64,000 nt of DNA from positions 1 to 64,000 of the forward strand of contig NZ_JALHMP010000007.1 in NCBI RefSeq assembly GCF_022843985.1. The letters are read 5' to 3'. Within the stretch, counting starts at the first letter, position 1. Each line of letters begins with the position of its first letter. Of this stretch, positions 1-64,000 are shown in pieces. Below the pieces are notes generated by a model, which saw only the letters and a list, made by a program, of their open reading frames with translations, ran no database searches and had not been told where the DNA came from. This DNA is from Phreatobacter sp. (GTDB lineage Bacteria > Pseudomonadota > Alphaproteobacteria > Rhizobiales > Phreatobacteraceae). The translations under genes were made by a program, and so were the position numbers.

Positions 1-2558
1 GCGAGGGCATCGGCGGCGGCGCGCCGGGCGGCCTCACCCTCCTGGATGCGGGCGATGATCTCGCGACGCTGGACAGCGAAGGTGTCGGGGGCCTCCGCCA
101 GGGTCTTCGCCTCGGTGCGCGCCTCGGCGAGGCGCTGGTCGAGGGCGGCGACCTGGCGGCCGGCATCGGCCTGGCGCTCGGTCCAGGCGGCGCGGTCGCG
201 GCCGATCTCTTCCAGCCGGCGGATGCGCATCTCCGCGTCGCGGGCCAGGCCCTGGGCATGGGCCCGCGCCTCGGCCAGCGCCGCCCGGTTCAGGGCGACC
301 TCGGCGCGGATCTCGGCAAGGGCCGCTTCCAGCTGCGCCGTCTGCCCGAGGCCCTGCAGGGCGGTGATGGCATCGGCCTTGACGGCCACGGCCTCGTCGA
401 TGCTCGCCTTCAGCCGCGACCGGGCCTCGACCAGGGCGGCGAGCCGGGTGACGACGGCGGAAGCGGCCCGTTCGGCGCCGGCGAGCTGGTCACGCAGGGC
501 ATCGGCGCGGCGCTGGGCGGCGCGCCAGCCGTCGCGGGCGGCCTGTTCCCGCTCGGCCGAGGCCTTGACCAGGCCGACAGCGACCTCCGCCAGCCGGCGC
601 AGGTCGGCGGCTTTGTCCCTGGCCTTCACCAGGTCCTTTTCCAGATCGCCGAGGCGGTTGCGTTCGGCGAGCCGGCGGGCGGCGGCGGTTGGCGCATGGG
701 CGGCGACGACGAAGCCGTCCCAGCGCCACAGGTCGCCCTCCCGGGAGACGAGGCGCTGGCCGGGCTTGAGCAGCACCGCGAGCCGCGCGCCGTCGTCGCG
801 AGCAACGAGGCCGATCTGGGCCAAGCGGCGGGCGAGTTCGGGCGGGGCCTTCACATGGTCGGAGAGCGGGGCGGCGCCGGCCGGCAGCGCCGGATCGCCA
901 TGGCGATCGGCACCGCCCCAGCGCTGCGGCGAGTCGGCAGCCGTCGGCGCGTCGAGATCGTCGCCCAGCGCCGCGCCGAGCGCCGTCTCATAGCCGCGGG
1001 CCACCGTGATCGCCTCAAGCACCGGAGGCCATTTGGCGCCATTGGCGACGTTGAGGACCTTGGCGAGGGTGCGCACCTCGGTGTCGATCCGCTGCACCAC
1101 GCGCTCGGCATCGGCGAGCGGCCGGCGGGCCTCGCCCTCCTGGGCCCGCGCCGCGCCATGGGCCTGTTCGGCGGCGACAGCCTCGGCCTCGGCGGCGGCG
1201 AGGGCGGCGGTGGCGGCGGCCAGATCCTCCCGCAGCGCGGCGAGGCGGGCGGCATGGTCGGAGCCGGCCTCGAGCTTCGCCGTCTCGACATCGATCTCGG
1301 CGAGCTGGCCCTCGAGGCGCATCAGCCGCTCGCCGGCATCGCGGATCGCACGTTCGAGCTGGTTGCGGCGGGCGACGATCTCGGCCAGGGCCGAGGTGGC
1401 CTCGGCAAAGGCCTTTTCGGCGACGGCGAGCGCCGTCTCGGCGGCGGCGACCTGCGCTGCAGCCGCAGCTTCCGCGGATTTCGCGCCCTCGCCCGCCGTG
1501 CGGAGCGCGGCCTCCTCGGCGGCGAGGCGCGCCATGACGCCCTCGGCATCGGCGCCGAGGGCTTTTTCACGCGCCAGATCGCCGTCGAGCTGGGTGATGC
1601 GGCGGTCGAGTTCGGCCATGCGCTCCCGGGCGCGCTTTTCCTCGCCGTCGAGCTGGTCCCGCGCGGTGACGAGCCGATGCAGCGCCGCGCCGGACCTGGC
1701 CGCTTCGTCGCGCAGGGCGGGGAGCTGGTGCGCGGCGACCGCCTGGTCCCTGGCTGCAGCCGCCTGGCCGGTGGTTCGCTCGGCGACGGTGCGGGTCTCG
1801 AGCTCGACCAGCCGCTCCGCCTCGCGGACGAGGTCGCCGGCCTCGCGGAATTTCAGATAGGCGAGGGTCGCTTCCGCCTTGCGGATCTCGGCGGAGAGCC
1901 CGCGATAGCGCACCGCCTGGCGGGCCTGGCGCTTGAGCCCGTCGAGCTGGCTCTCGATCTGGGAGAGAATGGTCTCCAGCCGGTCGAGATTGGTCTCGGC
2001 GGCCTTCAGCCGGGTCTCGGCCTCGTGGCGGCGGGCGTGCAGCCCGGCAATGCCGGCGGCCTCCTCGAGGATGCGGCGGCGCGACTGCGGCTTGGCGCTG
2101 ATGATCTCGCCGATCTGCCCCTGGCGGACGAGGGCCGGGGACCTCGCCCCCGTCGAGGCGTCGGCGAAGAGGATCTGGACGTCGCGGGCCCGGACCTCGC
2201 GGCCGTTGATCTTGTAGAGCGAGCCGGCCTCGCGCTCGATCCGGCGGGAGACCTCCAGCACATCATGATCGTTGAACTGGGCGGGGGCGAGACGGCGGGA
2301 ATTGTCGACGGTGAGCATCACCTCGGCGGTGTTGCGCGCCGGACGGTTGCCCGAGCCGGAGAAGATGACGTCGTCCATGCCCGAGGCGCGCATGTTCTTG
2401 AACGAGTTCTCGCCCATGACCCAGCGCAGGGCCTCGACCAGGTTCGACTTGCCACAGCCGTTCGGACCGACAACGCCGGTCAGTCCCGGCTCGATCAGGA
2501 AATCGATCGGCTCGACGAAGGTCTTGAAACCGTGAATGCGCAGACGGGAGAATTTCAT
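1..2558 (-). CDS. smc: Chromosome segregation ATPase SMC (3' end outside window)
   Basis: The reading frame runs from an ATG at 2558 off the left edge, giving about 852 N-terminal residues. The protein opens MKFSRLRIHGFKTFVEP and has the Walker A motif GPNGCGKSN near residue 33, as in all SMC proteins. A long charged coiled coil rich in Ala, Glu and Arg follows from about residue 170. A less charged central stretch around residues 500-590 is probably the hinge. The C-terminal half of the coil and the signature/Walker B head lie outside the window. In the cell SMC dimers work with ScpA and ScpB to condense and separate the chromosome. No such frame exists on the other strand that makes sense; the long plus-strand frames here are GC-rich shadows. 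The identification is secure; only the missing end is unknown. Confidence 0.95.
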   Translation of the reverse strand, partial: MKFSRLRIHGFKTFVEPIDFLIEPGLTGVVGPNGCGKSNLVEALRWVMGENSFKNMRASGMDDVIFSGSGNRPARNTAEVMLTVDNSRRLAPAQFNDHDVLEVSRRIEREAGSLYKINGREVRARDVQILFADASTGARSPALVRQGQIGEIISAKPQSRRRILEEAAGIAGLHARRHEAETRLKAAETNLDRLETILSQIESQLDGLKRQARQAVRYRGLSAEIRKAEATLAYLKFREAGDLVREAERLVELETRTVAERTTGQAAAARDQAVAAHQLPALRDEAARSGAALHRLVTARDQLDGEEKRARERMAELDRRITQLDGDLAREKALGADAEGVMARLAAEEAALRTAGEGAKSAEAAAAAQVAAAETALAVAEKAFAEATSALAEIVARRNQLERAIRDAGERLMRLEGQLAEIDVETAKLEAGSDHAARLAALREDLAAATAALAAAEAEAVAAEQAHGAARAQEGEARRPLADAERVVQRIDTEVRTLAKVLNVANGAKWPPVLEAITVARGYETALGAALGDDLDAPTAADSPQRWGGADRHGDPALPAGAAPLSDHVKAPPELARRLAQIGLVARDDGARLAVLLKPGQRLVSREGDLWRWDGFVVAAHAPTAAARRLAERNRLGDLEKDLVKARDKAADLRRLAEVAVGLVKASAEREQAARDGWRAAQRRADALRDQLAGAERAASAVVTRLAALVEARSRLKASIDEAVAVKADAITALQGLGQTAQLEAALAEIRAEVALNRAALAEARAHAQGLARDAEMRIRRLEEIGRDRAAWTERQADAGRQVAALDQRLAEARTEAKTLAEAPDTFAVQRREIIARIQEGEAARRAAADAL

Positions 2559-2804
2559 CGCGCCTGTCTGTCCAAGGGGCTGCCGGATTGAGGGATCAGC
2601 CTGCCACGGATCGGTGGCGGACGCCACATCTAGCGTTGGACAACAGGGCCGACCTCAACATCTTGCTGTTCACAGGCCCGGCTCAGGGGTGGTCGGGTCA
2701 GCCACCGACCCTCTCTGCCGCGCTGCATTGTCGCTGCTGCAGCGCACAGCAACCCTCTACGGTCCTTCGCCGGCATCGTGTAGAAGGAATCAGGGAAGCA
2801 AAGG

Positions 2805-2823
2805 GGATGGAGTCAATCCATCC
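2805..2823 (+). promoter_or_regulatory. Hairpin directly upstream of a Shine-Dalgarno sequence
   Basis: GGATGGA (2805-2811) and TCCATCC (2817-2823) form a perfect 7-bp stem with the loop GTCAA. The next base begins the strong Shine-Dalgarno GAGGAGG (2824-2830) of the 40-residue ORF at 2836. The stem does not include the Shine-Dalgarno itself, so it could act as a ribosome standby structure or as an RNA-binding or stability element. The structure is seen in the sequence; the function is inference. Confidence 0.4.
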
Positions 2824-2835
2824 GAGGAGGAAACC

Positions 2836-2958
2836 ATGGGCTTCAAGCCCCAACCGACCCCGCCCAAGGGCGTCAAGCTCGAAGACCGCTATGGCCAGGT
2901 CGGCCTGAAGGCGGTGGCCGGCGCCATCAAGACGCCGAAGCCGGCCAAGGGCGGCTGA
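2836..2958 (+). CDS. Small basic protein (40 aa) with LEDRY motif
   Basis: This ORF of 40 codons starts at ATG 2836 behind an excellent Shine-Dalgarno (GAGGAGG, 5 bases upstream). The product begins MGFKPQPTPPKGV, contains LEDRYGQVGLKAVAGAI, and ends in a Lys/Pro/Gly-rich tail. The core LEDRY-x2-(I/V)-G-x2-AVA-x-A also appears in the 57-residue protein at 3966-4139, so the two look like paralogs of one small family. There is no signal peptide or clear membrane segment. It is divergent from smc and convergent with the L,D-transpeptidase gene. I do not recognise a characterised function. The good ribosome site and the related neighbour argue that it is real. Confidence 0.65.
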   Translation: MGFKPQPTPPKGVKLEDRYGQVGLKAVAGAIKTPKPAKGG

Positions 2959-3003
2959 CGAGCCGAGGCCGGTCAGCCGTCGCGAACCCGACCCTCCCGC
3001 ATG

Positions 3004-3028
3004 AAAACGGCGACCTCGCGGTCGCCGT
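3004..3028 (-). terminator. Probable intrinsic terminator of the L,D-transpeptidase gene
   Basis: ACGGCGACC (3007-3015) pairs with GGTCGCCGT (3020-3028) in a perfect 9-bp stem with a 4-base loop. Read on the minus strand the stem is followed by TTTT (complement of 3004-3007, the first T overlapping the stem). It lies 36 bases past the stop codon of the minus-strand L,D-transpeptidase gene, where a terminator would be expected. Confidence 0.6.
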
Positions 3029-3063
3029 GATCCCTTCCACGCGGCTCACGCCGGGACAGCCGC

Positions 3064-3648
3064 TCAGCGGACGATGACCTTCGTGCCGACGCCGACGCGG
3101 TTATAGAGGTCGATGGCGTGCTCGTTGTGCATGCGGATGCAGCCCGAAGAGACGGCCTCGCCGATCTGCAGCGGCGAGTTGGTGCCATGGATCCGGTAGA
3201 GCGTGTCGCGGCCGTTCTGGTAGAGATAGAGCGCGCGGGAGCCCATCGGGTTCTGCGGGCCGCCCTCCATGAAGACCGGCAGGCCGGGCGTACGGCGGCG
3301 CATTTCGGCCGGCGGCGTCCAGGTCGGCCATTCGGCCTTGCGCTTGATAGTGGCGGTGCCGGTCCAGCCGAAAGCCTCGTTGCCGACGGCCACCTGATAG
3401 CGAATCGCCGTGCCACCCTCCTCGACGAGGAAGAGGTGCTTGCTGGAGGTCTCGACGATGATCGTGCCGGGGCGCTCGCTGGTGCGATAGGGCACGCGCA
3501 GGGGCATGCGCCAATAGTCCATCTCGACCTGCGGACCCTGCGCCATCAGCGTGCGGTCACGTTCGGTGATCGGCTGGTTCGAGCTGACCGTCTGGTTGTT
3601 GCAGCCGGCCAGAGCCAGCGCCACGATTGCGAGAACGCCCCACCGCAT
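3064..3648 (-). CDS. L,D-transpeptidase (YkuD family), lipoprotein
   Basis: The 194-residue protein carries a YkuD catalytic domain (about residues 61-194). The motif HGTNSPLQIG (His154) and the active-site SSGCIRMHN (Cys170) are both present. The N-terminus has a lipobox, LALAGC, with Cys16 as the lipidation site, so it is probably anchored to a membrane facing the periplasm. Such enzymes make 3-3 cross-links in peptidoglycan or attach proteins to it; they are numerous in Hyphomicrobiales, where L,D cross-links are abundant. The start at ATG 3648 is fixed by the signal peptide. It is a single gene between two small related ORFs and ends before a strong hairpin. The family is certain; the exact substrate is not. 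Confidence 0.92.
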   Translation of the reverse strand: MRWGVLAIVALALAGCNNQTVSSNQPITERDRTLMAQGPQVEMDYWRMPLRVPYRTSERPGTIIVETSSKHLFLVEEGGTAIRYQVAVGNEAFGWTGTATIKRKAEWPTWTPPAEMRRRTPGLPVFMEGGPQNPMGSRALYLYQNGRDTLYRIHGTNSPLQIGEAVSSGCIRMHNEHAIDLYNRVGVGTKVIVR

Positions 3649-3965
3649 GTTTCGTCCCTCTCACGACATGGCGTCACCGGCACCGCCGACGCAGTGCCAA
3701 TGGTAAAATCCGCCGCGTTCACGGTTGTGGCGAAGGCTTGACCTGAGGTCAACGAAAAGGGGCTGTGGAACGGACCGAAAGCCCTGAAACTGTTGCAATT
3801 CTGCCATGACGCGCCGCGTCAGCACCGCAGGGTCCGCCGTGAAGCCGGCGCCGCGCCGCCACGATCGCTCCATGATCGCAACCCAGAGCCGCCGCAACCG
3901 GCCTCTAGCCTGCGTCCTCGTCGGGGCCGGCCCATGCAACCCGCCCGCGACGAATGGAGACGATG
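3649..3965. other. Intergenic region (317 bases), no gene seen
   Basis: This is the only gap over 300 bases. It separates the divergent L,D-transpeptidase gene and a small ORF. ORFs on both strands here lack ribosome sites and read as GC-rich noise. It contains one perfect palindrome, TTGACC-TGA-GGTCAA, at 3738-3752, listed separately. No tRNA-like or other structured RNA is obvious. Confidence 0.5.
3738..3752. promoter_or_regulatory. Perfect palindrome, candidate operator
   Basis: TTGACC-TGA-GGTCAA is a perfect 6+3+6 inverted repeat, 90 bases upstream of the L,D-transpeptidase start and about 210 bases upstream of the small ORF at 3966. Each arm also resembles a -35 hexamer. MerR-family operators often begin TTGACC, but no such regulator is encoded nearby. 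A dimeric repressor or activator site is plausible; this is inference from symmetry alone. Confidence 0.3.
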
Positions 3966-4139
3966 ATGAAAACCGCCATGGCGGCCCCGAATGCCACCCC
4001 GAGACCGGCCCGCGAACCACTGGAGGATCGTTACCGGACCATCGGCATATCGGCGGTCGCCGCTGCCGCGCCCTTCATCAAGGCCCGCAAGCCTGCCGCA
4101 GGTCCCCGGACCGACCGGTACCCGCCCTCCATGGACTGA
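3966..4139 (+). CDS. Small basic protein (57 aa) with LEDRY motif
   Basis: This ORF of 57 codons probably starts at ATG 3966, 6 bases after GGAG (3956-3959); ATGs at 3954 and 3963 are alternatives. The product contains LEDRYRTIGISAVAAAAPF followed by a basic, Pro-rich tail. Its core matches the 40-residue protein at 2836 (LEDRY, then I/V-G, then AVA), so the two are small paralogs that flank the L,D-transpeptidase gene. A strong intrinsic terminator follows 62 bases downstream, which supports transcription in this direction. The AVAAAAPF stretch is too short to be a sure membrane segment. I know of no characterised function. Confidence 0.65.
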   Translation: MKTAMAAPNATPRPAREPLEDRYRTIGISAVAAAAPFIKARKPAAGPRTDRYPPSMD

Positions 4140-4200
4140 CGGATTTGCCGGCCCTGCCGGCCTCTTTCAGACCTCCCGCATGCCTCTCCTGAACGACTTC

Positions 4201-4229
4201 GGGCCGGTCCTCGTGACCGGCCCTTTTTT
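4201..4229 (+). terminator. Strong intrinsic terminator
   Basis: GGGCCGGTC (4201-4209) and GACCGGCCC (4215-4223) form a perfect 9-bp stem with loop CTCGT, followed immediately by six T (4224-4229). It sits between the plus-strand small ORF and the convergent minus-strand lysE gene. The T-run serves the plus strand; on the minus strand no U-tract is present. It is the clearest intrinsic terminator in the window. Confidence 0.85.
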
Positions 4230-4230
4230 G

Positions 4231-4860
4231 TCAGCCGGCGCGCCAGGCGTTGAGGAGCGAGACGGCGATCGCCACCATGATGACGGCGATGAGCCCGTCC
4301 AGAACCCGCCAGGCCGAAGGCCGCGCGAAAACCGGTGCGAGCAGCCTCGCCCCGAAACCGAGCGCATAGAACCACAGGAACGAGGCGGTCATGGCGCCGC
4401 CGGCGAAGGCGATGCGGGCGTCCGCCTCGTAGCGGGCCGAGAGGGAGCCGACGAGCACCACGGTGTCGAGATAGACATGCGGATTGAGGAAGGTGAAAGC
4501 CAGCGTCGCCGCCACGACACGGCCGAGGCTGGCCTCCCCCGTGGCGGCGGCGGTGAGCCGGGCCGGACGCAGGGCGCGCCGCGCCGCAAGGGCCCCATAG
4601 GCGAGCAGAAAAGCCGCGCCACCCAGGGTCGCGACGGTGAGAAGGGCCGGCGACCGGGCGACCAGGGCGCCGAGGCCTGCGACACCGGCCGCGATCAGCA
4701 ATGCGTCGGAGACGGCGCAGAGCGTCGTCACCACCAGGACGTGGCGGCGCATCAGCCCCTGGCGGAGCACGAAGGCATTCTGCGCGCCGATGGCGACGAT
4801 GAGGCCAAGACCGAGCAAAAAGCCGGTGGCGGCGGCTTGGGAGGCAGCGGACAGATCCAT
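4231..4860 (-). CDS. LysE/ArgO family amino acid exporter
   Basis: The 209-residue membrane protein has about six hydrophobic segments. The N-terminal block AIGAQNAFVLRQGL is typical of LysE/ArgO exporters, and FTFLNPHVYLDTVVLVGS is the second conserved block. Known members export basic amino acids such as lysine and arginine, or toxic analogues such as canavanine. I chose ATG 4860 (MDLSAAS) because GAGG lies 7 bases upstream and it matches the family N-terminus; a TTG at 4896 would add 12 residues. No divergent LysG/ArgP-type regulator is next to it; the divergent neighbour is a CorA-type transporter. Confidence 0.9.
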   Translation of the reverse strand: MDLSAASQAAATGFLLGLGLIVAIGAQNAFVLRQGLMRRHVLVVTTLCAVSDALLIAAGVAGLGALVARSPALLTVATLGGAAFLLAYGALAARRALRPARLTAAATGEASLGRVVAATLAFTFLNPHVYLDTVVLVGSLSARYEADARIAFAGGAMTASFLWFYALGFGARLLAPVFARPSAWRVLDGLIAVIMVAIAVSLLNAWRAG

Positions 4861-5018
4861 CCGGCCTCGATAGAGCAGCGCGGATGGTGCCGGCAATCCC
4901 GCCCGCCGGCCGGGACCGTCATGCCGGCGTCACCCAAGGGCGTCACGCCGGCTCGCCTTTCCAACCGCGACCGGAGCGGTTAAGCCGACGGGGCGGGCCG
5001 ATTGCGGAGCGACGCCGG

Positions 5019-5987
5019 ATGCTGAATGCCTATGCCGTGGTGAACGAGGCGCTGGTCCGCGTCGAAACGACCGCCGCAGCGGTGCCGGCGGAGGTCGTCT
5101 GGGTTGACATGTTCCAGCCGACCCTCAGCGAGGACAAGGCGCTGGAGCGCTGCCTCGGCATCGAGATCCCGACGCGCGAGGAGATGCAGGAAATCGAGCC
5201 GTCGAGCCGTCTCTATGTCGATCACGGCGTGCGCTACATGACGGCGACGACGCTCTGCAACACCGAGCTCGGCACCCCGAAGCTGACGCAGATCTCCTTT
5301 GTCCTCGCGCCGGGCCGGCTGATCACCGTGCGCTACGACACGCCGAAGCCGATCAACCTCTTCCTAAACCGGGCACAGAAGCCGGGCGCGGTGCAGCCGA
5401 CGCCTGAATCGATCCTCACCGGCCTTCTCGACAGCATCATCGACCGGGTCGCGGACATATTGGAGAAGGTGAGCGAGGAAATCGAACAGGTCTCGGCGGA
5501 CATTTTCCGCAAGGGCGCCGGGCGCCGCGACAAGGCCTTCCAGGACGTGTTGCAGACGCTGGGCACCAAGGGCGAACTCGTCTCCAAGGCCCGCGAAAGC
5601 CTCGTCTCGCTGCACCGCCTGCTGCTCTTCCTGTCGACAGAGGTGGAAGGCAGCAAGGTTTCGAAGGACTTGCGCACCCTGCTGAAGAGCCAGAGCCGGG
5701 ACAGCGAATCGCTGACCCAGCACTGCGATTCCCTGTCGAACAAGATCACCTTCCTGCTCGATGCGACTCTCGGGCTGATCGGCATCGAGCAGAACAACAT
5801 CGTCAAGATCTTCGCGGTGCTCTCGGTCGTGTTCATGCCGCCGACGCTGGTCGGCACGATCTATGGCATGAACTTCAAGCAGATGCCCGAGCTCGGCTGG
5901 GACTTCGGCTATCCCATGGCCATCTCGCTGATGATCCTGTCGGGCGTGCTGCCCTATCTCTATTTCCGCAAGAAGGGCTGGCTCTAG
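5019..5987 (+). CDS. CorA family magnesium/divalent cation transporter
   Basis: The 322-residue protein has a large soluble N-terminal region (about 1-255), then two C-terminal membrane segments. The first ends with the family signature GTIYGMNF, whose GMN triplet forms the selectivity loop; the second ends LYFRKKGWL, a basic cytoplasmic tail. Residues 140-245 are predicted to form the long stalk helix of the CorA pentamer. It moves Mg2+ (or Co2+, Ni2+) across the inner membrane. I chose ATG 5019 (MLNAYAVV) because GGAG lies upstream; the frame stays open to 4884 without conserved sequence. Confidence 0.93.
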   Translation: MLNAYAVVNEALVRVETTAAAVPAEVVWVDMFQPTLSEDKALERCLGIEIPTREEMQEIEPSSRLYVDHGVRYMTATTLCNTELGTPKLTQISFVLAPGRLITVRYDTPKPINLFLNRAQKPGAVQPTPESILTGLLDSIIDRVADILEKVSEEIEQVSADIFRKGAGRRDKAFQDVLQTLGTKGELVSKARESLVSLHRLLLFLSTEVEGSKVSKDLRTLLKSQSRDSESLTQHCDSLSNKITFLLDATLGLIGIEQNNIVKIFAVLSVVFMPPTLVGTIYGMNFKQMPELGWDFGYPMAISLMILSGVLPYLYFRKKGWL

Positions 5988-6012
5988 TCACCAGCCCCGC
6001 GGGGTTGCGCAT

Positions 6013-6429
6013 TCATGAAGCGGCGAGGCGGCGGGCCCCGATCACCTGCAGTTCGGCGAGGACGCCGACGAAGACGGCCTGGGCGGCGATGAAGATCGTG
6101 CCATAGAGGTTCGGCGCGACGAGGCCGGACAGCAGCAGGCCGAGGCAGAGGACGACCCAGATCGCATTGAGGGCTGCAACCGTCAGGGCGAGGGGGCGGC
6201 TCGCCGGCTGGCGCGTCGCGGCATAGACGACGAGGGCGACGAAGGGGATGAAGGAGAGGCCGACGCCCCTGAGCAGCGGCACGGGCAGGTTCAGCAAGGG
6301 AGCGAGCGCGTCGGCACCGACGATCAGCATCAGGCCCGCGGCGCCGGAGGCGACGGCATCGAGGGTGAGCACCCGGCGCAGGAAGGTCGGGGCATCGGCG
6401 GCACGGAAAAGGGCGAAGGCATAGGACAT
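6013..6429 (-). CDS. Small four-helix membrane protein of unknown function
   Basis: The 138-residue product starts at ATG 6429, preceded by GAGGAG. It has four hydrophobic segments, at about residues 20-40, 48-68, 78-98 and 103-122. I do not recognise a named family. It is divergent from the MmyB-type regulator at 6564 with 134 bases between them, so it may be that regulator's target. Upstream in-frame sequence (to 6528) is proline/arginine-rich and looks non-coding. Confidence 0.75.
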   Translation of the reverse strand: MSYAFALFRAADAPTFLRRVLTLDAVASGAAGLMLIVGADALAPLLNLPVPLLRGVGLSFIPFVALVVYAATRQPASRPLALTVAALNAIWVVLCLGLLLSGLVAPNLYGTIFIAAQAVFVGVLAELQVIGARRLAAS

Positions 6430-6563
6430 GGCGGGCTCCTCGAGGCGCATCGCGGCGGGGGGATCCGGTCCGCGTCGGTGGCCACGATCGCCTTGCCGCA
6501 GCAGCGGGTCGATTACCTCCGAGGTCATTGGCCGGCGGCGCCGGCCGCGGCTAGGCTCGTATC

Positions 6564-7385
6564 ATGACCCCAGGCAACGCCCCGCAATCCCCCTCGCCCG
6601 CCCCCCGCGCCGTCGGCGAATACCTGCGCGACTGGCGCCAGCGCCGCCGCCTGAGCCAGATGGACCTCGCCCTCGATGCCGGGGTCTCCACCCGCCATCT
6701 GAGCTTCCTCGAGACCGGGCGGGCAGCGCCGAGCCGGGAGATGATCCTGAAACTCGCCGAGCGGCTGGAGATCCCCCTGCGCGAGCGCAACCTGCTGCTG
6801 GTGGCGGGCGGCTTCGCGCCGGTCTTTCCCGAGCGGCGGCTCGATGATCCCGACATTGCCGCGGCCCGCCGGGCCGTCGACCTGGTGCTGGCCGGCCACG
6901 AACCCTATCCGGCGGTGGCGCTCGACCGCCACTGGACCATCGTCGCCCACAACCGGGCCATCGGCCCCTTCCTCGAGGGCTCGGCGCCGGAGCTTCTCAC
7001 AGGCCCGATCAACATGATCCGGCTTTCGCTGCATCCGCAGGGGATCGCTCCGCGCATCGTCAATCTGGGGGAGGTCCGCGCCCATGTCCTGGCGCGGCTC
7101 AGACGCCAGATCGAGCTCACCGCCGATCCGGTGCTGGAGGCGCTGCTGGCGGAGGTCTCGGCCTATCCGGTACCCTTCTCCCAGCCGCATCCGAAAAAGG
7201 GCCAGGAGGCGGGGGAGCTGTTCATTCCGGTGCGGCTGCAGACAGAATCGGGCCTGCTGACGCTGATCACCACGACAACGGTGTTCGGCACGCCGGTGGA
7301 CGTGACCCTGGCGGAACTCGCCATCGAGGCCTTCCTGCCGGCGGATGCGGAAACGGCGGAGCGTCTGCGGGCGATGGCAGGGTAA
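6564..7385 (+). CDS. XRE-type HTH regulator with MmyB-like ligand-binding domain
   Basis: The 273-residue protein has an N-terminal helix-turn-helix (about residues 17-75, with LRDWRQRRRLSQMDLA and STRHLSFLETGRA). A C-terminal domain of the MmyB-like family follows (about 100-265, with VALDRHWTIVAHNRA and GTPVDVTLAELAIEAFLPAD). MmyB-type proteins are soluble DNA-binding regulators; their C-terminal PAS-like domain is known to bind fatty acids in one actinobacterial member. Genes of this family often sit beside short-chain dehydrogenases; here an SDR gene is convergent downstream and a small membrane protein is divergent upstream. The start is ATG 6564. Confidence 0.9.
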   Translation: MTPGNAPQSPSPAPRAVGEYLRDWRQRRRLSQMDLALDAGVSTRHLSFLETGRAAPSREMILKLAERLEIPLRERNLLLVAGGFAPVFPERRLDDPDIAAARRAVDLVLAGHEPYPAVALDRHWTIVAHNRAIGPFLEGSAPELLTGPINMIRLSLHPQGIAPRIVNLGEVRAHVLARLRRQIELTADPVLEALLAEVSAYPVPFSQPHPKKGQEAGELFIPVRLQTESGLLTLITTTTVFGTPVDVTLAELAIEAFLPADAETAERLRAMAG

Positions 7386-7442
7386 AGGCTCGTCCTGCGC
7401 TGCACGCCGGACCTGCGTCCGTCGCAGCCAGCCGCCATGCCG

Positions 7443-8180
7443 TCAGACGTGCTGGCCGCCGTTGATGTGGATCTCGGCGCCGTTGAGATAGCTCGAGGTC
7501 TCGGTGCAGAGCACATAGATGATCTTGGCGACCTCGTCGGGCGTGCCGAGGCGGCGCATGGGGATCTGCTCGACGATCTTCTCGGTGCCGGGCGACAGGA
7601 TCGAGGTGTCGATCTCGCCGGGGGCGATGGCGTTGACGCGGATGCCATGGGGGGCAAAATCGGCCGCCATCTCGCGGGTGAGGCCGGCGAGCGCCGCCTT
7701 GGAGGTGGCATAGGCCGCGCCGGCGAAGGGATGGACGCGGGAGCCGGCGATCGAGGTGACATTAACCACCGAGCCCTTGGCCTCGGCGAGTTCCTTCAAG
7801 AGGCCGCGCGCCAGCAGGATCGAGGAGAAGAAATTCACCTGGAAGACCTGTTGCCAGACCTTCAGCGGCGTGTGCAGCGAGTTGAGCCGGGCGCCGCCCT
7901 CGCCCTTGGGCGAGATGCCGGCATTGTTGACCAGGGCCTCCAGCCTGCCGCCGACGAGGCGGCCGCGGATCTCGTCGATCGCCCGCTCGGTGTCGTCGGC
8001 ATCGGCGAGGTCGACCTGGATATGGTCCTCGGGACCCATCTCCCACGGACAGTTCTCGGGGAAAGGCTGGCGCGAGCAGGTGATGACCCGCCAGCCGGCA
8101 GAGGAGAAGCGCTTGACGGTGGCGTGGCCGATGCCGCGGCTCGCACCGGTGAGGAGCAATGTTCTGCGGATCTGGTTCAC
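7443..8180 (-). CDS. Short-chain dehydrogenase/reductase (SDR)
   Basis: The 245-residue classical SDR has the nucleotide motif TGASRGIG (residues 11-18), NNAG, the catalytic Ser in NVTSIAG and the YATSK pair of Tyr and Lys. The C-terminus GAEIHINGGQHV is typical of soluble NAD(P)H-dependent SDRs. Substrate is unknown. The start is a GTG at 8180 with AAGGAA upstream. It follows pdxH on the same strand after about 90 bases and faces the MmyB-type regulator gene, a frequent pairing. Confidence 0.9.
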   Translation of the reverse strand: MNQIRRTLLLTGASRGIGHATVKRFSSAGWRVITCSRQPFPENCPWEMGPEDHIQVDLADADDTERAIDEIRGRLVGGRLEALVNNAGISPKGEGGARLNSLHTPLKVWQQVFQVNFFSSILLARGLLKELAEAKGSVVNVTSIAGSRVHPFAGAAYATSKAALAGLTREMAADFAPHGIRVNAIAPGEIDTSILSPGTEKIVEQIPMRRLGTPDEVAKIIYVLCTETSSYLNGAEIHINGGQHV

Positions 8181-8270
8181 GGGGGCTTCCTTGGTCCATG
8201 CCGGCCCCCGCGCGGGGGCCGGCGCCTTTCATAGAGCCATCGGGCCGGTCTGCCTATGGCCGCTGCTCAA

Positions 8271-8888
8271 TCAGGGATAGAGTCTGGCCTTGCGTGCCCA
8301 GGGACCGGCCGCGTCGGGGCGGGTGAACTGCACCCGGTCGTGCAGCCGGAAGGGCCGGTCGTGCCAGAACTCCATCGAGACGGGAAGGATGCGGTAGCCG
8401 GTCCAGTGCGGTGGGCGCGGCACCTCGCCGACGGCATAGCGGGCCGTATAACCGGCGACGGCCTTTTCCAACGCGAAGCGGCTCTCGAGCGGCCGCGACT
8501 GCTGGCTCGCCCAGGCGCCGATGCGGCTGCCGCGCGGGCGCGAGGCGAAATATTCGTCCGCCTCGGCGTCCGCGACCCGCTCGATGGGTCCGCGCACGCG
8601 GACCTGGCGGCGCAGCGACTTCCAGTGGAAGACCACCGCCGCCTTCTTCTGGCCGTCGAGCTCGGTGCCCTTCTGGCTCTCGGTGTTGGTGTAGAAGACG
8701 AAACCCCGGGGATCGACGCCTTTCAGGAGCACCATCCGGACATTGGGGAGTCCCTCGGCATCGACGGTGGCGAGCGCCATGGCATTGGGGTCGTTGGGCT
8801 CCGAACGGCCGGCATCGGCCAGCCATTGGTCGAAAAGAAGGAAAGGCTCGTCGGTCGTGGTGAAATCGTCCTGATCCGAACCGGACAT
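8271..8888 (-). CDS. pdxH: Pyridoxamine 5'-phosphate oxidase
   Basis: The 205-residue protein matches PdxH end to end. It has [20 protein letters not shown] near the start, the FMN-contacting region [12 protein letters not shown], and the substrate-binding end [11 protein letters not shown]. The C-terminal block is [13 protein letters not shown]. It oxidises pyridoxine or pyridoxamine 5'-phosphate to pyridoxal 5'-phosphate with FMN and O2, the last step of vitamin B6 synthesis and salvage. The start is ATG 8888. It is divergent from the lipoprotein gene that follows. Confidence 0.96.
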
Positions 8889-8991
8889 TAACGAACTCCG
8901 ATGTTGACTGCGGGCCAGAGCGGGTCAGCTCCGGAGTTGCAGGCGTATGGGCGTTACGGGTGGCGTTCGCCATGTCTATAGCGAAAGCGGG

Positions 8992-9528
8992 GTGGCGCGC
9001 CCATGCCTTCCGCTGCGCGATCGGCCATGCCGGAACCGACGGACGATCCTCGTCATGACCCTGGCCGTCCTCGCATTCCAGGGCTGCACCGTGGCGCTCC
9101 CCTCGCTGTGGGAGCGCACCAATGTCGCGCCGCCCGGCACGGCCCAGATGCGCCAGCCCGCCGCCGACGACGATGCGGTGACGACCGGATCGGTGCGCCG
9201 CCCGGCGGAGCCGGCCACCGCCCCCGCCGTGACCCCGGCCGGACCGCTTCCCATTCCCCAGGCCGACTGGGAGGCCGCCAAGGCGGTGCTCATGGAGGCC
9301 CTCGCCGACCGCGCCGACACGCCGAGCCTGCCCTGGTCCCACGCGCCGAGCGGCATGAGCGGCACCATCACCGCCCTGCAGCGCGGCAACGGCAGCGTCG
9401 GGCAGACCTGCCGCGACTTCCTCGGCAGCGCCATCAAGGACGGCAAGGAGGTGTGGTTCGACGGCCGCGCCTGCCGCACGACCGGCCCCTGGGCCGTGGT
9501 CGAACTCAGGCCCTGGCGGCGCGGCTGA
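8992..9528 (+). CDS. Small lipoprotein, RT0821/Lpp0805 surface-antigen-like C-terminus
   Basis: The product has a signal sequence ending in a probable lipobox, LAFQGC, then a Pro/Ala-rich linker. The compact C-terminal part contains QTCRDF, DGRACRTTGPWAVVEL and two conserved cysteines. That pattern resembles the C-terminal domain of RT0821/Lpp0805 and 17-kDa surface antigens. The start is uncertain: GTG 8992 gives a basic n-region before the hydrophobic core. ATG 8947 would give a very long signal and ATG 9055 one without positive charge. Expected to be lipid-anchored in the envelope; molecular role unknown. Confidence 0.7.
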   Translation: MARPCLPLRDRPCRNRRTILVMTLAVLAFQGCTVALPSLWERTNVAPPGTAQMRQPAADDDAVTTGSVRRPAEPATAPAVTPAGPLPIPQADWEAAKAVLMEALADRADTPSLPWSHAPSGMSGTITALQRGNGSVGQTCRDFLGSAIKDGKEVWFDGRACRTTGPWAVVELRPWRRG

Positions 9529-9554
9529 ACCCGTCCGGTCGCGAACTTGTGAAC

Positions 9555-9570
9555 GGGGGCTGCCGCCCCC
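9555..9570. terminator. GC-rich hairpin after the lipoprotein gene
   Basis: GGGGGC-TGCC-GCCCCC forms a 6-bp all-GC stem 26 bases after the stop codon. No T-run follows, so it is at best a Rho-dependent or attenuating structure between this gene and the DnaJ-like gene. Confidence 0.3.
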
Positions 9571-9634
9571 ACATTGACGGGCGAACCGCAACACCGTCGG
9601 GTGTCTGATCCAGGCGCCCACCCCAAGGACGACC

Positions 9635-10657
9635 ATGGCTCGCGATCCCTACGACGTCATCGGCGTCGCGCGCTCGGCGAGCGCCGACGAGATCAAGCGC
9701 GGCTTCCGCAAGAAGGCCAAGGCGCTGCATCCGGATGCCAATCCCAACGACCCCAAGGCGCAGGACCGCTTCGCGGAACTGAACAACGCCTATGAACTGC
9801 TGTCGGACGCCGACAAGAAGCGCCAGTTCGACCGCGGCGAGATCGATGCCGAGGGCAAGCCGCGCTTCGCCGGTTTCGAGGGCTTTGGCGGCGGCCGCCC
9901 CGGGCCCGGTGCCGGGCCGCAGGGCGACACGATCTTCGAGACCTTCTCCTTCGGCCGCGACGGCTTCAAGCGCGGCAGCGGGCCGGGGCGCGGCCATCAG
10001 GGCGGGCGCCCGGGCGGACAGGCCGGTGGGCCGCCGCCGATGGACGACTTCTTCGACATCCTGTCCGGCATGTCCGGCGGGGCGCGGGGCGGCCGTGCCC
10101 ATTCCCCCTTCGGCGAGGATTTCGGCCCGCCGCCCTCGGGCGAAGACGTGACGCTGACCATCAAGGTGCCCTTCCTCGACGCCGCCCGCGGCTCGACCCA
10201 GCGCGTCGTGCTGCCATCGGGCGAATCCGTCGACCTCAAGATCCCGGCCGGCACGCGTGAGGGCCATCGCATGCGCCTGCGCGGCAAGGGCAGGCCCGGC
10301 AGTCTCGGCCGCCCGACGGGCGATGCCTATGTCGTCGTTGCGGTCGAGCCGCATCCGGCCTTCAAGACGGAGGGCAAGGATCTCAGGCTCGACCTCCCCA
10401 TCGCCCTCGACGAGGCGATCCTCGGGGCGAAGGTGCGGGCGCCGACCCTTGATGGTGAAGTCGAGCTGACCCTTCCGGCCATGACCTCCTCCGGCAAGAC
10501 CTTCCGCCTGCGGGGGAAGGGCCTGCCGGCCGACAGCGGCCCGGGCGACCTCTATGTCACCGTGCGCATCGTGCTGCCCGAGGCCAGCGCCGACCTCGAG
10601 GGCTTCGCCCGCGTCCTGAAGGACCGTCGCAAGGGCGATCCGCGCGAAAGCCTGTGA
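9635..10657 (+). CDS. DnaJ/CbpA-like J-domain co-chaperone
   Basis: The 340-residue protein starts with a J domain (residues 4-68) that keeps the HPD tripeptide in KALHPDANP. A Gly/Phe-rich linker (about 80-165) follows, then a DnaJ C-terminal substrate-binding region (about 170-330). There is no CxxCxGxG zinc domain, so it is of the CbpA (class B) type. J proteins stimulate the ATPase of DnaK and deliver substrates. It lies 84 bases upstream of fabI on the same strand, an arrangement common in Hyphomicrobiales. Confidence 0.93.
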   Translation: MARDPYDVIGVARSASADEIKRGFRKKAKALHPDANPNDPKAQDRFAELNNAYELLSDADKKRQFDRGEIDAEGKPRFAGFEGFGGGRPGPGAGPQGDTIFETFSFGRDGFKRGSGPGRGHQGGRPGGQAGGPPPMDDFFDILSGMSGGARGGRAHSPFGEDFGPPPSGEDVTLTIKVPFLDAARGSTQRVVLPSGESVDLKIPAGTREGHRMRLRGKGRPGSLGRPTGDAYVVVAVEPHPAFKTEGKDLRLDLPIALDEAILGAKVRAPTLDGEVELTLPAMTSSGKTFRLRGKGLPADSGPGDLYVTVRIVLPEASADLEGFARVLKDRRKGDPRESL

Positions 10658-10670
10658 ATTTCCGTCCGCC

Positions 10671-10699
10671 TTGCACGCCCGGCGCGGCAATGGCATAGG
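10671..10699 (+). promoter_or_regulatory. Candidate sigma-70 promoter of fabI
   Basis: TTGCAC (10671-10676) and CATAGG (10694-10699) are separated by 17 bases and end 41 bases before the fabI start codon. The -35 matches the consensus at five of six positions; the -10 is weak, as is usual in GC-rich alphaproteobacteria. Confidence 0.35.
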
Positions 10700-10740
10700 T
10701 CCGGGCTGATTTTGCGGCAGCATGCCGGATGAGGAATGAC

Positions 10741-11544
10741 ATGGCAGGCATCATGCAGGGCAAGCGCGGCCTCATCATGGGGGTGGCGAACAACCGGTCC
10801 ATCGCCTGGGGCATCGCCAAGGCCTGCGCCGACCAGGGCGCCGAGCTGGCTTTCACCTTCCAGGGCGAGGCGCTGGAAAAGCGCGTGCGGCCGCTGGCGG
10901 CCGAGGTCGGCGGCCATGTCGTCGGCCATTGCGACGTCACCGACAGCGCCAGCATCGACGCCGTTTTCGCCGAGACCGAGAAGGTCTTCGGCAAGCTCGA
11001 CTTCCTGCTCCACGCCATCGCTTTCTCCGACAAGGACGAGCTCACCGGCCGTTATGTCGACACGACCGAGGGCAATTTCACCAAGTCGCTGCTGATCTCC
11101 TGCTATTCCTTCACGGCCATCGCTCAGCGGGCCGAGAAGCTGATGGTGGACGGCGGCTCGCTGCTCACCCTGACTTATTACGGCGCCGAGAAGTGGATGC
11201 CGCACTACAACGTCATGGGCGTCGCCAAGGCCGCGCTGGAGGCGAGCGTGCGCTACATGGCCGCCGACCTCGGCGAGAAAAAGATCCGCGTCAACGCCAT
11301 CTCGGCCGGCCCGATCAAGACGCTGGCGGCCTCCGGCATCGGCGACTTCCGCTACATCCTCAAGTGGAACGAATACAACTCGCCGCTGCGCCGCACCGTC
11401 ACCATCGACGAGGTGGGCGATTCCGGCATGTATCTCCTGTCAGACCTCTCCCGTGGCGTCACCGGCGAGATCCACCACGTCGATGCCGGCTACCATGTCG
11501 TCGGCATGAAGAACCCGCACGCCCCGGATATCGGCGCGCTGTAA
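10741..11544 (+). CDS. fabI: Enoyl-[acyl-carrier-protein] reductase (NADH)
   Basis: The 267-residue product is a FabI-type reductase. It has the divergent nucleotide motif GVANNRSIAWGIA, HAIAFSDKDEL in place of the usual NNAG, and the FabI catalytic pair in TYYGAEKWMPHYNVMGVAK. FabI uses NAD(P)H to reduce trans-2-enoyl-ACP in the last step of each fatty acid elongation cycle, and is the target of triclosan and isoniazid-like inhibitors. I chose ATG 10741 because GAGGA lies immediately upstream; ATG 10729 overlaps that ribosome site. The gene is convergent with the ABC exporter gene. Confidence 0.95.
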   Translation: MAGIMQGKRGLIMGVANNRSIAWGIAKACADQGAELAFTFQGEALEKRVRPLAAEVGGHVVGHCDVTDSASIDAVFAETEKVFGKLDFLLHAIAFSDKDELTGRYVDTTEGNFTKSLLISCYSFTAIAQRAEKLMVDGGSLLTLTYYGAEKWMPHYNVMGVAKAALEASVRYMAADLGEKKIRVNAISAGPIKTLAASGIGDFRYILKWNEYNSPLRRTVTIDEVGDSGMYLLSDLSRGVTGEIHHVDAGYHVVGMKNPHAPDIGAL

Positions 11545-11556
11545 GAAGCGGCCGGC

Positions 11557-11571
11557 GCGCCGAAACGGCGC
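11557..11571. terminator. Hairpin between convergent fabI and ABC exporter genes
   Basis: GCGCCG-AAA-CGGCGC forms a 6-bp stem in the 38-base gap between the two convergent stop codons. It has no T-run on either strand, so termination here is only suggested. Confidence 0.3.
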
Positions 11572-11582
11572 CCGGTCCTGGC

Positions 11583-13424
11583 TCATTCTTCCTCTTCATC
11601 ATCGTCGACCGCCGCCACGGCCTGGCGCGCCGACTGCTGGCGCGACCACATGGTGGCATAGAGCCCGCCCTCGCGGATCAGCTCGCCGTGGGTGCCGGTC
11701 TCGACGATATGGCCGTGGTCGAGGACGATGATGCGGTCGGCGGTGACCACCGAGCCGAGGCGGTGGGTGACCGAGACGACGGTGCGCGTCTCGGCGATGC
11801 GGCGCAGGGTCTCGTTGAGCTTCGACTCGGTCTCGGCATCGAGCGCGCTGGTCGCCTCGTCCAGGATGAGGACGGCGGGGTTGCGGACGAGGGCGCGGGC
11901 GATGGCGACGCGCTGGCGCTGGCCGCCGGAGAGCTGGCCGCCGCGCTCGCCTACGGTCGTCTCATAGCCCTGCGGCAGGGCTGAAATGAAGTCGTGGACC
12001 TCGGCCTGGCGGGCGGCGGCGATGATCTCCTCCATCGTGGCCTCGGGATGGGCCATGCGGATGTTCTCGGCGATGGAGGTGTTGAAGAGGAAGCTCTCCT
12101 GGAAGACCACGGCCATCTGGGCGCGGAGCGAGGCCTGGGTGACGGTGCGGATATCGGTGCCGTCGATGGTGACGCGGCCCTCGAGCGGGTCGTAGAAGCG
12201 CATCAGCAGGTTGAGGAAGGTGCTCTTGCCCGAGCCCGAGGGCCCGACAATGCCGAGGAAGGAGCCCTTCGGCACGGTGACCGAGAGGTTCTCGGTGCGG
12301 AAGGACGATCCGGGATAGGAGAAGGCGACCTTGTCGAAAACGATCTCGCGCCGGAAGGGCGCGAGGCTGCCGGCGTCCGGCGCATCGACCATGGTGGGCT
12401 TCTGGGCGAGGAGATCGTTGAGGTGGCGGATGGAGCCGGCCGCCTGCGCCATGGTGGGCACATATTGGGTGACGTTGGTCAGGGCATAGCCCATGGACAG
12501 GAAGACGCCCTCGAAGGCGATGATCGTGCCGACGGTGATGCGGTCGGTGAAGGCCCAGTAGGCGCCGAGGGCGAAGACGGCGATGTGGATGACGTAGAGC
12601 CCGGTCTGCGCCGTCCGCTCGACCAGGGCGGACGAGAAGTTGGTGCGCCGGGCAATGCCGACCCAGGTGCCGTTCAGTCCCGCGAAGTGCAGCCGGGCGC
12701 GCCCCACCATGCCGAAGGCCTTGATCACCGGCTGGGCCGAGACATTCTCCTGGACGGCGCTGATCAGCCGCCCCTCGGTCTGGCGCTTGTCATAGGCGAA
12801 GAGGAAGGCCCTGCGGGCGAAGATGCGCGGCCACCACAGGATCATCGGGAAGACGAGTGAGGCGATCAGCCCGAGCCAGATGTCGAACATGAACATCAGG
12901 ATCGTGGCGTAGATGACCTCCATGAAGGGCATGACGAAGCCGGGCACGAAGGCGACAAGGGCGCCTTCGAGCGCCACGAGATCGCCGGAGAAGCGCGACA
13001 GCACGGTGCCGGTCGGCGTGGTGTGGAAGTAGGGCATCGACATCGACTGGACATGGTCGAAGAGGCGCTGGCGGATGTCGCGCGTGATGTCGGCGAAGAG
13101 ACGGGTATAGACGAAGTCGGCGATCAGGGCGACGACCGAGACGGCGATGGCGGCGGCGCCCATGAAAAGGAGCGAATTGAGGAGGGCGCGCCATTCCTTT
13201 TTGATCAGGCCCTCGTCGATGAGGTATTGCGTGACCAGCGGGAAGGAGAAGTTGAGGGCCGCCTCGGTCAGGATCAGGACGACGAGAAGGGCGATGGTGG
13301 TCTTGTAGGGCGCGGCGAAGGGCGCCAGGAAGCGGGCCATGAGCCGGAGGTCGTCGGCACTGACGTCCTCCTCCTCCTCGTCCTCCTCGTCGTCGGGCTC
13401 GACGTAGTTCTTGTCCTGGCTCAT
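11583..13424 (-). CDS. ABC exporter, fused permease and ATPase (MsbA-like)
   Basis: The 613-residue half-transporter has a six-helix membrane domain (about residues 40-320) and a nucleotide-binding domain (about 360-595). Walker A is GPSGSGKST, the signature is LSGGQRQR, Walker B is AVLILDEATSALD, and VTHR holds the switch His. It would dimerise in the inner membrane and export lipids, drugs or peptides. Both ends are strongly acidic: residues 10-19 are almost all Asp/Glu and the protein ends DDDEEEE. I chose ATG 13424 (MSQDKNY); upstream in-frame sequence is not conserved. Substrate unknown. Confidence 0.93.
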   Translation of the reverse strand: MSQDKNYVEPDDEEDEEEEDVSADDLRLMARFLAPFAAPYKTTIALLVVLILTEAALNFSFPLVTQYLIDEGLIKKEWRALLNSLLFMGAAAIAVSVVALIADFVYTRLFADITRDIRQRLFDHVQSMSMPYFHTTPTGTVLSRFSGDLVALEGALVAFVPGFVMPFMEVIYATILMFMFDIWLGLIASLVFPMILWWPRIFARRAFLFAYDKRQTEGRLISAVQENVSAQPVIKAFGMVGRARLHFAGLNGTWVGIARRTNFSSALVERTAQTGLYVIHIAVFALGAYWAFTDRITVGTIIAFEGVFLSMGYALTNVTQYVPTMAQAAGSIRHLNDLLAQKPTMVDAPDAGSLAPFRREIVFDKVAFSYPGSSFRTENLSVTVPKGSFLGIVGPSGSGKSTFLNLLMRFYDPLEGRVTIDGTDIRTVTQASLRAQMAVVFQESFLFNTSIAENIRMAHPEATMEEIIAAARQAEVHDFISALPQGYETTVGERGGQLSGGQRQRVAIARALVRNPAVLILDEATSALDAETESKLNETLRRIAETRTVVSVTHRLGSVVTADRIIVLDHGHIVETGTHGELIREGGLYATMWSRQQSARQAVAAVDDDEEEE

Positions 13425-13560
13425 GACGGATCTTGGATCATTTGCAGGTCGGGGACGAGGGCCTGGCGTGCCGGCCCGCACCCCGCAGGTCATGCATCAT
13501 TCCGCAGCCAGATGCACCCGAAATCGCGCGGGGCGCCGAAACCTTGAATGGCGGCGGTGA

Positions 13561-13583
13561 GGCCAGACCCGATGGGTCCGGCC
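13561..13583 (-). terminator. Inverted repeat after the FAD oxidase/methyltransferase gene
   Basis: GGCCaGACCC (13561-13570) and GGGTCcGGCC (13574-13583) pair with one mismatch around the loop GAT. The element lies 30-52 bases past the stop codon of the minus-strand fusion gene and before the ABC exporter gene start region. No U-tract follows, so its terminator role is tentative. Confidence 0.35.
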
Positions 13584-13612
13584 TTCCGGTGGTCGGTCGC
13601 GCGGGCGGGCGG

Positions 13613-15775
13613 TCAGCGACCGCCGGCCACCGCCCGCACCTTCGAGGTCGGGCCCTTCTGGCGACCGGCCATCAGCTTCTCGACCCATTTGCCGGCATCC
13701 GGCTTGGCATAGAAGCAGTAGCGCATGGTCTCCATGTCAGGATACCAGGGGAAGTCGCCCTCGTTGGCGTCGCACTCGATCTTCCAGGCCTTCTTGAGGA
13801 TCTTCTGGTCGTGCACGGCCGGGCGCCAGCCATGGCGCTGGAAGCGCTCGGACCATTGCCAGGTCGATTCCAGCGTCAGGACGCCGTCGAAAACGTCGTG
13901 ATACTCGATGACCTCGCGGGTCATGTCGGCGGTGATGCCGCCGAAGAAGATGCCGATGCGGGTGACGCGGTAGAGTTCCTGGATCGCCTTGTCGATCAGT
14001 TCTTCCGGCACGTAGCAAAGGCAGGTGTCGTAGATGACGTCGAAAGACTGGTCCTCGAAGGGCAGTTTGGTGACATCACCGAGCAGGTTGCGGTGCAGCC
14101 AGTCCTTCGGCGTCTGGGCATGGACATGGCGCGAATTCTCGATGCCCCAGGCGTCGATACCGATATCAGCGAAGCACTTCAGCGTCAGCCCCGAGGCCGA
14201 GCCGACGTCGAGCAGCGTGTAGGGCGGCTTGATGCCGAAGATGCACTCGTAGAGGTCGGCATTGTACTGCTCGTCGAAATATTCGCGGAAGCTCTCTTCG
14301 TAGGAGAGGCCCTCGGCATATTCGTCGTGATAGTCGTCGGTAAGAGTCGACTCGACGAAGCCCTCCTCGATGACGCCCTTCTGCTTCTCCAGGGCGGCCT
14401 TCTTGCGGGCGCCGGAATAGGCGGCGCCACGCAGCTTGCCCATCATCATGTCGACGACGAAATTGGCCGAGTCATAGGCACCGTTGACGGTCGAATCGAA
14501 GAGATAGTCGCCGACCAGATAGAGGTTCGGCAGCACCTTGCCGTCGGGCTGGTGGCGCTCGCGCAGCTCGGGGGCAGGATGGCCGCCGGGCAGGCCGGAG
14601 ATGGTGCCGACCCAGCGCTGCACCTTGGCGTCCATCATCTGCTTCTTTGCCGTGGCGATGAGCTCGGCGGGGAGCGAATCAAGGGCGAGCTGAACGAGGC
14701 GCTCGTCGTCGAGGTTCGACAGGGCGAGGGCATGGGTCGCGGGAATGAGCCAGCCGAGAACGCCGTGCTTGGAGGGGTGGCGCGCCGTCTCGTCATAGAT
14801 GCAGGCGCCGCCGAAGGCGTCCGTCATGATGTAATGGCCCTGGAAGTGCTCGTTCCAGAACGGCTTCTTGAACTGGATCGTGACGCGCAGGTAATGGGCC
14901 GGATTGTCGTAGCGGGCCTGGTGCTTCTGGATCGCCATGCGCTCCTCGCGGCCGGCGAACTCGATCTGGCTGACCCAGTAGTTGGGGACGGCGACGACGA
15001 CATGGTCGAACTCATGCGTCTCGTCGCGGCCCTTGCGGCGGACGGTGAGCGTGTAGGTGCCGCTGTCGTTGCGGGCGATCTTCGCCACGCGGCTCTCCAG
15101 CATGATCTTGGCGGAGACGCGGGCGGCGAGCCCCTCGATCAGCTTCTCGTTGCCGCCGACGACGGAATAGAGGCGCAGGTATTTCGGATCGTCCATAAGG
15201 ACGTTCTTCAGGCCGTTCAGCGCATTGGTCAGCTGGGCCTCGGTGGCGACGTCGGAGCGCGAGGCGATCTCGATATATTTGCGCGCCATCTCGTCCTCGA
15301 CCGTGTCGAGGACCTCGCGGAAGGTCTTGCCGCCCCAGGGGTGCTTGTTGTCGTCGCCCGAATAGCCTTCGTAATACTCGTCGGGCGAGCAGAGCTCGTG
15401 GCAGGTGGCGTGGAAGGCGTCGATGGCCTTCAGCGTCTTGTCACCGAAATGCTTCTTGATGTCGCGGCGGTTGTTGAGGATCTTGCCCTCGAGGATGACG
15501 CCCTTGCCGTCCATCGGCACGACGTCGAGGCCCATCACCTCGGTGATGATCCGCTTCAGCGGGTCGGGGCCGAAATGGGAATAGTCGTAATATTCGGCGA
15601 CACCGCGCTCGAAGAGCGAGGGGCCCTTTTCGAAGCTGTCGGTGGCGATCTTGCCGCCGAGGCGGTCGGAGGCCTCGAACAGGGTGGCGGTGAAGAGACC
15701 GTCGCAGAACCGGTCGAGCAGGTAATTGGTGAAGAGCCCACCCGGCCCGCCACCCACAATCGCGACACGCGTCAT
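13613..15775 (-). CDS. Fusion of FAD-dependent amine-oxidase-like enzyme and SAM methyltransferase
   Basis: This is a single 720-residue frame with two enzyme halves. Residues 1-450 form a FAD/NAD(P)-binding amine-oxidase or desaturase-like domain. Its dinucleotide motif is VGGGPGGLFTN (7-17), ASDRLGGKI follows, and the C-terminal FAD motif is LVGDYLFDSTVNGAYDSA (420-437). Residues about 490-700 form a class I methyltransferase with motif I LLDVGSASG (521-529) and an acidic loop GIENSRHVH. The linker (450-490) is charged. No frameshift or internal stop is present, and GC content is like the neighbours. The pairing suggests a two-step oxidation and methylation on one substrate, which I cannot name. 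The gene stands alone between an ABC exporter and a TRAP operon. Confidence 0.85.
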   Translation of the reverse strand: MTRVAIVGGGPGGLFTNYLLDRFCDGLFTATLFEASDRLGGKIATDSFEKGPSLFERGVAEYYDYSHFGPDPLKRIITEVMGLDVVPMDGKGVILEGKILNNRRDIKKHFGDKTLKAIDAFHATCHELCSPDEYYEGYSGDDNKHPWGGKTFREVLDTVEDEMARKYIEIASRSDVATEAQLTNALNGLKNVLMDDPKYLRLYSVVGGNEKLIEGLAARVSAKIMLESRVAKIARNDSGTYTLTVRRKGRDETHEFDHVVVAVPNYWVSQIEFAGREERMAIQKHQARYDNPAHYLRVTIQFKKPFWNEHFQGHYIMTDAFGGACIYDETARHPSKHGVLGWLIPATHALALSNLDDERLVQLALDSLPAELIATAKKQMMDAKVQRWVGTISGLPGGHPAPELRERHQPDGKVLPNLYLVGDYLFDSTVNGAYDSANFVVDMMMGKLRGAAYSGARKKAALEKQKGVIEEGFVESTLTDDYHDEYAEGLSYEESFREYFDEQYNADLYECIFGIKPPYTLLDVGSASGLTLKCFADIGIDAWGIENSRHVHAQTPKDWLHRNLLGDVTKLPFEDQSFDVIYDTCLCYVPEELIDKAIQELYRVTRIGIFFGGITADMTREVIEYHDVFDGVLTLESTWQWSERFQRHGWRPAVHDQKILKKAWKIECDANEGDFPWYPDMETMRYCFYAKPDAGKWVEKLMAGRQKGPTSKVRAVAGGR

Positions 15776-16019
15776 ATCCGAGCTTTCATTCCTGGGCCGG
15801 CCGCGCCGAACGGCGCATTCCAGCCTTCATCCGCTGAAAAATCCGGGGCCGAGCTATAGCGACGGTTCGTTTCCGAATAAAGCCATCGGCCACGCGATAT
15901 TGTCGCGCAGGATGAATCCGGCGAGCCGCGCCCGCACGCCCCGGAGGGTTGTGAGGACCCCATCCATGCGCGGGCGCGACTGAACGCAATCTGAACCGGT
16001 TGGCGGCGGCGGCGTTGTC

Positions 16020-17396
16020 TCAGCGCATCACGCTCGGCAGCCAGGTGGCGATGGCGGGGAAGACCATGAGCACGCCGACCGCCAGGATGTAGACGAGCAT
16101 GAAGGGCAGCACGCCGGAAAAGACGTCGGTGATCGGCCCGCCATCCTTGCGCATGCCCTGCAGGACATAGAGCACGGTGCCGTCGGGCGGCGAGATCAGC
16201 GCGATCTCCACCAGCATGACGACGATGACGCCGAACCAGATCGGGTCGTAGCCGAGCGCCACGACGACGGGGAAGATGACCGGGATCGTCGTGATCATCA
16301 TGGAGAAGCCCTCCATGAAGGTGCCGAGCGCCAGATAGAAGCCGATGATCAGCAGCATGATGGCCCAGGGCGGCAGCGGCATCTGGGAGACGAGCTGGGC
16401 GAGGGCCTGCGGCACGCCGAGGGCGGTGAAGACATAGTTGAGCAGATAGGCGCCGAACAGGATGAGGCCGATCAGTGCCGTGTTGCGCGCCGTGGCCTCG
16501 GCCGAATCATTGAGCATCTTGAAGGAGAGCTTGCCGTCGAGGGCGGCCAGCACGATGGCCGCGACGACCCCGAGGGCGGCCGATTCGGTCGCCGTGGCCA
16601 GGCCGCCATAGATGGTGCCCAGCACGATGAGGATGAGCACGGCGGTGGGCGCGAGGTCGACCAGGCTGCGCATCTTCTCGCCCCAGCTGTAGCGGGGGCC
16701 GTCGGGATCGCGCGGTGCGGCCGTCTTCGCCTTCAACAGGATGATGGCGATGAAGAGCGCGACGACCAGGATGCTCGGCCCGATGGCCGCGACATAGAGC
16801 GCGCCGACCGAGGTCTCGGTGATCAGGCCGTAGATGATGAAGGTGATGCCCGGCGGGATGAGATTGCCGAGCGCGCCGCCGGCGGCGAGCGAGCCGAGCA
16901 CCATCTTCGGGTCGTAGGGCTTGTCCTTGAAGAAGGGCAGCGCCACCGAGCCCATGGTGGCGGCAGTGGCGACGGACGAGCCGGAGATCGCCGAGAAGAC
17001 GCCGGACGCCGCGATATTGGTGTGCAGGAGGCCACCCGGCATGCGGTTCAGCCAGATGTTGAGCGTCTTGTAGAGCCGGTCAGAAAGGCCGGCGCGCAAC
17101 AGGATCTCGCCCATCAGCAGGAAGAGCGGCACGGCCACCAGCACGAAGGAGGAGGACGGGTTCCAGATGGTCTGGCCGATGAAAAGCCAGAAGGGGCGGT
17201 CGGAAAAGGCATAGCCGACGATGAGGCCGAGCACGCCGAGCGCCGCGCCGACATAGATGCCCATGCCGAAGAACAGCATGAACAGGCCGACCAGCAACAT
17301 GATCTCGCCCATCAGCTCACCGGACGGCGCGTGGCCGGTGAAGCTCATGCCGAACATGATGGCGACGAGAATGAGAAGGAAGACGACGGCGATCAC
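16020..17396 (-). CDS. dctM: TRAP transporter large permease (DctM family)
   Basis: The 458-residue protein has about 12-13 membrane segments and the TRAP large-subunit features FVLVAVPLFLLMGEIL and GSSVATAATMGSVALP. The ending ISPPDGTVLYVLQGMRKDGG is also typical. With the small permease it forms the Na+-driven membrane unit of a TRAP uptake system. It overlaps the small permease gene by 4 bases (17393-17396), which indicates translational coupling. An extra membrane segment with the soluble stretch TGHAPSGELMGE opens the protein, slightly longer than usual. It is the last gene of a five-gene operon. Confidence 0.95.
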   Translation of the reverse strand: MIAVVFLLILVAIMFGMSFTGHAPSGELMGEIMLLVGLFMLFFGMGIYVGAALGVLGLIVGYAFSDRPFWLFIGQTIWNPSSSFVLVAVPLFLLMGEILLRAGLSDRLYKTLNIWLNRMPGGLLHTNIAASGVFSAISGSSVATAATMGSVALPFFKDKPYDPKMVLGSLAAGGALGNLIPPGITFIIYGLITETSVGALYVAAIGPSILVVALFIAIILLKAKTAAPRDPDGPRYSWGEKMRSLVDLAPTAVLILIVLGTIYGGLATATESAALGVVAAIVLAALDGKLSFKMLNDSAEATARNTALIGLILFGAYLLNYVFTALGVPQALAQLVSQMPLPPWAIMLLIIGFYLALGTFMEGFSMMITTIPVIFPVVVALGYDPIWFGVIVVMLVEIALISPPDGTVLYVLQGMRKDGGPITDVFSGVLPFMLVYILAVGVLMVFPAIATWLPSVMR

Positions 17397-18046
17397 GGCT
17401 TCACCTCGGGTTTCGCGGGCGCGGCCGGCGATCGGGGGTCATCGGGGACGGGTTCGCCCACGGCCTCGAGCGCTTCGGCGACCTCCTCCTGGTAGGAGCG
17501 GCTGTGCAGCATCTGTTCCGCCTCGTGGCCGCGGCCGGCGACGATGAGCAGGAACCCTTCCAGCAGCATGGCGAGGATCAGCAGGAAGAACGCGCCGATG
17601 CCGAAGGCCCAGAGTCCCTGCGGGATCGCCAGTGGAGTGCGGATGACGCTGATATCGGTGGCGTTGAAGAGGAGGGATTCCTCCACCAGCGTCCAGGCGC
17701 CGTAGAAGAGGTAGCCGACCAGCACGGCGAGAAAGGCGAGGCTGGTCAGGTGCAGCCAGTAGCGGATGCGGGCGGGGAACATGTTCACGACAACGTCGAT
17801 GCGGACATGGGCGCGCATGGCAAGGGTATGGGACAGGCCCCAGGCGATGCCGAAGGCCAGCGCATAGCCGGACAGTTCCGTCGTCGCCTGGGAGGAAAAG
17901 CCAAGGAAGCGGCGCGCCAGCACATCGAAGGTGATGAGGCCCGCCGTGGCGATGAAGCCCCAGCCGGCCACATAGCCCATGATCGTGCCGAGCCGGGCCA
18001 GGGAACGCCGGCCGAGGCTGGCGACGTCGATCATCGTGTTCAGCAT
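17393..18046 (-). CDS. dctQ: TRAP transporter small permease (DctQ family)
   Basis: The 217-residue protein has four hydrophobic segments and the DctQ pattern, including DVLARRFLGFSSQATTELSGYALAF. It bridges the substrate-binding protein and the large permease in the inner membrane. The C-terminal 50 residues are hydrophilic and Pro/Ala-rich. The start is ATG 18046, 123 bases after the binding-protein gene. Confidence 0.93.
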   Translation of the reverse strand: MLNTMIDVASLGRRSLARLGTIMGYVAGWGFIATAGLITFDVLARRFLGFSSQATTELSGYALAFGIAWGLSHTLAMRAHVRIDVVVNMFPARIRYWLHLTSLAFLAVLVGYLFYGAWTLVEESLLFNATDISVIRTPLAIPQGLWAFGIGAFFLLILAMLLEGFLLIVAGRGHEAEQMLHSRSYQEEVAEALEAVGEPVPDDPRSPAAPAKPEVKP

Positions 18047-18169
18047 CGCGGCTCCCCCGAAGCCCGGTCGGGCCTCACCGGCGGCGCTCCCGACGGGGCG
18101 CGCCCTCGTTCCTGCGTCCGGGTCACGCGGGCAGGCTCTGCGCCCGCGTGACGCTGGTGATGGCGGCGA

Positions 18170-19246
18170 TCAGTTGCCGGCATAGGCGACGCCGGTGATC
18201 GGCGCCACGATACGGTTGTAGATCTCGCCGCAGCGGGCGCCGCAACGCTTTACCCAGTTCGGCAGGATGGTCGAGGTCAGGGTCGTGCGCATCACGTCGG
18301 TATCGGCCGCCACCGGGCGGTAGACGCGCATCGGATTGGCATCCGGCACGCGGCCGAGCTTGCAGGCGGCGCGGTCGCCGATGTTGCAGGAAATGCCGTC
18401 CTCGGTCTGTTCGAGGCCGAGCTTCCACTGGGCCTCCTCGACCTCGCTCATGGTTGCTTCCATGGCGGCGCGCACGGCGGGATCGAGGCGGTTCCACCAC
18501 TGGATGTTCACGACATAGGCGGACACCGACCAGAAGAGCGGCAGGGCGTAGAGGCTCTGCGTGACTTCATACCAGCGGGCCGAGTTGCCCGAGCCGGTGC
18601 CGGTGATGGCGCAGTCGACAACGCCGCGCTCCAGCGCCGAATAGACTTCGGGAAAACCGATACCGGTGGGCTGGCCGCCGATCTGGGTGACGAAGTCGTT
18701 CGAGGACCCGCCACCGGTGCGGATGCGCTTGCCGCGCAGGTCGGCGAGGCTGGTCACCTGGCCGCGGCAGAAGAACTGCTGGGCGGCAAAGGGATACATG
18801 ACGAGGATGCGGACGCCGAAGCGCTCGAGCTCCTTGTTGACCTCCGGCAGCATGGCAGCAGCCACCTTGCGCGCCTGGTCGAGGCTCGGATTGAGGCCGG
18901 CGAGATCGATCACATCCAGGAGCGGAACGTCGCCCGCCACAGTGTTCAGCGGCACGGCACCGATATCCACCTGGCCGGAGCGGACAAGACGCAGGATTTC
19001 CGGGCCGTTGAGGTTGCGCTCGGGCCAGGAGGCCAGCGTCACGCGGATGCGGCCGTTGGATTTGGCGGCGAGCCCGTCGCGGATCAGCGGCTGGTCGACG
19101 CGGGTAAACTGCGGCATGGCCGGACCGGGCTGGGTCACGATCTGGACATTGACCGGCGGGCCGGCCGGAACGGCCTGGGCGAGGACCGGCAGGGCGCCGG
19201 ACAGGGACAGGGCCACCGCCGTGGCGGCGGTTCGCAAGCGCATCAT
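18170..19246 (-). CDS. dctP: TRAP transporter substrate-binding protein (DctP family)
   Basis: The 358-residue periplasmic protein has a signal peptide ending ALPVLAQA. Its DctP features include LRGKRIRTGGGSSNDF and the family block GVVDCAITGTGSGNS; ligand-binding arginines are expected in these two. It captures an organic acid in the periplasm and delivers it to the DctQM permease. I chose ATG 19246 because GGAG lies 8 bases upstream. Four cysteines at the C-terminal end (CNIGDRAACK and KRCGARC) may form disulfides. Its ligand is unknown; the DUF1445 enzyme and cupin upstream may act on it. Confidence 0.93.
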   Translation of the reverse strand: MMRLRTAATAVALSLSGALPVLAQAVPAGPPVNVQIVTQPGPAMPQFTRVDQPLIRDGLAAKSNGRIRVTLASWPERNLNGPEILRLVRSGQVDIGAVPLNTVAGDVPLLDVIDLAGLNPSLDQARKVAAAMLPEVNKELERFGVRILVMYPFAAQQFFCRGQVTSLADLRGKRIRTGGGSSNDFVTQIGGQPTGIGFPEVYSALERGVVDCAITGTGSGNSARWYEVTQSLYALPLFWSVSAYVVNIQWWNRLDPAVRAAMEATMSEVEEAQWKLGLEQTEDGISCNIGDRAACKLGRVPDANPMRVYRPVAADTDVMRTTLTSTILPNWVKRCGARCGEIYNRIVAPITGVAYAGN

Positions 19247-19317
19247 CGTGGTCTCTCCTTCGTCGATGGGCCGCACGGCGGCGGCGGTGGTCGGTCGGCG
19301 TGGTCTCTGGACTTTTC

Positions 19318-19734
19318 TTATGGAGCCGGCGGGTAGTAGAGGAACTCGATCAGCAGACAGCCCTCGTCGCTGAAGAAGGGACCATGAATGATGTGCGGCG
19401 GCCGGACGGCATAGGTTCCGAAGGGCAACCGCACGGCCTCGGCCTTTGCAGCAAGCGTGCCAAGCTTGAGGGAGCCGGAGACGATGAAGACCTCCTCACA
19501 CCAGTCGTGCGACACGGGATGGTCCACCGCGGCGCCGGGGGCCCAGCGGCCGAGCCGCGTCACGGCCCCCCGGCGCGTCACCGGGTCGAGGCTGCCGGAC
19601 AGAATCTTCTCCTCGACGCCGGTATAGCCGGCGACCGGCTGCCAGCTGCCGTCGTCGAAGGCATCGAAGAACTCGCGGTGGATCTTGCCGAAAGCCCCGA
19701 AGCCGGGGTGCGGCGGCGGGGCGGGCTTGGTCAC
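19318..19734 (-). CDS. Cupin-domain protein
   Basis: The 138-residue product is a single-domain cupin. The first motif region is around [19 protein letters not shown] and the second is [13 protein letters not shown], giving metal-binding His and Glu candidates. The start is GTG 19734, which overlaps the stop of the DUF1445 gene (GTGA), so translation is coupled. It is the second gene of the TRAP operon. Small cupins of this type often process or sense a small acid, so a link to the transported substrate is likely; the reaction is unknown. Confidence 0.85.
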
Positions 19735-20546
19735 AGGGCGGCGATCCGGCTGTTGGTGAGGTCGGTGACGAGCATGGAGCCCGGCGCGTGGGTGATGGCG
19801 AAGGGTGGCTTCGCCGCGGCGATGACCGATTGCGGGGTGACGCCGCAGGCCCAGAAGACCGGCAATTCGTCGGCCTTGACCTCGACGGGGTCGCCGTAAT
19901 CGGGCGCCCCGAGGTCGCGGATGCCGATGGCTTCGGGCAGGCCGATATGGACCGGCGCGCCGTGGACGGCGGGGAAGCGCGAGGTGATCTGCACGGCGCG
20001 GATGGCATCCGCCGGCTTCAGCGGCCGCATCGACACAACCATCGGGCCGGCGAAAGGTCCGGCCGGGGCGCAGGCGATGTTGGTCCGCCACATCGGGACC
20101 GTCGTGTTGCACCCGATATGGCGCATCGGGATGCTGTCCTGGATCAGCGCCTCCTCGAAGGAGAAGGAGCAGCCGATGACGAAGGCGACGAGGTCATCGC
20201 GCCACCAGGAACGGATGTCGGTCGGCTCGTCGACCAGCACGCCGTCCTTCCAGACGCGGTAGCGCGGAATATCGGTGCGGAGGTCGAGGTCCATGCCGAG
20301 GGCCGGGACCGTGGGATCGCCAGGCTCTGACAGGCCGATCACCGGGCAGGGCTTGGGGTTGAGCGTGCAGAATCGCAGGAAATCGCCGGCGAGATCCTTC
20401 GGCAGGATGGCGAGATTTCCCTGGACCCGGCCGGGCGCCAGACCGGCGGTATGGCCACTGATGTCGCCCCGGCGGATGGCGCGGCGGACCTCGGCGGGAT
20501 CGCTGACGTCGCGGACAGCGGGTGCGCGGAACTGGGCGACAGCCAT
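19731..20546 (-). CDS. DUF1445 family protein (putative hydro-lyase / D-glutamate cyclase-like)
   Basis: The 271-residue protein matches the DUF1445 (UPF0317) family over its full length. Signature stretches are [20 protein letters not shown] near the start, then [13 protein letters not shown], and near the end [11 protein letters not shown] and [13 protein letters not shown]. The mitochondrial homologue DGLUCY carries a related domain and converts D-glutamate to 5-oxo-D-proline; bacterial members are annotated as hydro-lyases with unknown substrate. It is the first gene of the operon with the cupin and TRAP transporter, and is divergent from the LysR gene, so it probably handles the imported compound. 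Confidence 0.9.
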
Positions 20547-20611
20547 GAATTTCCCCCCCCGGGAGAACGTCCCCGTGAGGACAGTGCATCATTCCGCTTG
20601 CATCGGGTCCA

Positions 20612-20653
20612 ATCCGAAGTTTGGATCGATTACGATTAACTCCACTTATCGAT
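20612..20653. promoter_or_regulatory. Candidate LysR binding region between divergent genes
   Basis: The 117-base gap between the DUF1445 and lysR genes contains ATCC-N7-GGAT (20612-20626) and two copies of ATCGAT (20625-20630 and 20648-20653). LysR-type regulators usually bind such dyads in front of the divergent operon they control. The repeats are visible; the assignment to this regulator is inference. Confidence 0.4.
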
Positions 20654-20663
20654 CGAGGGTGGC

Positions 20664-21554
20664 ATGGTGGATTTCAAGGCCCTCGAAACACTGGTCTGGG
20701 TCGCCAGCCTCAGGAGCTTCAACCGCGCGGCGGTGAAGCTGCGGACGACGCAGCCGGCGGTGTCGCAGCGCATCGCCCAGCTGGAGGCCGAGATCGGCCA
20801 GCGCCTGCTGGTGCGCGAGAAGCGCACGGTGGTGGCGACCGATGCCGGGCGGCGGGTGATCGACTATGCCGAGCGCCTCCTGAAGCTGCGGGCCGAGATG
20901 CTGCATGCCGTCGCCGACCGGGCGGCGATCCGCGGCACGTTGCGGCTCGGCGTCGCCGAAACCATCGTCCACACCTGGCTGCCGCGCTTCGTCGAACGGA
21001 TGGCCAAGGCCTATCCGGGTCTGGCGCTGGAGATCGAGGTGGATATCACGCCGCACCTGCGCGACCGGCTCGTGGCGCAGGAACTCGACCTCGTCTTCGT
21101 GCTGGGGGCGCTGGCGGCGCCGCAGCTGAAGAACCTGCCGCTGTCGACCTATCGCCTCGCCTTCCTGGCGGGCCCCGGCCTCGACGTGCCCAACACGCCG
21201 ATCGGGCTCGCGGCCCTCGCCGCCCATCCGATACTCACCTTCTCGCGCAATACCCGCCCCTATCTGATCCTGCGCGAGATGTTCTCGGCCCCGGACCTGC
21301 CGCCGGTGCGCATCCATGCCTCCTCGTCCATGGCGACGATCCTGCGCATGGCCGAGGACGGGCTCGGCATCGCCGCGGTGCCGGAGGCGATCGCCGGGGG
21401 CGAACTGGCCGCGGGGCGCCTGCGGTCGCTGCGCACCACGGTGCAATTGCCGGATCTCGACTTCTTCGCCTCCTGGCGGATCACGCCGGAGGCCGCCACG
21501 GTGGAGGCGGTGGCGACAATCGCCGCCGAGGTCGCCGGACCGCGCAGGCCTTAA
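20664..21554 (+). CDS. LysR family transcriptional regulator
   Basis: The 296-residue protein has the LysR winged helix-turn-helix (residues 3-62, including SFNRAAVKLRTTQPAVSQRI). A periplasmic-binding-protein-like effector domain follows from about residue 90 (GTLRLGVAET). It is transcribed away from the DUF1445-cupin-TRAP operon, the classic position for its regulator. The effector is probably the transported acid or a breakdown product. The start ATG 20664 follows GAGGGTGGC. Confidence 0.94.
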   Translation: MVDFKALETLVWVASLRSFNRAAVKLRTTQPAVSQRIAQLEAEIGQRLLVREKRTVVATDAGRRVIDYAERLLKLRAEMLHAVADRAAIRGTLRLGVAETIVHTWLPRFVERMAKAYPGLALEIEVDITPHLRDRLVAQELDLVFVLGALAAPQLKNLPLSTYRLAFLAGPGLDVPNTPIGLAALAAHPILTFSRNTRPYLILREMFSAPDLPPVRIHASSSMATILRMAEDGLGIAAVPEAIAGGELAAGRLRSLRTTVQLPDLDFFASWRITPEAATVEAVATIAAEVAGPRRP

Positions 21555-21561
21555 CGGGCGT

Positions 21562-21993
21562 CTAGTCGTGCTTCGGGGTCGCCAGGCCCGCCCACATGGG
21601 GCCGAGGTCGTCCATCGCCGCCTCGATACATTCCACCACCAGGCGGATGCCGCCGCCGCCGGCGAAGACCAGCTCGACCGTGCCGCCGGGGGACTCTTCG
21701 CCCTCGGGCTCGAAATGGATGGTCAGCAGTTCCAGGACAGCGTCCTCACCCTTGGGAACGGCGCGCGCCTTGACGGCGGTGACCCGCTCGAAATGCAGGC
21801 CGGTGCGGCGGCGCTGGCATTCGCCGCCCTCGGCGGCGGTCCAGTCGAACCGGTTGCAGACGAGGGCGAACCGGCCCTCGCGCGCCAGATAGGCGATGTC
21901 GGTGGGCTTGAGGACGGCGTCCTGCAGATGGGCAGACAGGACGGCCAGATCCTCGGCGTCGAAGGCGTAGAGCTTCAGCGGTGTGGCGGTCAT
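21562..21993 (-). CDS. DUF2948 family protein
   Basis: The 143-residue protein matches DUF2948, found mainly in Alphaproteobacteria. Characteristic stretches are LKLYAFDAEDLAVLSAHLQDAV, VCNRFDWTAAEGG, RTGLHFERV and the ending GGGGIRLVVECIEA. It is soluble with no signal peptide. In many Hyphomicrobiales it lies near the hisD and murA genes; here it is alone, convergent with lysR and divergent from the ribonuclease D-like gene. The function is unknown. Confidence 0.88.
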   Translation of the reverse strand: MTATPLKLYAFDAEDLAVLSAHLQDAVLKPTDIAYLAREGRFALVCNRFDWTAAEGGECQRRRTGLHFERVTAVKARAVPKGEDAVLELLTIHFEPEGEESPGGTVELVFAGGGGIRLVVECIEAAMDDLGPMWAGLATPKHD

Positions 21994-22106
21994 TGGATTT
22001 CTCGGGTCTATCGCCCTATAGGACCTGATGCGGCCCCAAGTCCATGCGCCAGCGCAAGGCGCACGGAGCCTGGCCTGCCGCGGACCCCTTCCGCCCGAGG
22101 ATCACC

Positions 22107-22724
22107 ATGACCATCCGCGCGCATGTCGGCGACCTTCCCGACCTCAGCCATTATCAGGTCGACACCGTTGCCATTGACACCGAGACGCTCGGCCTCGTTC
22201 CCCAGCGCGACCGCCTCTGCGTCGTGCAGCTCTCGCCGGGCGACGGCAGCGCCGACGTGGTGCAGATCCGTCCCGGGCAGGCGGCGCCGGCAAACCTGTG
22301 TGCCTTGCTCGCCGATCCGAAGGTCACCAAGCTCTTCCATTTCGCCCGTTTCGACGTTGCAGTGCTGAAACACGCCTTCGGTGTAACGACGCGGCCTGTC
22401 TACTGCACCAAGATTGCCTCAAGGCTGGTGCGGACCTATACCGATCGCCACGGCCTCAAGGACCTGTCGCGCGAGCTGCTCGGCCTCGACATGTCGAAGG
22501 TGCAGCAGAGCTCCGACTGGGCCGCCGACACGCTCACTGCGGCCCAGCTCGACTATGCGGCCTCCGACGTCCTGCATCTGCATGCGCTGAAGGACAGGCT
22601 CGACGCGATGCTGGCGCGCGAGAACCGCACCGCCCTGGCGGATGCCTGTTTCGCCTTCCTGCCGACGCGCGCCGATCTCGACCTCGCGGGCTGGCCGGAG
22701 ATCGACATTTTCGCGCATTCCTGA
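22107..22724 (+). CDS. Ribonuclease D-like 3'-5' exonuclease
   Basis: The 205-residue protein is a DEDDy exonuclease domain. The acidic residues lie in VAIDTETLGL (Asp, Glu), FHFARFDVAVLK (Asp) and YAASDVLHLHAL (Tyr, Asp). It lacks the HRDC domains of full-length ribonuclease D (about 370 residues), so it is the short alphaproteobacterial form, likely used in RNA 3'-end trimming. I chose ATG 22107 since GAGGA lies upstream. It precedes lptC by 123 bases on the same strand, as is usual in the order. Confidence 0.9.
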   Translation: MTIRAHVGDLPDLSHYQVDTVAIDTETLGLVPQRDRLCVVQLSPGDGSADVVQIRPGQAAPANLCALLADPKVTKLFHFARFDVAVLKHAFGVTTRPVYCTKIASRLVRTYTDRHGLKDLSRELLGLDMSKVQQSSDWAADTLTAAQLDYAASDVLHLHALKDRLDAMLARENRTALADACFAFLPTRADLDLAGWPEIDIFAHS

Positions 22725-22847
22725 GCAGCGCCGCCCTTCCGGACAGGTCCGCCTTTGCACTCGCCATGGTGGGGCCATAGAGTCATGGTCTGTGCCGCGG
22801 CGCGGGCGGCGGCGAGCCGTGGAAGCACGGCGTGAAGACGGACGCAG

Positions 22848-23582
22848 ATGATGGCTGGACGCCGTACGGATGAATGGAACGGCGCCGCCACCGGCGGCAA
22901 GGGCAGCCACGCCGCGCGCGAGGCGGCGTTCGGCGTCGCCTTCCGTCACTCCCGGCGGGTGCGGCGGATGCGCGTCCTGGTGCCGATCCTCGCCGTCTTC
23001 ATCATCGGCGCCGTCGGCTTCGTGTCCTGGTGGGATCCGCTGAAGGCGCTGAACCTGCCGGTCTCCGTCGCCGCCGTCTCCCTGTCCGGCTCCAAGGTGA
23101 CGATGGAGGCGCCGCGGCTGACCGGTTATACGACCGACAACCGCTTCTACCGCGTCACCGCGACCCGGGCCGAGCACGACATCACCCAGGCCAATGTTGT
23201 CGCCCTGACGGCGATCGATTCCGAGATGCAGCTGGAGGGCGGCGGTACGGCCCGCGTGACCTCGGCGGCCGGCATGCTCGACACCAAGACGGGCCGGGTC
23301 GAGCTCAACCAGGACGTCACCGTGACGACGTCGAACGGACAGACCGGACAACTCGGCCATGCGATGATCGACACCCGGGCGGGAACGATCGGTTCCAACG
23401 GTCCGGTGAAGCTGACGTCACCGCGCGGCGAGATCACCTCCGAGCGCATGCAAATTAGTGACAACGGCAAGGTGATCGTGCTTGAAGGCACGGTGCGTGG
23501 TAACTTCATGCCCGAACCGCCCGACCCGACCATTACCGATCTGTCGCAGCCCACGCCTGCGCCAAGCCGTTCCGGAGACTGA
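22848..23582 (+). CDS. lptC: LPS export ABC transporter periplasmic protein LptC
   Basis: The 244-residue protein has a cytoplasmic N-terminus of about 40 residues, one membrane anchor (about 43-63, VLVPILAVFIIGAVGFVSWW), then a periplasmic beta-jellyroll of the LptC family. LptC links the LptBFG complex in the inner membrane to the periplasmic bridge made of LptA. It is followed at once by lptA (2 bases between stop and start), then lptB, so the three are one operon. The start codon is ATG 22848 with a second ATG directly after it. Confidence 0.92.
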   Translation: MMAGRRTDEWNGAATGGKGSHAAREAAFGVAFRHSRRVRRMRVLVPILAVFIIGAVGFVSWWDPLKALNLPVSVAAVSLSGSKVTMEAPRLTGYTTDNRFYRVTATRAEHDITQANVVALTAIDSEMQLEGGGTARVTSAAGMLDTKTGRVELNQDVTVTTSNGQTGQLGHAMIDTRAGTIGSNGPVKLTSPRGEITSERMQISDNGKVIVLEGTVRGNFMPEPPDPTITDLSQPTPAPSRSGD

Positions 23583-23584
23583 CC

Positions 23585-24259
23585 ATGACGCTGGCCGGCA
23601 CCGCCGCGCTCTTTTTCGACCGGCGGCCACTGGTCGCCGCGCTGATCGCCGCCGCGCTCTTCGCGCCGGCCGCCTCCGCCCAGCAGGCCGGCAGTCCGTT
23701 CGTCGGGTTCACCCAGAACCGCAGCGACCCGATCAATTTCGAGGCCGACCGGGCGGAAGTCTTCGATACCGAGAAGCGTGCCGTGCTCACCGGCAATGTC
23801 CGCATCCAGCAGGGCGAATCGACGCTGCAGACGGCCCGTCTCGTGATCTTCTACGAGGACAATGCCAATGGCGCCGCCGGCCGGCCGGCGACCACCACGC
23901 CGCGCCAGGGCGGCGCGGCCGGCGCCCCCGCCGAGCAGCAGAACGTGCGGCGCTTCGAGATGCAGGGCGGTGTCATCGTCCGCTCGAAGAACCAGACTGC
24001 CACCGCCGAGCGCGGCTCCTTTGATGCCCGCCGCAATGAGGCGATCATGGAAGGCAATGTCACGCTGACCCAGTGCGAGAACATCCTGCGCGGCGCGCGG
24101 CTCCATGCCGATCTCACGGCGAACCGCGTCCGGATCGACGCCGCGCCCTCGGGCGGGCGGGTCTCCGGCATCCTCCAGGGGACCGGCGGCGGCGGGGGCG
24201 GTGCCAACAATCCCGATTGCGCGCCGGCCCGGCCGCAGGCGCGCAGCCCGCGCGGATAG
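23585..24259 (+). CDS. lptA: LPS transport periplasmic protein LptA
   Basis: The 224-residue protein has a signal peptide ending AAASAQ-like (near residue 33) and the OstA/LptA domain. DPINFEADRAEVFDTEKRAV is the typical beginning, and DARRNEAIMEGNVTLTQ is the second repeat. A Gly/Pro/Ala-rich insert (about 95-120) and a Gly-rich tail break the domain, as in other rhizobial LptA. It forms the beta-strand bridge that carries lipopolysaccharide across the periplasm. It sits between lptC and lptB. Confidence 0.92.
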   Translation: MTLAGTAALFFDRRPLVAALIAAALFAPAASAQQAGSPFVGFTQNRSDPINFEADRAEVFDTEKRAVLTGNVRIQQGESTLQTARLVIFYEDNANGAAGRPATTTPRQGGAAGAPAEQQNVRRFEMQGGVIVRSKNQTATAERGSFDARRNEAIMEGNVTLTQCENILRGARLHADLTANRVRIDAAPSGGRVSGILQGTGGGGGGANNPDCAPARPQARSPRG

Positions 24260-24266
24260 GCCTGCC

Positions 24267-25157
24267 GTGTCCTTCATCACGCGCGTCTCCGGTTTTCTGG
24301 GACGGAGGCCGGCTCACGAGGCCGCCGCCGTCGACGGCGATTGGCTGGTGAAGGAAATGGCCGCCCAGGTGGCCGAACTCGACAAGCCCGCGCCGGCCGC
24401 GGTGGCGCGCAGCCAGGACGAGCCGCGCTCCGGCGAAGGCGTGATGTCGGTCCACGGGGTGTGGAAGAGCTACAAGGGCCGCGCCGTGGTGCGCGGCGTC
24501 AGCCTCGACCTCAGGCGCGGCGAGGCCGTCGGCCTGCTGGGGCCCAACGGCGCCGGCAAGACCACCGTCTTCTACATGATCACCGGCCTCGTCGAGGCGG
24601 ACAGGGGCCATATCGAGCTCGACGGCCACGACATCACGGCGCTGCCGATGTACCGGCGGGCACGGCTCGGCATCGGCTATCTGCCGCAGGAGGCCTCGAT
24701 CTTCCGCGGCCTCAATGTCGAGGACAATATCCGCGCCGTGCTTGAGGTCACCGAAAAGGACAAGGCCAAGCGCGAGCGCGACCTCGACGAACTGCTCGAG
24801 GAATTCACCATCACCCGTCTGCGCAAGAGCCCGGCCATCGCCCTGTCGGGCGGCGAGCGCCGCCGCCTCGAGATCGCCCGCGCCCTGGCGACGCGACCCT
24901 CCTTCATGCTGCTGGACGAGCCCTTCGCCGGCATCGACCCCATCGCCGTGGGGGACATCCAGAACCTCGTCCGCCACCTGAAGGAGCGCGGCATCGGCGT
25001 GCTCATCACCGACCACAACGTGCGTGAGACGCTCGGCCTCATCGACCGCGCCTATATCATCCATTCGGGACAGGTGCTGATGGAAGGCACGCCGAACGAG
25101 ATCGTCTCCAACCCCGACGTCCGCCGCCTCTATCTCGGCGAGGAATTCCGGCTGTGA
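24267..25157 (+). CDS. lptB: LPS export ABC transporter ATP-binding protein LptB
   Basis: The 296-residue protein carries one ABC ATPase domain. Walker A is LGPNGAGKTT, the Q-loop region is GYLPQEASIFRGL, the signature is LSGGERRRLE, Walker B is FMLLDEPFAGIDP and the switch is DHNVRET. These match LptB closely. The start is uncertain: GTG 24267 gives an extra N-terminal segment of about 55 residues before the ATPase core, common in rhizobial LptB; an ATG 24357 is an alternative. It powers LPS extraction together with LptFG, which are not in this window. Confidence 0.93.
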   Translation: MSFITRVSGFLGRRPAHEAAAVDGDWLVKEMAAQVAELDKPAPAAVARSQDEPRSGEGVMSVHGVWKSYKGRAVVRGVSLDLRRGEAVGLLGPNGAGKTTVFYMITGLVEADRGHIELDGHDITALPMYRRARLGIGYLPQEASIFRGLNVEDNIRAVLEVTEKDKAKRERDLDELLEEFTITRLRKSPAIALSGGERRRLEIARALATRPSFMLLDEPFAGIDPIAVGDIQNLVRHLKERGIGVLITDHNVRETLGLIDRAYIIHSGQVLMEGTPNEIVSNPDVRRLYLGEEFRL

Positions 25158-25220
25158 CGGCGCGGCCGCGGCCCGACGGACGCTCTTAACGCCTCAGTCA
25201 CCGGAACCATGGCATGAACC

Positions 25221-25250
25221 TTGCTGTTCGCGCCGCCTGCCCTCTATGAT
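25221..25250 (+). promoter_or_regulatory. Candidate sigma-70 promoter of rpoN
   Basis: TTGCTG (25221-25226) and TATGAT (25245-25250) are 18 bases apart and end 35 bases before the rpoN start. Five of six bases of the -10 hexamer match TATAAT. rpoN may therefore be transcribed separately from the lptCAB genes. Confidence 0.45.
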
Positions 25251-25285
25251 GCGGTGCAAGAAACCCGAGGGATGCGCCCCAGACG

Positions 25286-26818
25286 ATGGCCCTGTCAGCC
25301 CGACTAGAGCTCCGCGTCGGCCAGTCGCTGGTCATGACGCCCCAGCTCATGCAGGCCATCAAGCTCCTGCAGCTGTCCAATCTCGACCTCGTCGCCTATG
25401 TCGAGCAGGAGCTGGAGAAGAATCCGCTGCTCGAACGCGCCGAGGCACCTGACCCCGCCGTCGAGGGCGAGATGCCCGATGCGCCGCCCGCTGCCGATCC
25501 CGGCGACGCCCAGGCCGGCGACTGGCTCGGCGACGACATGGGGAACAGCCGCACCGAGATCGAGGGGCGGCTGGGCACGGACCTTGAAAACGTCTTCCCC
25601 GACGACAAGGGTCCGGAGACCCGGCATGCCGACGCAGCCTCCGACCCGATGACTTCGTCCTGGTCGAATGTCGGCTCGGGCGGCAGCGATAACGAGGACT
25701 ACAATCTTGAGGCCTTCGTCTCCGCCGACCTGTCACTCGCCGACCACCTGTCGAACCAGCTGACGCTGGCCGTCGAGACCCAAGCCGACCGTCTCATCGG
25801 CCAGATGCTGATCGATGCCGTGGACGATGCCGGCTATCTCACCGTTACCATCGAGGAGGTCGCCGACAGGCTCGGCGCCGAGGTCGAGGACGTCACCAGC
25901 GTCCTCGAGGTGATCCAGAGCTTCGAGCCCTCGGGCGTGGCGGCGCGTAACCTCGCGGAATGCCTGGCCATCCAGCTCAGGGACAAGAATCGCTTCGACC
26001 CCGCCATGCAGGCGCTGGTCGGCCATCTCGACCTGCTCGGCAAGCGCGACTATGCGGCGCTGAAGAAGCTTTGCGCCGTCGACGACGAGGATCTCGCCGA
26101 CATGGTGGCGGAGATCCGCCGCCTCAATCCCAAGCCGGGCCTCGCCTTCGGCTTCGCCCCGGTGCAGCCGCTGGTGCCGGACGTCCTGGTGCGCGCAGGT
26201 CCCGACGGCGGCTGGATCGTCGAGCTGAACAGCGAGACCCTGCCTAAGGTCCTGGTCAACCAGAGCTACTATGCCCGGGTGTCGAAGACCGCCAAGAAGG
26301 ACACGGAAAAGACCTTTCTCGCCGACGCGCTGCAGACTGCGACCTGGCTCGCCCGTGCCCTCGACCAGCGCGCCCGCACCATCCTGAAGGTGGCGACCGA
26401 GATCGTCCGCCAGCAGGATGCCTTCTTCGCCCTCGGCGTCCAGTATCTGCGGCCGTTGAACCTGAAGACCATCGCCGACGCCATCAGCATGCATGAATCG
26501 ACCGTGTCGCGGGTGACGTCCAACAAGTCGATCGCCACCAGCCGCGGCATCTTCGAGATGAAGTATTTCTTCACCTCCTCGATCGCCAATTCGGAAGTGG
26601 GCGGCGAGAGCCACTCGGCGGAGGCGGTGCGCTACCGCATCAAGCAGATGATCGACGCCGAGACGCCCGACGACGTGCTCTCCGACGACGCCATCATGGA
26701 CAAGCTCAAGGCCTCGGGCATCGACATCGCCCGCCGCACCGTCGCCAAGTACCGCGAGGCCCTGCGCATCCCCTCCTCGGTGCAGCGCCGGCGCGAGAAA
26801 CAGGCCATGGCGGTGTGA
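25286..26818 (+). CDS. rpoN: RNA polymerase sigma-54 factor
   Basis: The 510-residue protein has all RpoN regions. Region I is Gln/Leu-rich with the near-invariant SLVMTPQLMQAIKLLQLSNL (residues 14-33). An acidic region II follows (about 55-120), then the core-binding domain (130-330), the HTH region around DAISMHESTVSRVTSNK, and the C-terminal RpoN box ARRTVAKYRE, which reads the -24 element. It directs transcription at -24/-12 promoters with enhancer-binding activators. The usual downstream partners hpf and ptsN are absent; cysE follows instead. Confidence 0.97.
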   Translation: MALSARLELRVGQSLVMTPQLMQAIKLLQLSNLDLVAYVEQELEKNPLLERAEAPDPAVEGEMPDAPPAADPGDAQAGDWLGDDMGNSRTEIEGRLGTDLENVFPDDKGPETRHADAASDPMTSSWSNVGSGGSDNEDYNLEAFVSADLSLADHLSNQLTLAVETQADRLIGQMLIDAVDDAGYLTVTIEEVADRLGAEVEDVTSVLEVIQSFEPSGVAARNLAECLAIQLRDKNRFDPAMQALVGHLDLLGKRDYAALKKLCAVDDEDLADMVAEIRRLNPKPGLAFGFAPVQPLVPDVLVRAGPDGGWIVELNSETLPKVLVNQSYYARVSKTAKKDTEKTFLADALQTATWLARALDQRARTILKVATEIVRQQDAFFALGVQYLRPLNLKTIADAISMHESTVSRVTSNKSIATSRGIFEMKYFFTSSIANSEVGGESHSAEAVRYRIKQMIDAETPDDVLSDDAIMDKLKASGIDIARRTVAKYREALRIPSSVQRRREKQAMAV

Positions 26819-27019
26819 GGCGTGTCGCCTCCGGCGATGGTTGCTCCATGCCAGGCATTGCCGGATGAGATCATTCTCCTCTGGAGACCTGTCCTCACAG
26901 AACGCGCATCCCATCGCTAACGGCGAACGGAGACAGCCGTTCTATCCCGCCAAATTGACTTGAATCGGGGCCGGACAGTGCCCTTATTCCCCTTCAACCA
27001 TGCTGCGGAGGTTCGTTCC

Positions 27020-27874
27020 ATGGCGAAGACCCAGGCGACGGGAACCATCATCCCCCTGCCAGCCGACACGGCCGATCTCGCCTGGCATCGCCTGCGCAGC
27101 GAGGGCGATGCCATGGCCCGGGCCAATCCGGAACTGGCGACCCTGGTGCTGCGCACGATCGGCCGTGCCTCGTCCTTCGAGGATGCGGTGGCACGGCGCA
27201 TCTCCGCCCGTCTGGCCACCGGCGACGTGCCAGCCGATGTGCTGCACGACGCCTTTACCGAGGCCTTGGCCGCGGCGCCCGCGATTTCCACGGCCATGCG
27301 GGCCGATGCCGCGGCGGTCATCGACCGCGACCCGGCCGCCGACCGCCTCATCGAGCCGGTCCTGTTCTTCAAGGGCTTCCACGCCATCGAGACGCACCGC
27401 CTGGCGCACTGGCTGCTCGGGCAAGGCCGCGGGGATTTCGCCCTCTATCTCCAGAGCCGCTCCTCCGAGGTCTTCCAGACCGACATCAATCCGGCCGTGC
27501 CCATGGGCCGGGGCGTCTTCCTCGACCATGCCACCGGCCTCGTCGTCGGCGAGACCGCGGTGATCGAGGATGACGTGTCGATCCTGCAGGGCGTCACGCT
27601 CGGCGGCACCGGCAAGGAGGCCGGCGACCGCCATCCCAAGGTGCGCCGTGGCGTGCTGCTCGGCGCCGGCGCCAAGATCCTCGGCAATATCGAGATCGGC
27701 CGCTGCGCCCGGGTGGCGGCCGGCTCGGTGGTCCTGCACGACGTCGCGCCGAATACAACCGTGGCCGGGGTTCCCGCCAAGCCTGTCGGCACGGCCGGCT
27801 GTGCGGAGCCCTCCCGGTCGATGGACCAGATCCTGGCGCGCGAATCGACCGACGGCTTCAGCTACAACATCTGA
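27020..27874 (+). CDS. cysE: Serine O-acetyltransferase
   Basis: The 284-residue protein has an alpha-helical N-terminal domain (about 15-150) and a left-handed beta-helix acetyltransferase domain with hexapeptide repeats (about 150-255). The DINPAVPMGRG and GVFLDHATGLVVGETAVI blocks and GGTGKEAGDRHPK are typical of CysE. It transfers an acetyl group from acetyl-CoA to L-serine, the first step of cysteine synthesis. The C-terminal tail ends in Ile, the residue that docks into cysteine synthase CysK in known complexes. I chose ATG 27020 because GGAGG lies 8 bases upstream. Confidence 0.95.
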   Translation: MAKTQATGTIIPLPADTADLAWHRLRSEGDAMARANPELATLVLRTIGRASSFEDAVARRISARLATGDVPADVLHDAFTEALAAAPAISTAMRADAAAVIDRDPAADRLIEPVLFFKGFHAIETHRLAHWLLGQGRGDFALYLQSRSSEVFQTDINPAVPMGRGVFLDHATGLVVGETAVIEDDVSILQGVTLGGTGKEAGDRHPKVRRGVLLGAGAKILGNIEIGRCARVAAGSVVLHDVAPNTTVAGVPAKPVGTAGCAEPSRSMDQILARESTDGFSYNI

Positions 27875-27924
27875 ACCCGCGGAGTCCTTCAGCCCTCGGC
27901 CATCCGGCTTGCTTGCGAAGTGCT

Positions 27925-27951
27925 GTTTCATTGTGAGAAACATCGCTTCAT
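27925..27951. promoter_or_regulatory. Copy 1 of a three-half-site operator (upstream of acyl-CoA ligases)
   Basis: The bases read GTTTC, seven bases, GAAAC, three bases, GCTTCAT. They match the pattern RTTTC-N7-GAAAY-N3-RYTTCRT shared with 42176, 44903 and 49326. It ends 96 bases before the start of the first acyl-CoA ligase gene. GAAA/TTTC dyads are typical for IclR-family regulators such as KdgR; the IclR gene at 44057 is the candidate. Confidence 0.55.
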
Positions 27952-28047
27952 GAGGTGAGGGCAACCGGCGACAAGACCGGCGCGGACCAGGGCAGGCAGC
28001 ATGACGCGAAAGGCATGGCATCGTGGGGATGCGCGGGGATGCGCGCC

Positions 28048-29610
28048 ATGACGATGCAGCTCACCCTCGCCATCCACCGCGCCCGGCGGCTCTTTCCCGA
28101 CAAGACCGCCGTCGTCTTCGACGCGCGGCGCTGGACCTGGGATCAGTTCGCCGACCGGGTGGCGCGCCTCGCCGGCCTCTTGCAGAGTCTCGGGATCGGA
28201 CCCGGCGACCGGGTCGCCATGCTGTCGCATTCCTCCGACCGCTATCTCGAGTTTTTCTTCGCCGCCTTCTGGGCCGGCGGCATCGCCGTGCCGGTCTCGA
28301 CCCGCTATGCCGAGCCGGAGACCGCCTTCCTGATGCAGGATTGCGGCGCCAAGGTCCTGCTTGTCGGCGACGAGTTCACCGCCATGGCCGAGGCGCTGCG
28401 GCCGCAATGCCCGGATCTCCGCCATGTGGTCTTCGCCGGCGAGGGCGCCCTGCCCGCCGGCATGATCGGCTATGAGGCGGGGCTGGCGGCCCAGGCGCCG
28501 GTCGCCGATGCCCGCCGCAGCGGCGAGGACATCGCCGTGCTCTTCTATACGGGCGGGACGACGGGGCGCTCCAAGGGCGTCATGCTCACCCACATCAACT
28601 GCATGGCCAATTCGTTCGGCGGCATGGTGCACACCAGGCTCGGCAGCAGCCTCGTCGGCCTGCATGCAGGCCCGCTCTATCACGCCGCTGCCGGCTCGCG
28701 CGTCTTCACCAACACCCTTCTCGGCGCCACCCACGTGGTCATCCCGCGCTTCACGGTAAAGGGCGTGCTGGAGGCCATCCAGCACCACCGGATCACCTTC
28801 ACCTCCATGGTGCCGACCATGATGACGATGATCCTCAACGAGCCCGACCTCGATGCCTATGATCTCTCCTCGCTGGAGATGATCGGCTATGGCGGCGCGC
28901 CCATGCCGGTGGCGACGCTTGAGGCGCTGATGAAGCGGCTGCCGAAGGTGCGCTTCGCCCAGGCCTACGGGATGACGGAGCTGTCGCCGGCCTGCACCTA
29001 CCTAGAGCCCGACGACCACACGCTCGATCCCGCCAGGACCCACCGCCTCGCCTCCGGCGGGCGCGTCATCGTCGGCTGCGACCTGCGCGTCGTCGATTCG
29101 GACGATCGCGACGTGCCAGTGGGCACGATCGGCGAGATCATCGTCGCCGGAGCAACGGTGATGAAGGGCTACTGGAACCAGCCGGACATGACCGCGGAGG
29201 CCCTGCGCGGAGGTTACATGCACACCGGCGACGCTGGCTATCTCGACGCTGACGGCTATGTCTATGTCTCCGACCGGATCAAGGACATGATCGTCACCGG
29301 CGGCGAGAACGTCTATTCGATCGAGGTCGAGAATGCCGTCCTGACCCATCCCGCCATCCGCGAATGCGCGGTGATCGGCGTACCGCATGCCCTCTGGGGC
29401 GAGGCGGTGCATGCCGTCGTGACCTTCAAGGCCGGGCAGAGCGCCACGGCGGAGGCCATCATCGCCCACTGCAAGACGCGGATCGCCGGCTTCAAATGCC
29501 CGCAGACCATCGAGGTGCGCGAGGCCATGCCGCTGTCGCAGGCCAACAAGATCCTGAAGACGGAACTGAGGCGTCCCCATTGGGAGGGACGGGCGCGGGC
29601 AGTCAACTGA
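28048..29610 (+). CDS. Acyl-CoA ligase (AMP-binding, long-chain type)
   Basis: The 520-residue ANL-family enzyme has the phosphate-binding motif FYTGGTTGRSKGVM, the adenylate motif AYGMTEL, TGDAGYLDADGY with the ribose-binding Asp, and the hinge SDRIKDMIVTGGENVYS. The catalytic Lys is in LSQANKILKTELR. It activates a carboxylic acid with ATP and attaches CoA in the cytoplasm. The N-terminus is uncertain: ATG 28048 follows GGGGA at good spacing, while ATG 28039 and ATG 28018 are alternatives. The second ligase gene follows after 29 bases, so both are one operon. A copy of the shared 27-base operator motif lies upstream. Confidence 0.9.
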   Translation: MTMQLTLAIHRARRLFPDKTAVVFDARRWTWDQFADRVARLAGLLQSLGIGPGDRVAMLSHSSDRYLEFFFAAFWAGGIAVPVSTRYAEPETAFLMQDCGAKVLLVGDEFTAMAEALRPQCPDLRHVVFAGEGALPAGMIGYEAGLAAQAPVADARRSGEDIAVLFYTGGTTGRSKGVMLTHINCMANSFGGMVHTRLGSSLVGLHAGPLYHAAAGSRVFTNTLLGATHVVIPRFTVKGVLEAIQHHRITFTSMVPTMMTMILNEPDLDAYDLSSLEMIGYGGAPMPVATLEALMKRLPKVRFAQAYGMTELSPACTYLEPDDHTLDPARTHRLASGGRVIVGCDLRVVDSDDRDVPVGTIGEIIVAGATVMKGYWNQPDMTAEALRGGYMHTGDAGYLDADGYVYVSDRIKDMIVTGGENVYSIEVENAVLTHPAIRECAVIGVPHALWGEAVHAVVTFKAGQSATAEAIIAHCKTRIAGFKCPQTIEVREAMPLSQANKILKTELRRPHWEGRARAVN

Positions 29611-29639
29611 CGGTTCGGGCCGGCAAGGGAGTGGCGGCG

Positions 29640-31187
29640 ATGGCGGAAGGTGCGGACGGCTTGTCGCGCGGCATCGTCAGCGGCGGGCGCCAGCGCGATC
29701 CCGAAGCCGTCGAGGCGCGCGCCCGGCGGATCGCCGGCGGCCTCGACCGGCTCGGCGTCGGACCCGGCGACTGCGTCGCCATCCTGATGCGCAATGACAT
29801 CGCCTTTCTGGAGGCGACCTATGCCGCGGCCATGCTGGGGGCCTATGCGGTGCCGGTGAACTGGCACCTCAAGCCCGACGAGGTCCGCTACATCCTCGCG
29901 GATTGCGAGGCCAAGGTGCTGATCGGCCATGCGGACCTGCTGGCACCGATGGCCGGCGACCGGCCCGGCGGCCTCGCCGTCTTCACCGCGCCGGTGCCGC
30001 CCGAAGTGGCACGGCATTTCCCGTCGCCCGGGCCGTGCGAGCCCCCGGCAGGCAGCCGCGATCTCGATGCCTGGCTCGGCGGTGAAGCGCCCTTCGACGG
30101 GCCGGCCCGCCCGGCGCCGATGAGCATGATCTACACCTCCGGCACCACCGGAAAGCCGAAAGGGGTCAAGCGCCTGGCGCCGACGCCGGAGGAGGCGAAG
30201 GCGACGGAGGCGCTGCGCGCCCTCGTCTACGGCCTCAGGCCCGGCGTGCGCGCGCTGCTGCCGGGGCCGCTCTACCATTCCGCCCCCAATTCCTTCGGCA
30301 TCCGCGCGGGCCGGCTCGGCGGCGTGCTGGTGCTGATGCCACGCTTCGACGCCGAGGACATGCTGAGGCTGATCGAAACCCACCGCATCGACACGGTATT
30401 CATGGTGCCGACCATGTTCGTGCGGCTGCTGAAGCTGCCCGAAGAGGTCCGCCAGCGCTACGACCTGTCCTCGCTGCGCTTCGTCATCCATGCCGCGGCG
30501 CCCTGTCCGGCCGAGGTGAAGAGCGCGATGATCGCCTGGTGGGGCCCGGTGATCCACGAATTCTACGGCGGCACGGAGACCGGTCCCGTCACCTTCGCCA
30601 CGTCGGAGGACGCCCTGAAGAAACCGGGGACCGTCGGCCGGCTGTCGCCCGGGGCGGAGATCCGGGTGCTGGACGATGCCGGCAAGGCCCTGCCGCAGGG
30701 CGCCGTCGGCGAACTCTTCTGCCGCATCGCCGGCTATCCCGACTTCACCTATCACAAGGCGCCGGAGAAGCGCCGCGAGGTGGATCATTCCGGCTTCATC
30801 ACCTGCGGCGATGTCGGGTTCGTGGATGCGGACGGCTACGTGTTCCTCTGCGACCGCAAGCGCGACATGATCATCGCCGGCGGCGTCAACATCTATCCGG
30901 CGGAGATCGAGGCGGCGCTGCTGGCGCTGCCGCAGGTGCGCGACTGCGCCGTGTTCGGCATTCCCCATGCCGAATTCGGCGAGAGCATCATGGCGGTGAT
31001 CGCGCCGCAGCCAGGAGTGGAGATCGACCCGGAGGCTCTGAGGGCCGCGCTCGCCACCCGGATCGCCGACTACAAGCTGCCGCGGCACATCGAGTTTCGC
31101 GACGACCTGCCGCGGGAGGATTCGGGCAAGATCTTCAAGCGCCGGCTGCGCGACCCCTATTGGGCGGCGGCGGGCCGGACGATCTGA
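29640..31187 (+). CDS. Acyl-CoA ligase (AMP-binding), second copy
   Basis: The 515-residue protein belongs to the same ANL superfamily but is clearly different in sequence from its neighbour. Its motifs are IYTSGTTGKPKGVK, FYGGTETGPVT, CGDVGFVDADGYVF and DRKRDMIIAGGVNIYP, with the catalytic Lys in REDSGKIFKRRLRDPYW. It begins ATG 29640, 30 bases after the first ligase stop, with GGGAG upstream. Two unlike ligases in one operon suggest that two acids, or a parent acid and a degradation intermediate, need CoA activation. It is close to the bile-acid/fatty-acid CoA ligase group in general layout; exact substrate unknown. Confidence 0.9.
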   Translation: MAEGADGLSRGIVSGGRQRDPEAVEARARRIAGGLDRLGVGPGDCVAILMRNDIAFLEATYAAAMLGAYAVPVNWHLKPDEVRYILADCEAKVLIGHADLLAPMAGDRPGGLAVFTAPVPPEVARHFPSPGPCEPPAGSRDLDAWLGGEAPFDGPARPAPMSMIYTSGTTGKPKGVKRLAPTPEEAKATEALRALVYGLRPGVRALLPGPLYHSAPNSFGIRAGRLGGVLVLMPRFDAEDMLRLIETHRIDTVFMVPTMFVRLLKLPEEVRQRYDLSSLRFVIHAAAPCPAEVKSAMIAWWGPVIHEFYGGTETGPVTFATSEDALKKPGTVGRLSPGAEIRVLDDAGKALPQGAVGELFCRIAGYPDFTYHKAPEKRREVDHSGFITCGDVGFVDADGYVFLCDRKRDMIIAGGVNIYPAEIEAALLALPQVRDCAVFGIPHAEFGESIMAVIAPQPGVEIDPEALRAALATRIADYKLPRHIEFRDDLPREDSGKIFKRRLRDPYWAAAGRTI

Positions 31188-31205
31188 GGGCGAGGGTAGG
31201 CCGCC

Positions 31206-32105
31206 TCAGAACCCCAGCCTCGCGCGGACCTCTTCGGCGCTGATTCCGGCGGCGCGCAGGGCCCGGAAACCCTCGGCCTGATCGCTCTTCGACAGTTTCT
31301 TCCCGTCCGCACCGAGAACGAGCGGGTGATGGCGATAGAGCGGCGCCGGCAGCCCGAGGAGTTCCTGCAGCAGGCGGTGGACGGCGGTGGCCTCGAACAG
31401 GTCCGCACCCCGCACCACATGGGTCACTCCCTGCAGCGCGTCGTCGGCAACGACGGCGAGATGATAGCTGGTGCCGAGGTCCTTGCGCGCGAGGACGACG
31501 TCGCCCCAGCGCTGCGGATGGGCTGTGACGGTGCGCAGGGGAAGGCCCGCCACGTCAACCTCGGTCCAGGTCAGCGGCCGGTCGAGCCGCGCCAGCGCCG
31601 CGTCCATGGCAAGACGCAGGGCATGGGGCTCGCCCGCCGCGATCCGGGCCGCCGCTTCCTCCGCCGGCATCTCACGCCCCCGGCCGGCATAGAGCGGCGC
31701 GCCGTCGGGATCGGTCGCGACGGGCTTTCCCGTCGCCGCCGCGGCGGCAGCCGCCAGGGCCTTGACGTCGCCGCGGCTCTCGAAGGCGGGATAGACGAGG
31801 CCCATGGCGGCAAGCCTGGCGAGCAGGGCCCTGTGATCGGCGAGGTGGTCCGACTGGCGGCGATAGGGCGTCTCGAAGGCGAGGCCGAGCCAGGCAAGGT
31901 CGGCGATCATGGCCGCCTCGTGTTCCGGCCGGCAGCGCGCCCGGTCGATATCCTCGACGCGCAGCAGCAGCCGCCCGCCGAGGGCTGCCGCCATCCTCTC
32001 GTTCTCCAGCGCGCTACGGGCGTGGCCGAGATGGAGCAGACCGTTGGGGCTCGGCGCGAAGCGCAGGACCGGCTGGCGCGCGGGCGGGGGGTGGGCGACC
32101 GTCAT
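31206..32105 (-). CDS. gluQ: Glutamyl-Q tRNA(Asp) synthetase
   Basis: The 299-residue protein is a class I glutamyl-tRNA-synthetase-like catalytic core without an anticodon-binding domain. It has the HIGH variant HLGHA in APSNGLLHLGHA-like context and the KMSKS variant GKKLSKSD. GluQ-RS attaches glutamate to the queuosine base at position 34 of tRNA(Asp). The cysteines that bind zinc in the E. coli enzyme are absent here: YPAFESRG and LYAGRGRE occupy their places. It is divergent from the DNA glycosylase gene and starts at ATG 32105. Confidence 0.93.
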   Translation of the reverse strand: MTVAHPPPARQPVLRFAPSPNGLLHLGHARSALENERMAAALGGRLLLRVEDIDRARCRPEHEAAMIADLAWLGLAFETPYRRQSDHLADHRALLARLAAMGLVYPAFESRGDVKALAAAAAAATGKPVATDPDGAPLYAGRGREMPAEEAAARIAAGEPHALRLAMDAALARLDRPLTWTEVDVAGLPLRTVTAHPQRWGDVVLARKDLGTSYHLAVVADDALQGVTHVVRGADLFEATAVHRLLQELLGLPAPLYRHHPLVLGADGKKLSKSDQAEGFRALRAAGISAEEVRARLGF

Positions 32106-32143
32106 GGCGTCAGCCTATGGTCGAGGTGGGCACGGGGAGCAAG

Positions 32144-32800
32144 ATGGCCGAGGACCTCATCGCGACGGAGAACGACCTGAACGCACGGCTGGCGGCCCTA
32201 GCGGGCCGCTGCGCGGTCATGGCGCGCCTCCATTCCCGCCATGGTCAGCCGCCCCTGCGGCGGCGGCCGGCCGGCTTCGAAGGGCTGGTCCATGTCGTGG
32301 TATTCCAGCAGATCTCGATCGCGGCGGCAGCTGTCATCTGGGAGCGGACTGTCGCCGTCTTCGGCGCGATCACGCCGGAACGGCTGGCCGCGGCGAGCGA
32401 CGAGGACTTCCGCGCCGCCGGCCAGTCGAGGCCGAAGATCCGGACACTGCGATCCCTGGCCGCGGCGGTGCTGGACGGCACGCTGGGCCTCGACGCCCTG
32501 CCGGCAATGGAGGCCGAGGCCGCCCATGCCGCCCTGACACGGGTCAAGGGCATCGGGCCTTGGACCGCCGACGTCTATCTCCTCACCTGCCTCGGCCATG
32601 GCGATGCCTGGCCGGCCGGCGACATCGCCCTGCAGACGGCGGTACAGGATGCCGTGGGCCTCGCCGCGCGGCCGGATGCCCGGCAGATGATCGCCATCGC
32701 CGAGCGCTGGCGGCCGCACCGGGCGGTGGCGGCGCGGCTGCTCTGGGCGCATTATGCCGCCCTGAAGCAGCGGGCGGCCGTTCCCGCCACGACGGCGTGA
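32144..32800 (+). CDS. DNA-3-methyladenine glycosylase II-like (HhH-GPD)
   Basis: The 218-residue protein has the helix-hairpin-helix-GPD fold. The hairpin and catalytic loop run KGIGPWTADVYLLTCLG to GDIALQ; the Asp in the latter is the expected catalytic residue. It removes alkylated bases from DNA in base excision repair. It lacks the extra N-terminal domain of E. coli AlkA (282 residues), as most alphaproteobacterial forms do. I chose ATG 32144 because GGGGAGC lies upstream; ATG-like codons earlier overlap the divergent gluQ start. Confidence 0.9.
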   Translation: MAEDLIATENDLNARLAALAGRCAVMARLHSRHGQPPLRRRPAGFEGLVHVVVFQQISIAAAAVIWERTVAVFGAITPERLAAASDEDFRAAGQSRPKIRTLRSLAAAVLDGTLGLDALPAMEAEAAHAALTRVKGIGPWTADVYLLTCLGHGDAWPAGDIALQTAVQDAVGLAARPDARQMIAIAERWRPHRAVAARLLWAHYAALKQRAAVPATTA

Positions 32801-32861
32801 TCGCCGGTCCTTTGGGCTTCACAAGAGCGACACGATCCCCATAGTATCGCTCAGTGCCTGA

Positions 32862-32878
32862 ATTCGCGGCTCGCGAAT
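32862..32878. promoter_or_regulatory. Perfect palindrome upstream of the HNH nuclease gene
   Basis: ATTCGCG-GCT-CGCGAAT is a perfect 7+3+7 inverted repeat, ending 31 bases before the TTG start of the HNH gene. A second, looser dyad (GAGCGA 32825-32830 and TCGCTC 32847-32852) lies just upstream. They may be operator sites or a 5' untranslated hairpin. No T-run follows. Confidence 0.3.
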
Positions 32879-32909
32879 CGCCGAGCCGCCCGATCGCAAG
32901 GAGTTCATC

Positions 32910-33500
32910 TTGACGGTCGCCGTATCACCTGGGGACATGCCGGTTTCGGCCGCCATCTCCCCCGGTTCATGGCCGGCCCTGGTGCTCAACGCGGATTACC
33001 GCCCGCTGAGCTACTATCCCCTGTCGCTGTGGTCGTGGCAGGATACGATCAAGGCCGTCTTTCTCGACCGCGTCACCGTCGTCTCGACCTACGAGAAGGC
33101 GATTCACTCGCCCAGCTTCGAGATGAGGCTGCCGAGCGTGGTGTCGCTCAAGACCTATGTGAAGCCGTCGCGCAACCCCGCCTTCACCCGGTTCAACGTC
33201 TTCCTGCGCGACCGTTTCCGCTGCCAGTATTGCGGCCATACCGAAGACCTGACCTTCGACCATCTCGTGCCCCGCTCCAAGGGGGGGCAGACGACCTGGG
33301 ACAATGTGCTGACCGCCTGTTCGCCGTGCAACCTGCGCAAGGGGTCGAAGTCGCTGAGGGAATCGGGCCTGCAGCTGTCCCACCTGCCGTTTGCGCCCAC
33401 GGTCCAGGACCTGCACGCCAACGGCCGGCTGTTCCCGCCCAACTATCTGCACCAGAGCTGGATGGACTATCTCTACTGGGACACCGAACTGGAGCCGTGA
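32910..33500 (+). CDS. HNH endonuclease family protein
   Basis: The 196-residue protein has a C-terminal HNH domain (about 100-150): RCQYCGHTEDLTFDHLVP, TTWDNVLTACSPCN. The two CxxC pairs bind structural zinc, and the DH and N residues form the nuclease site. An N-terminal region of about 95 residues with LNADYRPLSYYPLS is specific to this conserved proteobacterial subgroup, which is chromosomal and unlinked to phage. The start is TTG 32910, chosen because AAGGAG (32898-32903) stands 6 bases upstream; an ATG at 32937 has no such site. Biological role unknown, probably DNA repair or maintenance. Confidence 0.9.
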   Translation: MTVAVSPGDMPVSAAISPGSWPALVLNADYRPLSYYPLSLWSWQDTIKAVFLDRVTVVSTYEKAIHSPSFEMRLPSVVSLKTYVKPSRNPAFTRFNVFLRDRFRCQYCGHTEDLTFDHLVPRSKGGQTTWDNVLTACSPCNLRKGSKSLRESGLQLSHLPFAPTVQDLHANGRLFPPNYLHQSWMDYLYWDTELEP

Positions 33501-33504
33501 GGCT

Positions 33505-34041
33505 TCACCCGCGTTCCCGCGGCCGGCTGGCCGCGGCCAGCGCCACCAGCGCCAGGGCCGCGGCGATCAGGGCGTTCCAGCCCGCCAGCGACAGGCCGAG
33601 AAACCGCCAGGCGGCAACCGTGCAGTCGGCCAGCGGCTTGGCGGCCTGTAACTGGCGCATAAGCTCCGCCGGGTTGCGGGCGATGACGGTGGGCTGGGCG
33701 CAGGTGGTCGGTCCCTGCCAGAAGCCCCATTCGGCCCCGGCGTGGTAGATGCCGAGACCGGCGCCCCAGATCATCAGGGCGGCGAGACCGACCAAGCCGA
33801 GCCGGACGAAGGGGGCAGGCCAGCGACGCCAGGCCATGAAGGCGACCAGGGCCGCCGCGGGGATGACCGCATAATAGGGGACGCGCTGCTCCAGGCAGAG
33901 CGGGCAGGGCGGCAGTCCGACGACGAATTCGAAGAAAAGGGCGCCGAGAATCGTGCCGATCGCGGCGGCAGCGACGACAAGGGCGCCGGAAAGCCATGGA
34001 CGGCCGACGGCATGCGCGACGATCGCTGTGGTCTTTGTCAT
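33505..34041 (-). CDS. dsbB: Disulfide bond formation protein B
   Basis: The 178-residue membrane protein has four hydrophobic segments. Its first periplasmic loop has the redox pair CPLC after VGLPP, and the second has two cysteines (TTCAQPT and LADCTV). DsbB re-oxidises DsbA and passes the electrons to ubiquinone. It starts at ATG 34041 and is divergent from pgsA. The partner DsbA is not encoded in the window. Confidence 0.9.
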   Translation of the reverse strand: MTKTTAIVAHAVGRPWLSGALVVAAAAIGTILGALFFEFVVGLPPCPLCLEQRVPYYAVIPAAALVAFMAWRRWPAPFVRLGLVGLAALMIWGAGLGIYHAGAEWGFWQGPTTCAQPTVIARNPAELMRQLQAAKPLADCTVAAWRFLGLSLAGWNALIAAALALVALAAASRPRERG

Positions 34042-34140
34042 GGCGCCGGTTCTAGCCGCTCACGACGTTCTGTCCAGTGGGAGTGCCCCGCGACATGGGT
34101 TTCCATTGACCCGGCCGGCCCCCTCGTTCATCACAACATC

Positions 34141-34764
34141 ATGAGCTCGGCCGATCCGATCGCCCGCCCTCGCGGCGGCGGCACCTACAGCGTCCCGAAC
34201 CTTCTCACCTACGGCCGCGTCCTCGCCGTGCCGCTGGTGGCCGCCTGTCTCTTCGCACAGGTCATCTATGAAGGCGGGATCTGGCTGCGCTGGGTCGCGC
34301 TGGCGATTTTCATCATCGCCGCCATCACCGACTATTTCGACGGCTACCTCGCCCGGGCCTGGTCGCAGCACTCGGCGATCGGCCGGATGCTCGACCCGAT
34401 CGCCGACAAGCTGCTGGTCGGCATCGTGCTGATGATGCTGGCGGCGGACGGGACGATCCTCGGCTGGTCGCTCTGGGCCGCCATGGTCATCCTGGCGCGC
34501 GAGATCCTCGTGTCGGGATTGCGCGAATTCCTCGCCGAGCTGCGCGTCTCGGTGCCGGTGACGCGGCTGGCGAAATGGAAGACGGCGCTGCAGCTCATCG
34601 CCGTCGGCTTCCTCATCGCCGGACCCGCCGGCGACAAGATCGTCTCGGGCGTGACGATGATCGGCATCGGGCTGCTCTGGTGCGCGGCCATCCTGACGCT
34701 CTACACCGGCTATGACTATTTCCGCGCCGGGGCCGGCCATCTCATCGAGGAGGACGAGCCATGA
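34141..34764 (+). CDS. pgsA: CDP-diacylglycerol-glycerol-3-phosphate 3-phosphatidyltransferase
   Basis: The 207-residue integral membrane protein has the CDP-alcohol phosphatidyltransferase motif spread over DYFDGYLAR (from residue 63) and GRMLDPIADK (the D-G-x2-A-R-x8-G-x3-D-x3-D pattern). It makes phosphatidylglycerol phosphate from CDP-diacylglycerol and glycerol 3-phosphate at the inner membrane. It overlaps moaD by 4 bases (ATGA at 34761-34764). The uvrC-pgsA-moaD order is common in the order; uvrC is not upstream here. Confidence 0.95.
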   Translation: MSSADPIARPRGGGTYSVPNLLTYGRVLAVPLVAACLFAQVIYEGGIWLRWVALAIFIIAAITDYFDGYLARAWSQHSAIGRMLDPIADKLLVGIVLMMLAADGTILGWSLWAAMVILAREILVSGLREFLAELRVSVPVTRLAKWKTALQLIAVGFLIAGPAGDKIVSGVTMIGIGLLWCAAILTLYTGYDYFRAGAGHLIEEDEP

Positions 34765-35012
34765 GGGTCCTCTATTTCGCCTGGGTGCGCGAGCGGATCG
34801 GCAAACCCTCCGAGGAGATCGAGGTGCCGGCCGGGGTCGTCACTGTCGCCGACCTGGTCACCCACCTGATCGGCCGGGGCGAGGACTATGCCCATGCCTT
34901 CGAGAATCGCACGGTGATCCGCGCGGCCATCGATCAGGTCCATGTGAAGCCGGATGCGCCGCTGGCCGGCGCCCGCGAGATCGCCTTCTTTCCGCCCATG
35001 ACCGGCGGCTAG
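34761..35012 (+). CDS. moaD: Molybdopterin synthase small subunit
   Basis: The 83-residue ubiquitin-fold protein begins MRVLYFAWVRERIG and ends FFPPMTGG. The C-terminal Gly-Gly is the residue that is adenylated and thiocarboxylated; the sulfur is donated to molybdopterin precursor Z together with MoaE. The start overlaps the pgsA stop, so translation is coupled. moaE, which often follows, is absent; the next gene encodes a metallo-hydrolase. An E1-like activating enzyme is found far away at 62722-63495 and could act on MoaD. Confidence 0.93.
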   Translation: MRVLYFAWVRERIGKPSEEIEVPAGVVTVADLVTHLIGRGEDYAHAFENRTVIRAAIDQVHVKPDAPLAGAREIAFFPPMTGG

Positions 35013-35020
35013 CTGGCGGG

Positions 35021-36127
35021 ATGCGCCCCCCGAAAGATCCCGCCCACCGCAAGCTCACCCGCCGCCGCCTTCTCGGCGTGCTCGCCGCCATCCCCGTGAT
35101 CGGCGGCGCGACCGGCGCCGCCGCCTATCGCAGCCAGCCCTACTATACCGGACCGGTGAGCGACCATTTCGACGGCACCCGCTTCTTCGATCCCCATGGC
35201 GTGCCGCCCAAGCCCTTCACCGAGCTGCTGCGCTGGCAGTTCGGCGGCGATGAGCGGGCCCGCTGGCCGGAGAGCTGGCCGCTCGATCGCACCGACGTGC
35301 CGCCGCCGCGGGTGGAGGGGGACGCGATCCGCCTCTCCTATGTCGGCCATGCGACGATCCTGATGCAGACGCGCGGGCTCAACATCCTGTTCGATCCGGT
35401 CTGGTCGGAGCGGGTCTCGCCGGTCTCCTTCGCCGGGCCGAAGCGGGTCAATGCCCCGGGCGTCGCCTTCGAGGCCCTGCCCAAGATCGACCTCGTCCTG
35501 GTCAGCCACGGCCATTACGACCATCTCGACGTGGAGACGCTCTCCCGTCTCCATGCGGTCCACCAGCCGCGGGTCATCACCCCCCTCGGTCAGGACGCCA
35601 TCATGAAGGCCTTCGACCCCGCGATCCGGGCGGAGGCGCATGACTGGGGCGACCGCGTCGCGATCGGCAACGACATGGCGGTGCATCTGGCACCGATGCG
35701 GCACTGGACGGCGCGCGGCCTGTTCGACCGCAACAAGGCGCTGTGGGCGGCCTTCATCGTCGAGGCACCGGGCGGCCTCGTCTATCACATCGGTGATACC
35801 GGCTATGGCGACGGACACCATTTCCGCGAGGCGAAACGTCGCTTCGGCGGCTTCCGCCTCGCCATCCTGCCGATCGGCGCCTACGAGCCGCGCTGGTTCA
35901 TGCGCGACCAGCACATGAACCCGGCCGAGGCCGTGCAGGTGATGATTGATTGCGGGGCGCGGCGTGCCCTCGCCCATCACTGGGGCACGGTCCAGCTGAC
36001 CAACGAGGCGATCGAGGAGCCGCGCCTGGCGCTGGGCGCCGCGCTGGCGGAACGGGGGATCGCGCCCGACCTGTTCCGCGCCATCCGCCCCGGCGAGGCC
36101 TGGGACCTGCCCGCCGCGGAAGCCTGA
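35021..36127 (+). CDS. MBL-fold metallo-hydrolase (NAPE-PLD/UlaG-like), Tat-type signal
   Basis: The 368-residue protein has a metallo-beta-lactamase fold (about residues 95-350). Its core is YVGHATILMQTRGLNILFDP, the metal motif HGHYDHLD, then MRHWTARG, HIGDTGYGDG, and ILPIGAYEPRWFM. These features match the phospholipase D-like NAPE-PLD group. The N-terminus has twin arginines in KLTRRRLLGVLAA before a hydrophobic stretch, so it may be exported by Tat or membrane-anchored. It starts 8 bases after the moaD stop, in the same direction. Substrate not determined. Confidence 0.85.
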   Translation: MRPPKDPAHRKLTRRRLLGVLAAIPVIGGATGAAAYRSQPYYTGPVSDHFDGTRFFDPHGVPPKPFTELLRWQFGGDERARWPESWPLDRTDVPPPRVEGDAIRLSYVGHATILMQTRGLNILFDPVWSERVSPVSFAGPKRVNAPGVAFEALPKIDLVLVSHGHYDHLDVETLSRLHAVHQPRVITPLGQDAIMKAFDPAIRAEAHDWGDRVAIGNDMAVHLAPMRHWTARGLFDRNKALWAAFIVEAPGGLVYHIGDTGYGDGHHFREAKRRFGGFRLAILPIGAYEPRWFMRDQHMNPAEAVQVMIDCGARRALAHHWGTVQLTNEAIEEPRLALGAALAERGIAPDLFRAIRPGEAWDLPAAEA

Positions 36128-36130
36128 CCG

Positions 36131-38839
36131 CTACTGGATCTGCAGGCCGCGCAACAGCCGCTCGATATAATCCATCTCGATCTGCGGGCGGTCCTGCTCG
36201 GACAGGCGGCGGCGCAGCTCCTCGAGCACGCGCTGGGCGCGCTGGGCGGCTCCCTCTCCGGCATTGGGAACGCGCACATCCGAATTCTCGTTGGCCTCGC
36301 GGCCGCGGGTGGGGCGTCCCAGGGGATCGTAATCCTGGTTGCCGGCCTGTCCCTGGCGGCCGCCCGGCTGGCCGGGCTGACCCGGTCCTTGCCCCTGGCC
36401 CTGGCCCTCCTGCATCTGCTGGGCGAGGCCCTGGGCACCCTGCTGCAGGCTGCGCAGGGCGCGGCCCTGGGCGTCGGTGGCGCCCTGGCCATTGCCGCGG
36501 CCGAGCGCCTCTTCCGCCTCGCGCATGGCGCGGCCGGCATTGCCCATGCCTTCCTGCGCCTGGCGGCCTGATTCCGACTGTCCCTGGCCTTCGCCCTGCT
36601 GCCCCAGCTGCTCGCGCAGCTGGTCGAGGAGTTCGCGGAGCTCGCGCTGGGCGTCGCCGAGCTGGCCGTAGCCCTGCTCGCCCTGCTGCCCCTGTTCACC
36701 CTGCTGGCCGGGCTGCGGCTGGCCCTGTTGCCCCTGCTGGCCGCGCTGGCCGGGGCGCTGCTGGCCCCGCTGGGCGCGGCGCTGTTCCTGGTTGCGGCGG
36801 AACGTGTCGTCGCGCAGCTGCTGCTGGCGGCGGATCATGTCGGCGAGCCGGTCGAGCGGACCCTCGCCCTGCTCACCCTGTTCGCCGTTCTGGCCCTGCT
36901 GCTGCTGTTGCTGCCGTCCGGCCTGCAGGCCCTGCAGCATCTGCTGCAATTCCTGCATCAGCCGCTGGGCCTGTTCGCGGGCGCCGCTCCGCGCCAGATT
37001 CTCGATGCGGTTGAGCATGTCGCGCAGGTCCTGCGGGCGAACCTGGCGGGCATTGGGATCGCGCTGGGCCTGCTGCTGCTGGTTGCCGTCCTGGCGGTTG
37101 CGCAGGGCCTGTTCCGTCAGTTCGCGCATCAGCCGGTCCATGGCCTGGCGCAGGTCCTGTGACAGCCGGCGGATTTCCTCCTCGGATGCCCCGCGCTCGA
37201 TGGCCTGGCGCAGCCTTTCCGCCGCCTGCGCGACCGAGCGCTCGGCCTCCGAGACGTCGCCGTCCTCCATCCGCACGGCGATGTCCCAGAGATAGTCCAT
37301 GACATCTCTCAGGGCCGCATCGTCGCGGGCGCGGACGAGGCGGAAATAGGCGGTGCGCAGACCGAGATAGACCGGGGTCTCGATGCCAAAGCGGTCGGGC
37401 GCCGTGGTCAGGGCCTCAAGGGCGCGGGCGACGCGCGGCGCGGCATGGGCGTCGAGGGCGAGGATACGGCGCTGCTCGACGAGGACCCGCGGCACGGGCT
37501 TGGAGAAGACGCGGGCGGGCAGCGTGCCGTAGACGGTTTCGGAGAAGCCCTCGTTGCCGGCATCGTCCTTTGCCCTGAGCTTCACCGCGACCTGCAGGCC
37601 GGCAAAGGGATGTGCAACGAAATCGCGTGACGTCTGGCCGCTTCCCGAGCGGGTGCGCGCCTGCGGCAAGGTCAACGGCAGGGGCGGCAGATCGGCGAGC
37701 GGCCTTGCCCCCTCGCGCTGCAGAGCGAGGGCGGACGGCGCCAGCGACAGGGTCGCCTCGGCTTCCTTCACACCGTAATCGTCCTCGACCTTGTAGGAGA
37801 GGACGAACTGGTTGCGCTGGTCGGTCTGCGGCGCACGCTCGAAGGCGATGGACGGCGCCGTGTCGGCAATGGCCTCGAACCGCCAGGTAAGGGGCTGGGC
37901 TCCGGTCCCGGTCACCTGGAGCGTGCCGTTCTGGGTGATCGTCCAGCGGGTTTCGGCGAGATCGGCCTGAGGCTGGGTCGCTTGGGCCGTCGCTTGGGCC
38001 GTCGCTTGGGCCGTCGCTTCGGCGGCACGCTCGGGCACCGGCGCCGGGGCGACGCCGCCCTCGGGCTTCACTGCGACATCGGCGAGACCGGCGACGCGCA
38101 GGGTGATGACGGAACCGACGGGGACACGGAACATGTCGGGCTCGGCCGCGGCATGGGCGGCCTGCGCCGCGCCGGCTTCAGCCATGCGTCGGGTCGGCAG
38201 GATCACCGGCGGGCGCGCCGTATAGGCGGGCGGCGTGACCCAGGCGTCGATGCGGTAGTTGACCGGCACGGGCGGCGCCCGCCAGTCGAAGGCCGTCATC
38301 AGCCGCTGTGTGCGCTCGTCGCCGGCCAGGAAATAGGCAGGGACGATGAGAAGCAGCGCCAGGGCGCGGATGGCATAGCGGTCGAGACTGGGCATGCGTG
38401 GCGTCGGAATGCCGGTGCGCAGCTGGCCGGCGGCGGCCGCGACGCGGGCGCGATGTTCTTCCCACAGCGCCTTGGCGAAGGGATCGTCGGAGGTCGCGAG
38501 ATCGTCGGCCAGGGCGGTCGCCGGCCGGTGGCCGCCTTCGGTGGCACGGTCGATGCGGCGCAGCGCCTCCTGGTCGGAGGGCCGGCGGATCGTCACCAGC
38601 GGCAGGGCGGCGAGCAGCAGGAGGCCGAGAACAAAGAGGACGCCGCCGAAACGCGCCCAGTAGGGCACGACCTGCCAGAAGCCGAGCCAGGACACGGCAA
38701 GGACGCCGCCGAAAATGGCGAGGAAGAGGACGAGACGCGGCCAGACCCGCTCCCAGAGGATGACGAGTTTGGCGCGATCGATCGCGTGACCGAGAGCGAG
38801 CTGATGTTCGTTGGGGGCCCGGGGCCGATCCCTGTTCAT
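36131..38839 (-). CDS. TIGR02302 family protein (DUF4175), large membrane-anchored
   Basis: The 902-residue protein has two N-terminal membrane segments (about 34-56 and 64-84) and a third at about 159-176. A periplasmic region of mixed strands and helices follows. A very Gln/Gly-rich low-complexity stretch lies at about 600-860, with runs such as GQQGQQGQPQPGQQG. The family is restricted to Alphaproteobacteria and its function is unknown; an envelope role is likely. I chose ATG 38839 (MNRDRPRAPNE) rather than the longer frame to 38914. It is convergent with the metallo-hydrolase gene, with 3 bases between the stops. A 12-base tandem repeat encodes Ala-Thr-Ala-Gln repeats. Confidence 0.9.
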   Translation of the reverse strand: MNRDRPRAPNEHQLALGHAIDRAKLVILWERVWPRLVLFLAIFGGVLAVSWLGFWQVVPYWARFGGVLFVLGLLLLAALPLVTIRRPSDQEALRRIDRATEGGHRPATALADDLATSDDPFAKALWEEHRARVAAAAGQLRTGIPTPRMPSLDRYAIRALALLLIVPAYFLAGDERTQRLMTAFDWRAPPVPVNYRIDAWVTPPAYTARPPVILPTRRMAEAGAAQAAHAAAEPDMFRVPVGSVITLRVAGLADVAVKPEGGVAPAPVPERAAEATAQATAQATAQATQPQADLAETRWTITQNGTLQVTGTGAQPLTWRFEAIADTAPSIAFERAPQTDQRNQFVLSYKVEDDYGVKEAEATLSLAPSALALQREGARPLADLPPLPLTLPQARTRSGSGQTSRDFVAHPFAGLQVAVKLRAKDDAGNEGFSETVYGTLPARVFSKPVPRVLVEQRRILALDAHAAPRVARALEALTTAPDRFGIETPVYLGLRTAYFRLVRARDDAALRDVMDYLWDIAVRMEDGDVSEAERSVAQAAERLRQAIERGASEEEIRRLSQDLRQAMDRLMRELTEQALRNRQDGNQQQQAQRDPNARQVRPQDLRDMLNRIENLARSGAREQAQRLMQELQQMLQGLQAGRQQQQQQGQNGEQGEQGEGPLDRLADMIRRQQQLRDDTFRRNQEQRRAQRGQQRPGQRGQQGQQGQPQPGQQGEQGQQGEQGYGQLGDAQRELRELLDQLREQLGQQGEGQGQSESGRQAQEGMGNAGRAMREAEEALGRGNGQGATDAQGRALRSLQQGAQGLAQQMQEGQGQGQGPGQPGQPGGRQGQAGNQDYDPLGRPTRGREANENSDVRVPNAGEGAAQRAQRVLEELRRRLSEQDRPQIEMDYIERLLRGLQIQ
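37977..38012. repeat. 12-base tandem repeat inside the TIGR02302 gene
   Basis: The unit GTCGCTTGGGCC is repeated three times without mismatch, followed by a partial degenerate unit (38013-38024). On the coding strand it encodes Ala-Thr-Ala-Gln in frame. Because the unit is a multiple of three, copy number can change by slippage without breaking the frame. Confidence 0.8.
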
Positions 38840-38953
38840 GCCGTCGCTCAAGATCCGCTCCGGTTCGAGGTCTCCTGCAAATTTCAGGCTATCATGGTGG
38901 GTCGCAAAAACCACCTTTTCATGGCGGCCCGCCGATCACGGATCGGTCACCTC

Positions 38954-39898
38954 TCAGGCCGTGGTGACGACATCGGAGAGGGCGGCAAGGTCGACATTGG
39001 CGCCGCAGGCGAGAACGCCGACCCTTTCCCCCGCAGCCGGCACATAGGCGCCGCAGACGAGAGCGGCGAGTGCCGCCGCGCCGCCCGGTTCGCTCGCCGC
39101 CCGCAGGCCGAGCCAGAGCCGCTTCTGGGCATCGCGAATGGCGGCGTCGGGGACGAGGACGACATGGTCGACATAGGCCGCCGCCGTCGCGTGGACGCGG
39201 GCAAAGACATTGCGGGCGCCGAGCGAATCGGCGGCGATCGACTGCACGTCGACATCGACCGGACCGCCGGCAGCGAGCGCGGCATGGAGCGCCCGCGAGC
39301 CTTCCGGCTCGACACCGACCACCTTCACCCGCCGGTCGAACCAGCGGGCGACGCCGCCGATCAGGCCGCCGCCACCGACCGCCACCAGGACCGTATCGAG
39401 GCCGCCGGCATCCTCCTCCCATTCGATACCGACCGTGCCCTGACCGGCCATGGTCGGCCAGGCGTCATAGGCATGGACGGAGAGGGCGCCGGTCTCGGCG
39501 GCATAGGCCTCGCAGGCGGCCAGGGCGTCGGAATAGCGGGCGCCGCCGACGACGAGAGTGGCACCTGTCTCGCGGATTCGGGCGATCTTCGCCGCCGAGG
39601 AGATCTCCGGCACGAAGATGCGGGCGGGCATGCCGAGCACCGCAGCCGCATGGGCGACGGCGATGCCGTGATTGCCACCGGACGCCGCACAGACGCCGGC
39701 CACCGGCATGGGTCCGGCAAGGAGGGTGTTGAAGGCGCCGCGGGCCTTGAACGTGCCGGTCACCTGGAGGAATTCGAGCTTCATGACGACGGGGACGGGC
39801 GTGCCGAACGTGTCCGCACCGAGGGTCATGGTCGGCGTACGGCGGACCCGCCCCGCGATACGGGCATGGGCGGCGCGGATGTCGTCGGTGGTCAGCAT
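38954..39898 (-). CDS. Threonine/serine dehydratase (PLP, fold type II)
   Basis: The 314-residue protein has the PLP lysine in QVTGTFKARGAFN, the Asn loop SGGNHG and the phosphate loop GGGGLIGG. It resembles catabolic threonine dehydratase and serine racemase; no C-terminal ACT regulatory domain is present, so it is not the IlvA of isoleucine synthesis. It would deaminate L-threonine or L-serine (or a related hydroxy-amino acid) to the 2-keto acid. Start ATG 39898; a 48-base gap separates it from the DUF429 gene on the same strand. Confidence 0.88.
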   Translation of the reverse strand: MLTTDDIRAAHARIAGRVRRTPTMTLGADTFGTPVPVVMKLEFLQVTGTFKARGAFNTLLAGPMPVAGVCAASGGNHGIAVAHAAAVLGMPARIFVPEISSAAKIARIRETGATLVVGGARYSDALAACEAYAAETGALSVHAYDAWPTMAGQGTVGIEWEEDAGGLDTVLVAVGGGGLIGGVARWFDRRVKVVGVEPEGSRALHAALAAGGPVDVDVQSIAADSLGARNVFARVHATAAAYVDHVVLVPDAAIRDAQKRLWLGLRAASEPGGAAALAALVCGAYVPAAGERVGVLACGANVDLAALSDVVTTA

Positions 39899-39946
39899 GG
39901 TCGGGTCCTGATGGGAGAGGCACGGGACCCGGTTCGGCCGGCGGGG

Positions 39947-40645
39947 TCAAGCCCAGATGGCGACGGGCAGCCCATGCCCGTCACGGCCCGGCGGGTCGGG
40001 GAAGGGCCGGGCGGTGCCGGCGAGCAGGCGCCGGGCGACGAGGGCATTGACACAGGCGTCGAGAAAGTCATCGCGCTTGGCACCGCGGCCGACGGGAGCA
40101 TCGAGAAAGGCGGGCGGAAAGCCCTGGCGTTCCAGCAGATCGCGCCGTTCCCGCAGGCCCTCGGGCTTCGATTTCGGGTATTGCAGCGGCGCCTCGCCGT
40201 TGGCGTGCCAGAAGGCGACCTCCGGATGGGTCTCGAAGACGACATCGCGCATGGCCGGGCCGTCGCGCAGAAGCATGTCGATCTCGCGGATCTTGGGGAA
40301 CAGGAAGAAGGCCTGTTTCGAGATCTTTCGCGGCGGATCAGACGTTGCGAGGGCCATCCGGCAGGCCTCCCCATAGTCGGCGGCGAAGACGGCGGCGCGT
40401 GAGGGCACCGAGAAGACCGAGGACCGGCGCCGGCCCAGCAGCCGCCGGACCGCGGCTTCGGGACCCCGGCCGCCTGGCCCGGCGCGCCCGGGCAGGCCGA
40501 TGGGCATGTCGACGGCGATTTTTTCCACACCCATCGCCAGTTCGGCAAAGTTTCGCGCTATCGTAACGTTTGGCATCAGGCGCCCCCCGGCTGCGATGGT
40601 CACCGCGATCCAGCCGGCGGGACAGCCGTCGACGCCGCGCACCAT
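39947..40645 (-). CDS. DUF429 family protein (predicted RNase H-like nuclease)
   Basis: The 232-residue protein has the DUF429 signature VRGVDGCPAGW at its N-terminus, IAVDMPIGLPG, ETHPEVAFW and the ending RGAKRDDFLDACVNAL. Acidic residues in these blocks match a ribonuclease H-like fold; the family has no proven function. I chose ATG 40645 (GGGGAG lies upstream) because it brings the family motif to the start. ATG 40693 would overlap the divergent mtgA start. Confidence 0.88.
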   Translation of the reverse strand: MVRGVDGCPAGWIAVTIAAGGRLMPNVTIARNFAELAMGVEKIAVDMPIGLPGRAGPGGRGPEAAVRRLLGRRRSSVFSVPSRAAVFAADYGEACRMALATSDPPRKISKQAFFLFPKIREIDMLLRDGPAMRDVVFETHPEVAFWHANGEAPLQYPKSKPEGLRERRDLLERQGFPPAFLDAPVGRGAKRDDFLDACVNALVARRLLAGTARPFPDPPGRDGHGLPVAIWA

Positions 40646-40685
40646 CGGCCGCTCCCCGCCGGGGATGGGCGTTACCTCGTTCCGG

Positions 40686-41372
40686 ATGGCCATGATCCGC
40701 CTCCTGCGCCGTTTCGTGTTCGCTGCCGTCCTGCTGGCCCTGACGCCGCTGGTGCTGACGCTCCTCTATACGGTGGTGACGCCGGTCTCGACCCGCATGA
40801 TCTGGCGCCTTGTGACGCTGCAGGGCTATGAGCGCAGCGTCGTGCCGCTGGAGGCGGTGGCGCGGCCGCTGCCGGCGGTGCTCATCGCCTCGGAGGACGC
40901 CCGGTTCTGCCGCCACCGCGGCGTCGACTGGCGCGAACTCATGGCGGTGATCGAGGACGAGGACGGCCCCTCGCGCGGCGCCTCGACCCTGCCGATGCAG
41001 GTCGCCCGCAATCTGTTTCTCTGGCAGGGCGACACCGGGTTCACGGCGATCATCCGCAAGGGTCTGGAGATTCCGCTGGCGCTGATGATCGACCTCGTCT
41101 GGTCGAAACGGCGGATGATGGAGATTTACCTCAACATTGCGGAATGGGGCCCGGGCGGCGAGTTCGGCATCGAGGCCGGCGCCAGGCGCGCCTTCGGCAA
41201 GCCGGCATCGCGCCTGACCATGGGCGAGGCGGCGCTGCTGGTATCGATCCTGCCGAACCCGATCCGCCGCGACGCACGGGCGCCGTCGACCGGCGTCCGG
41301 CGCAAGGCGGCCATCATCTCCCGCCGGGCGGGGGCCGCCGACACGGCCTGCCTCGGACTGGCGGCGTCATGA
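40686..41372 (+). CDS. mtgA: Monofunctional peptidoglycan transglycosylase
   Basis: The 228-residue protein has one N-terminal membrane anchor and a glycosyltransferase-51 domain. Conserved blocks are LIASEDARFCRHRGVDW (catalytic Glu), GASTLPMQVARNLFL, KGLEIPLALMIDLVWSKRRM and EIYLNIAEWGPG. It polymerises lipid II into glycan strands but lacks a transpeptidase domain. The start is ATG 40686 or ATG 40692. Its stop overlaps the start of the AprI/Inh gene (ATGA). Confidence 0.95.
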   Translation: MAMIRLLRRFVFAAVLLALTPLVLTLLYTVVTPVSTRMIWRLVTLQGYERSVVPLEAVARPLPAVLIASEDARFCRHRGVDWRELMAVIEDEDGPSRGASTLPMQVARNLFLWQGDTGFTAIIRKGLEIPLALMIDLVWSKRRMMEIYLNIAEWGPGGEFGIEAGARRAFGKPASRLTMGEAALLVSILPNPIRRDARAPSTGVRRKAAIISRRAGAADTACLGLAAS

Positions 41373-42136
41373 CCGCATCCATCCGGTGGACGCGCCCGGA
41401 AAATCACGCTTCTAATCCCGACATGCTGCAAGCGCTTGCTCTCCTGGTAATCCTCTTAGCCCCGGCCGAGGCTGCCCGCGCTCAGGCGCCGGCGGCCCAG
41501 CCCGATGGCGCGCTGATCGAAAGGGCGGTGGGCACCTGGGAACTCTCCAATCCGGCGGGCAGCCGCAAATGCGCCGTCACCCTGCGGGCGGAACGGGCGG
41601 GGACCGCCAGGGCCCTGACCTTTGGCGAGGGTTGCGCCGCGACCTTTCCGGCAGTGACTGCGATCGTCGCCTGGTTGGTGGGGCCGACCGGATCGATCCG
41701 CTGGATCGACAGGGCCGGCCAGCCGGCCTTCGATTTCGAGGAGACCGAGGTCGGCATCTTCGAAGCGCTGCGCCCTGGCGATCCCAATGTCTATTTCCTG
41801 ACGAGCCTCGCCCTTGCCGGCAAGGCACTGCCGACCGCCGACGAGATCGCCGGGGCCTGGAGCCTCGGCCAGCCTTCGGGGCGCAGCCTCTGCGCGCTGC
41901 TTCTGAAGCAGGAGCTGGCGGCCGGTGCGGGAGCGCTGGAACAGCGGTTCGCGGTGGAGATCGCCGCCGGCTGCGAGCGCTCCATCGCCGCCCTCGGCCT
42001 CTCCCACTGGCGGCTTGAGCGCGAGCTGCTGGTCTTCGGCGGCCGGACGGGCACGCTGTCCTTCAGGCGGGAGGAGGACGGCCGCTGGACCAAGACGCCG
42101 CCCGATAATCGCCCCCTGGTCCTGTCCCGGCCCTGA
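41369..42136 (+). CDS. Secreted protein with two AprI/Inh-like domains
   Basis: The 255-residue protein has a signal-like segment (LQALALLVILLAPAEAARAQ, about 20-39) and two repeats. Each is about 100 residues, with WELSNPAGSRKCAVTL in the first and WSLGQPSGRSLCALLL in the second. The Trp-x-L, Cys and later GC patterns match the AprI/Inh metalloprotease inhibitor family, which usually has one domain of about 100 residues. It would inhibit a periplasmic or secreted zinc protease. No protease gene is adjacent. The start is uncertain (ATG 41369 overlapping mtgA, or ATG 41423). Confidence 0.75.
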   Translation: MTASIRWTRPENHASNPDMLQALALLVILLAPAEAARAQAPAAQPDGALIERAVGTWELSNPAGSRKCAVTLRAERAGTARALTFGEGCAATFPAVTAIVAWLVGPTGSIRWIDRAGQPAFDFEETEVGIFEALRPGDPNVYFLTSLALAGKALPTADEIAGAWSLGQPSGRSLCALLLKQELAAGAGALEQRFAVEIAAGCERSIAALGLSHWRLERELLVFGGRTGTLSFRREEDGRWTKTPPDNRPLVLSRP

Positions 42137-42175
42137 CAGCACCGCCCGAATTGGGGACTGGCGTTTCGCCGGCCG

Positions 42176-42202
42176 ATTTCGTCCACTGAAATGACGCTTC
42201 GT
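42176..42202. promoter_or_regulatory. Copy 2 of the three-half-site operator (upstream of enoyl-CoA hydratase)
   Basis: The bases read ATTTC, seven bases, GAAAT, three bases, GCTTCGT, which fits RTTTC-N7-GAAAY-N3-RYTTCRT. It ends 42 bases before the hydratase start and could overlap the promoter. This copy deviates most from the others at the outer bases. Confidence 0.5.
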
Positions 42203-42244
42203 CCGCGGCATGGGCCCGGACCGCCGCGACCAGAAGGACTGACC

Positions 42245-43036
42245 ATGACTGCGACCACCGTCGAACCCTCGGTGCGTGTCGAACGGGAGGGGGCCGTCGC
42301 GACCCTGGTGCTCAACGAGCCGAAGTCGATGAACGCCATGTCCGCCGGGATCAAGGCCGGGATCGAGGAGCATCTGCCGGCGCTGCTCGCCGATCCCGAG
42401 GTCCGCGCCATCGTCATCACCGGCACCGGCCGCGCCTTCTGCGCTGGCGGCGACATCCGGTCCATGGACGACCGCGGGCCGCTCGTGGTCAAGGCCCGGA
42501 TGACACGGACCTACCGGTGGCTGGTGCCGCTGCTCACCGCCGACAAGCCGATCATCTGCGCGGTGAACGGGGCGGCGGCGGGCGCCGGCCTGTCACTGGC
42601 CCTGACCGCCGATCTGATCGTCGCCTCGCGCGACGCCCGCTTCAAGGCGGGCTTCCCCGGCCTCGGCGCGGCGGCGGATCTCGGCCTCGCCTATACGCTG
42701 CCGCGGGCCGTCGGCTACCAGCGGGCGAGCGACATACTGCTGACCAACCGCGAGGTTTCCGCCGAGGAGGCCCATGCCATGGGGCTGGTCGCACGGCTGA
42801 CAGCGCCGGAGGCGCTGATGGCGACGGCGATGGAACTCGCCGAGACCCTCGCCCGCGGCCCCACGGTGTCGCTCGCCCTGACCAAGCGGCTGATGCGCCG
42901 CGCCTATGAGCTGCCGATCGAGGGGTTCCTCGAGGCCGAGGCGCTGTCGCAGGTCGTGGCCTTCGGCAGCGCCGATTTCGACGAGGGCGTTGCGGCCTTC
43001 AAGGGCAAGCGCAAGCCGGACTTCAAGGGCCGCTGA
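42245..43036 (+). CDS. Enoyl-CoA hydratase/isomerase family protein
   Basis: The 263-residue crotonase-fold protein has the oxyanion-hole segments FCAGGDIRSMDD and NGAAAGAGLSLAL. Its position for the first catalytic Glu (E144 in rat hydratase) reads FPGLGAAADLGL, with no Glu there, so a simple hydratase reaction is not certain; isomerase, lyase or thioesterase chemistry is possible. The start ATG 42245 has AAGGA upstream. It is followed after 20 bases by the dienoyl-CoA reductase-like SDR, so both form an operon. Confidence 0.88.
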   Translation: MTATTVEPSVRVEREGAVATLVLNEPKSMNAMSAGIKAGIEEHLPALLADPEVRAIVITGTGRAFCAGGDIRSMDDRGPLVVKARMTRTYRWLVPLLTADKPIICAVNGAAAGAGLSLALTADLIVASRDARFKAGFPGLGAAADLGLAYTLPRAVGYQRASDILLTNREVSAEEAHAMGLVARLTAPEALMATAMELAETLARGPTVSLALTKRLMRRAYELPIEGFLEAEALSQVVAFGSADFDEGVAAFKGKRKPDFKGR

Positions 43037-43056
43037 GCCCGACGGGAGGATTTCGC

Positions 43057-43944
43057 ATGCAGACGATGTTCAAGGACGGCCTGCTCGCAGGCAAGCGCAT
43101 TCTCGTCACCGGCGGCGGCACCGGCCTCGGCCGGGAGATGGCGGAGGATTATCTCCGGCTCGGCGCGACGGTGCATATCTGCGGGCGGCGCAAGGGCGTG
43201 CTCGACGAGACCGCGGCGGAGCTGATGGACCGCCATGGGGGCAAGGTCATCACCCATGCGGTCGATATCCGCGTCGCCCAGGCGGTGGAGGAGATGATCG
43301 AGGAGATCTTCACGGCCGGGCCGCTGACCGGCCTCGTCAACAATGCGGCCGGCAATTTCATCAGCCCGACCAAGGACCTGTCGCCGCGGGGCTTCGACGC
43401 CATCGCCGGCATCGTCTTCCACGGCTCGTTCTACGTGACCCTGGCCTGCGGCAAACGCTGGATCACCGGCGGCCACAAGGCCTCCGTCATCTCCATCCTC
43501 ACCACCTGGATTTGGAACGGCGGACCCTTCACCGTGCCCTCCGCCATGTCGAAGGCCGGCATCGCCGTCATGACCCAGTCGCTGGCCGCTGAGTGGGGGC
43601 GCTACGGCATCCGCCTCAACGCCATCGCGCCAGGCCCCTTCCCCACCAAGGGTGCCTGGGAGCGGCTCAATCCGGGCCTTGCCGCCGAGCAGGACAAGGG
43701 CCGCGCCGGCAGCCCCATGGGCCGCAACGGCGAGATGCAGGAGCTGAAGAACCTCGCGACCTTCCTGATGGCCGATGGCTGCGAGTACCTCACCGGCCAG
43801 ACCATCGCCATCGACGGCGCGCGCTACAACGCCACCGGCGGCAATTTCTATGACCTGTCGAAGCTCTCGGACGGCGAATGGCAGGCCATGAGCGAGATGA
43901 TCCGCGCAGCCAACGAGAAGGACCGGGCCAGCCGCACGGCTTGA
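43057..43944 (+). CDS. SDR oxidoreductase, 2,4-dienoyl-CoA reductase-like
   Basis: The 295-residue SDR has TGGGTGLG (nucleotide binding) and NNAAGNF. The active-site stretch FTVPSAMSKAG has Ser four residues before Lys instead of the usual Tyr, exactly as in mitochondrial DECR1. The following LAAEWGRYGIRLNAIAPGP is also close to DECR. Such enzymes reduce 2,4-dienoyl-CoA from unsaturated fatty acids with NADPH. It lies directly behind the crotonase-fold gene and 112 bases before the IclR regulator gene. Confidence 0.88.
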   Translation: MQTMFKDGLLAGKRILVTGGGTGLGREMAEDYLRLGATVHICGRRKGVLDETAAELMDRHGGKVITHAVDIRVAQAVEEMIEEIFTAGPLTGLVNNAAGNFISPTKDLSPRGFDAIAGIVFHGSFYVTLACGKRWITGGHKASVISILTTWIWNGGPFTVPSAMSKAGIAVMTQSLAAEWGRYGIRLNAIAPGPFPTKGAWERLNPGLAAEQDKGRAGSPMGRNGEMQELKNLATFLMADGCEYLTGQTIAIDGARYNATGGNFYDLSKLSDGEWQAMSEMIRAANEKDRASRTA

Positions 43945-43959
43945 GCTCCACGGTCCCGG

Positions 43960-43979
43960 CCCGCGACCCGTGTCGCGGG
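43960..43979 (+). terminator. Hairpin after the dienoyl-CoA reductase-like gene
   Basis: CCCGCGAC-CCGT-GTCGCGGG is a perfect 8-bp stem, 16 bases past the stop codon. No T-run follows, so it may be an RNA-stabilising or Rho-assisted end. The IclR gene begins 77 bases further on. Confidence 0.4.
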
Positions 43980-44056
43980 TCATGGGCCGGTCCACTTATG
44001 CTAGGCTCGACGAATCCCGCGGGGCCACTGCGCCGGGGGATGATCAGGAACCCGTC

Positions 44057-44878
44057 ATGCCGTCGTTCGAACCCGTCATCGCGCTTTCGCGCGGCCTCGA
44101 AATCCTCCGCGTCCTGAACGCCGAGCGGCGCTCGACGGTGGGTTCACTGCACAAGGCGACGGGTCTGAACAAGGCGACCATCGTGCGCATGCTCGAGACG
44201 CTGGAGCATGAAGGCTATGTGATGCGGGATGCGGAGCGGACCGAATATCTGCCGACCGGCCGCTGCCTGCTGCTCGCCCAGGGCTATGACCAGCACCTGT
44301 GGATCGGCGGCGTCGCCGAGCCCATCATGCACGAGTTCCGCAAGCAGATCGGCTGGCCCTCGGACATCGCCATTCTCGACCGCGACGCGATGATCGTCGC
44401 CCAGACGACCCGCGAGCCGGGATCGATGCTGTTCTCGCGCCGTCCGGGCTTCCGCTTTCCGCTGCTCGCCACATCCATGGGCCGGGCCTATCTCGCCTTC
44501 TGCCCGGAGGAGCAGCAGCAGCGGATCATCGCCCTGCTCGCCGCCATCCCAGGCGGATCGACCGAACTCGCCCGCCAGCCGAAAAAGCTCGCCTCCCTGC
44601 TCGCCGAGGTGCGCGAGCGGGGCTATGCGCTGATGGACGAGGCCTATAGCCAGGACGTCTTCGACGGCCGGGTCTGGGCCATGGGGGTGCCGGTGCGCGA
44701 CGGCGACGAGGTCTTCGCCAGCATCAACATCATGATGCTGCACGGCGCCATCTCGGTGGAGGATGCCGTCAGGAACTTCCTTGGTCCCCTGCAGGATACG
44801 GCCGCGCTGATCGCCGGAGCGCTCACCGACAGGTTCCGCGCCACGCTCTGGGCGCCGGGCGACACCAAGGGCGACTAG
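44057..44878 (+). CDS. IclR family transcriptional regulator
   Basis: The 273-residue protein has the IclR winged helix-turn-helix (residues 10-70: VIALSRGLEILRVLN, HKATGLNKATIVRMLETLE). The ligand-binding domain follows (about 85-260, with GRAYLAF and YALMDEAYSQDVFDGRVWA). IclR proteins sense small acids and activate or repress catabolic operons. I chose ATG 44057, behind AGGA. Four copies of a three-half-site motif lie before surrounding catabolic genes (27925, 42176, 44903, 49326), which makes this the likely regulator of all of them. Confidence 0.92.
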   Translation: MPSFEPVIALSRGLEILRVLNAERRSTVGSLHKATGLNKATIVRMLETLEHEGYVMRDAERTEYLPTGRCLLLAQGYDQHLWIGGVAEPIMHEFRKQIGWPSDIAILDRDAMIVAQTTREPGSMLFSRRPGFRFPLLATSMGRAYLAFCPEEQQQRIIALLAAIPGGSTELARQPKKLASLLAEVRERGYALMDEAYSQDVFDGRVWAMGVPVRDGDEVFASINIMMLHGAISVEDAVRNFLGPLQDTAALIAGALTDRFRATLWAPGDTKGD

Positions 44879-44902
44879 CCGAAGGAGGGATGCATCAGTC
44901 CG

Positions 44903-44929
44903 GTTTCAGGGGATGAAACGGGGTTTCAT
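44903..44929. promoter_or_regulatory. Copy 3 of the three-half-site operator (upstream of Bug gene 1)
   Basis: The bases read GTTTC, seven bases, GAAAC, GGG, GTTTCAT. The inner part ATGAAAC-GGG-GTTTCAT (44913-44929) is a perfect palindrome. TTGACG, a good -35 hexamer, begins 5 bases after it (44934-44939). The IclR gene ends 24 bases upstream, and the Bug gene starts 144 bases downstream. Confidence 0.6.
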
Positions 44930-45072
44930 ACATTTGACGCATCGGGGGCCGCGTGAGAGCATTCCGGCGGGTCGCGAGCACCGCGCCGTAACGTTCGCGC
45001 CTTGCCACCAGAGAAACGGCGGCGCGGGAGGATCGACCCCCACGAGAGAGATCGCGTCCAGAGGAAACGACC

Positions 45073-46062
45073 ATGCCCCACCTGCTATCGCGCCGCGGCC
45101 TCATCGCCGCCGGCGCCGTCGCCACATTGGCTGCACCCCGTATCGGCCAGGCCCAGGCTTCGGCCTGGCCCAGCAAGCCGGTCAGGATCCTCTGCGCCTT
45201 CCCGGCGGGCGGCATCACCGACGCCTATGCCCGGGCCTATGGCGACTACATCCAGCAGAAGAGCGGCCAAACCGTCGTGGTCGAGAACCGCCTCGGTGCC
45301 GGCGGCGGCATCGCGGCCCAGGCCCTGAAGGGTGCGCCGGACGATGGCCACACGCTGATGATCACCATCTCCTCGACCATGCTTGGCAACCGGGTCATGT
45401 TCAAGAACCTGCCCTATGATCCGGACAAGGATTTCGCCTTCCTCGCCATGATGTCGACGGGGCACCTGCCGCTGGTGGCGCACAGGGCGACCGGTGCGAA
45501 ATCCATCGCCGAGTTCGTCGACTTCGCGCGGAAGAACCGCACCAGCTTCGGCTCCTATGCCGCCGGCTCCTTCGCCCATATTGTCGGCGCCGAACTGAAC
45601 CGCCGGTTCAACCTCGACATGACCATCGTCCATTACCGGGGCGAGGCGCCGATGTGGCAGGACCTGCTCACCGGCAGCAGCCAGGTGGCGATGGGCAGCT
45701 ACACGGCAGCGAAGGGCACGCTCGACAGCGGCGCGGGGACGGCCATAGCGGTGCCGACATCGCGACGGATGAAGACGCTGCCGGAGGTTGCGACCTATGC
45801 CGAACAGGGGCTGACCGACAAGGTCTTCGACCTGGTGAGCTGGGCCGGCTTCTTCGGCAAGGCCTCCATGCCGGGCGAGATGGTGCAGCAAATTTCCGAT
45901 CTCATGGTCGAGGCCGGAAAGACCGAGCGCATCCAGCGGCTCACCGCCACGTTCGGGATCGATGATACCGCCCAGGATCATCGCACCTTCCGCCACATCT
46001 ACGACACCCAGGGACCGATCTGGCTCGACCATGTCAACCGGCTCGGCATTACGCCGAGCTGA
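45073..46062 (+). CDS. Tripartite tricarboxylate transporter substrate-binding protein (Bug/TctC), copy 1
   Basis: The 329-residue periplasmic protein has a twin-arginine-like signal (LSRRGLIAAGAVATLAA, cut near AQA). Its Bug-family features are RILCAFPAGGITDAYAR near the start and VVVENRLGAGGGIAAQAL. Such proteins bind carboxylates or aromatic acids with high affinity. GAGGAAACGACC precedes the ATG at 45073. No TctA/TctB membrane partners are nearby, so it may share a distant one or act in sensing. A close paralog follows at 46179. The shared operator motif lies 143 bases upstream. Confidence 0.93.
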   Translation: MPHLLSRRGLIAAGAVATLAAPRIGQAQASAWPSKPVRILCAFPAGGITDAYARAYGDYIQQKSGQTVVVENRLGAGGGIAAQALKGAPDDGHTLMITISSTMLGNRVMFKNLPYDPDKDFAFLAMMSTGHLPLVAHRATGAKSIAEFVDFARKNRTSFGSYAAGSFAHIVGAELNRRFNLDMTIVHYRGEAPMWQDLLTGSSQVAMGSYTAAKGTLDSGAGTAIAVPTSRRMKTLPEVATYAEQGLTDKVFDLVSWAGFFGKASMPGEMVQQISDLMVEAGKTERIQRLTATFGIDDTAQDHRTFRHIYDTQGPIWLDHVNRLGITPS

Positions 46063-46178
46063 CGGGGCCTCCCAGGGGGCTGACAATCGGTCGCAGGCCG
46101 CGGGACGGTCCCTGCGGCTAGGCTTTCGTCGCAAACATACGGGACGCAGAAGCCCGTTCATCGATTGAGGAAACAACC

Positions 46179-47168
46179 ATGTCTTTTTCAATGACCCGCC
46201 GGGGCCTCGTCGCCACCGGTCTTCTTGCTCCCCTCGCGACCCCGCTGATTGCCCGTGCGCAGGGCGCGGCTTGGCCCAACAAGCAGCTGCGCATCATCTG
46301 CGCCTTCCCGGCCGGTGGCATCACCGATGCCTTCGCCCGCGCCTATGGCGAGTATATCGGCACCAAGAGCGGCCAGACCGTCGTGGTCGAGAACCGCCCG
46401 GGGGCCGGCGGCGGCATTGCTGCCCAGGCGCTGAAGACCGCGCCGGATGACGGCCACACCCTGATGATCACCATTTCGACGACGCTGTTCGGCAACCGCG
46501 TCATGTTCAAGAACCTGGCCTATGACCCGGACAAGGACTTCTCCCTGCTGGCGCTGCTGCCCACCGGCAGCCTGCCGCTGGTCGCCGCCAAGGCGACGGG
46601 CGCGTCGAATATCGCGCAATTCGTCGAGCATGCCCGCAAGAACCGGATAAGCTTCGGTTCCTATGCCGCCGGCTCGATGGCCCATATCGTCTGCAATGCG
46701 CTGAACCAGCAGTTCAACCTCGACATGACCGTGGTCAATTATCGGGGTGAGGCGCCGATGTGGCAGGATGTGCTCACCGGCAACAGCCAGATCGCGCTCG
46801 GCAGCTTCACCGCCGCCAAGGCGGTTCTCGACGCCAATGCCGGGACCGCCATCGCCATCCCCTCGACCCGGCGGATGAGGGCGCTGCCAAACACCCCGAC
46901 CTTTGCCGAGCAGGGGCTCGATAATCCGGTCTTCCGGCTGCTCAGTTGGGTCGGTTTCCTCGGCCAGTCCTCCATGCCGCAGCCTCTGGTCGAGACCGTG
47001 TCGGCGCTGATGCTGGAAGCCGCGCAGACCGAGCGGATCCGCAAGCTGAACGAGACCTTCGGCATCGAGGACCCTGTCCTCGGCCATGCCGACTTCAAGC
47101 GGATCTACGCTTCGGAAGGGCCCATCTGGATCGAGAACGTGCGCAAGCTCGGCCTGACGCCGGCCTGA
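46179..47168 (+). CDS. Tripartite tricarboxylate transporter substrate-binding protein (Bug/TctC), copy 2
   Basis: This 329-residue protein is a clear tandem paralog of the preceding one: same length, same ribosome site (GAGGAAACAACC), and long identical stretches such as CAFPAGGITDA, GAGGGIAAQALK, and APDDGHTLMITIS. It also has a twin-arginine-like signal (MTRRGLVATGLLAP). The gap between the genes is 116 bases and holds no operator copy, so the two may be co-transcribed. Differences cluster in the ligand-facing half, so the two may bind different acids. No membrane components are present. Confidence 0.93.
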   Translation: MSFSMTRRGLVATGLLAPLATPLIARAQGAAWPNKQLRIICAFPAGGITDAFARAYGEYIGTKSGQTVVVENRPGAGGGIAAQALKTAPDDGHTLMITISTTLFGNRVMFKNLAYDPDKDFSLLALLPTGSLPLVAAKATGASNIAQFVEHARKNRISFGSYAAGSMAHIVCNALNQQFNLDMTVVNYRGEAPMWQDVLTGNSQIALGSFTAAKAVLDANAGTAIAIPSTRRMRALPNTPTFAEQGLDNPVFRLLSWVGFLGQSSMPQPLVETVSALMLEAAQTERIRKLNETFGIEDPVLGHADFKRIYASEGPIWIENVRKLGLTPA

Positions 47169-47180
47169 CGCCGGCCTGAC
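47151..47180. repeat. 11-base tandem repeat spanning the Bug copy 2 stop codon
   Basis: GGCCTGACGCC occurs twice in tandem (47151-47161, 47162-47172) and a third time in part (47173-47180). The stop codon TGA at 47166-47168 lies inside the second unit. The unit length is not a multiple of three, so its copy number would alter the C-terminus of the protein only slightly because each copy contains another possible stop. Confidence 0.6.
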
Positions 47181-47200
47181 GGCGCTGCGGCCCGCCGGGG

Positions 47201-48058
47201 TCAGGCGACCTCGGCGCGGCCGTTTGTCAGCACGACGATGTCGCGCTCGACCACCCGGGCGCGGAAGGAGACGACCCCGCCGTCGCGCCAGATCTCGGTG
47301 CGGATGGTCTCGCCGGGCAGGACCGGCGCCGAGAACCGGACATCGAGACGCCGGAGCCGGGCCGGATCATTGCCGCAGCAGGCCTTGAGGATGGCGCGGC
47401 CAGCCACCGCATAGGTGCACAGGCCGTGCAGGATCGGCCGCTCGAAGCCGGCGCCGCGGGCGATGTCGGGATCGGCATGGAGCGGGTTGTCGTCCCCCGA
47501 GAGACGGTAGATCAGCGCCGCCTGCGGCAGGGTCTTCAGATCGACGGCCTCGTCGGCCACCCTGTCGGGGAGCGGGTGCGGCTCGGGCGTCGGCCCCGAG
47601 GGACCGCCGAAGCCGCCCTCGCCGCGGATGAAGGTGGTGGAGGTGAGCGTCGCGAGGAGGTCGCCCGAAGCCTTGTCGATCACGTCGCGCGTGGAGAAGA
47701 GCAGGGCGCCCTTGCCGGCGCCCTTGTCGACGATCTCGGTAACACGGGTGCGGCCGATCACCGTGCCGGTGGCAGGCAGCGGCCGGTGGATGACGACGCC
47801 CTGTTCGCCGTGCAGGACCTTGCGCCAGTCGACGCCGGTGGCCGGATTTTTCAGCCAGAAGCCGGGATAGCCGAGCACGACGGCCATGGTCGGCAGGGCC
47901 TTGAGGCCGTCCTCGTAGACGAAGGGCAGCTCCGTGCGGTCCATGGGGTCGGCGCCGCAGCCCACCCCCAGGGCGTAGAGGATCGTGTCCTTCGCCTGAT
48001 AGCGGTGCTCGAGATCGGGGAAGTGCCAGTTCTTCAGCGTGTCGTAGTCGATGGGCAT
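47201..48058 (-). CDS. MaoC-like hydratase (hydratase-2 type)
   Basis: The 285-residue protein has two hot-dog domains. The N-terminal half resembles the first half of eukaryotic hydratase 2 (with YALGVGCGADPMDRTEL). The C-terminal half carries the hydratase-2 motif YRLSGDDNPLHADPDIARGAGF (Asp, His) and LHGLCTYAVAGRAIL. Such enzymes hydrate trans-2-enoyl-CoA to (R)-3-hydroxyacyl-CoA. It begins ATG 48058 with GAGGAT upstream, 59 bases after the acyl-CoA dehydrogenase gene on the same strand. It pairs with the SDR at 49428, together matching the two halves of the eukaryotic MFE-2 protein. Confidence 0.92.
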   Translation of the reverse strand: MPIDYDTLKNWHFPDLEHRYQAKDTILYALGVGCGADPMDRTELPFVYEDGLKALPTMAVVLGYPGFWLKNPATGVDWRKVLHGEQGVVIHRPLPATGTVIGRTRVTEIVDKGAGKGALLFSTRDVIDKASGDLLATLTSTTFIRGEGGFGGPSGPTPEPHPLPDRVADEAVDLKTLPQAALIYRLSGDDNPLHADPDIARGAGFERPILHGLCTYAVAGRAILKACCGNDPARLRRLDVRFSAPVLPGETIRTEIWRDGGVVSFRARVVERDIVVLTNGRAEVA

Positions 48059-48117
48059 GGGCGTATCCTCGAAACCAATCGCAGGTCTTCCGCCTGCATC
48101 AGGAAAGCGGGTCCTTT

Positions 48118-49257
48118 TCAAAGAGACCGCGCGACGATCTCCTTCATGATCTCGGTGGTGCCGGCATAGATGCGCTGGATGCGGCTGTCGGCATAGGCAC
48201 GGGCGATCGGGTATTCCCACATGAAGCCGTAGCCGCCATGGAGCTGCAGGCAGGTGTCAACGACGCGGCCCTGCAGTTCGGTCAGCCACCATTTGGCCAT
48301 GGCCGCGGTGGTGACGTCGAGGTCGCCGCGCAGGAATTTGGCGATGCAGTCGTCGAGGAAGACGCGGGCGACCGTGACCTCCGTTTTCACCTCTGCCAGC
48401 TTGAAGCGGGTGTTCTGGAAATCGGCGATGGACTTGCCGAAGGCCTTGCGCTCGCGGGTGTAGTCGACGGTCCATTTCAGCGCCGATTCCATCACCGCGA
48501 CGGCGGAGATGGCGACCAGCAGGCGCTCGCGCGGCAGCTCGGTCATCATATAGGCGAAGCCGCGCCCCTCCTCGCCGATAATGTTGGTCAGCGGGACGCG
48601 GACATTGTCGAAGAAGAGCTCGGAGGTGTCCTGCGCCTTCAGCCCGATCTTCTCGAGATTGCGGCCACGCTTGAACCCCTCGCGGTCGGCCTCGACCAGA
48701 ATGAGGCTGACTCCCTTGGCGCCCTCCTTGGGGTCCGTCTTGGCGGCGACGAGGATGAAATCGGCAAGCTGGCCGTTGGTGATGAAGGTCTTCTGGCCGT
48801 TGACGACATAGTGGTTGCCGTCGCGGATCGCCGTGGTGCGGATGGCCTGGACGTCTGAGCCCGCCCCCGGCTCGGTCATGGCCAGCGCGCCGATGGCCTC
48901 GCCCGAGGCCATCTTCGGCAGCCAGTGGCGTTTCAGGTCCTCGGAGGCATTGTTGAGGATATAGGGGGCGACGATGTCGGAATGCAGCCGGAAGCCCGGG
49001 CCGGTGAAGACATGGCCCATCATCTCCTCGATCATGATGGCGCTGGTGAGGAAATCCGCCCCGCCGCCGCCATAGGCCTCGGGAATGTTGGTGAGCAGCA
49101 TGCCGGCCGCGCCGGCCTTTCGCCAGGCCTCGCGGTCGACGACGCCTTCCTTCTCCCAGCGCGCGTGGTGGGGGGCGATCTCCTCGGCGATGAAGCGGCG
49201 GCAGGCGTCGCGGAAGAGGTGATGCTCTTCCCTGTAATAGGCGGCGGTGGCGGTCAT
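48118..49257 (-). CDS. Acyl-CoA dehydrogenase
   Basis: The 379-residue FAD enzyme has the family signatures ALAMTEPGAGSDVQAIRTTA and LQLHGGYGFMWEYPIARAYAD. The usual C-terminal catalytic Glu position reads YAGTTEIM, without Glu. Glu244 in LPRERLLVAIS aligns by eye with the base of isovaleryl- and long-chain-type dehydrogenases, so this is probably of that group. It introduces the first double bond into an acyl-CoA and passes electrons to ETF. Divergent from the SDR at 49428, with the shared operator between them. Confidence 0.92.
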   Translation of the reverse strand: MTATAAYYREEHHLFRDACRRFIAEEIAPHHARWEKEGVVDREAWRKAGAAGMLLTNIPEAYGGGGADFLTSAIMIEEMMGHVFTGPGFRLHSDIVAPYILNNASEDLKRHWLPKMASGEAIGALAMTEPGAGSDVQAIRTTAIRDGNHYVVNGQKTFITNGQLADFILVAAKTDPKEGAKGVSLILVEADREGFKRGRNLEKIGLKAQDTSELFFDNVRVPLTNIIGEEGRGFAYMMTELPRERLLVAISAVAVMESALKWTVDYTRERKAFGKSIADFQNTRFKLAEVKTEVTVARVFLDDCIAKFLRGDLDVTTAAMAKWWLTELQGRVVDTCLQLHGGYGFMWEYPIARAYADSRIQRIYAGTTEIMKEIVARSL

Positions 49258-49325
49258 GGCGCGCGTCTCCTGATCCGGGCGCGGCGACTCGAAGCCCCGC
49301 GGCGAGCCTCTATCCTAAGACAGGC

Positions 49326-49352
49326 GTTTCGGCGAATGAAACGGGATTTCGT
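49326..49352. promoter_or_regulatory. Copy 4 of the three-half-site operator (divergent promoter region)
   Basis: The bases read GTTTC, seven bases, GAAAC, GGG, ATTTCGT. As in copy 3, TTGACG follows after 4 bases (49357-49362). It stands 69 bases from the dehydrogenase start and 75 bases from the SDR start, well placed to control both directions. Confidence 0.6.
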
Positions 49353-49427
49353 TCAATTGACGATCGGACTATGGTGCCGCCTCGGTCGCCGATCAGGCGA
49401 GAACGGGACTTGGCCAAGAGGATCAGC

Positions 49428-50348
49428 ATGGCGGGCACGGGCGCATTGGACGGCAAGGTCGTCATCGTCACGGGCGCGGGTCGGGGCATCGGCCGCGAGA
49501 TCGCACTGACCGCCGCTGCAGAAGGGGCCAAGGTGGTGGTCAATGATCTCGGAGGCGCCGCCGACGGCTCGGGCGCCAGTGCCGCCCCGGCGGAAGAGGT
49601 GGTCGCCGAGATCCGCAAGGCGGGGGGCCAGGCCGTCGCCAATTTCGACAGCGTGGCGGAGCCGGCCTCGGCCAATGCCATCGTCAAGACGGCGATGGAT
49701 GCCTTCGGCGGCCTCGACGCGGTCATCAACAATGCCGGCATCCTGCGCGACGCGATCTTCCACAAGATGAGCGTCGCGGACTTCGAGCTGGTCATCAAGG
49801 TGCACCTGATGGGCACCTTCTACGTCTCCCATGCCGCGGCCCGCATCTTCCGCGAGCAGCAGAGCGGCGCCTTCGTCCATTTCACCTCGACCTCCGGCCT
49901 TGTCGGCAATTACGGCCAGGCCAACTACGCCGCGGCCAAGCTCGGCATCGTCGGCCTGTCGAAATCCATCGCCCTGGACATGGCGCGCTTCAATGTGCGC
50001 TCCAACTGCGTTTCCCCCTTCGCCTGGAGCCGCCTCATCGGCACGATCCCGACCGAGACCGAGGCCGAGAAGGCGCGGGTCGCCCGTCTGCAGGCCATGG
50101 GGCCCGAAAAGGTGGCGCCGCTCACGGCTTTCCTCGCCTCCGACCGGGCGAAGGACGTCACCGGCCAGATCTTCGCGGTGCGCATGAACGAGATCGTGCT
50201 GATGGGCCAGTCACGACCGATCCGCTCGGTCCATCGCGACGGCGGCTGGACCTGCGACAGTCTCGCCACCCACGCCATGCCGGCGCTGAAGTCGTCCTTC
50301 TATCCGCTGGACCGCTCGGCCGATATCTTCTCGTGGGATCCGGTGTGA
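49428..50348 (+). CDS. SDR, MFE-2-like (3R)-hydroxyacyl-CoA dehydrogenase
   Basis: The 306-residue SDR has TGAGRGIGREIALT, a following VVVNDLGGAADGSG, INNAGILRD, STSGLVGNYGQANYAAAK (catalytic Ser, Tyr and Lys) and a C-terminal extension with a dimerisation-type end. GAKVVVNDLGG and the extension match the dehydrogenase domain of peroxisomal multifunctional enzyme 2. It would oxidise (3R)-hydroxyacyl-CoA with NAD+. It starts ATG 49428 with GAGGAT upstream. The HMGCS-like/DUF35 gene follows after 83 bases and the thiolase next, so the three form an operon. Confidence 0.9.
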   Translation: MAGTGALDGKVVIVTGAGRGIGREIALTAAAEGAKVVVNDLGGAADGSGASAAPAEEVVAEIRKAGGQAVANFDSVAEPASANAIVKTAMDAFGGLDAVINNAGILRDAIFHKMSVADFELVIKVHLMGTFYVSHAAARIFREQQSGAFVHFTSTSGLVGNYGQANYAAAKLGIVGLSKSIALDMARFNVRSNCVSPFAWSRLIGTIPTETEAEKARVARLQAMGPEKVAPLTAFLASDRAKDVTGQIFAVRMNEIVLMGQSRPIRSVHRDGGWTCDSLATHAMPALKSSFYPLDRSADIFSWDPV

Positions 50349-50431
50349 TGGACGGACACCAAGGCAGGGGCCGCACGACGGGCGTGCATCCGTCGAGGCC
50401 CGCCCTATCCTGTTGATCGGAACCTGATCTG

Positions 50432-51892
50432 ATGACCTTCGGAATTCTCGCCTTCGGTGCCTATATCCCGCGCCTGCGCCTGCAGCGCAAAGCCATCGCC
50501 GATGCCCATGGCTGGTTCAACGCCGCCCTCAAGGGCCAGGGGAAGGGCGAGCGCGCCATCGCCAACTGGGACGAGGACGCCGTCACCATGGCGGTGGAGG
50601 CGGCGCGCGACTGTCTCACGGGACAGGACGCGAGCCGCGTCGAGGCCGTGCAGATGGCCTCGACCACCTTCCCCTTCCTCGACCGGCTGAATTCCGGCGT
50701 CGTGGCCGAGGCCCTCAATCTCGGCCAGGACCTCGCGACCGCCGATGCCGGCCAGACCCAGCGCGCCGCGACCTCGGTGCTGATGACGGCGCTGCGTGGC
50801 GGACCCGCGACCCTGGTCCTGGCCAGCGACAAGCGACCGGTCAAGGCGGCGAGCCCGCTGGAGATGACCGCCGGCGACGGCGCCGCGGCGCTTCTGGTCG
50901 GCGCGGGCCGGCCGGTCGCGACGCTCCTTGCGTCAGCCACCCGCACCGCCGATTTCGTCGACCATTACCGCACGCCGGAATCGGAATTCGACTACCAGTG
51001 GGAGGAGCGCTGGATCCGCGATGCCGGCTACATGCCGCTGGTGCCGCCGGTGGTGAAGGCCTGCCTCGCCAAGGCCGGCCTCGGCCCGGAAGCGGTGACG
51101 CGCTTCTGCATGCCGGCCGTGCTCGCGAAGGTCGCCAACTCCGTTGCCAAGGCTGCCGGCATCCCGGATGCGGCGGTGGCCGACAATCTCCACGCTGTCT
51201 GCGGCGAGACGGGCGCCGCCCATCCCCTGGTCATGCTGGTGGCGGCGCTGGAGGAGGCCAAGCCCGGCGAGACGATCATGGTCGTCGGCTTCGGCCAGGG
51301 CGCCGACGTCCTGCTGTTCGAAGTCACCGACGCCATCGCCGACCTTCCCGCACGGCTTGGCGTGAAGGGCCATCTCGCCCGCCGCAAGGAGGAGGCGAAC
51401 TATTCGAAATTCCTCGCCTTCAACGACACGATCGCGATGGAGCGCGGCATGCGCGCCGAGGCCGACAAGCAGACCGCGCTCTCGGCCCTGTGGCGCAACC
51501 GGGCGACAGTGACCGCCTTCGTCGGCGGCAGATGCACCCAGTGCGGCACGCTGCAGTTCCCGAAGACGCGGGTCTGCGTCAATCCCAACTGTACCGCCAT
51601 TGACACCCAGGTGCCGGAGCCCTTCGCGGCCAAGACCGGCACGATCAACTCCTACACTGCCGACCGCCTGACCTATTCGCCCGATCCGCCGGCCTGCTAC
51701 GGCATGATCCAGTTCGAGGAGGGCGGACGCTGGATGATGGACTTCACCGATGTGGACGAGAAGGATCTCGCCGTCGGCCAGCCCATGCGGATGATGTTCC
51801 GCGTCAAGGACATGGACAGCCAGCGCGGCTTCCGCCGCTATTTCTGGAAGGCGGCGCCGGCCGCCGTGACCGAAACCTCTGGGAGGGCCTGA
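50432..51892 (+). CDS. Fusion of thiolase-fold (HMG-CoA synthase-like) and DUF35 OB-fold domains
   Basis: The 486-residue protein starts with a ketosynthase III/HMG-CoA-synthase-like thiolase fold (about 1-300). The position that carries the catalytic Cys in that family reads ATADAGQTQRAA (102-113), with no Cys, so it probably does not catalyse condensation itself. A C-terminal zinc ribbon and OB-fold of the DUF35 type follow: Cys368, Cys371, Cys382 and Cys387, then GTINSYTADRLTYSP. In archaea, separate DUF35, thiolase and HMG-CoA synthase proteins form one complex, and DUF35-thiolase pairs act in steroid degradation. The thiolase gene follows 4 bases later, so it is likely the partner. Confidence 0.85.
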   Translation: MTFGILAFGAYIPRLRLQRKAIADAHGWFNAALKGQGKGERAIANWDEDAVTMAVEAARDCLTGQDASRVEAVQMASTTFPFLDRLNSGVVAEALNLGQDLATADAGQTQRAATSVLMTALRGGPATLVLASDKRPVKAASPLEMTAGDGAAALLVGAGRPVATLLASATRTADFVDHYRTPESEFDYQWEERWIRDAGYMPLVPPVVKACLAKAGLGPEAVTRFCMPAVLAKVANSVAKAAGIPDAAVADNLHAVCGETGAAHPLVMLVAALEEAKPGETIMVVGFGQGADVLLFEVTDAIADLPARLGVKGHLARRKEEANYSKFLAFNDTIAMERGMRAEADKQTALSALWRNRATVTAFVGGRCTQCGTLQFPKTRVCVNPNCTAIDTQVPEPFAAKTGTINSYTADRLTYSPDPPACYGMIQFEEGGRWMMDFTDVDEKDLAVGQPMRMMFRVKDMDSQRGFRRYFWKAAPAAVTETSGRA

Positions 51893-51895
51893 GCC

Positions 51896-53101
51896 ATGGC
51901 CAAGGGCATTCGCGACAAGGTCGCCATTCTCGGCATGGGCTGCTCGAAATTCGGCGAGCGCTGGGACATGAACGCCGAGGACCTGATGGTCGAGGCCTAT
52001 GTCGAGGCCCTCGGCGATGCCGGCATCGAGACCAAGCAGATCGACGCCGCCTGGCTCGGCACCGCCATCGAGGAGCAGCATGTCGGCAAGTCGGCCGTGC
52101 CGCTCGCGGTGGCGCTGCGCCTGCCCTATATCCCGGTGACCCGGGTGGAGAATTTCTGCGCCACCGGCACCGAGGCCTTCCGCGGCGCGGTCTATGCGGT
52201 CGCCTCGGGGGCCGCCGATATCGCACTGGCCCTCGGCGTCGAGAAGCTCAAGGACACCGGCTATGGCGGTCTGCCCCAGCGCGGCCGCGGCACCCTGCCG
52301 AACATGACCTGGCCCAACGCCTCGGCCCCGGGCTATTTCGCCCAGCTCGCCGCCGCCTACCGGGCCAAGCACGGCTCGGCGCCGGAGGACCTGAAGCGCG
52401 CCATGGCCCATGTCTCGGTCAAGAGCCACGACAATGGCGGCCGCAACGCCAAGGCGCACCTGCGGAACAAGATCACCATCGACACGGTGCTGAATTCGCC
52501 GATGATCGCCGAACCGCTGGGGCTCTACGATTGCTGCGGCGTGTCGGACGGGGCGGCCTGTGCCATCGTGACGACGCCGGAGATCGCCCGCAGCCTCGGC
52601 AAGAGGGACCTCGTCTCGGTCAAGGCGTTGCAGGTCTCGGTGTCAAACGGCACGGAGGCCCAGCACAATTCCTGGGACGGCAGTTATTTCGCCACCACCC
52701 GCATCGCCGCCACACGCGCCTATCAGGAGGCGGGCATCGCGAAGCCGCGCGAGGAGATCAGCCTGATCGAGGTGCATGACTGCTTCTCGGTGACCGAGCT
52801 CGTCACCATGGAGGACCTGCACATCTCTGCCGAAGGCCGGGCGATCCACGACATCCTCGACGGCTTCTATGATGCCGACGGTACCATCCCCTGCCAGATC
52901 GACGGCGGCCTCAAGTGCTTCGGCCATCCAATCGGCGCCTCGGGCCTCAGGATGATCTACGAGATGTATCTGCAGATGCAGGGCCGCGCCGGCGAGCGCC
53001 AGCGCAAGGACATGCCGCGGCTGGGCCTGACCCACAATCTCGGCGGCTTCCCGCACCAGAACGTCTGCTCGATCTCGATCGTGGGACGCTACGAGGGGTA
53101 G
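51896..53101 (+). CDS. Thiolase (acetyl-CoA acetyltransferase), SCP-2-type
   Basis: The 401-residue protein has the thiolase nucleophile Cys88 in VENFCATGTEA, the histidine region IEVHDCFSVTELV and the C-terminal GGLKCFGHPIGASG. The HDCFS and ENFCATG pattern is that of the SCP-2/non-specific lipid-transfer thiolase group. It would cleave 3-ketoacyl-CoA with CoA, or act as a retro-aldolase-like partner of the DUF35 protein, as some relatives do. It starts ATG 51896, with GGGAGG 10 bases upstream, directly after the fusion gene. It ends the predicted operon. Confidence 0.92.
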   Translation: MAKGIRDKVAILGMGCSKFGERWDMNAEDLMVEAYVEALGDAGIETKQIDAAWLGTAIEEQHVGKSAVPLAVALRLPYIPVTRVENFCATGTEAFRGAVYAVASGAADIALALGVEKLKDTGYGGLPQRGRGTLPNMTWPNASAPGYFAQLAAAYRAKHGSAPEDLKRAMAHVSVKSHDNGGRNAKAHLRNKITIDTVLNSPMIAEPLGLYDCCGVSDGAACAIVTTPEIARSLGKRDLVSVKALQVSVSNGTEAQHNSWDGSYFATTRIAATRAYQEAGIAKPREEISLIEVHDCFSVTELVTMEDLHISAEGRAIHDILDGFYDADGTIPCQIDGGLKCFGHPIGASGLRMIYEMYLQMQGRAGERQRKDMPRLGLTHNLGGFPHQNVCSISIVGRYEG

Positions 53102-53118
53102 GCGCGTCGGTTCGAACA

Positions 53119-53267
53119 GGCCCCACCCGCACCCTCCCCGCGCTGCGCGCGGAGAGGGGGACTTCGACGTCCCGCCCGTACCGAGAGGGCGGGGCCAGGC
53201 CCAGCCGGCGCCGCGTTTCCGCGACGCGGTAGCCCCCCTCCCCTTGAGGGGGAGGGTCAGGGTGGGG
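53119..53267. repeat. Palindromic intergenic repeat element
   Basis: The ends are near-perfect inverted copies: GGCCCCACCCGCACCCTCCCC (53119-53139) against the complement of 53247-53267. Inside are two hairpin-forming blocks (CCCGCGC-TGC-GCGCGG on the left and CCCTCCCC-TTG-AGGGGGAGGG on the right). Such CCCTCCCC-rich palindromes are common dispersed elements in Hyphomicrobiales. The 149-base unit fills most of the gap between the thiolase gene and hutU, two convergent genes, and might also act as a transcription barrier. No transposase or target duplication is seen. Confidence 0.7.
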
Positions 53268-53289
53268 CCATCTCTTCAGCGCCCTCGCC

Positions 53290-54963
53290 TCACACCCCGA
53301 TCCCCAGCGCCGGCAGCTTCAATCCCTTCTCCCGAGCGCAATCCACCGCGATGTCGTAGCCGGCATCGGCATGGCGCATGACGCCGGTGCCGGGATCGTT
53401 CCACAGCACCCGGCCGAGGCGCGCGGCCGCCTCGGGCGTGCCGTCGGCAACGATGACGACGCCGGAATGTTGCGAATAGCCCATGCCGACGCCGCCGCCA
53501 TGGTGCAGCGACACCCAGGTGGCACCCGAGGCGGTGTTGAGCAGCGCGTTCAGCAGCGGCCAGTCCGACACGGCATCGGACCCGTCCTTCATCGCCTCGG
53601 TCTCGCGGTTGGGCGAGGCGACGGAGCCGGAATCGAGATGGTCACGGCCGATGACGATGGGCCCTATCTCCCCCCTCGCCACCATCTCGTTGAAGGCGAG
53701 CCCGAGGCGGTGGCGGTCGCCGAGGCCGACCCAGCAGATGCGGGCCGGCAGGCCCTGGAACTGGATGCGCTCCTTTGCCATGTCGAGCCAGTTGTGGAGG
53801 TGCGGATCGTTCGGGACCAGCGCCTTCACCTTCGCGTCGGTCTTCGCAATGTCCTCGGGGTCGCCGGTCAACGAGGCCCAGCGGAACGGGCCGATGCCAC
53901 GGCAGAACAGCGGGCGGATATAGGCCGGCACGAAGCCGGGGAAGTCGAAGGCATCAGTGACGCCCATGTCCTTCGCCATCTGGCGGATGTTGTTGCCGTA
54001 GTCGAGCGTCGGCACGCCCATGCGGTGGAAGTCGAGCATGGCCTTCACGTGGGTCGCCATGGACTGCTTGGCGGCGACCTCCACCGCTTTCGGATCGCGC
54101 TCCCGCGCCTCCTCCCACCGGGCGAGGCTCCAGCCGGCCGGCAGGTAGCCGTTCAGCGGGTCATGGGCCGAGGTCTGGTCGGTCACGACATCAGGGCGGA
54201 TGCCGCGGGCGACCATCTCGGGGAAGATCTCGGCGGCATTGCCGAGGAGGCCGACCGAGATCGGCTTGCCCGCCTTGTGGGAACGGTCGACGATCTCCAG
54301 CGCCTCGTCGATGGTCCGCGCCTCGGCGTCGAGATAGCGCGTCTTCAGCCGCATTTCGATACGGCTCGGCTGGCACTCCACCGCGATCATCGAGGCGCCC
54401 GCCATGGTGGCGGCGAGCGGCTGGGCGCCACCCATGCCGCCGAGGCCGCCGGTGAGGATCCACCTGCCCTTCAGGGACCCACCGAAGTGCCGGCGGGCGA
54501 CCTCGGCGAAGGTCTCGTAGGTGCCCTGAACGATGCCCTGGCTGCCGATATAGATCCAGGACCCGGCCGTCATCTGGCCGTACATCATCAGCCCGAGCTT
54601 ATCGAGGTGGTGGAAATGGTCCCAGGTTGCCCAGCCCGGGACGAGGTTGGAATTGGCGAGGAGGACGCGCGGGGCATCCACGTGGGTGCGGAAGATGCCG
54701 ACGGGCTTGCCGGACTGGATGAGCAGGGTCTCGTCGGGCTCAAGCGAGCGCAGCGAGGCGACGATCCGGTCGAAGCTCTCCCAGTCGCGCGCGGCGCGGC
54801 CGATGCCGCCATAGACGACCAGCTCGTTGGGACGCTCGGCGACCTCGGGGTCGAGATTGTTCATCAGCATGCGGAGCGCCGCCTCGGCACCCCAGGTCTT
54901 GGTCGACATGTCCAGGCCGCGCGGTGCCCGGATGAGACGCGAATTGTCGAGACGGGTCGTCAT
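53290..54963 (-). CDS. hutU: Urocanate hydratase
   Basis: The 557-residue protein matches HutU over its length. Key blocks are [45 protein letters not shown] (NAD+ site), [13 protein letters not shown], and [16 protein letters not shown]. It converts urocanate to 4-imidazolone-5-propionate using tightly bound NAD+ as an electrophile. The gene overlaps hutG by 4 bases (54960-54963). It is the last gene in hutI-hutH-hutG-hutU. Confidence 0.97.
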
Positions 54964-55766
54964 GGGCGGGCCTCCAGATGGGCAGCAGCGGCGAGGATCG
55001 CGGCGACGATCCGGTCGAGGACGGCTTCCGTCTTCGCCGCGACGGTCTCCTCATAGGTCCAGGGTGGCGCCTCCAGCATGTAAGCGGATTGCGCCAGCTC
55101 CATCTGCACGGCGTGGACGCGCCGTTCCGGGGCGCCGTAGTGGCGGGTGATCCAGCCGCCCTTGAAGCGGCCATCGGCGACGAAGGTCCGGCCGGAGGCC
55201 TCGGCCGCACGGATGGCGGCGTCGCGCAGCGCGGGGGCGCAGGAGGCGCCGCCATTGGTGCCGATGTTGAAGACCGGCAGCGTGCCGGGGAAGAGATTCG
55301 GCACCACCGAGCGGATGGAGTGGCAGTCGTAGAGCACACAATAGCCGTGGCGGATGCGCGTCGTCTCGATGGCGGCGGCCATGGCGGCATGGAAGGGCGC
55401 GAAATAGAGCCGCCTGCGGCGGTCGATCTCCGCCGCGTCGGGGTCGCGGCCCTCGCGATAGATGGGCTCGGCGTCGAAGGTCGTGGTGGGGCAGAGCGTC
55501 GTGGTGTTCTGCCCCGGATAGAGCGAGACGCCGGAAGGGTCGCGGTTCACGTCGATGACGAAGCGCGATATCTCCTGGCGGATGACGGTGGCACCGGTGC
55601 GTGCGGCGATGCCGGCATAGAGCCGGTCGAGCCACCAGTCGGTATCCGGAACCGACCGGCCGCAGTCGTTCAGCGCCACCGAGACCTCCGGCGGGATCAT
55701 GGTCCCGACATGGGGCTGACCGAGAACGAGCGGGCCATCGCCCGGAATGACGGTGACGGGGGTCAT
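54960..55766 (-). CDS. hutG: N-formylglutamate deformylase
   Basis: The 268-residue protein has the N-formylglutamate amidohydrolase pattern: [33 protein letters not shown], and [21 protein letters not shown]. It removes formate from N-formyl-L-glutamate, the last step of the histidine pathway through formylglutamate. It overlaps hutH (stop 55763) and hutU by 4 bases on either side, so all are coupled. HutF upstream supplies its substrate. Confidence 0.95.
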
Positions 55767-57301
55767 GCCCTATCTCCGAACAGGCGCTCGACAACATGCC
55801 CGAAGGGGGTTGTCAGCCCGCCGGTGGCGACGAGGCGGGCGGCGCGCTCCATCTCGGCCGAGAGTGGCCGGTCGCCGTCGAGGACCGGCGCCACGGCGCG
55901 GATGGCCGCATGGGCCTTCTTCAGCAGGGGGCTGGTGGTCAGCGGCGCCCGCATGTCGATCCCCTGGGCGGCCATCAGCGCCTCGATGCCGATGATGCGG
56001 CAGAGGTTCTCGGCCATGGGTCCGAGGCGGCGGGCGCCGTGGGTCGCCATGGAGACGTGGTCTTCCTGGTTCGCCGAGGTGGGGATCGTGTCGGTGACGG
56101 CGGGCGCCGCCTTCTGGCGGTTTTCCGAGGCCAGCGCCGCGCTCGCAACCTCGGCGATCATGAAGCCGGAATTGAGCCCGGGCTCGCGGACGAGGAAGGC
56201 CGGCAGGCCGGACAGGACCGGGTCGACCAGCATGGCGCAGCGGCGCTGGGCGAGATTGCCGACCTCGCAGACGGCAAGCGCCAGCATGTCGGCGGCGAAG
56301 GCCACCGGCTCGGCGTGGAAATTGCCGCCCGACAGCACATCGCCATCGTCGGCCATCACCAGGGGATTGTCGGTGACGCCATTGGCCTCGTGGACGAGCA
56401 TGGCCTGCGCCGAGCGGATGACATCGAGGGCGGCGCCCATGACCTGCGGCTGGCAGCGGATCGAATAGGGGTCCTGGACGCGCGGATCATCGGCCAGATG
56501 CGAGCGGCGGATGATGCTGCCCTCCATCAGGGCGCGCAGCACGGCGGCGACCGCCATCTGGCCGGGCTGGCCGCGCAGCGTGTGGATGCGCGCGTCGAAG
56601 GGCGTGTCCGAGCCGGCAATGGCGTCGGTGGAAAGCGCCCCCGTGACGAGGGCGGCGGCGAAGGCGTTCTCGATGAGGAAGAGGCCGTGCAGCGCCAGGG
56701 CGGTGGAGACCTGGGTGCCGTTGAGGAGGGCGAGGCCTTCCTTGGGGCCGAGGACGACGGCGGACAGGCCAGCCTTGGCCAGCGCCTCGCCAGCGGACAT
56801 GCGCGTGCCGCGCCAGACCGCCTCGCCCTCGCCGATCAGCACGGCCGCCATATGGGCGAGCGGCGCGAGGTCGCCGGAGGCACCGACCGACCCCTGGGCC
56901 GGGATGACCGGCAGCACGCCCTCGCGCAGCATCGCCACCAGCAACGCGACGGTGGCCGGCTGCACGCCGGAGGCACCATGGGCGAGGCTCGCCGCCTTCA
57001 GCGCCAGAACCAGCCGGACGATCGGTTCTTCCAGCGGCTCGCCCATGCCGGCCTGGTGCGAGCGGACGATGTTGACCTGCAGCTGCGCCAGTTTTTCCGC
57101 CGGAATCCGGACGCTGGCGAGCTTGCCGAAGCCGGTATTGACGCCATAGACGGCATCGTTGCCGCGCGCCTTGGCGAGGAGCAGGGCGTGGCCTTGGGCG
57201 ATGGCGCCCTGCGTCGCGGGGTCGAGGCCCGGCGTGGCACCGGCGGCAATCTGACGCCAAAAGCCGAGGGAATTCCCCCCGGCGCGGATGAAAGCGGTCA
57301 T
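55763..57301 (-). CDS. hutH: Histidine ammonia-lyase
   Basis: The 512-residue protein has the MIO-forming Ala141-Ser142-Gly143 in [14 protein letters not shown], with VNTGFGKLA before it and [13 protein letters not shown] near the end. It deaminates L-histidine to urocanate and ammonia using the self-made methylidene-imidazolone group. I chose ATG 57301, which overlaps the hutI stop by one base; the longer frame to 57379 runs into hutI. The N-terminus, [15 protein letters not shown], is somewhat short of the typical HutH start but colinear. Confidence 0.95.
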
Positions 57302-58506
57302 CAGGCGCCTCTGTAACGGGCGAAGAGCGGATTGAAACCGATCCGGTAGACCAGTTCGGCGAGGCGCTCCACCGACCACAGGCAGAGATCGGCGCGCCGA
57401 CCGGGTTCCAGAACCCCGATATCATCGCGCCCGAGCGCCTTCGCCGCGTTGCGGGTGAAGCCGAGGAGGCATTCCGCCACGGTCATGCGGAACAGGGTCG
57501 CGCCCATGTTCATGGTCAGGAGCGGCGAGGTCAGCGGCGCGGAGCCGGGATTGCAGTCGGTGGCGAGCGCCATCATCGTGCCGTGGCGGCGGAAGGCTTC
57601 CACGGGCGGCACGCGGGTCTCGCGGATGAAGTAGAAGGCGCCCGGCAGCAGCACGGCCACCGTGCCGGCCTTGGCCATGGAGGCGGCCCCCTCCTCGTCG
57701 GTATATTCGAGATGGTCCGCCGAGAGCGCGCCATGATCGGCGGCAAGCTTCGCCCCGTGCAGGTTGGAGAGCTGGTCGGCATGGAGCTTCACCGGCAGGC
57801 CGTGCTTCTCGGCGGCGGCGAAGACCCGCGCCGTCTCTTCGCGAGAGAAGGCGATGCCCTCGCAGAAGGCGTCCACCGCGTCGGCGAGCCCGTGATGGGC
57901 GATGGCGGGGATCATCTCGTGGCAGACGAGGTCGAGGTAAGACCCCTTGTCGCCGTTCGCCTCGGGGGGCAGGGCGTGCGCGCCGAGGAAGGTGGTGACA
58001 ATGCCGACGTCGCGCTTCTCGGCGAGGGACCGGGCGACCCGGAGCTGCTTCTCCTCGGTCTCGAGGTCGAGGCCATAGCCGGACTTGATCTCGGCGGTCG
58101 TCACACCCTCGGCGATGAGCGCATCGAGGCGCGGCAGGCTCTCGTCGGTGAGATCGCGGGGTTTCGCCGCGCGGGTCGCTTTCACCGTGGAAACGATGCC
58201 GCCGCCGGAGCGGGCGATCTCCTCGTAGCTGGCGCCCTGCAGCCGCAGCTCGAATTCATGGGCGCGGCTGCCGGCATAGACGAGATGCGTGTGGCAATCG
58301 ATGAGGCCCGGGGTCATCCAGCGGCCCTCGCAGCGAATCGTCTCCTGCGGATCGAGCCGCGGCGCATCGGCGCGGGGGCCGACATAGACGATGCGGCCGC
58401 TGACGGTGGCGAGGATCCCGTCCTCGATCAGGCCGAGGCCCTGGTCCGCGCCGGTTCCGGCCATCGTGGCCAGCCGCGCGTCGCGATAGAGACGATCAAC
58501 GCGCAT
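57301..58506 (-). CDS. hutI: Imidazolonepropionase
   Basis: The 401-residue amidohydrolase has the metal motif [10 protein letters not shown], then [31 protein letters not shown], and the ending [10 protein letters not shown]. It hydrolyses 4-imidazolone-5-propionate to N-formimidoyl-L-glutamate. It is the first gene of the minus-strand hut operon, 58 bases from the divergent hutF. Confidence 0.96.
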
Positions 58507-58564
58507 GGGATTCTCTCGGCACGTCGTATTCCCCGCCCAACAATGCTAGGCGAAAAACCGTAGC

Positions 58565-59938
58565 ATGGAGATGGCGATGGACAAGCTCCATCTGGACAGG
58601 GCGCTGACCCCGACGGGCTGGCGCGACAACGTGACCGTGGCGGTCGGGCCCGATGGACGCATCGCCGCGATCATCGAAGGGCCCGCCGCTGCAGGCGCGG
58701 CGCGGCTTACCGGCATCGTCCTGCCAGGCCTGCCGAATCTCCATTCCCATGCCTTCCAGCGCGGCATGGCGGGACTGACCGAAGTGGCCGGCACGGGCGA
58801 GGATTCGTTCTGGACCTGGCGCGACTGGATGTATCGATTCGCCCTGGCGCTGGAGCCGGAAGACGTCGAGGCGATCGCGGCACTCGCCTATGTCGAGATG
58901 CTGGAGGCGGGATTCACGACGGTCGGCGAGTTTCACTACCTGCATCATGGCCGCGATGGGCAGCCTTATGCCGATCCGGCCGAACTCGGGCGGCGCTGCA
59001 TCGCGGCTGCGGAAGCGACCGGCCTGGCCATTACGTTGCTGCCGGTCTTCTACGCCCATTCCGGCTTCGGCGGCCTGCCGCCGGGCGAGGGGCAGCGGCG
59101 CTTCATCTGCGACCGCGACCTCTTTGCCCGCGTGGCTGAAGGCGGCCGGTCGGCCGCGCGCGCCTATGCCCGCGGCCATTTCGGCATCGCGCCGCACTCG
59201 CTCAGGGCGGTAACGCGGGACGAACTGACGGCCCTGGCGGATGCCTTCCCGGAAGGTCCCCTCCACATCCACGTCTCCGAACAGGTCAGGGAAGTCGAGG
59301 ACTGCCTCGCCGCGCATGGGACGCGCCCCATCGCGCTGCTCGCCGACACGGTCGCGCTGTCGGAGCGCTGGTGCCTGATCCACGCCACCCATGCCGACGC
59401 GGCCGAGCGGCGGATCATGGCGGAAGCGGGCGCCGTGGTCGGACTCTGCCCGGTCACCGAGGCCAATCTCGGCGACGGCCTGTTCGGCGGGGTTGATTTC
59501 CGCGGGCGCGGCGGCCGGTTCGGCGTCGGCACGGATTCCAACGTGGCGATATCCGCCGCCGGCGAACTGGCGATGCTGGATTATGCCCAGCGCTTCGCCA
59601 CCCAGCGGCGCACGGCGATGGCGGATCGTGGCCGCTCCACCGGCCGGACGCTCATCGGCGACTGCCTCGCCGGAGGCGCGCAGGCGCTGGGGCTTGGCGC
59701 TGCGGGGATCACGGTCGGCGCGCCGGCTGACTTTGTCGTGCTTGATGGCAACCACATGGCCTTCGCGGGCCGCGAGGGGGATGCGGTGCTGGATTCCTGG
59801 ATCTTCGGGCCCTCGGCCGGCGCCGTCCGCGAGGTCTGGATCTCGGGCCGGCGGGTGGTGGATGGCGGCCGGCACGTGGCGCGCTCCTCCGTCGAGGCGC
59901 GGGCGCGGGCGGTGCTCGAACGAGTCATCGCGGGCTGA
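58565..59938 (+). CDS. hutF: Formimidoylglutamate deiminase
   Basis: The 457-residue amidohydrolase has the pattern GLPNLHSHAFQRGMAGL, GEFHYLHHG, PHSLRAV, LHIHVSEQ, and GVGTDSNVAIS, all typical of HutF. It converts N-formimidoyl-glutamate to N-formyl-glutamate and ammonia, feeding HutG. The start is ATG 58565; a second ATG (58577, MDKLHLDRAL) is possible. It is divergent from hutI. No hutC repressor lies next to it in this window. Confidence 0.95.
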   Translation: MEMAMDKLHLDRALTPTGWRDNVTVAVGPDGRIAAIIEGPAAAGAARLTGIVLPGLPNLHSHAFQRGMAGLTEVAGTGEDSFWTWRDWMYRFALALEPEDVEAIAALAYVEMLEAGFTTVGEFHYLHHGRDGQPYADPAELGRRCIAAAEATGLAITLLPVFYAHSGFGGLPPGEGQRRFICDRDLFARVAEGGRSAARAYARGHFGIAPHSLRAVTRDELTALADAFPEGPLHIHVSEQVREVEDCLAAHGTRPIALLADTVALSERWCLIHATHADAAERRIMAEAGAVVGLCPVTEANLGDGLFGGVDFRGRGGRFGVGTDSNVAISAAGELAMLDYAQRFATQRRTAMADRGRSTGRTLIGDCLAGGAQALGLGAAGITVGAPADFVVLDGNHMAFAGREGDAVLDSWIFGPSAGAVREVWISGRRVVDGGRHVARSSVEARARAVLERVIAG

Positions 59939-59986
59939 GCGGCCCGGGCGTGACGGAACGCGAGACTTCGGAAGTGCGGCCTACCC

Positions 59987-60493
59987 TTAGGGCAGCAGGT
60001 CCTTCAGCCGCAGCAGCGCAATGCGCTCGATCTGGCGGAGCGCCTCGGCGAACTCGGCGGCCGGATCGTTCCGCAACCGGGCGATGAACGCGTCCCGGAT
60101 CTCGTCCTTGCTGCGACCCTTCACCGCCAGGATGAAGGGAAAGCCGAAGCGCGCCTGATAGGCCTCGTTCAGCCGCATGAACTCGGCCCTCTCGGCATCG
60201 GTCAGCCGGTCGAGCCCCGCCGAGGCCTGTTCGCCGGTCGATTCGGCGGTGAGACGACCGGCCGCCGCGAGCTTGCCGGCGAGATCGGGATGGGCGCGGA
60301 TGAGGGCGAGCTTCGCCGGGTCGGCGGCCGCACGCATCACCGCGACCATCGCGGCATGGAGGCCTTCGGCGGTGTCCTCGGTCGCCCCGAGGCCGCGGTC
60401 GAAAGCCCCCTCGGCGATCCAGGGCGAATGTTCCCAGACGGCGGCGAAGCGGGCAAGGAAGGCGGCGCGGTCGAGACGGGACGGCAGGGACAT
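59987..60493 (-). CDS. uraD: 2-oxo-4-hydroxy-4-carboxy-5-ureidoimidazoline decarboxylase
   Basis: The 168-residue protein matches OHCU decarboxylase: FAAVWEHSPWIAE near the start, LIRAHPDLAGK with the catalytic His, FGFPFILAVKGRSKDEI, and RLRNDPAAEFAEALRQIERIA. It makes (S)-allantoin from OHCU in uric acid breakdown. I chose ATG 60493 with GGAG upstream. No other purine catabolism gene (such as uraH or puuE) is in the window; the neighbours are hutF and an SH3 protein. It is convergent with hutF. Confidence 0.93.
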   Translation of the reverse strand: MSLPSRLDRAAFLARFAAVWEHSPWIAEGAFDRGLGATEDTAEGLHAAMVAVMRAAADPAKLALIRAHPDLAGKLAAAGRLTAESTGEQASAGLDRLTDAERAEFMRLNEAYQARFGFPFILAVKGRSKDEIRDAFIARLRNDPAAEFAEALRQIERIALLRLKDLLP

Positions 60494-60546
60494 CGGCGCT
60501 CCGGCGGCGGGTGAGGGCCGGACCCTAGCGAGGGCGGCGCGCCGCG

Positions 60547-61074
60547 TCACTCGACCTTTTCGTTCGGGTAGACGCCCCAGAGTCGCGTCTGTTCAATCCA
60601 GCCGTCAAAACCCTGGCCGGTGATGCGGCACCAGTTGCCGTTACAGGCCCTAACCATTCCCTGGACCTTGGGTTCCAGGCGCGCGACGACCCGGTCACCG
60701 CCGGGACGATTCATCAGCGAAACGAGTTCGGAGGAATTGCCGCGCGGCATGACGATGCCGGTGCGCCGCCCCGACAGCATGGAATGGAAGACCCAGGTCT
60801 CGGTGCCGTCATGGTCGCGGATGCGACGCCAATTGTCGAATTCAGCGGTAACCTCCACGGGCAGGCCGGCGCGCTGGTAGATCCAGACGACCTGGTGCTC
60901 GCGCGTCGGACCCATCCGCGCGTTGACGCGTTCGGATTTCAGGCTGACGAAACGGGGGACCGGGAGACGGGTCTGCGACCCCAGCGAGCCGGTGATCTCG
61001 GCGGCGGAAACCGGCGCACCGGTGAAGGCGGCCATCACGGCGACCAGAGCCGCGCTCACGCGAAAAGCACTCAT
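60547..61074 (-). CDS. Exported SH3-domain protein
   Basis: The 175-residue protein has a signal peptide ending GAPVSAA (about residue 24) and two bacterial SH3-like modules. The first is around VNARMGPTREHQVVWIYQRAGLPVEV, and the second around GDRVVARLEPKVQGMVRACNGNWCRIT. Such proteins bind peptidoglycan or regulate its hydrolases in the periplasm. It is divergent from the 2-hydroxyacid dehydrogenase gene, a conserved pairing in many Hyphomicrobiales. It lies just upstream of uraD on the same strand. Confidence 0.9.
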   Translation of the reverse strand: MSAFRVSAALVAVMAAFTGAPVSAAEITGSLGSQTRLPVPRFVSLKSERVNARMGPTREHQVVWIYQRAGLPVEVTAEFDNWRRIRDHDGTETWVFHSMLSGRRTGIVMPRGNSSELVSLMNRPGGDRVVARLEPKVQGMVRACNGNWCRITGQGFDGWIEQTRLWGVYPNEKVE

Positions 61075-61232
61075 ACGCTACCCACCGGCATCCGAAACGC
61101 ACCGCACCGACGCCGGCCCCTTCGAAAGACAGGTCTCGAGGGGGGACCGACGGCTTTGTCTGGCGCGACCCTTCTGGTAGACAGGTCCCGCCGGAAGCCA
61201 GTGTCGCCGTTCAGGGTTAAGACAGGCTTGAT

Positions 61233-61254
61233 GGCCGGTCGGAATCAACCGGCC
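61233..61254. promoter_or_regulatory. Inverted repeat in the dehydrogenase leader
   Basis: GGCCGGT (61233-61239) and ACCGGCC (61248-61254) are a perfect inverted repeat around 8 bases, 46 bases before the start of the 2-hydroxyacid dehydrogenase gene. It may be a regulator site or a leader hairpin. Confidence 0.3.
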
Positions 61255-61299
61255 GGGTGGTTCGTCAGGGCGGACCGCAGGGATTCCAGAGGTTGGGGC

Positions 61300-62298
61300 A
61301 TGCCGAACCGCAAGAAGCCGCTCGTCGTCGTGACGAGGAAACTGCCGGACAGCATCGAGACGCGGATGCGCGAGCTCTTCGAGACGCGCCTCAACGTCGA
61401 GGACAAGCCGATGAGCCAGGCGGATCTGGTCGCCGCCTTGAAGACGGCGGAGGTCCTGGTGCCGACCGTCACAGACCGGATCGACGCGGCCCTGCTGTCA
61501 CAGGCGGGCCCGCAATTGCGCCTCATCGCCCAGTTCGGCAACGGCGTGGACAATATCGACGTGGCCACCGCCATCCAGCGCGGCATCACCGTCACGAATA
61601 CGCCGGGCGTCCTCACCGAGGACACGGCCGACATGACCATGGCGCTGATCCTCGCCGTGCCGCGCCGCCTCGCCGAAGGGCTCGAAGTGCTAGAACACGG
61701 CGAATGGATGGGGTGGACCCCGACCTGGATGCTCGGCAAGCGCATCCACGGCAAGCGCCTCGGCATTGTCGGCATGGGCCGGATCGGCCAGGCGCTGGCC
61801 CGCCGCGCCGCCGCCTTCGGCATGCAGATCCACTATCACAACCGCCGCCGGTTGCCCGAGAAGGTCGAGCAGGCGCTGGACGCCACCTATTGGGAAAGCC
61901 TCGACCAGATGCTCGCCCGCATGGACATCGTCTCGGTCAATTGCCCGCACACCCCGGCCACCTATCACCTGCTGTCGGCGCGGCGGCTGAAGCTCCTCAA
62001 GAAGGAGGCTTTCGTCGTCAACACGGCGCGCGGCGAGATCATCGACGAGGTGGCGCTCACCCGGATGATCGAGGCGGGCGATCTCGCCGGCGCCGGGCTC
62101 GATGTGTTCGAGAGCGAGCCGGCGGTCAATCCGCGGCTGATCAAGCTCGCCAAGGCGGGCAAGGTCGTGCTGCTGCCGCATATGGGCTCGGCCACCATCG
62201 AGGGCCGCATCGACATGGGCGACAAGGTCATCGTCAACATCAAGGCCTTCATGGACGGCCACAAGCCGCCGGACCGCGTGCTGCCGTCGATGCTGTGA
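61300..62298 (+). CDS. D-2-hydroxyacid dehydrogenase (glyoxylate/hydroxypyruvate reductase-like)
   Basis: The 332-residue protein has the NAD(P) motif GIVGMGRIGQALA and the catalytic Arg in VNTARGEIIDEVAL. The catalytic His is in LLPHMGSATIEGR, and GNGVDNIDVATA marks the substrate side. It resembles glycerate dehydrogenase/glyoxylate reductase. The physiological direction is probably the reduction of glyoxylate or hydroxypyruvate. Start ATG 61300. The VOC gene starts 6 bases after its stop. Confidence 0.92.
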   Translation: MPNRKKPLVVVTRKLPDSIETRMRELFETRLNVEDKPMSQADLVAALKTAEVLVPTVTDRIDAALLSQAGPQLRLIAQFGNGVDNIDVATAIQRGITVTNTPGVLTEDTADMTMALILAVPRRLAEGLEVLEHGEWMGWTPTWMLGKRIHGKRLGIVGMGRIGQALARRAAAFGMQIHYHNRRRLPEKVEQALDATYWESLDQMLARMDIVSVNCPHTPATYHLLSARRLKLLKKEAFVVNTARGEIIDEVALTRMIEAGDLAGAGLDVFESEPAVNPRLIKLAKAGKVVLLPHMGSATIEGRIDMGDKVIVNIKAFMDGHKPPDRVLPSML

Positions 62299-62304
62299 GG
62301 CGCC

Positions 62305-62697
62305 ATGAGCCTTTCCGCCATCCGCAACCTCGACCACACGGTCCTGGTCTGCGCCAAGCTCACTGAAACGCGCGCCTTCTACCGCGAGGTCATGGGCTTT
62401 CCCATCGAGACGGACCATCCGACCTGGGTGAGTTTCCGCGTCGGATCGGCGCTTTTGTCGCTGCGGCCGCGCGGCCCCTGGTCGGTCTGCGACGACGGCC
62501 CTGCCATCGCTGGTTCGGCGGCCGTCCAGCTCGCCTTCCGCGTGCCGCCGCCGGCGGTCGATGCCTGCCATGCCGAGCTGGTCGCCAGGGGCGTGACGAT
62601 CCTGCGGGTGCCGACCGACCTTCCGGCCTGGCGCCACCGGACGCTGTTCTTCCGCGACCCGGAAGACAATATCATCGAGATCTACGCCGAGTATTGA
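62305..62697 (+). CDS. VOC superfamily (glyoxalase/dioxygenase-like) protein
   Basis: The 130-residue protein starts RNLDHTVLVCAKLTETRAFYREVMGF and ends TLFFRDPEDNIIEIYAEY, the two halves of a vicinal-oxygen-chelate domain with the expected metal His and Glu positions. Possible roles are a glyoxalase, dioxygenase, fosfomycin-resistance-like or binding protein; the sequence alone does not decide. It lies 6 bases after the dehydrogenase gene and is probably co-transcribed with it. Confidence 0.88.
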   Translation: MSLSAIRNLDHTVLVCAKLTETRAFYREVMGFPIETDHPTWVSFRVGSALLSLRPRGPWSVCDDGPAIAGSAAVQLAFRVPPPAVDACHAELVARGVTILRVPTDLPAWRHRTLFFRDPEDNIIEIYAEY

Positions 62698-62721
62698 GGC
62701 CTTGGCGGGCTGCCCCCGGCC

Positions 62722-63495
62722 TCAGGCGCCCCGCCCGTTCAGCGGGTTTTCGGGGTCCCACCGGTAACGCACGGTCTCGAAGCGCATGGCGCGTGTATCG
62801 ACCATCAGGAGGCGGCCGACGAGGCCCTCGCCGAAGCCCACGATCTCGCGGATGACCTCCAGCGCCATCATGGACCCGACGATGCCGGTCAGCGCGCCGA
62901 GGATTCCGGCCTCCTGGCAGGAGGGCACAGTGCCCGGCGGCGGCGCATCGGGGAAGAGACAACGATAGGTCGGGTTGGGCCTGCCGTCGGCCGCCTTTTC
63001 ATGCGGACGGAGCGTCGTCAATGTGGCGTCGAAGGTGCCGACTGCCGCCGTCACCAGCGGCTTGCCCTCATGGAAACAGGCGTCGGAGACCGCATAGCGG
63101 GTGGCGAAATTGTCGGAACCGTCGGCGACGATGTCGTAGCCGGAAACGAGGTCGCGGGCATTGGCCACCGTCAGCCGGGTGACGTGGGAGACCACCTCGA
63201 CATGGGGGTTGAGCCGGCGGATGGCATTGGCCGCGCTCTCCGTCTTGAGGATGTCGACGTCGTCGGTGCGGTGAATCACCTGGCGCTGGAGGTTCGACAG
63301 CGCCACGCCGTCATCGTCGACAATGCCGATGGTCCCGACGCCGGCGGCGGCAAGATAGAGCAGCAGCGGCGCACCGAGGCCGCCGGCGCCGATCACCAGG
63401 ACCCGCGCCGCCTTCAGCTTCTGCTGGCCCGGCCCCCCGACCTCGCGCAGGACGATGTGGCGGGCGTAGCGCTCGAGTTCCTCGGCGGAGAACAT
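62722..63495 (-). CDS. HesA/MoeB/ThiF family adenylyltransferase
   Basis: The 257-residue E1-like protein has the nucleotide motif VLVIGAGGLGAPLLLYL, DDDGVALSNLQRQVIH, the adenylation site region ADGSDNFATRY, and PSCQEAGILGALTGIVG. Such proteins activate the C-terminal Gly-Gly of MoaD or ThiS. The zinc cysteines of E. coli MoeB are mostly missing: PTYRCLF has one, and the C-terminal CxxC is absent. The start (ATG 63495) overlaps the stop of the TPP enzyme gene by one base. It may serve MoaD encoded at 34761 or an unknown carrier. Confidence 0.88.
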   Translation of the reverse strand: MFSAEELERYARHIVLREVGGPGQQKLKAARVLVIGAGGLGAPLLLYLAAAGVGTIGIVDDDGVALSNLQRQVIHRTDDVDILKTESAANAIRRLNPHVEVVSHVTRLTVANARDLVSGYDIVADGSDNFATRYAVSDACFHEGKPLVTAAVGTFDATLTTLRPHEKAADGRPNPTYRCLFPDAPPPGTVPSCQEAGILGALTGIVGSMMALEVIREIVGFGEGLVGRLLMVDTRAMRFETVRYRWDPENPLNGRGA

Positions 63496-64000
63496 CAGTC
63501 GATCGACAGCCCCAGGGATTGGCGCACGCGGGCGCGGACGGCGTGTCCGTCGCGGGTCGGCAGGACACGCTCGAGTTCGGCCTGGCCGATCCTGACCACC
63601 GCGACGCAGGGGCCGTTGCCAAGCGCGGTCGCGCGGGTCGCCAGCCCCTCGACATCGCCCATGGCGTCGATGGCCCGGGCATCGGCGATGCCGGAGGCGC
63701 GGGCCATGCCGGCGAGGTCGGCGACCACGGTGTGGCTCGCCTGTCCGCCAGTCTCGCCGTAGAGGCCGTTATCCAGGATGACGACGGTGAGGTTCTTCGG
63801 CGCCTGCATGGCGATGGTGGCGAAGGAGCCGACACCCATCAGCATCTCGCCGTCGCCGGTTACGGCGATGACCGGGGTTTCCGGTCGGGCGAGCGCGATC
63901 CCGAGAGCCATCACGGCGCAGCCGCCCATGGCGCCCCAGAGATAGACGTTGCGGTCGTGGTCGCCGCAGGCGGCGACGTCATAGGTGGGCGATCCGAGGC
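63495..64000 (-). CDS. Thiamine diphosphate-dependent enzyme, C-terminal-type subunit (5' end outside window)
   Basis: The frame runs from beyond 64000 to the stop at 63495, about 168 residues. It has YLWGAMGGCAVMALG, then the ThDP/Mg2+ motif GDGEMLMGVGSFATIA ending in VILDNGLYGETGG. This small ThDP-binding subunit resembles the beta subunit of sulfopyruvate or phosphonopyruvate decarboxylase, which works with a separate Pyr-domain alpha subunit. The alpha gene, if present, is outside the window. The stop overlaps the start of the adenylyltransferase gene, so the two are translationally coupled. Confidence 0.8.
   Translation of the reverse strand, partial: LGSPTYDVAACGDHDRNVYLWGAMGGCAVMALGIALARPETPVIAVTGDGEMLMGVGSFATIAMQAPKNLTVVILDNGLYGETGGQASHTVVADLAGMARASGIADARAIDAMGDVEGLATRATALGNGPCVAVVRIGQAELERVLPTRDGHAVRARVRQSLGLSID

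Follow-up and report, generated by a model that had tools for sequence, protein, structure and literature searches.

Three-box operators of IclR-family regulators were described by Suvorova and Gelfand in 2021 for 32 orthologous groups with 199 transcription factors, and the text of that study gives the consensus GKTYCRYW3-4RYGRAMC for group 1 and TGRAACAN1-2TGTTYCA for group 2 (PMC8222616). Its authors propose alternative dimerisation of IclR proteins and call for experimental validation. The operators of PcaU, PobR and HmgR are presented there as a palindrome with an extra external half-site, and the third box is reportedly needed for binding by PcaU (PMC8222616). For the enzymes encoded here, a comparable described case is that of the proteobacterial Sal/Shy steroid side-chain enzymes, in which a thiolase-like enzyme has a DUF35-containing MaoC hydratase partner (PMC12329534, PMC11321319).

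In a 64-kb stretch of a Phreatobacter sp. genome (hereafter, the window), four near-identical sites precede acid-breakdown and uptake genes and are most likely the means by which one IclR-type regulator controls an entire catabolic pathway, as judged from sequence comparison. Like the 2021 motif, they consist of three boxes that alternate in direction; one pair of boxes fits group 1, the other pair fits group 2, and the intervals between boxes, 7 and 3 bases, lie within the two consensuses (PMC8222616). The group 1 dyad, for which 7–8 bases between boxes are required, is present as RTTTC-N7-GAAAY in all four copies, as is the group 2 dyad that shares the middle box, GAAAY-N3-RYTTC (TGAAAC-GGG-GTTTCA in copy 3). 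Unlike the group 1 consensus, the first dyad lacks an A/T-rich centre, and RY-W3-RY is not kept. The palindrome with an additional outer half-site also recalls the PcaU, PobR and HmgR operators, whose boxes are of the GTTCG, GTCCG or TTACG type rather than RTTTC and which serve aromatic acid pathways. The suggestion of the sequence-only reading that two adjacent dyads would suit a dimer of dimers thus agrees with published IclR motifs. The three-box architecture was already described (PMC8222616), while the regulon is newly found: the text of that paper, supplementary tables aside, holds no mention that we found of this gene set or genus.

Predicted operator copies and genes in the window

The pattern RTTTC-N7-GAAAY-N3-RYTTCRT was scanned across the genome (4,332,633 bases, 4.33 Mb, in 53 contigs), with the reversed pattern as control. 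It has four exact matches, all in the window and on the forward strand, at 27925-27951, 42176-42202, 44903-44929 and 49326-49352, precisely where the sequence-only reading had placed them; the genome-wide scan which that reading had called for added no further exact match, and the reversed pattern gave none. The pattern was absent from 100 dinucleotide shuffles of the window. Given the base composition of the window, 0.000009 matches per window and 0.0006 per genome are expected by chance on both strands, fewer than the 0.0002 per window first estimated at equal base frequencies. Within the window the core dyad RTTTC-N7-GAAAY is confined to the four copies, and one extra GAAAY-N3-RYTTC dyad stands alone at 35833.

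All four copies are intergenic, and the distances to gene starts bear out the claim that each lies in a gap upstream of acyl-CoA or uptake genes (Table 1). The proposed regulator start, the ATG at 44057, is confirmed, and TTGAC does follow copies 3 and 4 after four bases, as had been noticed. Copy 1 can be read twice, exactly on the forward strand and with one mismatch on the reverse strand (27915-27941). The likely SDR start at 49428 is an ATG in frame with the ORF from 49371, and most relatives align from residue 18–20. When up to two mismatches were allowed, the genome yielded three more matches, on contigs C5, C16 and C21, of which the one on C5 is a conserved further site (see below).

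Table 1 Predicted operator copies and neighbouring genes in the window.
Feature	Coordinates	Strand	Evidence and position
Operator copy 1	27915..27951	+	Four-box palindrome upstream of acyl-CoA ligase genes; 96 bp to ligase ATG 28048
AMP-binding acyl-CoA ligase (FadD-like), first gene after copy 1	28048..29610	+	PF00501 296.3 bits, NF004837 511.8 bits (cut-off 476), scored as ORF 27955-29610
Second AMP-binding acyl-CoA synthetase	29364..31187 (ORF limits; start probably near 29616)	+	NF009071 PRK12406 832.6 bits (cut-off 701), for 29616-31187
Operator copy 2, before ECH-DECR-IclR operon	42176..42202	+	Exact match; 42 bp to ECH ATG 42245
Enoyl-CoA hydratase/isomerase family protein (ECH)	42245..43036	+	PF00378 185.3 bits for ORF 42191-43036
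SDR related to 2,4-dienoyl-CoA reductase (DECR)	43057..43944	+	NF005811 227.2 bits, under cut-off 318
IclR-family regulator, presumed binder of the sites	44057..44878	+	PF09339 46.5 bits (cut-off 22), PF01614 63.8 bits (cut-off 24)
Operator copy 3, upstream of two TctC genes	44903..44929	+	Exact match; 143 bp to TctC ATG 45073
TctC/Bug-type solute-binding protein 1	45073..46062	+	PF03401 125.7 bits
TctC/Bug-type solute-binding protein 2	46179..47168	+	PF03401 120.2 bits
MaoC/MFE-2-type hydratase, downstream of ACAD	47201..48220	-	PF01575 94 bits, PF22622 84.8 bits
Acyl-CoA dehydrogenase (ACAD), divergent from SDR across copy 4	48118..49257	-	PF00441 153 bits
Operator copy 4, ACAD/SDR divergent promoter	49326..49352	+	Exact match; between ACAD start 49257 and SDR start (likely ATG 49428)
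SDR, hydroxyacyl-CoA dehydrogenase-like (PRK07791-related)	49428..50348	+	NF005861 267 bits, under cut-off 373, for ORF 49371-50348
HMG-CoA-synthase-like protein (HMGS) fused to ChsH2-type zinc ribbon and OB domain	50432..51892	+	PF08541, PF12172, PF01796; NF003274 175.2 bits, under cut-off 244
PRK06157-type thiolase (SCP2-like by label)	51896..53101	+	NF004810 696.5 bits (cut-off 403)

Conservation of the sites in the genus and beyond

Exact sites occur in 10 of 12 genus genomes (own one included), 27 in total against none for the reversed control, and all 27 precede one of five units: acyl-CoA ligase, ECH-DECR-IclR, IclR itself, TctC, and the ACAD/SDR divergon. The same ten genomes hold an IclR orthologue at 78% identity or more (78–96% in the nine relatives). 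The remaining two, in which the best IclR match reaches 42–46%, have no exact site, also not at the ACAD/SDR-HMGS-thiolase divergon that they retain. Phylogenetic footprinting, as earlier suggested, therefore finds the pattern before the same genes in relatives. Loss of the site from relatives that keep the genes had been named as grounds for refutation; at this divergon it is seen in these two, where the orthologue is gone as well. Overall, with a probability of about 0.87, the sites would be operators through which the regulator at 44057-44878 co-controls one CoA-thioester catabolic pathway.

The operators might be real and yet be bound by another protein, e.g., an IclR paralogue encoded elsewhere. 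Five more, weaker IclR-like matches are present in the genome, and in relatives the genes of some paralogues are immediately preceded by three-box-like sites with 1–2 mismatches (G006:C77:17724 and G011:C1:1549036, 4566441 and 5065444). We regard this as improbable, given that exact sites track the orthologue of the 44057 gene (10/10 versus 0/2) though further IclR-like matches exist in each of the 12 genomes, and that in other genera, too, the sites flank this orthologue.

Individual promoters retain the site to different degrees. With 0–1 mismatch it was found in all ten orthologous ACAD/SDR promoters (copy 4) and in eight of ten each for ECH (copy 2) and TctC (copy 3). The exceptions are the ECH promoters L047 and L051, with three mismatches (G005 and G008 retain boxes 2–3 only), and the TctC promoters L044 and L053 (G003 and G009), where no site was found within three mismatches. 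Three genomes (G001, G005 and G008) have the IclR gene apart from DECR, and there it is preceded by a site of its own (0–1 mismatch). Among eight tabulated ligase promoters, six have the outer left (fourth) box; a ninth, L041, has a mirrored three-box reading only. The first ligase is present in L050 and L057 (98% and 96% identity), and for G004 a ligase stretch was lacking because of a short contig, while HMGS had no match. In three genomes (L041, L048 and L052) the ligase genes directly adjoin the thiolase operon, which backs the assignment of the 28-kb unit to the same circuit.

A further site lies outside the window, on contig C5, 70 bp from an operon with an ACAD pair, which joins the predicted regulon. 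This site is present in seven of eight genomes with an orthologue at least 78% identical (own one included; G001 is without it), and the upstream neighbour of the operon varies among genomes. Across the genus, 117 matches with up to two mismatches were found versus 10 for the control, not all of them counted as regulon members. Set A sites occur in six of 12 genomes, the own genome not among them; in the two that were typed, they lie at a Liv-type ABC operon (G002) and at other genes (G005). Set B sites are near TctC and aldo/keto reductase genes or a CoA-transferase gene, according to Pfam annotation of four of eight stretches (L156, L158, L160 and L162). Both sets may belong to IclR paralogues.

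That the four sites are functionless, alike by chance or neutral inheritance, might be argued because the pattern was defined after they were seen and because genus sites share common ancestors. Chance similarity was rejected on the null results in shuffles and exact reversed controls and on the genus-wide excess at two mismatches. Neutral inheritance is at odds with sites that survive gene rearrangement, that precede an unlinked operon with different upstream neighbours from genome to genome, and that keep their boxes in TctC promoters while the spacers turn over (mean pairwise identity 0.67 versus 0.34). Overall, we give this explanation almost no weight. The contrast between boxes and spacers is clear at TctC only. 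Spacers are nearly as conserved as boxes in ligase (0.86 versus 0.87) and SDR promoters (0.80 versus 0.95). Out of 193 positions, the box mask came 7th, 1st, 9th and 2nd across the four promoters; the limits of the site thus cannot be set from conservation alone. Promoter stretches were cut at chosen starts; those for SDR stop 3 bases before the ATG that is likely in the window, and for the L057 ligase the cut fell 27 bases into the gene (start 3603), which alters the distance given for it and leaves the site unaffected. Between its first and last letters, the core dyad showed no covariation among 38 distinct sequences (Fisher p = 1.0), and covariation is thus not counted as support.

Outside this close set, 37 loci were inspected for a site (at most two mismatches) within 400 bp of the IclR gene. 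Such a site adjoins 17 of 20 IclR genes with at least 57% identity and none of the 17 below that value (reversed control, 0/37). Allowing three mismatches adds a site at 2 of the 17 loci below 57% and, for the control, at 1 of 37. L090, L093 and L096 are without an adjoining site under the two-mismatch definition; in L090 and L096 sites instead precede MaoC and the ACAD/SDR pair. Thalassobaculum fulvum, from another order, has sites with 1–2 mismatches before ECH, IclR, ACAD and SDR. In six Bradyrhizobium genomes, six of seven sites are at IclR-TctC, which means that these genomes do not conserve the full circuit. Beyond the genus, an order-wide scan returned nine exact matches, spread over 7 of 385 genomes (reversed control: three in all 397). 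Against the proteins of the window, the sole comparison set, one of these nine loci matched (L068, in G113); relatives of IclR (45%) and ECH (37%) adjoin its site. The regulator had a match in 835 plasmid records, with identities below 60% throughout. The analysis provides a function-linked regulon for an uncharacterised IclR orthologue of Phreatobacter, Bradyrhizobium, Thalassobaculum and others.

Predicted pathway and mode of regulation

The predicted pathway would comprise uptake by the TctC proteins, activation by two acyl-CoA ligases, oxidation and hydration by ACAD, MaoC, ECH, the DECR-like protein and SDR, and thiolytic or aldol-type cleavage by the HMGS-OB fusion and thiolase, with the unlinked ACAD pair probably under the same regulator. 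These ligases, ACADs, HMGS-OB fusion, thiolase and TctC proteins are genes to consider together in a search for the substrate. A thiolase-like enzyme with MaoC and OB/DUF35-type partners is shared with Sal/Shy (PMC12329534, PMC11321319), but in the window the HMG-CoA-synthase-like protein carries the OB domain as a fusion and MaoC is separate, and a steroid substrate is not implied.

One dimer would bind the RTTTC-N7-GAAAY dyad and hold a second on the adjoining GAAAY-N3-RYTTC dyad, using three boxes, or four at the ligase promoter; with two dimers on adjacent dyads, a tetramer or dimer of dimers would span about 27–37 bp. Since the regulator gene is part of the operon behind copy 2, we propose that the regulator also controls itself.

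The regulator has both the IclR HTH and the C-terminal domain. Its best NCBIfam matches are PRK09834 models (181, 171 and 166 bits; cut-offs of 269, 251 and 299 not reached), and it scores 123.6 bits against TIGR02431 PcaR/PcaU/PobR, below the cut-off of 284.75. We take the PRK09834 regulators to be MhpR; unlike for these, no hydroxyphenylpropionate-type genes are among those annotated here. MhpR, PcaU and PobR, the best known members of these groups, are activators. In 16 of 18 TctC and SDR promoters with a site, TTGAC begins 3–6 bases past it. A site just upstream of such a -35-like element fits activation, which is favoured at these promoters and would respond to a substrate-derived acid or CoA ester.

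The same protein could instead be purely a repressor, in the manner of KdgR or Escherichia coli IclR, released by the substrate or its CoA ester. Boxes 2–3 resemble the KdgR palindrome, and copy 2, close to the ECH start and with TTGAC downstream in none of eight promoters, may lie on or downstream of the core promoter. The activator-like position of the TctC and SDR sites and the activators among the best, though below cut-off, curated matches point the other way. We grant repression a sizeable minority share of the probability given to the regulator at 44057 as binder, not an addition to it. As ECH and ligase promoters have no TTGAC (0/16), a single mode for all sites is unsupported.

In the two sister genomes lacking the orthologue, the divergent operon has the three-box layout ATTCC-N7-GGAAT-N3-TTTCC. 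The change from TTTC to TTCC might reflect a specificity switch following regulator replacement. That one regulator uses modular operators which gain, lose or invert outer boxes, and that such a switch also occurred in the sister genomes, is a doubtful combination in our view. The naturally occurring set of operators with two, three or four boxes, together with the altered box in the sister genomes, offers a ready test of alternative dimerisation by IclR proteins.

Putative operator copies and the genes they precede

The sequence-only reading had proposed that four copies of a three-box operator, RTTTC-N7-GAAAY-N3-RYTTCRT, join separated acyl-CoA and uptake genes into one IclR regulon. All four copies were confirmed without mismatch, and none was reproduced in 100 dinucleotide shuffles of the window. 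A scan of the whole genome (4,332,633 bases in 53 contigs) returned only these four matches and none for the reversed pattern, which served as control; 0.0006 matches were expected by chance, as computed from base composition. Allowing up to two mismatches added four genomic matches, i.e., the mirror image of copy 1 and one site each on contigs C5, C16, and C21. Across the window, the core dyad RTTTC-N7-GAAAY is present at the four copies only.

Operator-like sites and associated genes (window positions unless a contig is named; G000, own genome; G006 and G011, relatives in the genus set)
Feature	Position	Associated genes or content
Copy 1	27925-27951	two AMP-binding acyl-CoA ligases downstream
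Intervening genes	31.2-42.1 kb	class I tRNA-synthetase relative, CDP-alcohol phosphatidyltransferase, metallo-beta-lactamase-fold protein, DUF4175, PLP enzyme, DUF429, transglycosylase, Inh-domain protein, two ORFs without Pfam match
Inh protein	41144-42136	C-terminal protease-inhibitor Inh domain; immediately 5' of the ECH operon
Copy 2	42176-42202	enoyl-CoA hydratase (ECH), DECR-like SDR, IclR gene downstream
IclR gene	44057-44878	presumed binder of the sites
Copy 3	44903-44929	two TctC solute-binding proteins downstream
Copy 4 (divergent gap)	49326-49352	ACAD and MaoC on one side; SDR, HMGS-like fusion, PRK06157-type thiolase on the other
HMGS-like fusion and thiolase	50432-53101	HMG-CoA-synthase-like protein with fused ChsH2-type zinc ribbon/OB domain; thiolase directly after
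Fifth operator-like site	G000:C5:65436-65462 (L126 5436-5462)	two mismatches; 70 bp 5' of an acyl-CoA dehydrogenase (ACAD) gene pair
ATTCC-form site	G006:C37:118554-118578 (L127, gap near 12550)	ACAD/SDR gap
ATTCC-form site	G011:C1:677323-677347 (L128)	ACAD/SDR gap

Judged by family, the enzyme set fits activation of an acid followed by beta-oxidation-like breakdown as a CoA ester, and the MFE-2-like hydratase, PRK07791-like SDR, and SCP2-like thiolase may point to a side chain that is branched or cyclic. The HMGS-like fusion and its thiolase resemble the archaeal thiolase-DUF35-HMGS complex. The intervening genes have no evident link.

Presumed regulator, operator architecture, and favoured mode

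The models closest to the regulator are PRK09834 (MhpR) and PcaR/PcaU/PobR, yet it falls under their cut-offs. In PDB, 13 distinct sequences matched it with E ≤ 0.001; several carry an IclR label, and 2ia2, a putative transcriptional regulator, scored best (7.2e-17).

Copy 1 carries an added fourth, mirror-image box, which is present in six of the eight ligase promoters tabulated. TTGAC starts 3-6 bases past the site in 8/8 TctC and 8/10 SDR promoters with a site, and at that spacing in none of eight ECH or eight ligase promoters. Because of this placement, activation is favoured, though unproven, at the TctC and SDR promoters.

Suvorova and Gelfand (2021, PMC8222616) distinguish two kinds of IclR motif, built from the same boxes arranged differently, and report three alternating boxes for 32 IclR orthologous groups. 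They also cite the need for the third box in PcaU binding, note tetramer binding, and suggest alternative dimerisation for IclR proteins. The sites match the three-box layout described there, with boxes 1-2 corresponding to group 1 and boxes 2-3 to group 2. Literature searches (Phreatobacter with IclR; IclR with these gene families), PMC8222616 supplements aside, found no description of the regulon; its kind is already known, and this member is apparently undescribed.

Conservation in the genus and beyond

Conservation before the same genes in relatives was borne out in a set of 12 genomes of the family, all of one genus and including our own: 27 exact sites in 10 genomes, with none for the control. 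All 27 lie 5' of five units (SDR/ACAD, 9; ligase, 7; ECH, 6; TctC, 4; IclR, 1). Exactly these 10 genomes have an IclR orthologue at ≥78% identity; the best IclR matches in the other two, G006 and G011, reach 42 and 46%. In three genomes (G001, G005, and G008) gene order is altered: the ligase genes adjoin the thiolase operon. Their IclR gene does not directly follow a DECR gene and bears its own site (0-1 mismatch).

At 0-1 mismatch, the site was found in 10/10 SDR orthologue promoters, 9/9 ligase promoters (at L041, one of the three loci with ligase genes beside the thiolase operon, only in mirrored reading), 8/10 ECH promoters, the remaining two retaining boxes 2-3, and 8/10 TctC promoters. 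The TctC promoters of G003 and G009 have no site within three mismatches. Box conservation was 0.67 versus 0.34 for spacers in TctC promoters, and the contrast was weak for ECH (0.85/0.77), SDR (0.95/0.80), and ligase (0.87/0.86).

A search with an IclR alignment gave 43 loci, from which six at 84-96% identity were left out; one of the remaining 37 (L098) is a G006 contig. Of the loci with IclR at ≥57% identity, 17 of 20 have a site (up to two mismatches) no more than 400 bp from the regulator gene; these 17 are not independent, as 12 of them are Bradyrhizobium. Adjacent sites were found at 0/17 loci below 57% (reversed control, 0/37); at three mismatches the counts were 18/20, 2/17, and 1/37, respectively. 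In Thalassobaculum fulvum (Rhodospirillales), sites precede ECH, IclR, ACAD, and SDR. Scanning 11 of these genomes with RTTTC-N7-GAAAY-N3-RTTTY yielded 14 matches in 10 genomes (control, 1). Since six of the seven matches in six Bradyrhizobium genomes are the IclR-TctC site, the regulon there seems small, and the tie to the enzyme genes is not a general one.

Further sites and a changed box

The first ACAD of the C5 pair has a match at E 1e-80 in 10/12 genus genomes, eight of them at ≥78% identity. A C5-type site (1-2 mismatches) lies 39-70 bp 5' of the ACAD match in seven of these eight, in constant orientation, and the upstream neighbour in the own genome and G007 differs from that in the other five. 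The eighth, G001, has no such site within three mismatches across the 11 kb read.

As a natural negative control, G006 and G011, which lack the close IclR orthologue, retain the divergent ACAD/SDR-HMGS-thiolase operon (60-83% identity), yet their ACAD/SDR gaps contain no site within four mismatches; the sole four-mismatch match in G006 falls inside the ACAD reading frame. Both gaps bear ATTCC-N7-GGAAT-N3-TTTCC, i.e., the three-box spacing is unchanged and the box altered. Elsewhere in G006 this form has two exact matches, one on each side of an IclR paralogue (C77:97225-97863); G011 has no further match, our own genome has none, and the control gave 0 across all three. The changed box, seen at one operon in two related genomes, suggests a possible switch of regulator.

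A conserved three-box-like site, RTTTCGGCTANNGGAATGANATTTC, occurs in 6/12 genus genomes (L172-L177, e.g., G002:C1:2343016) and is absent from our own. In G002 it lies ahead of a Liv-type ABC operon, and in G005 it stands before other genes of catabolic type. Further three-box-like sites with 1-2 mismatches lie in eight stretches (L156-L163) of six genus genomes, possibly as operators of IclR paralogues. In the four stretches typed, the surroundings are TctC and aldo/keto reductase genes or a CoA-transferase gene.
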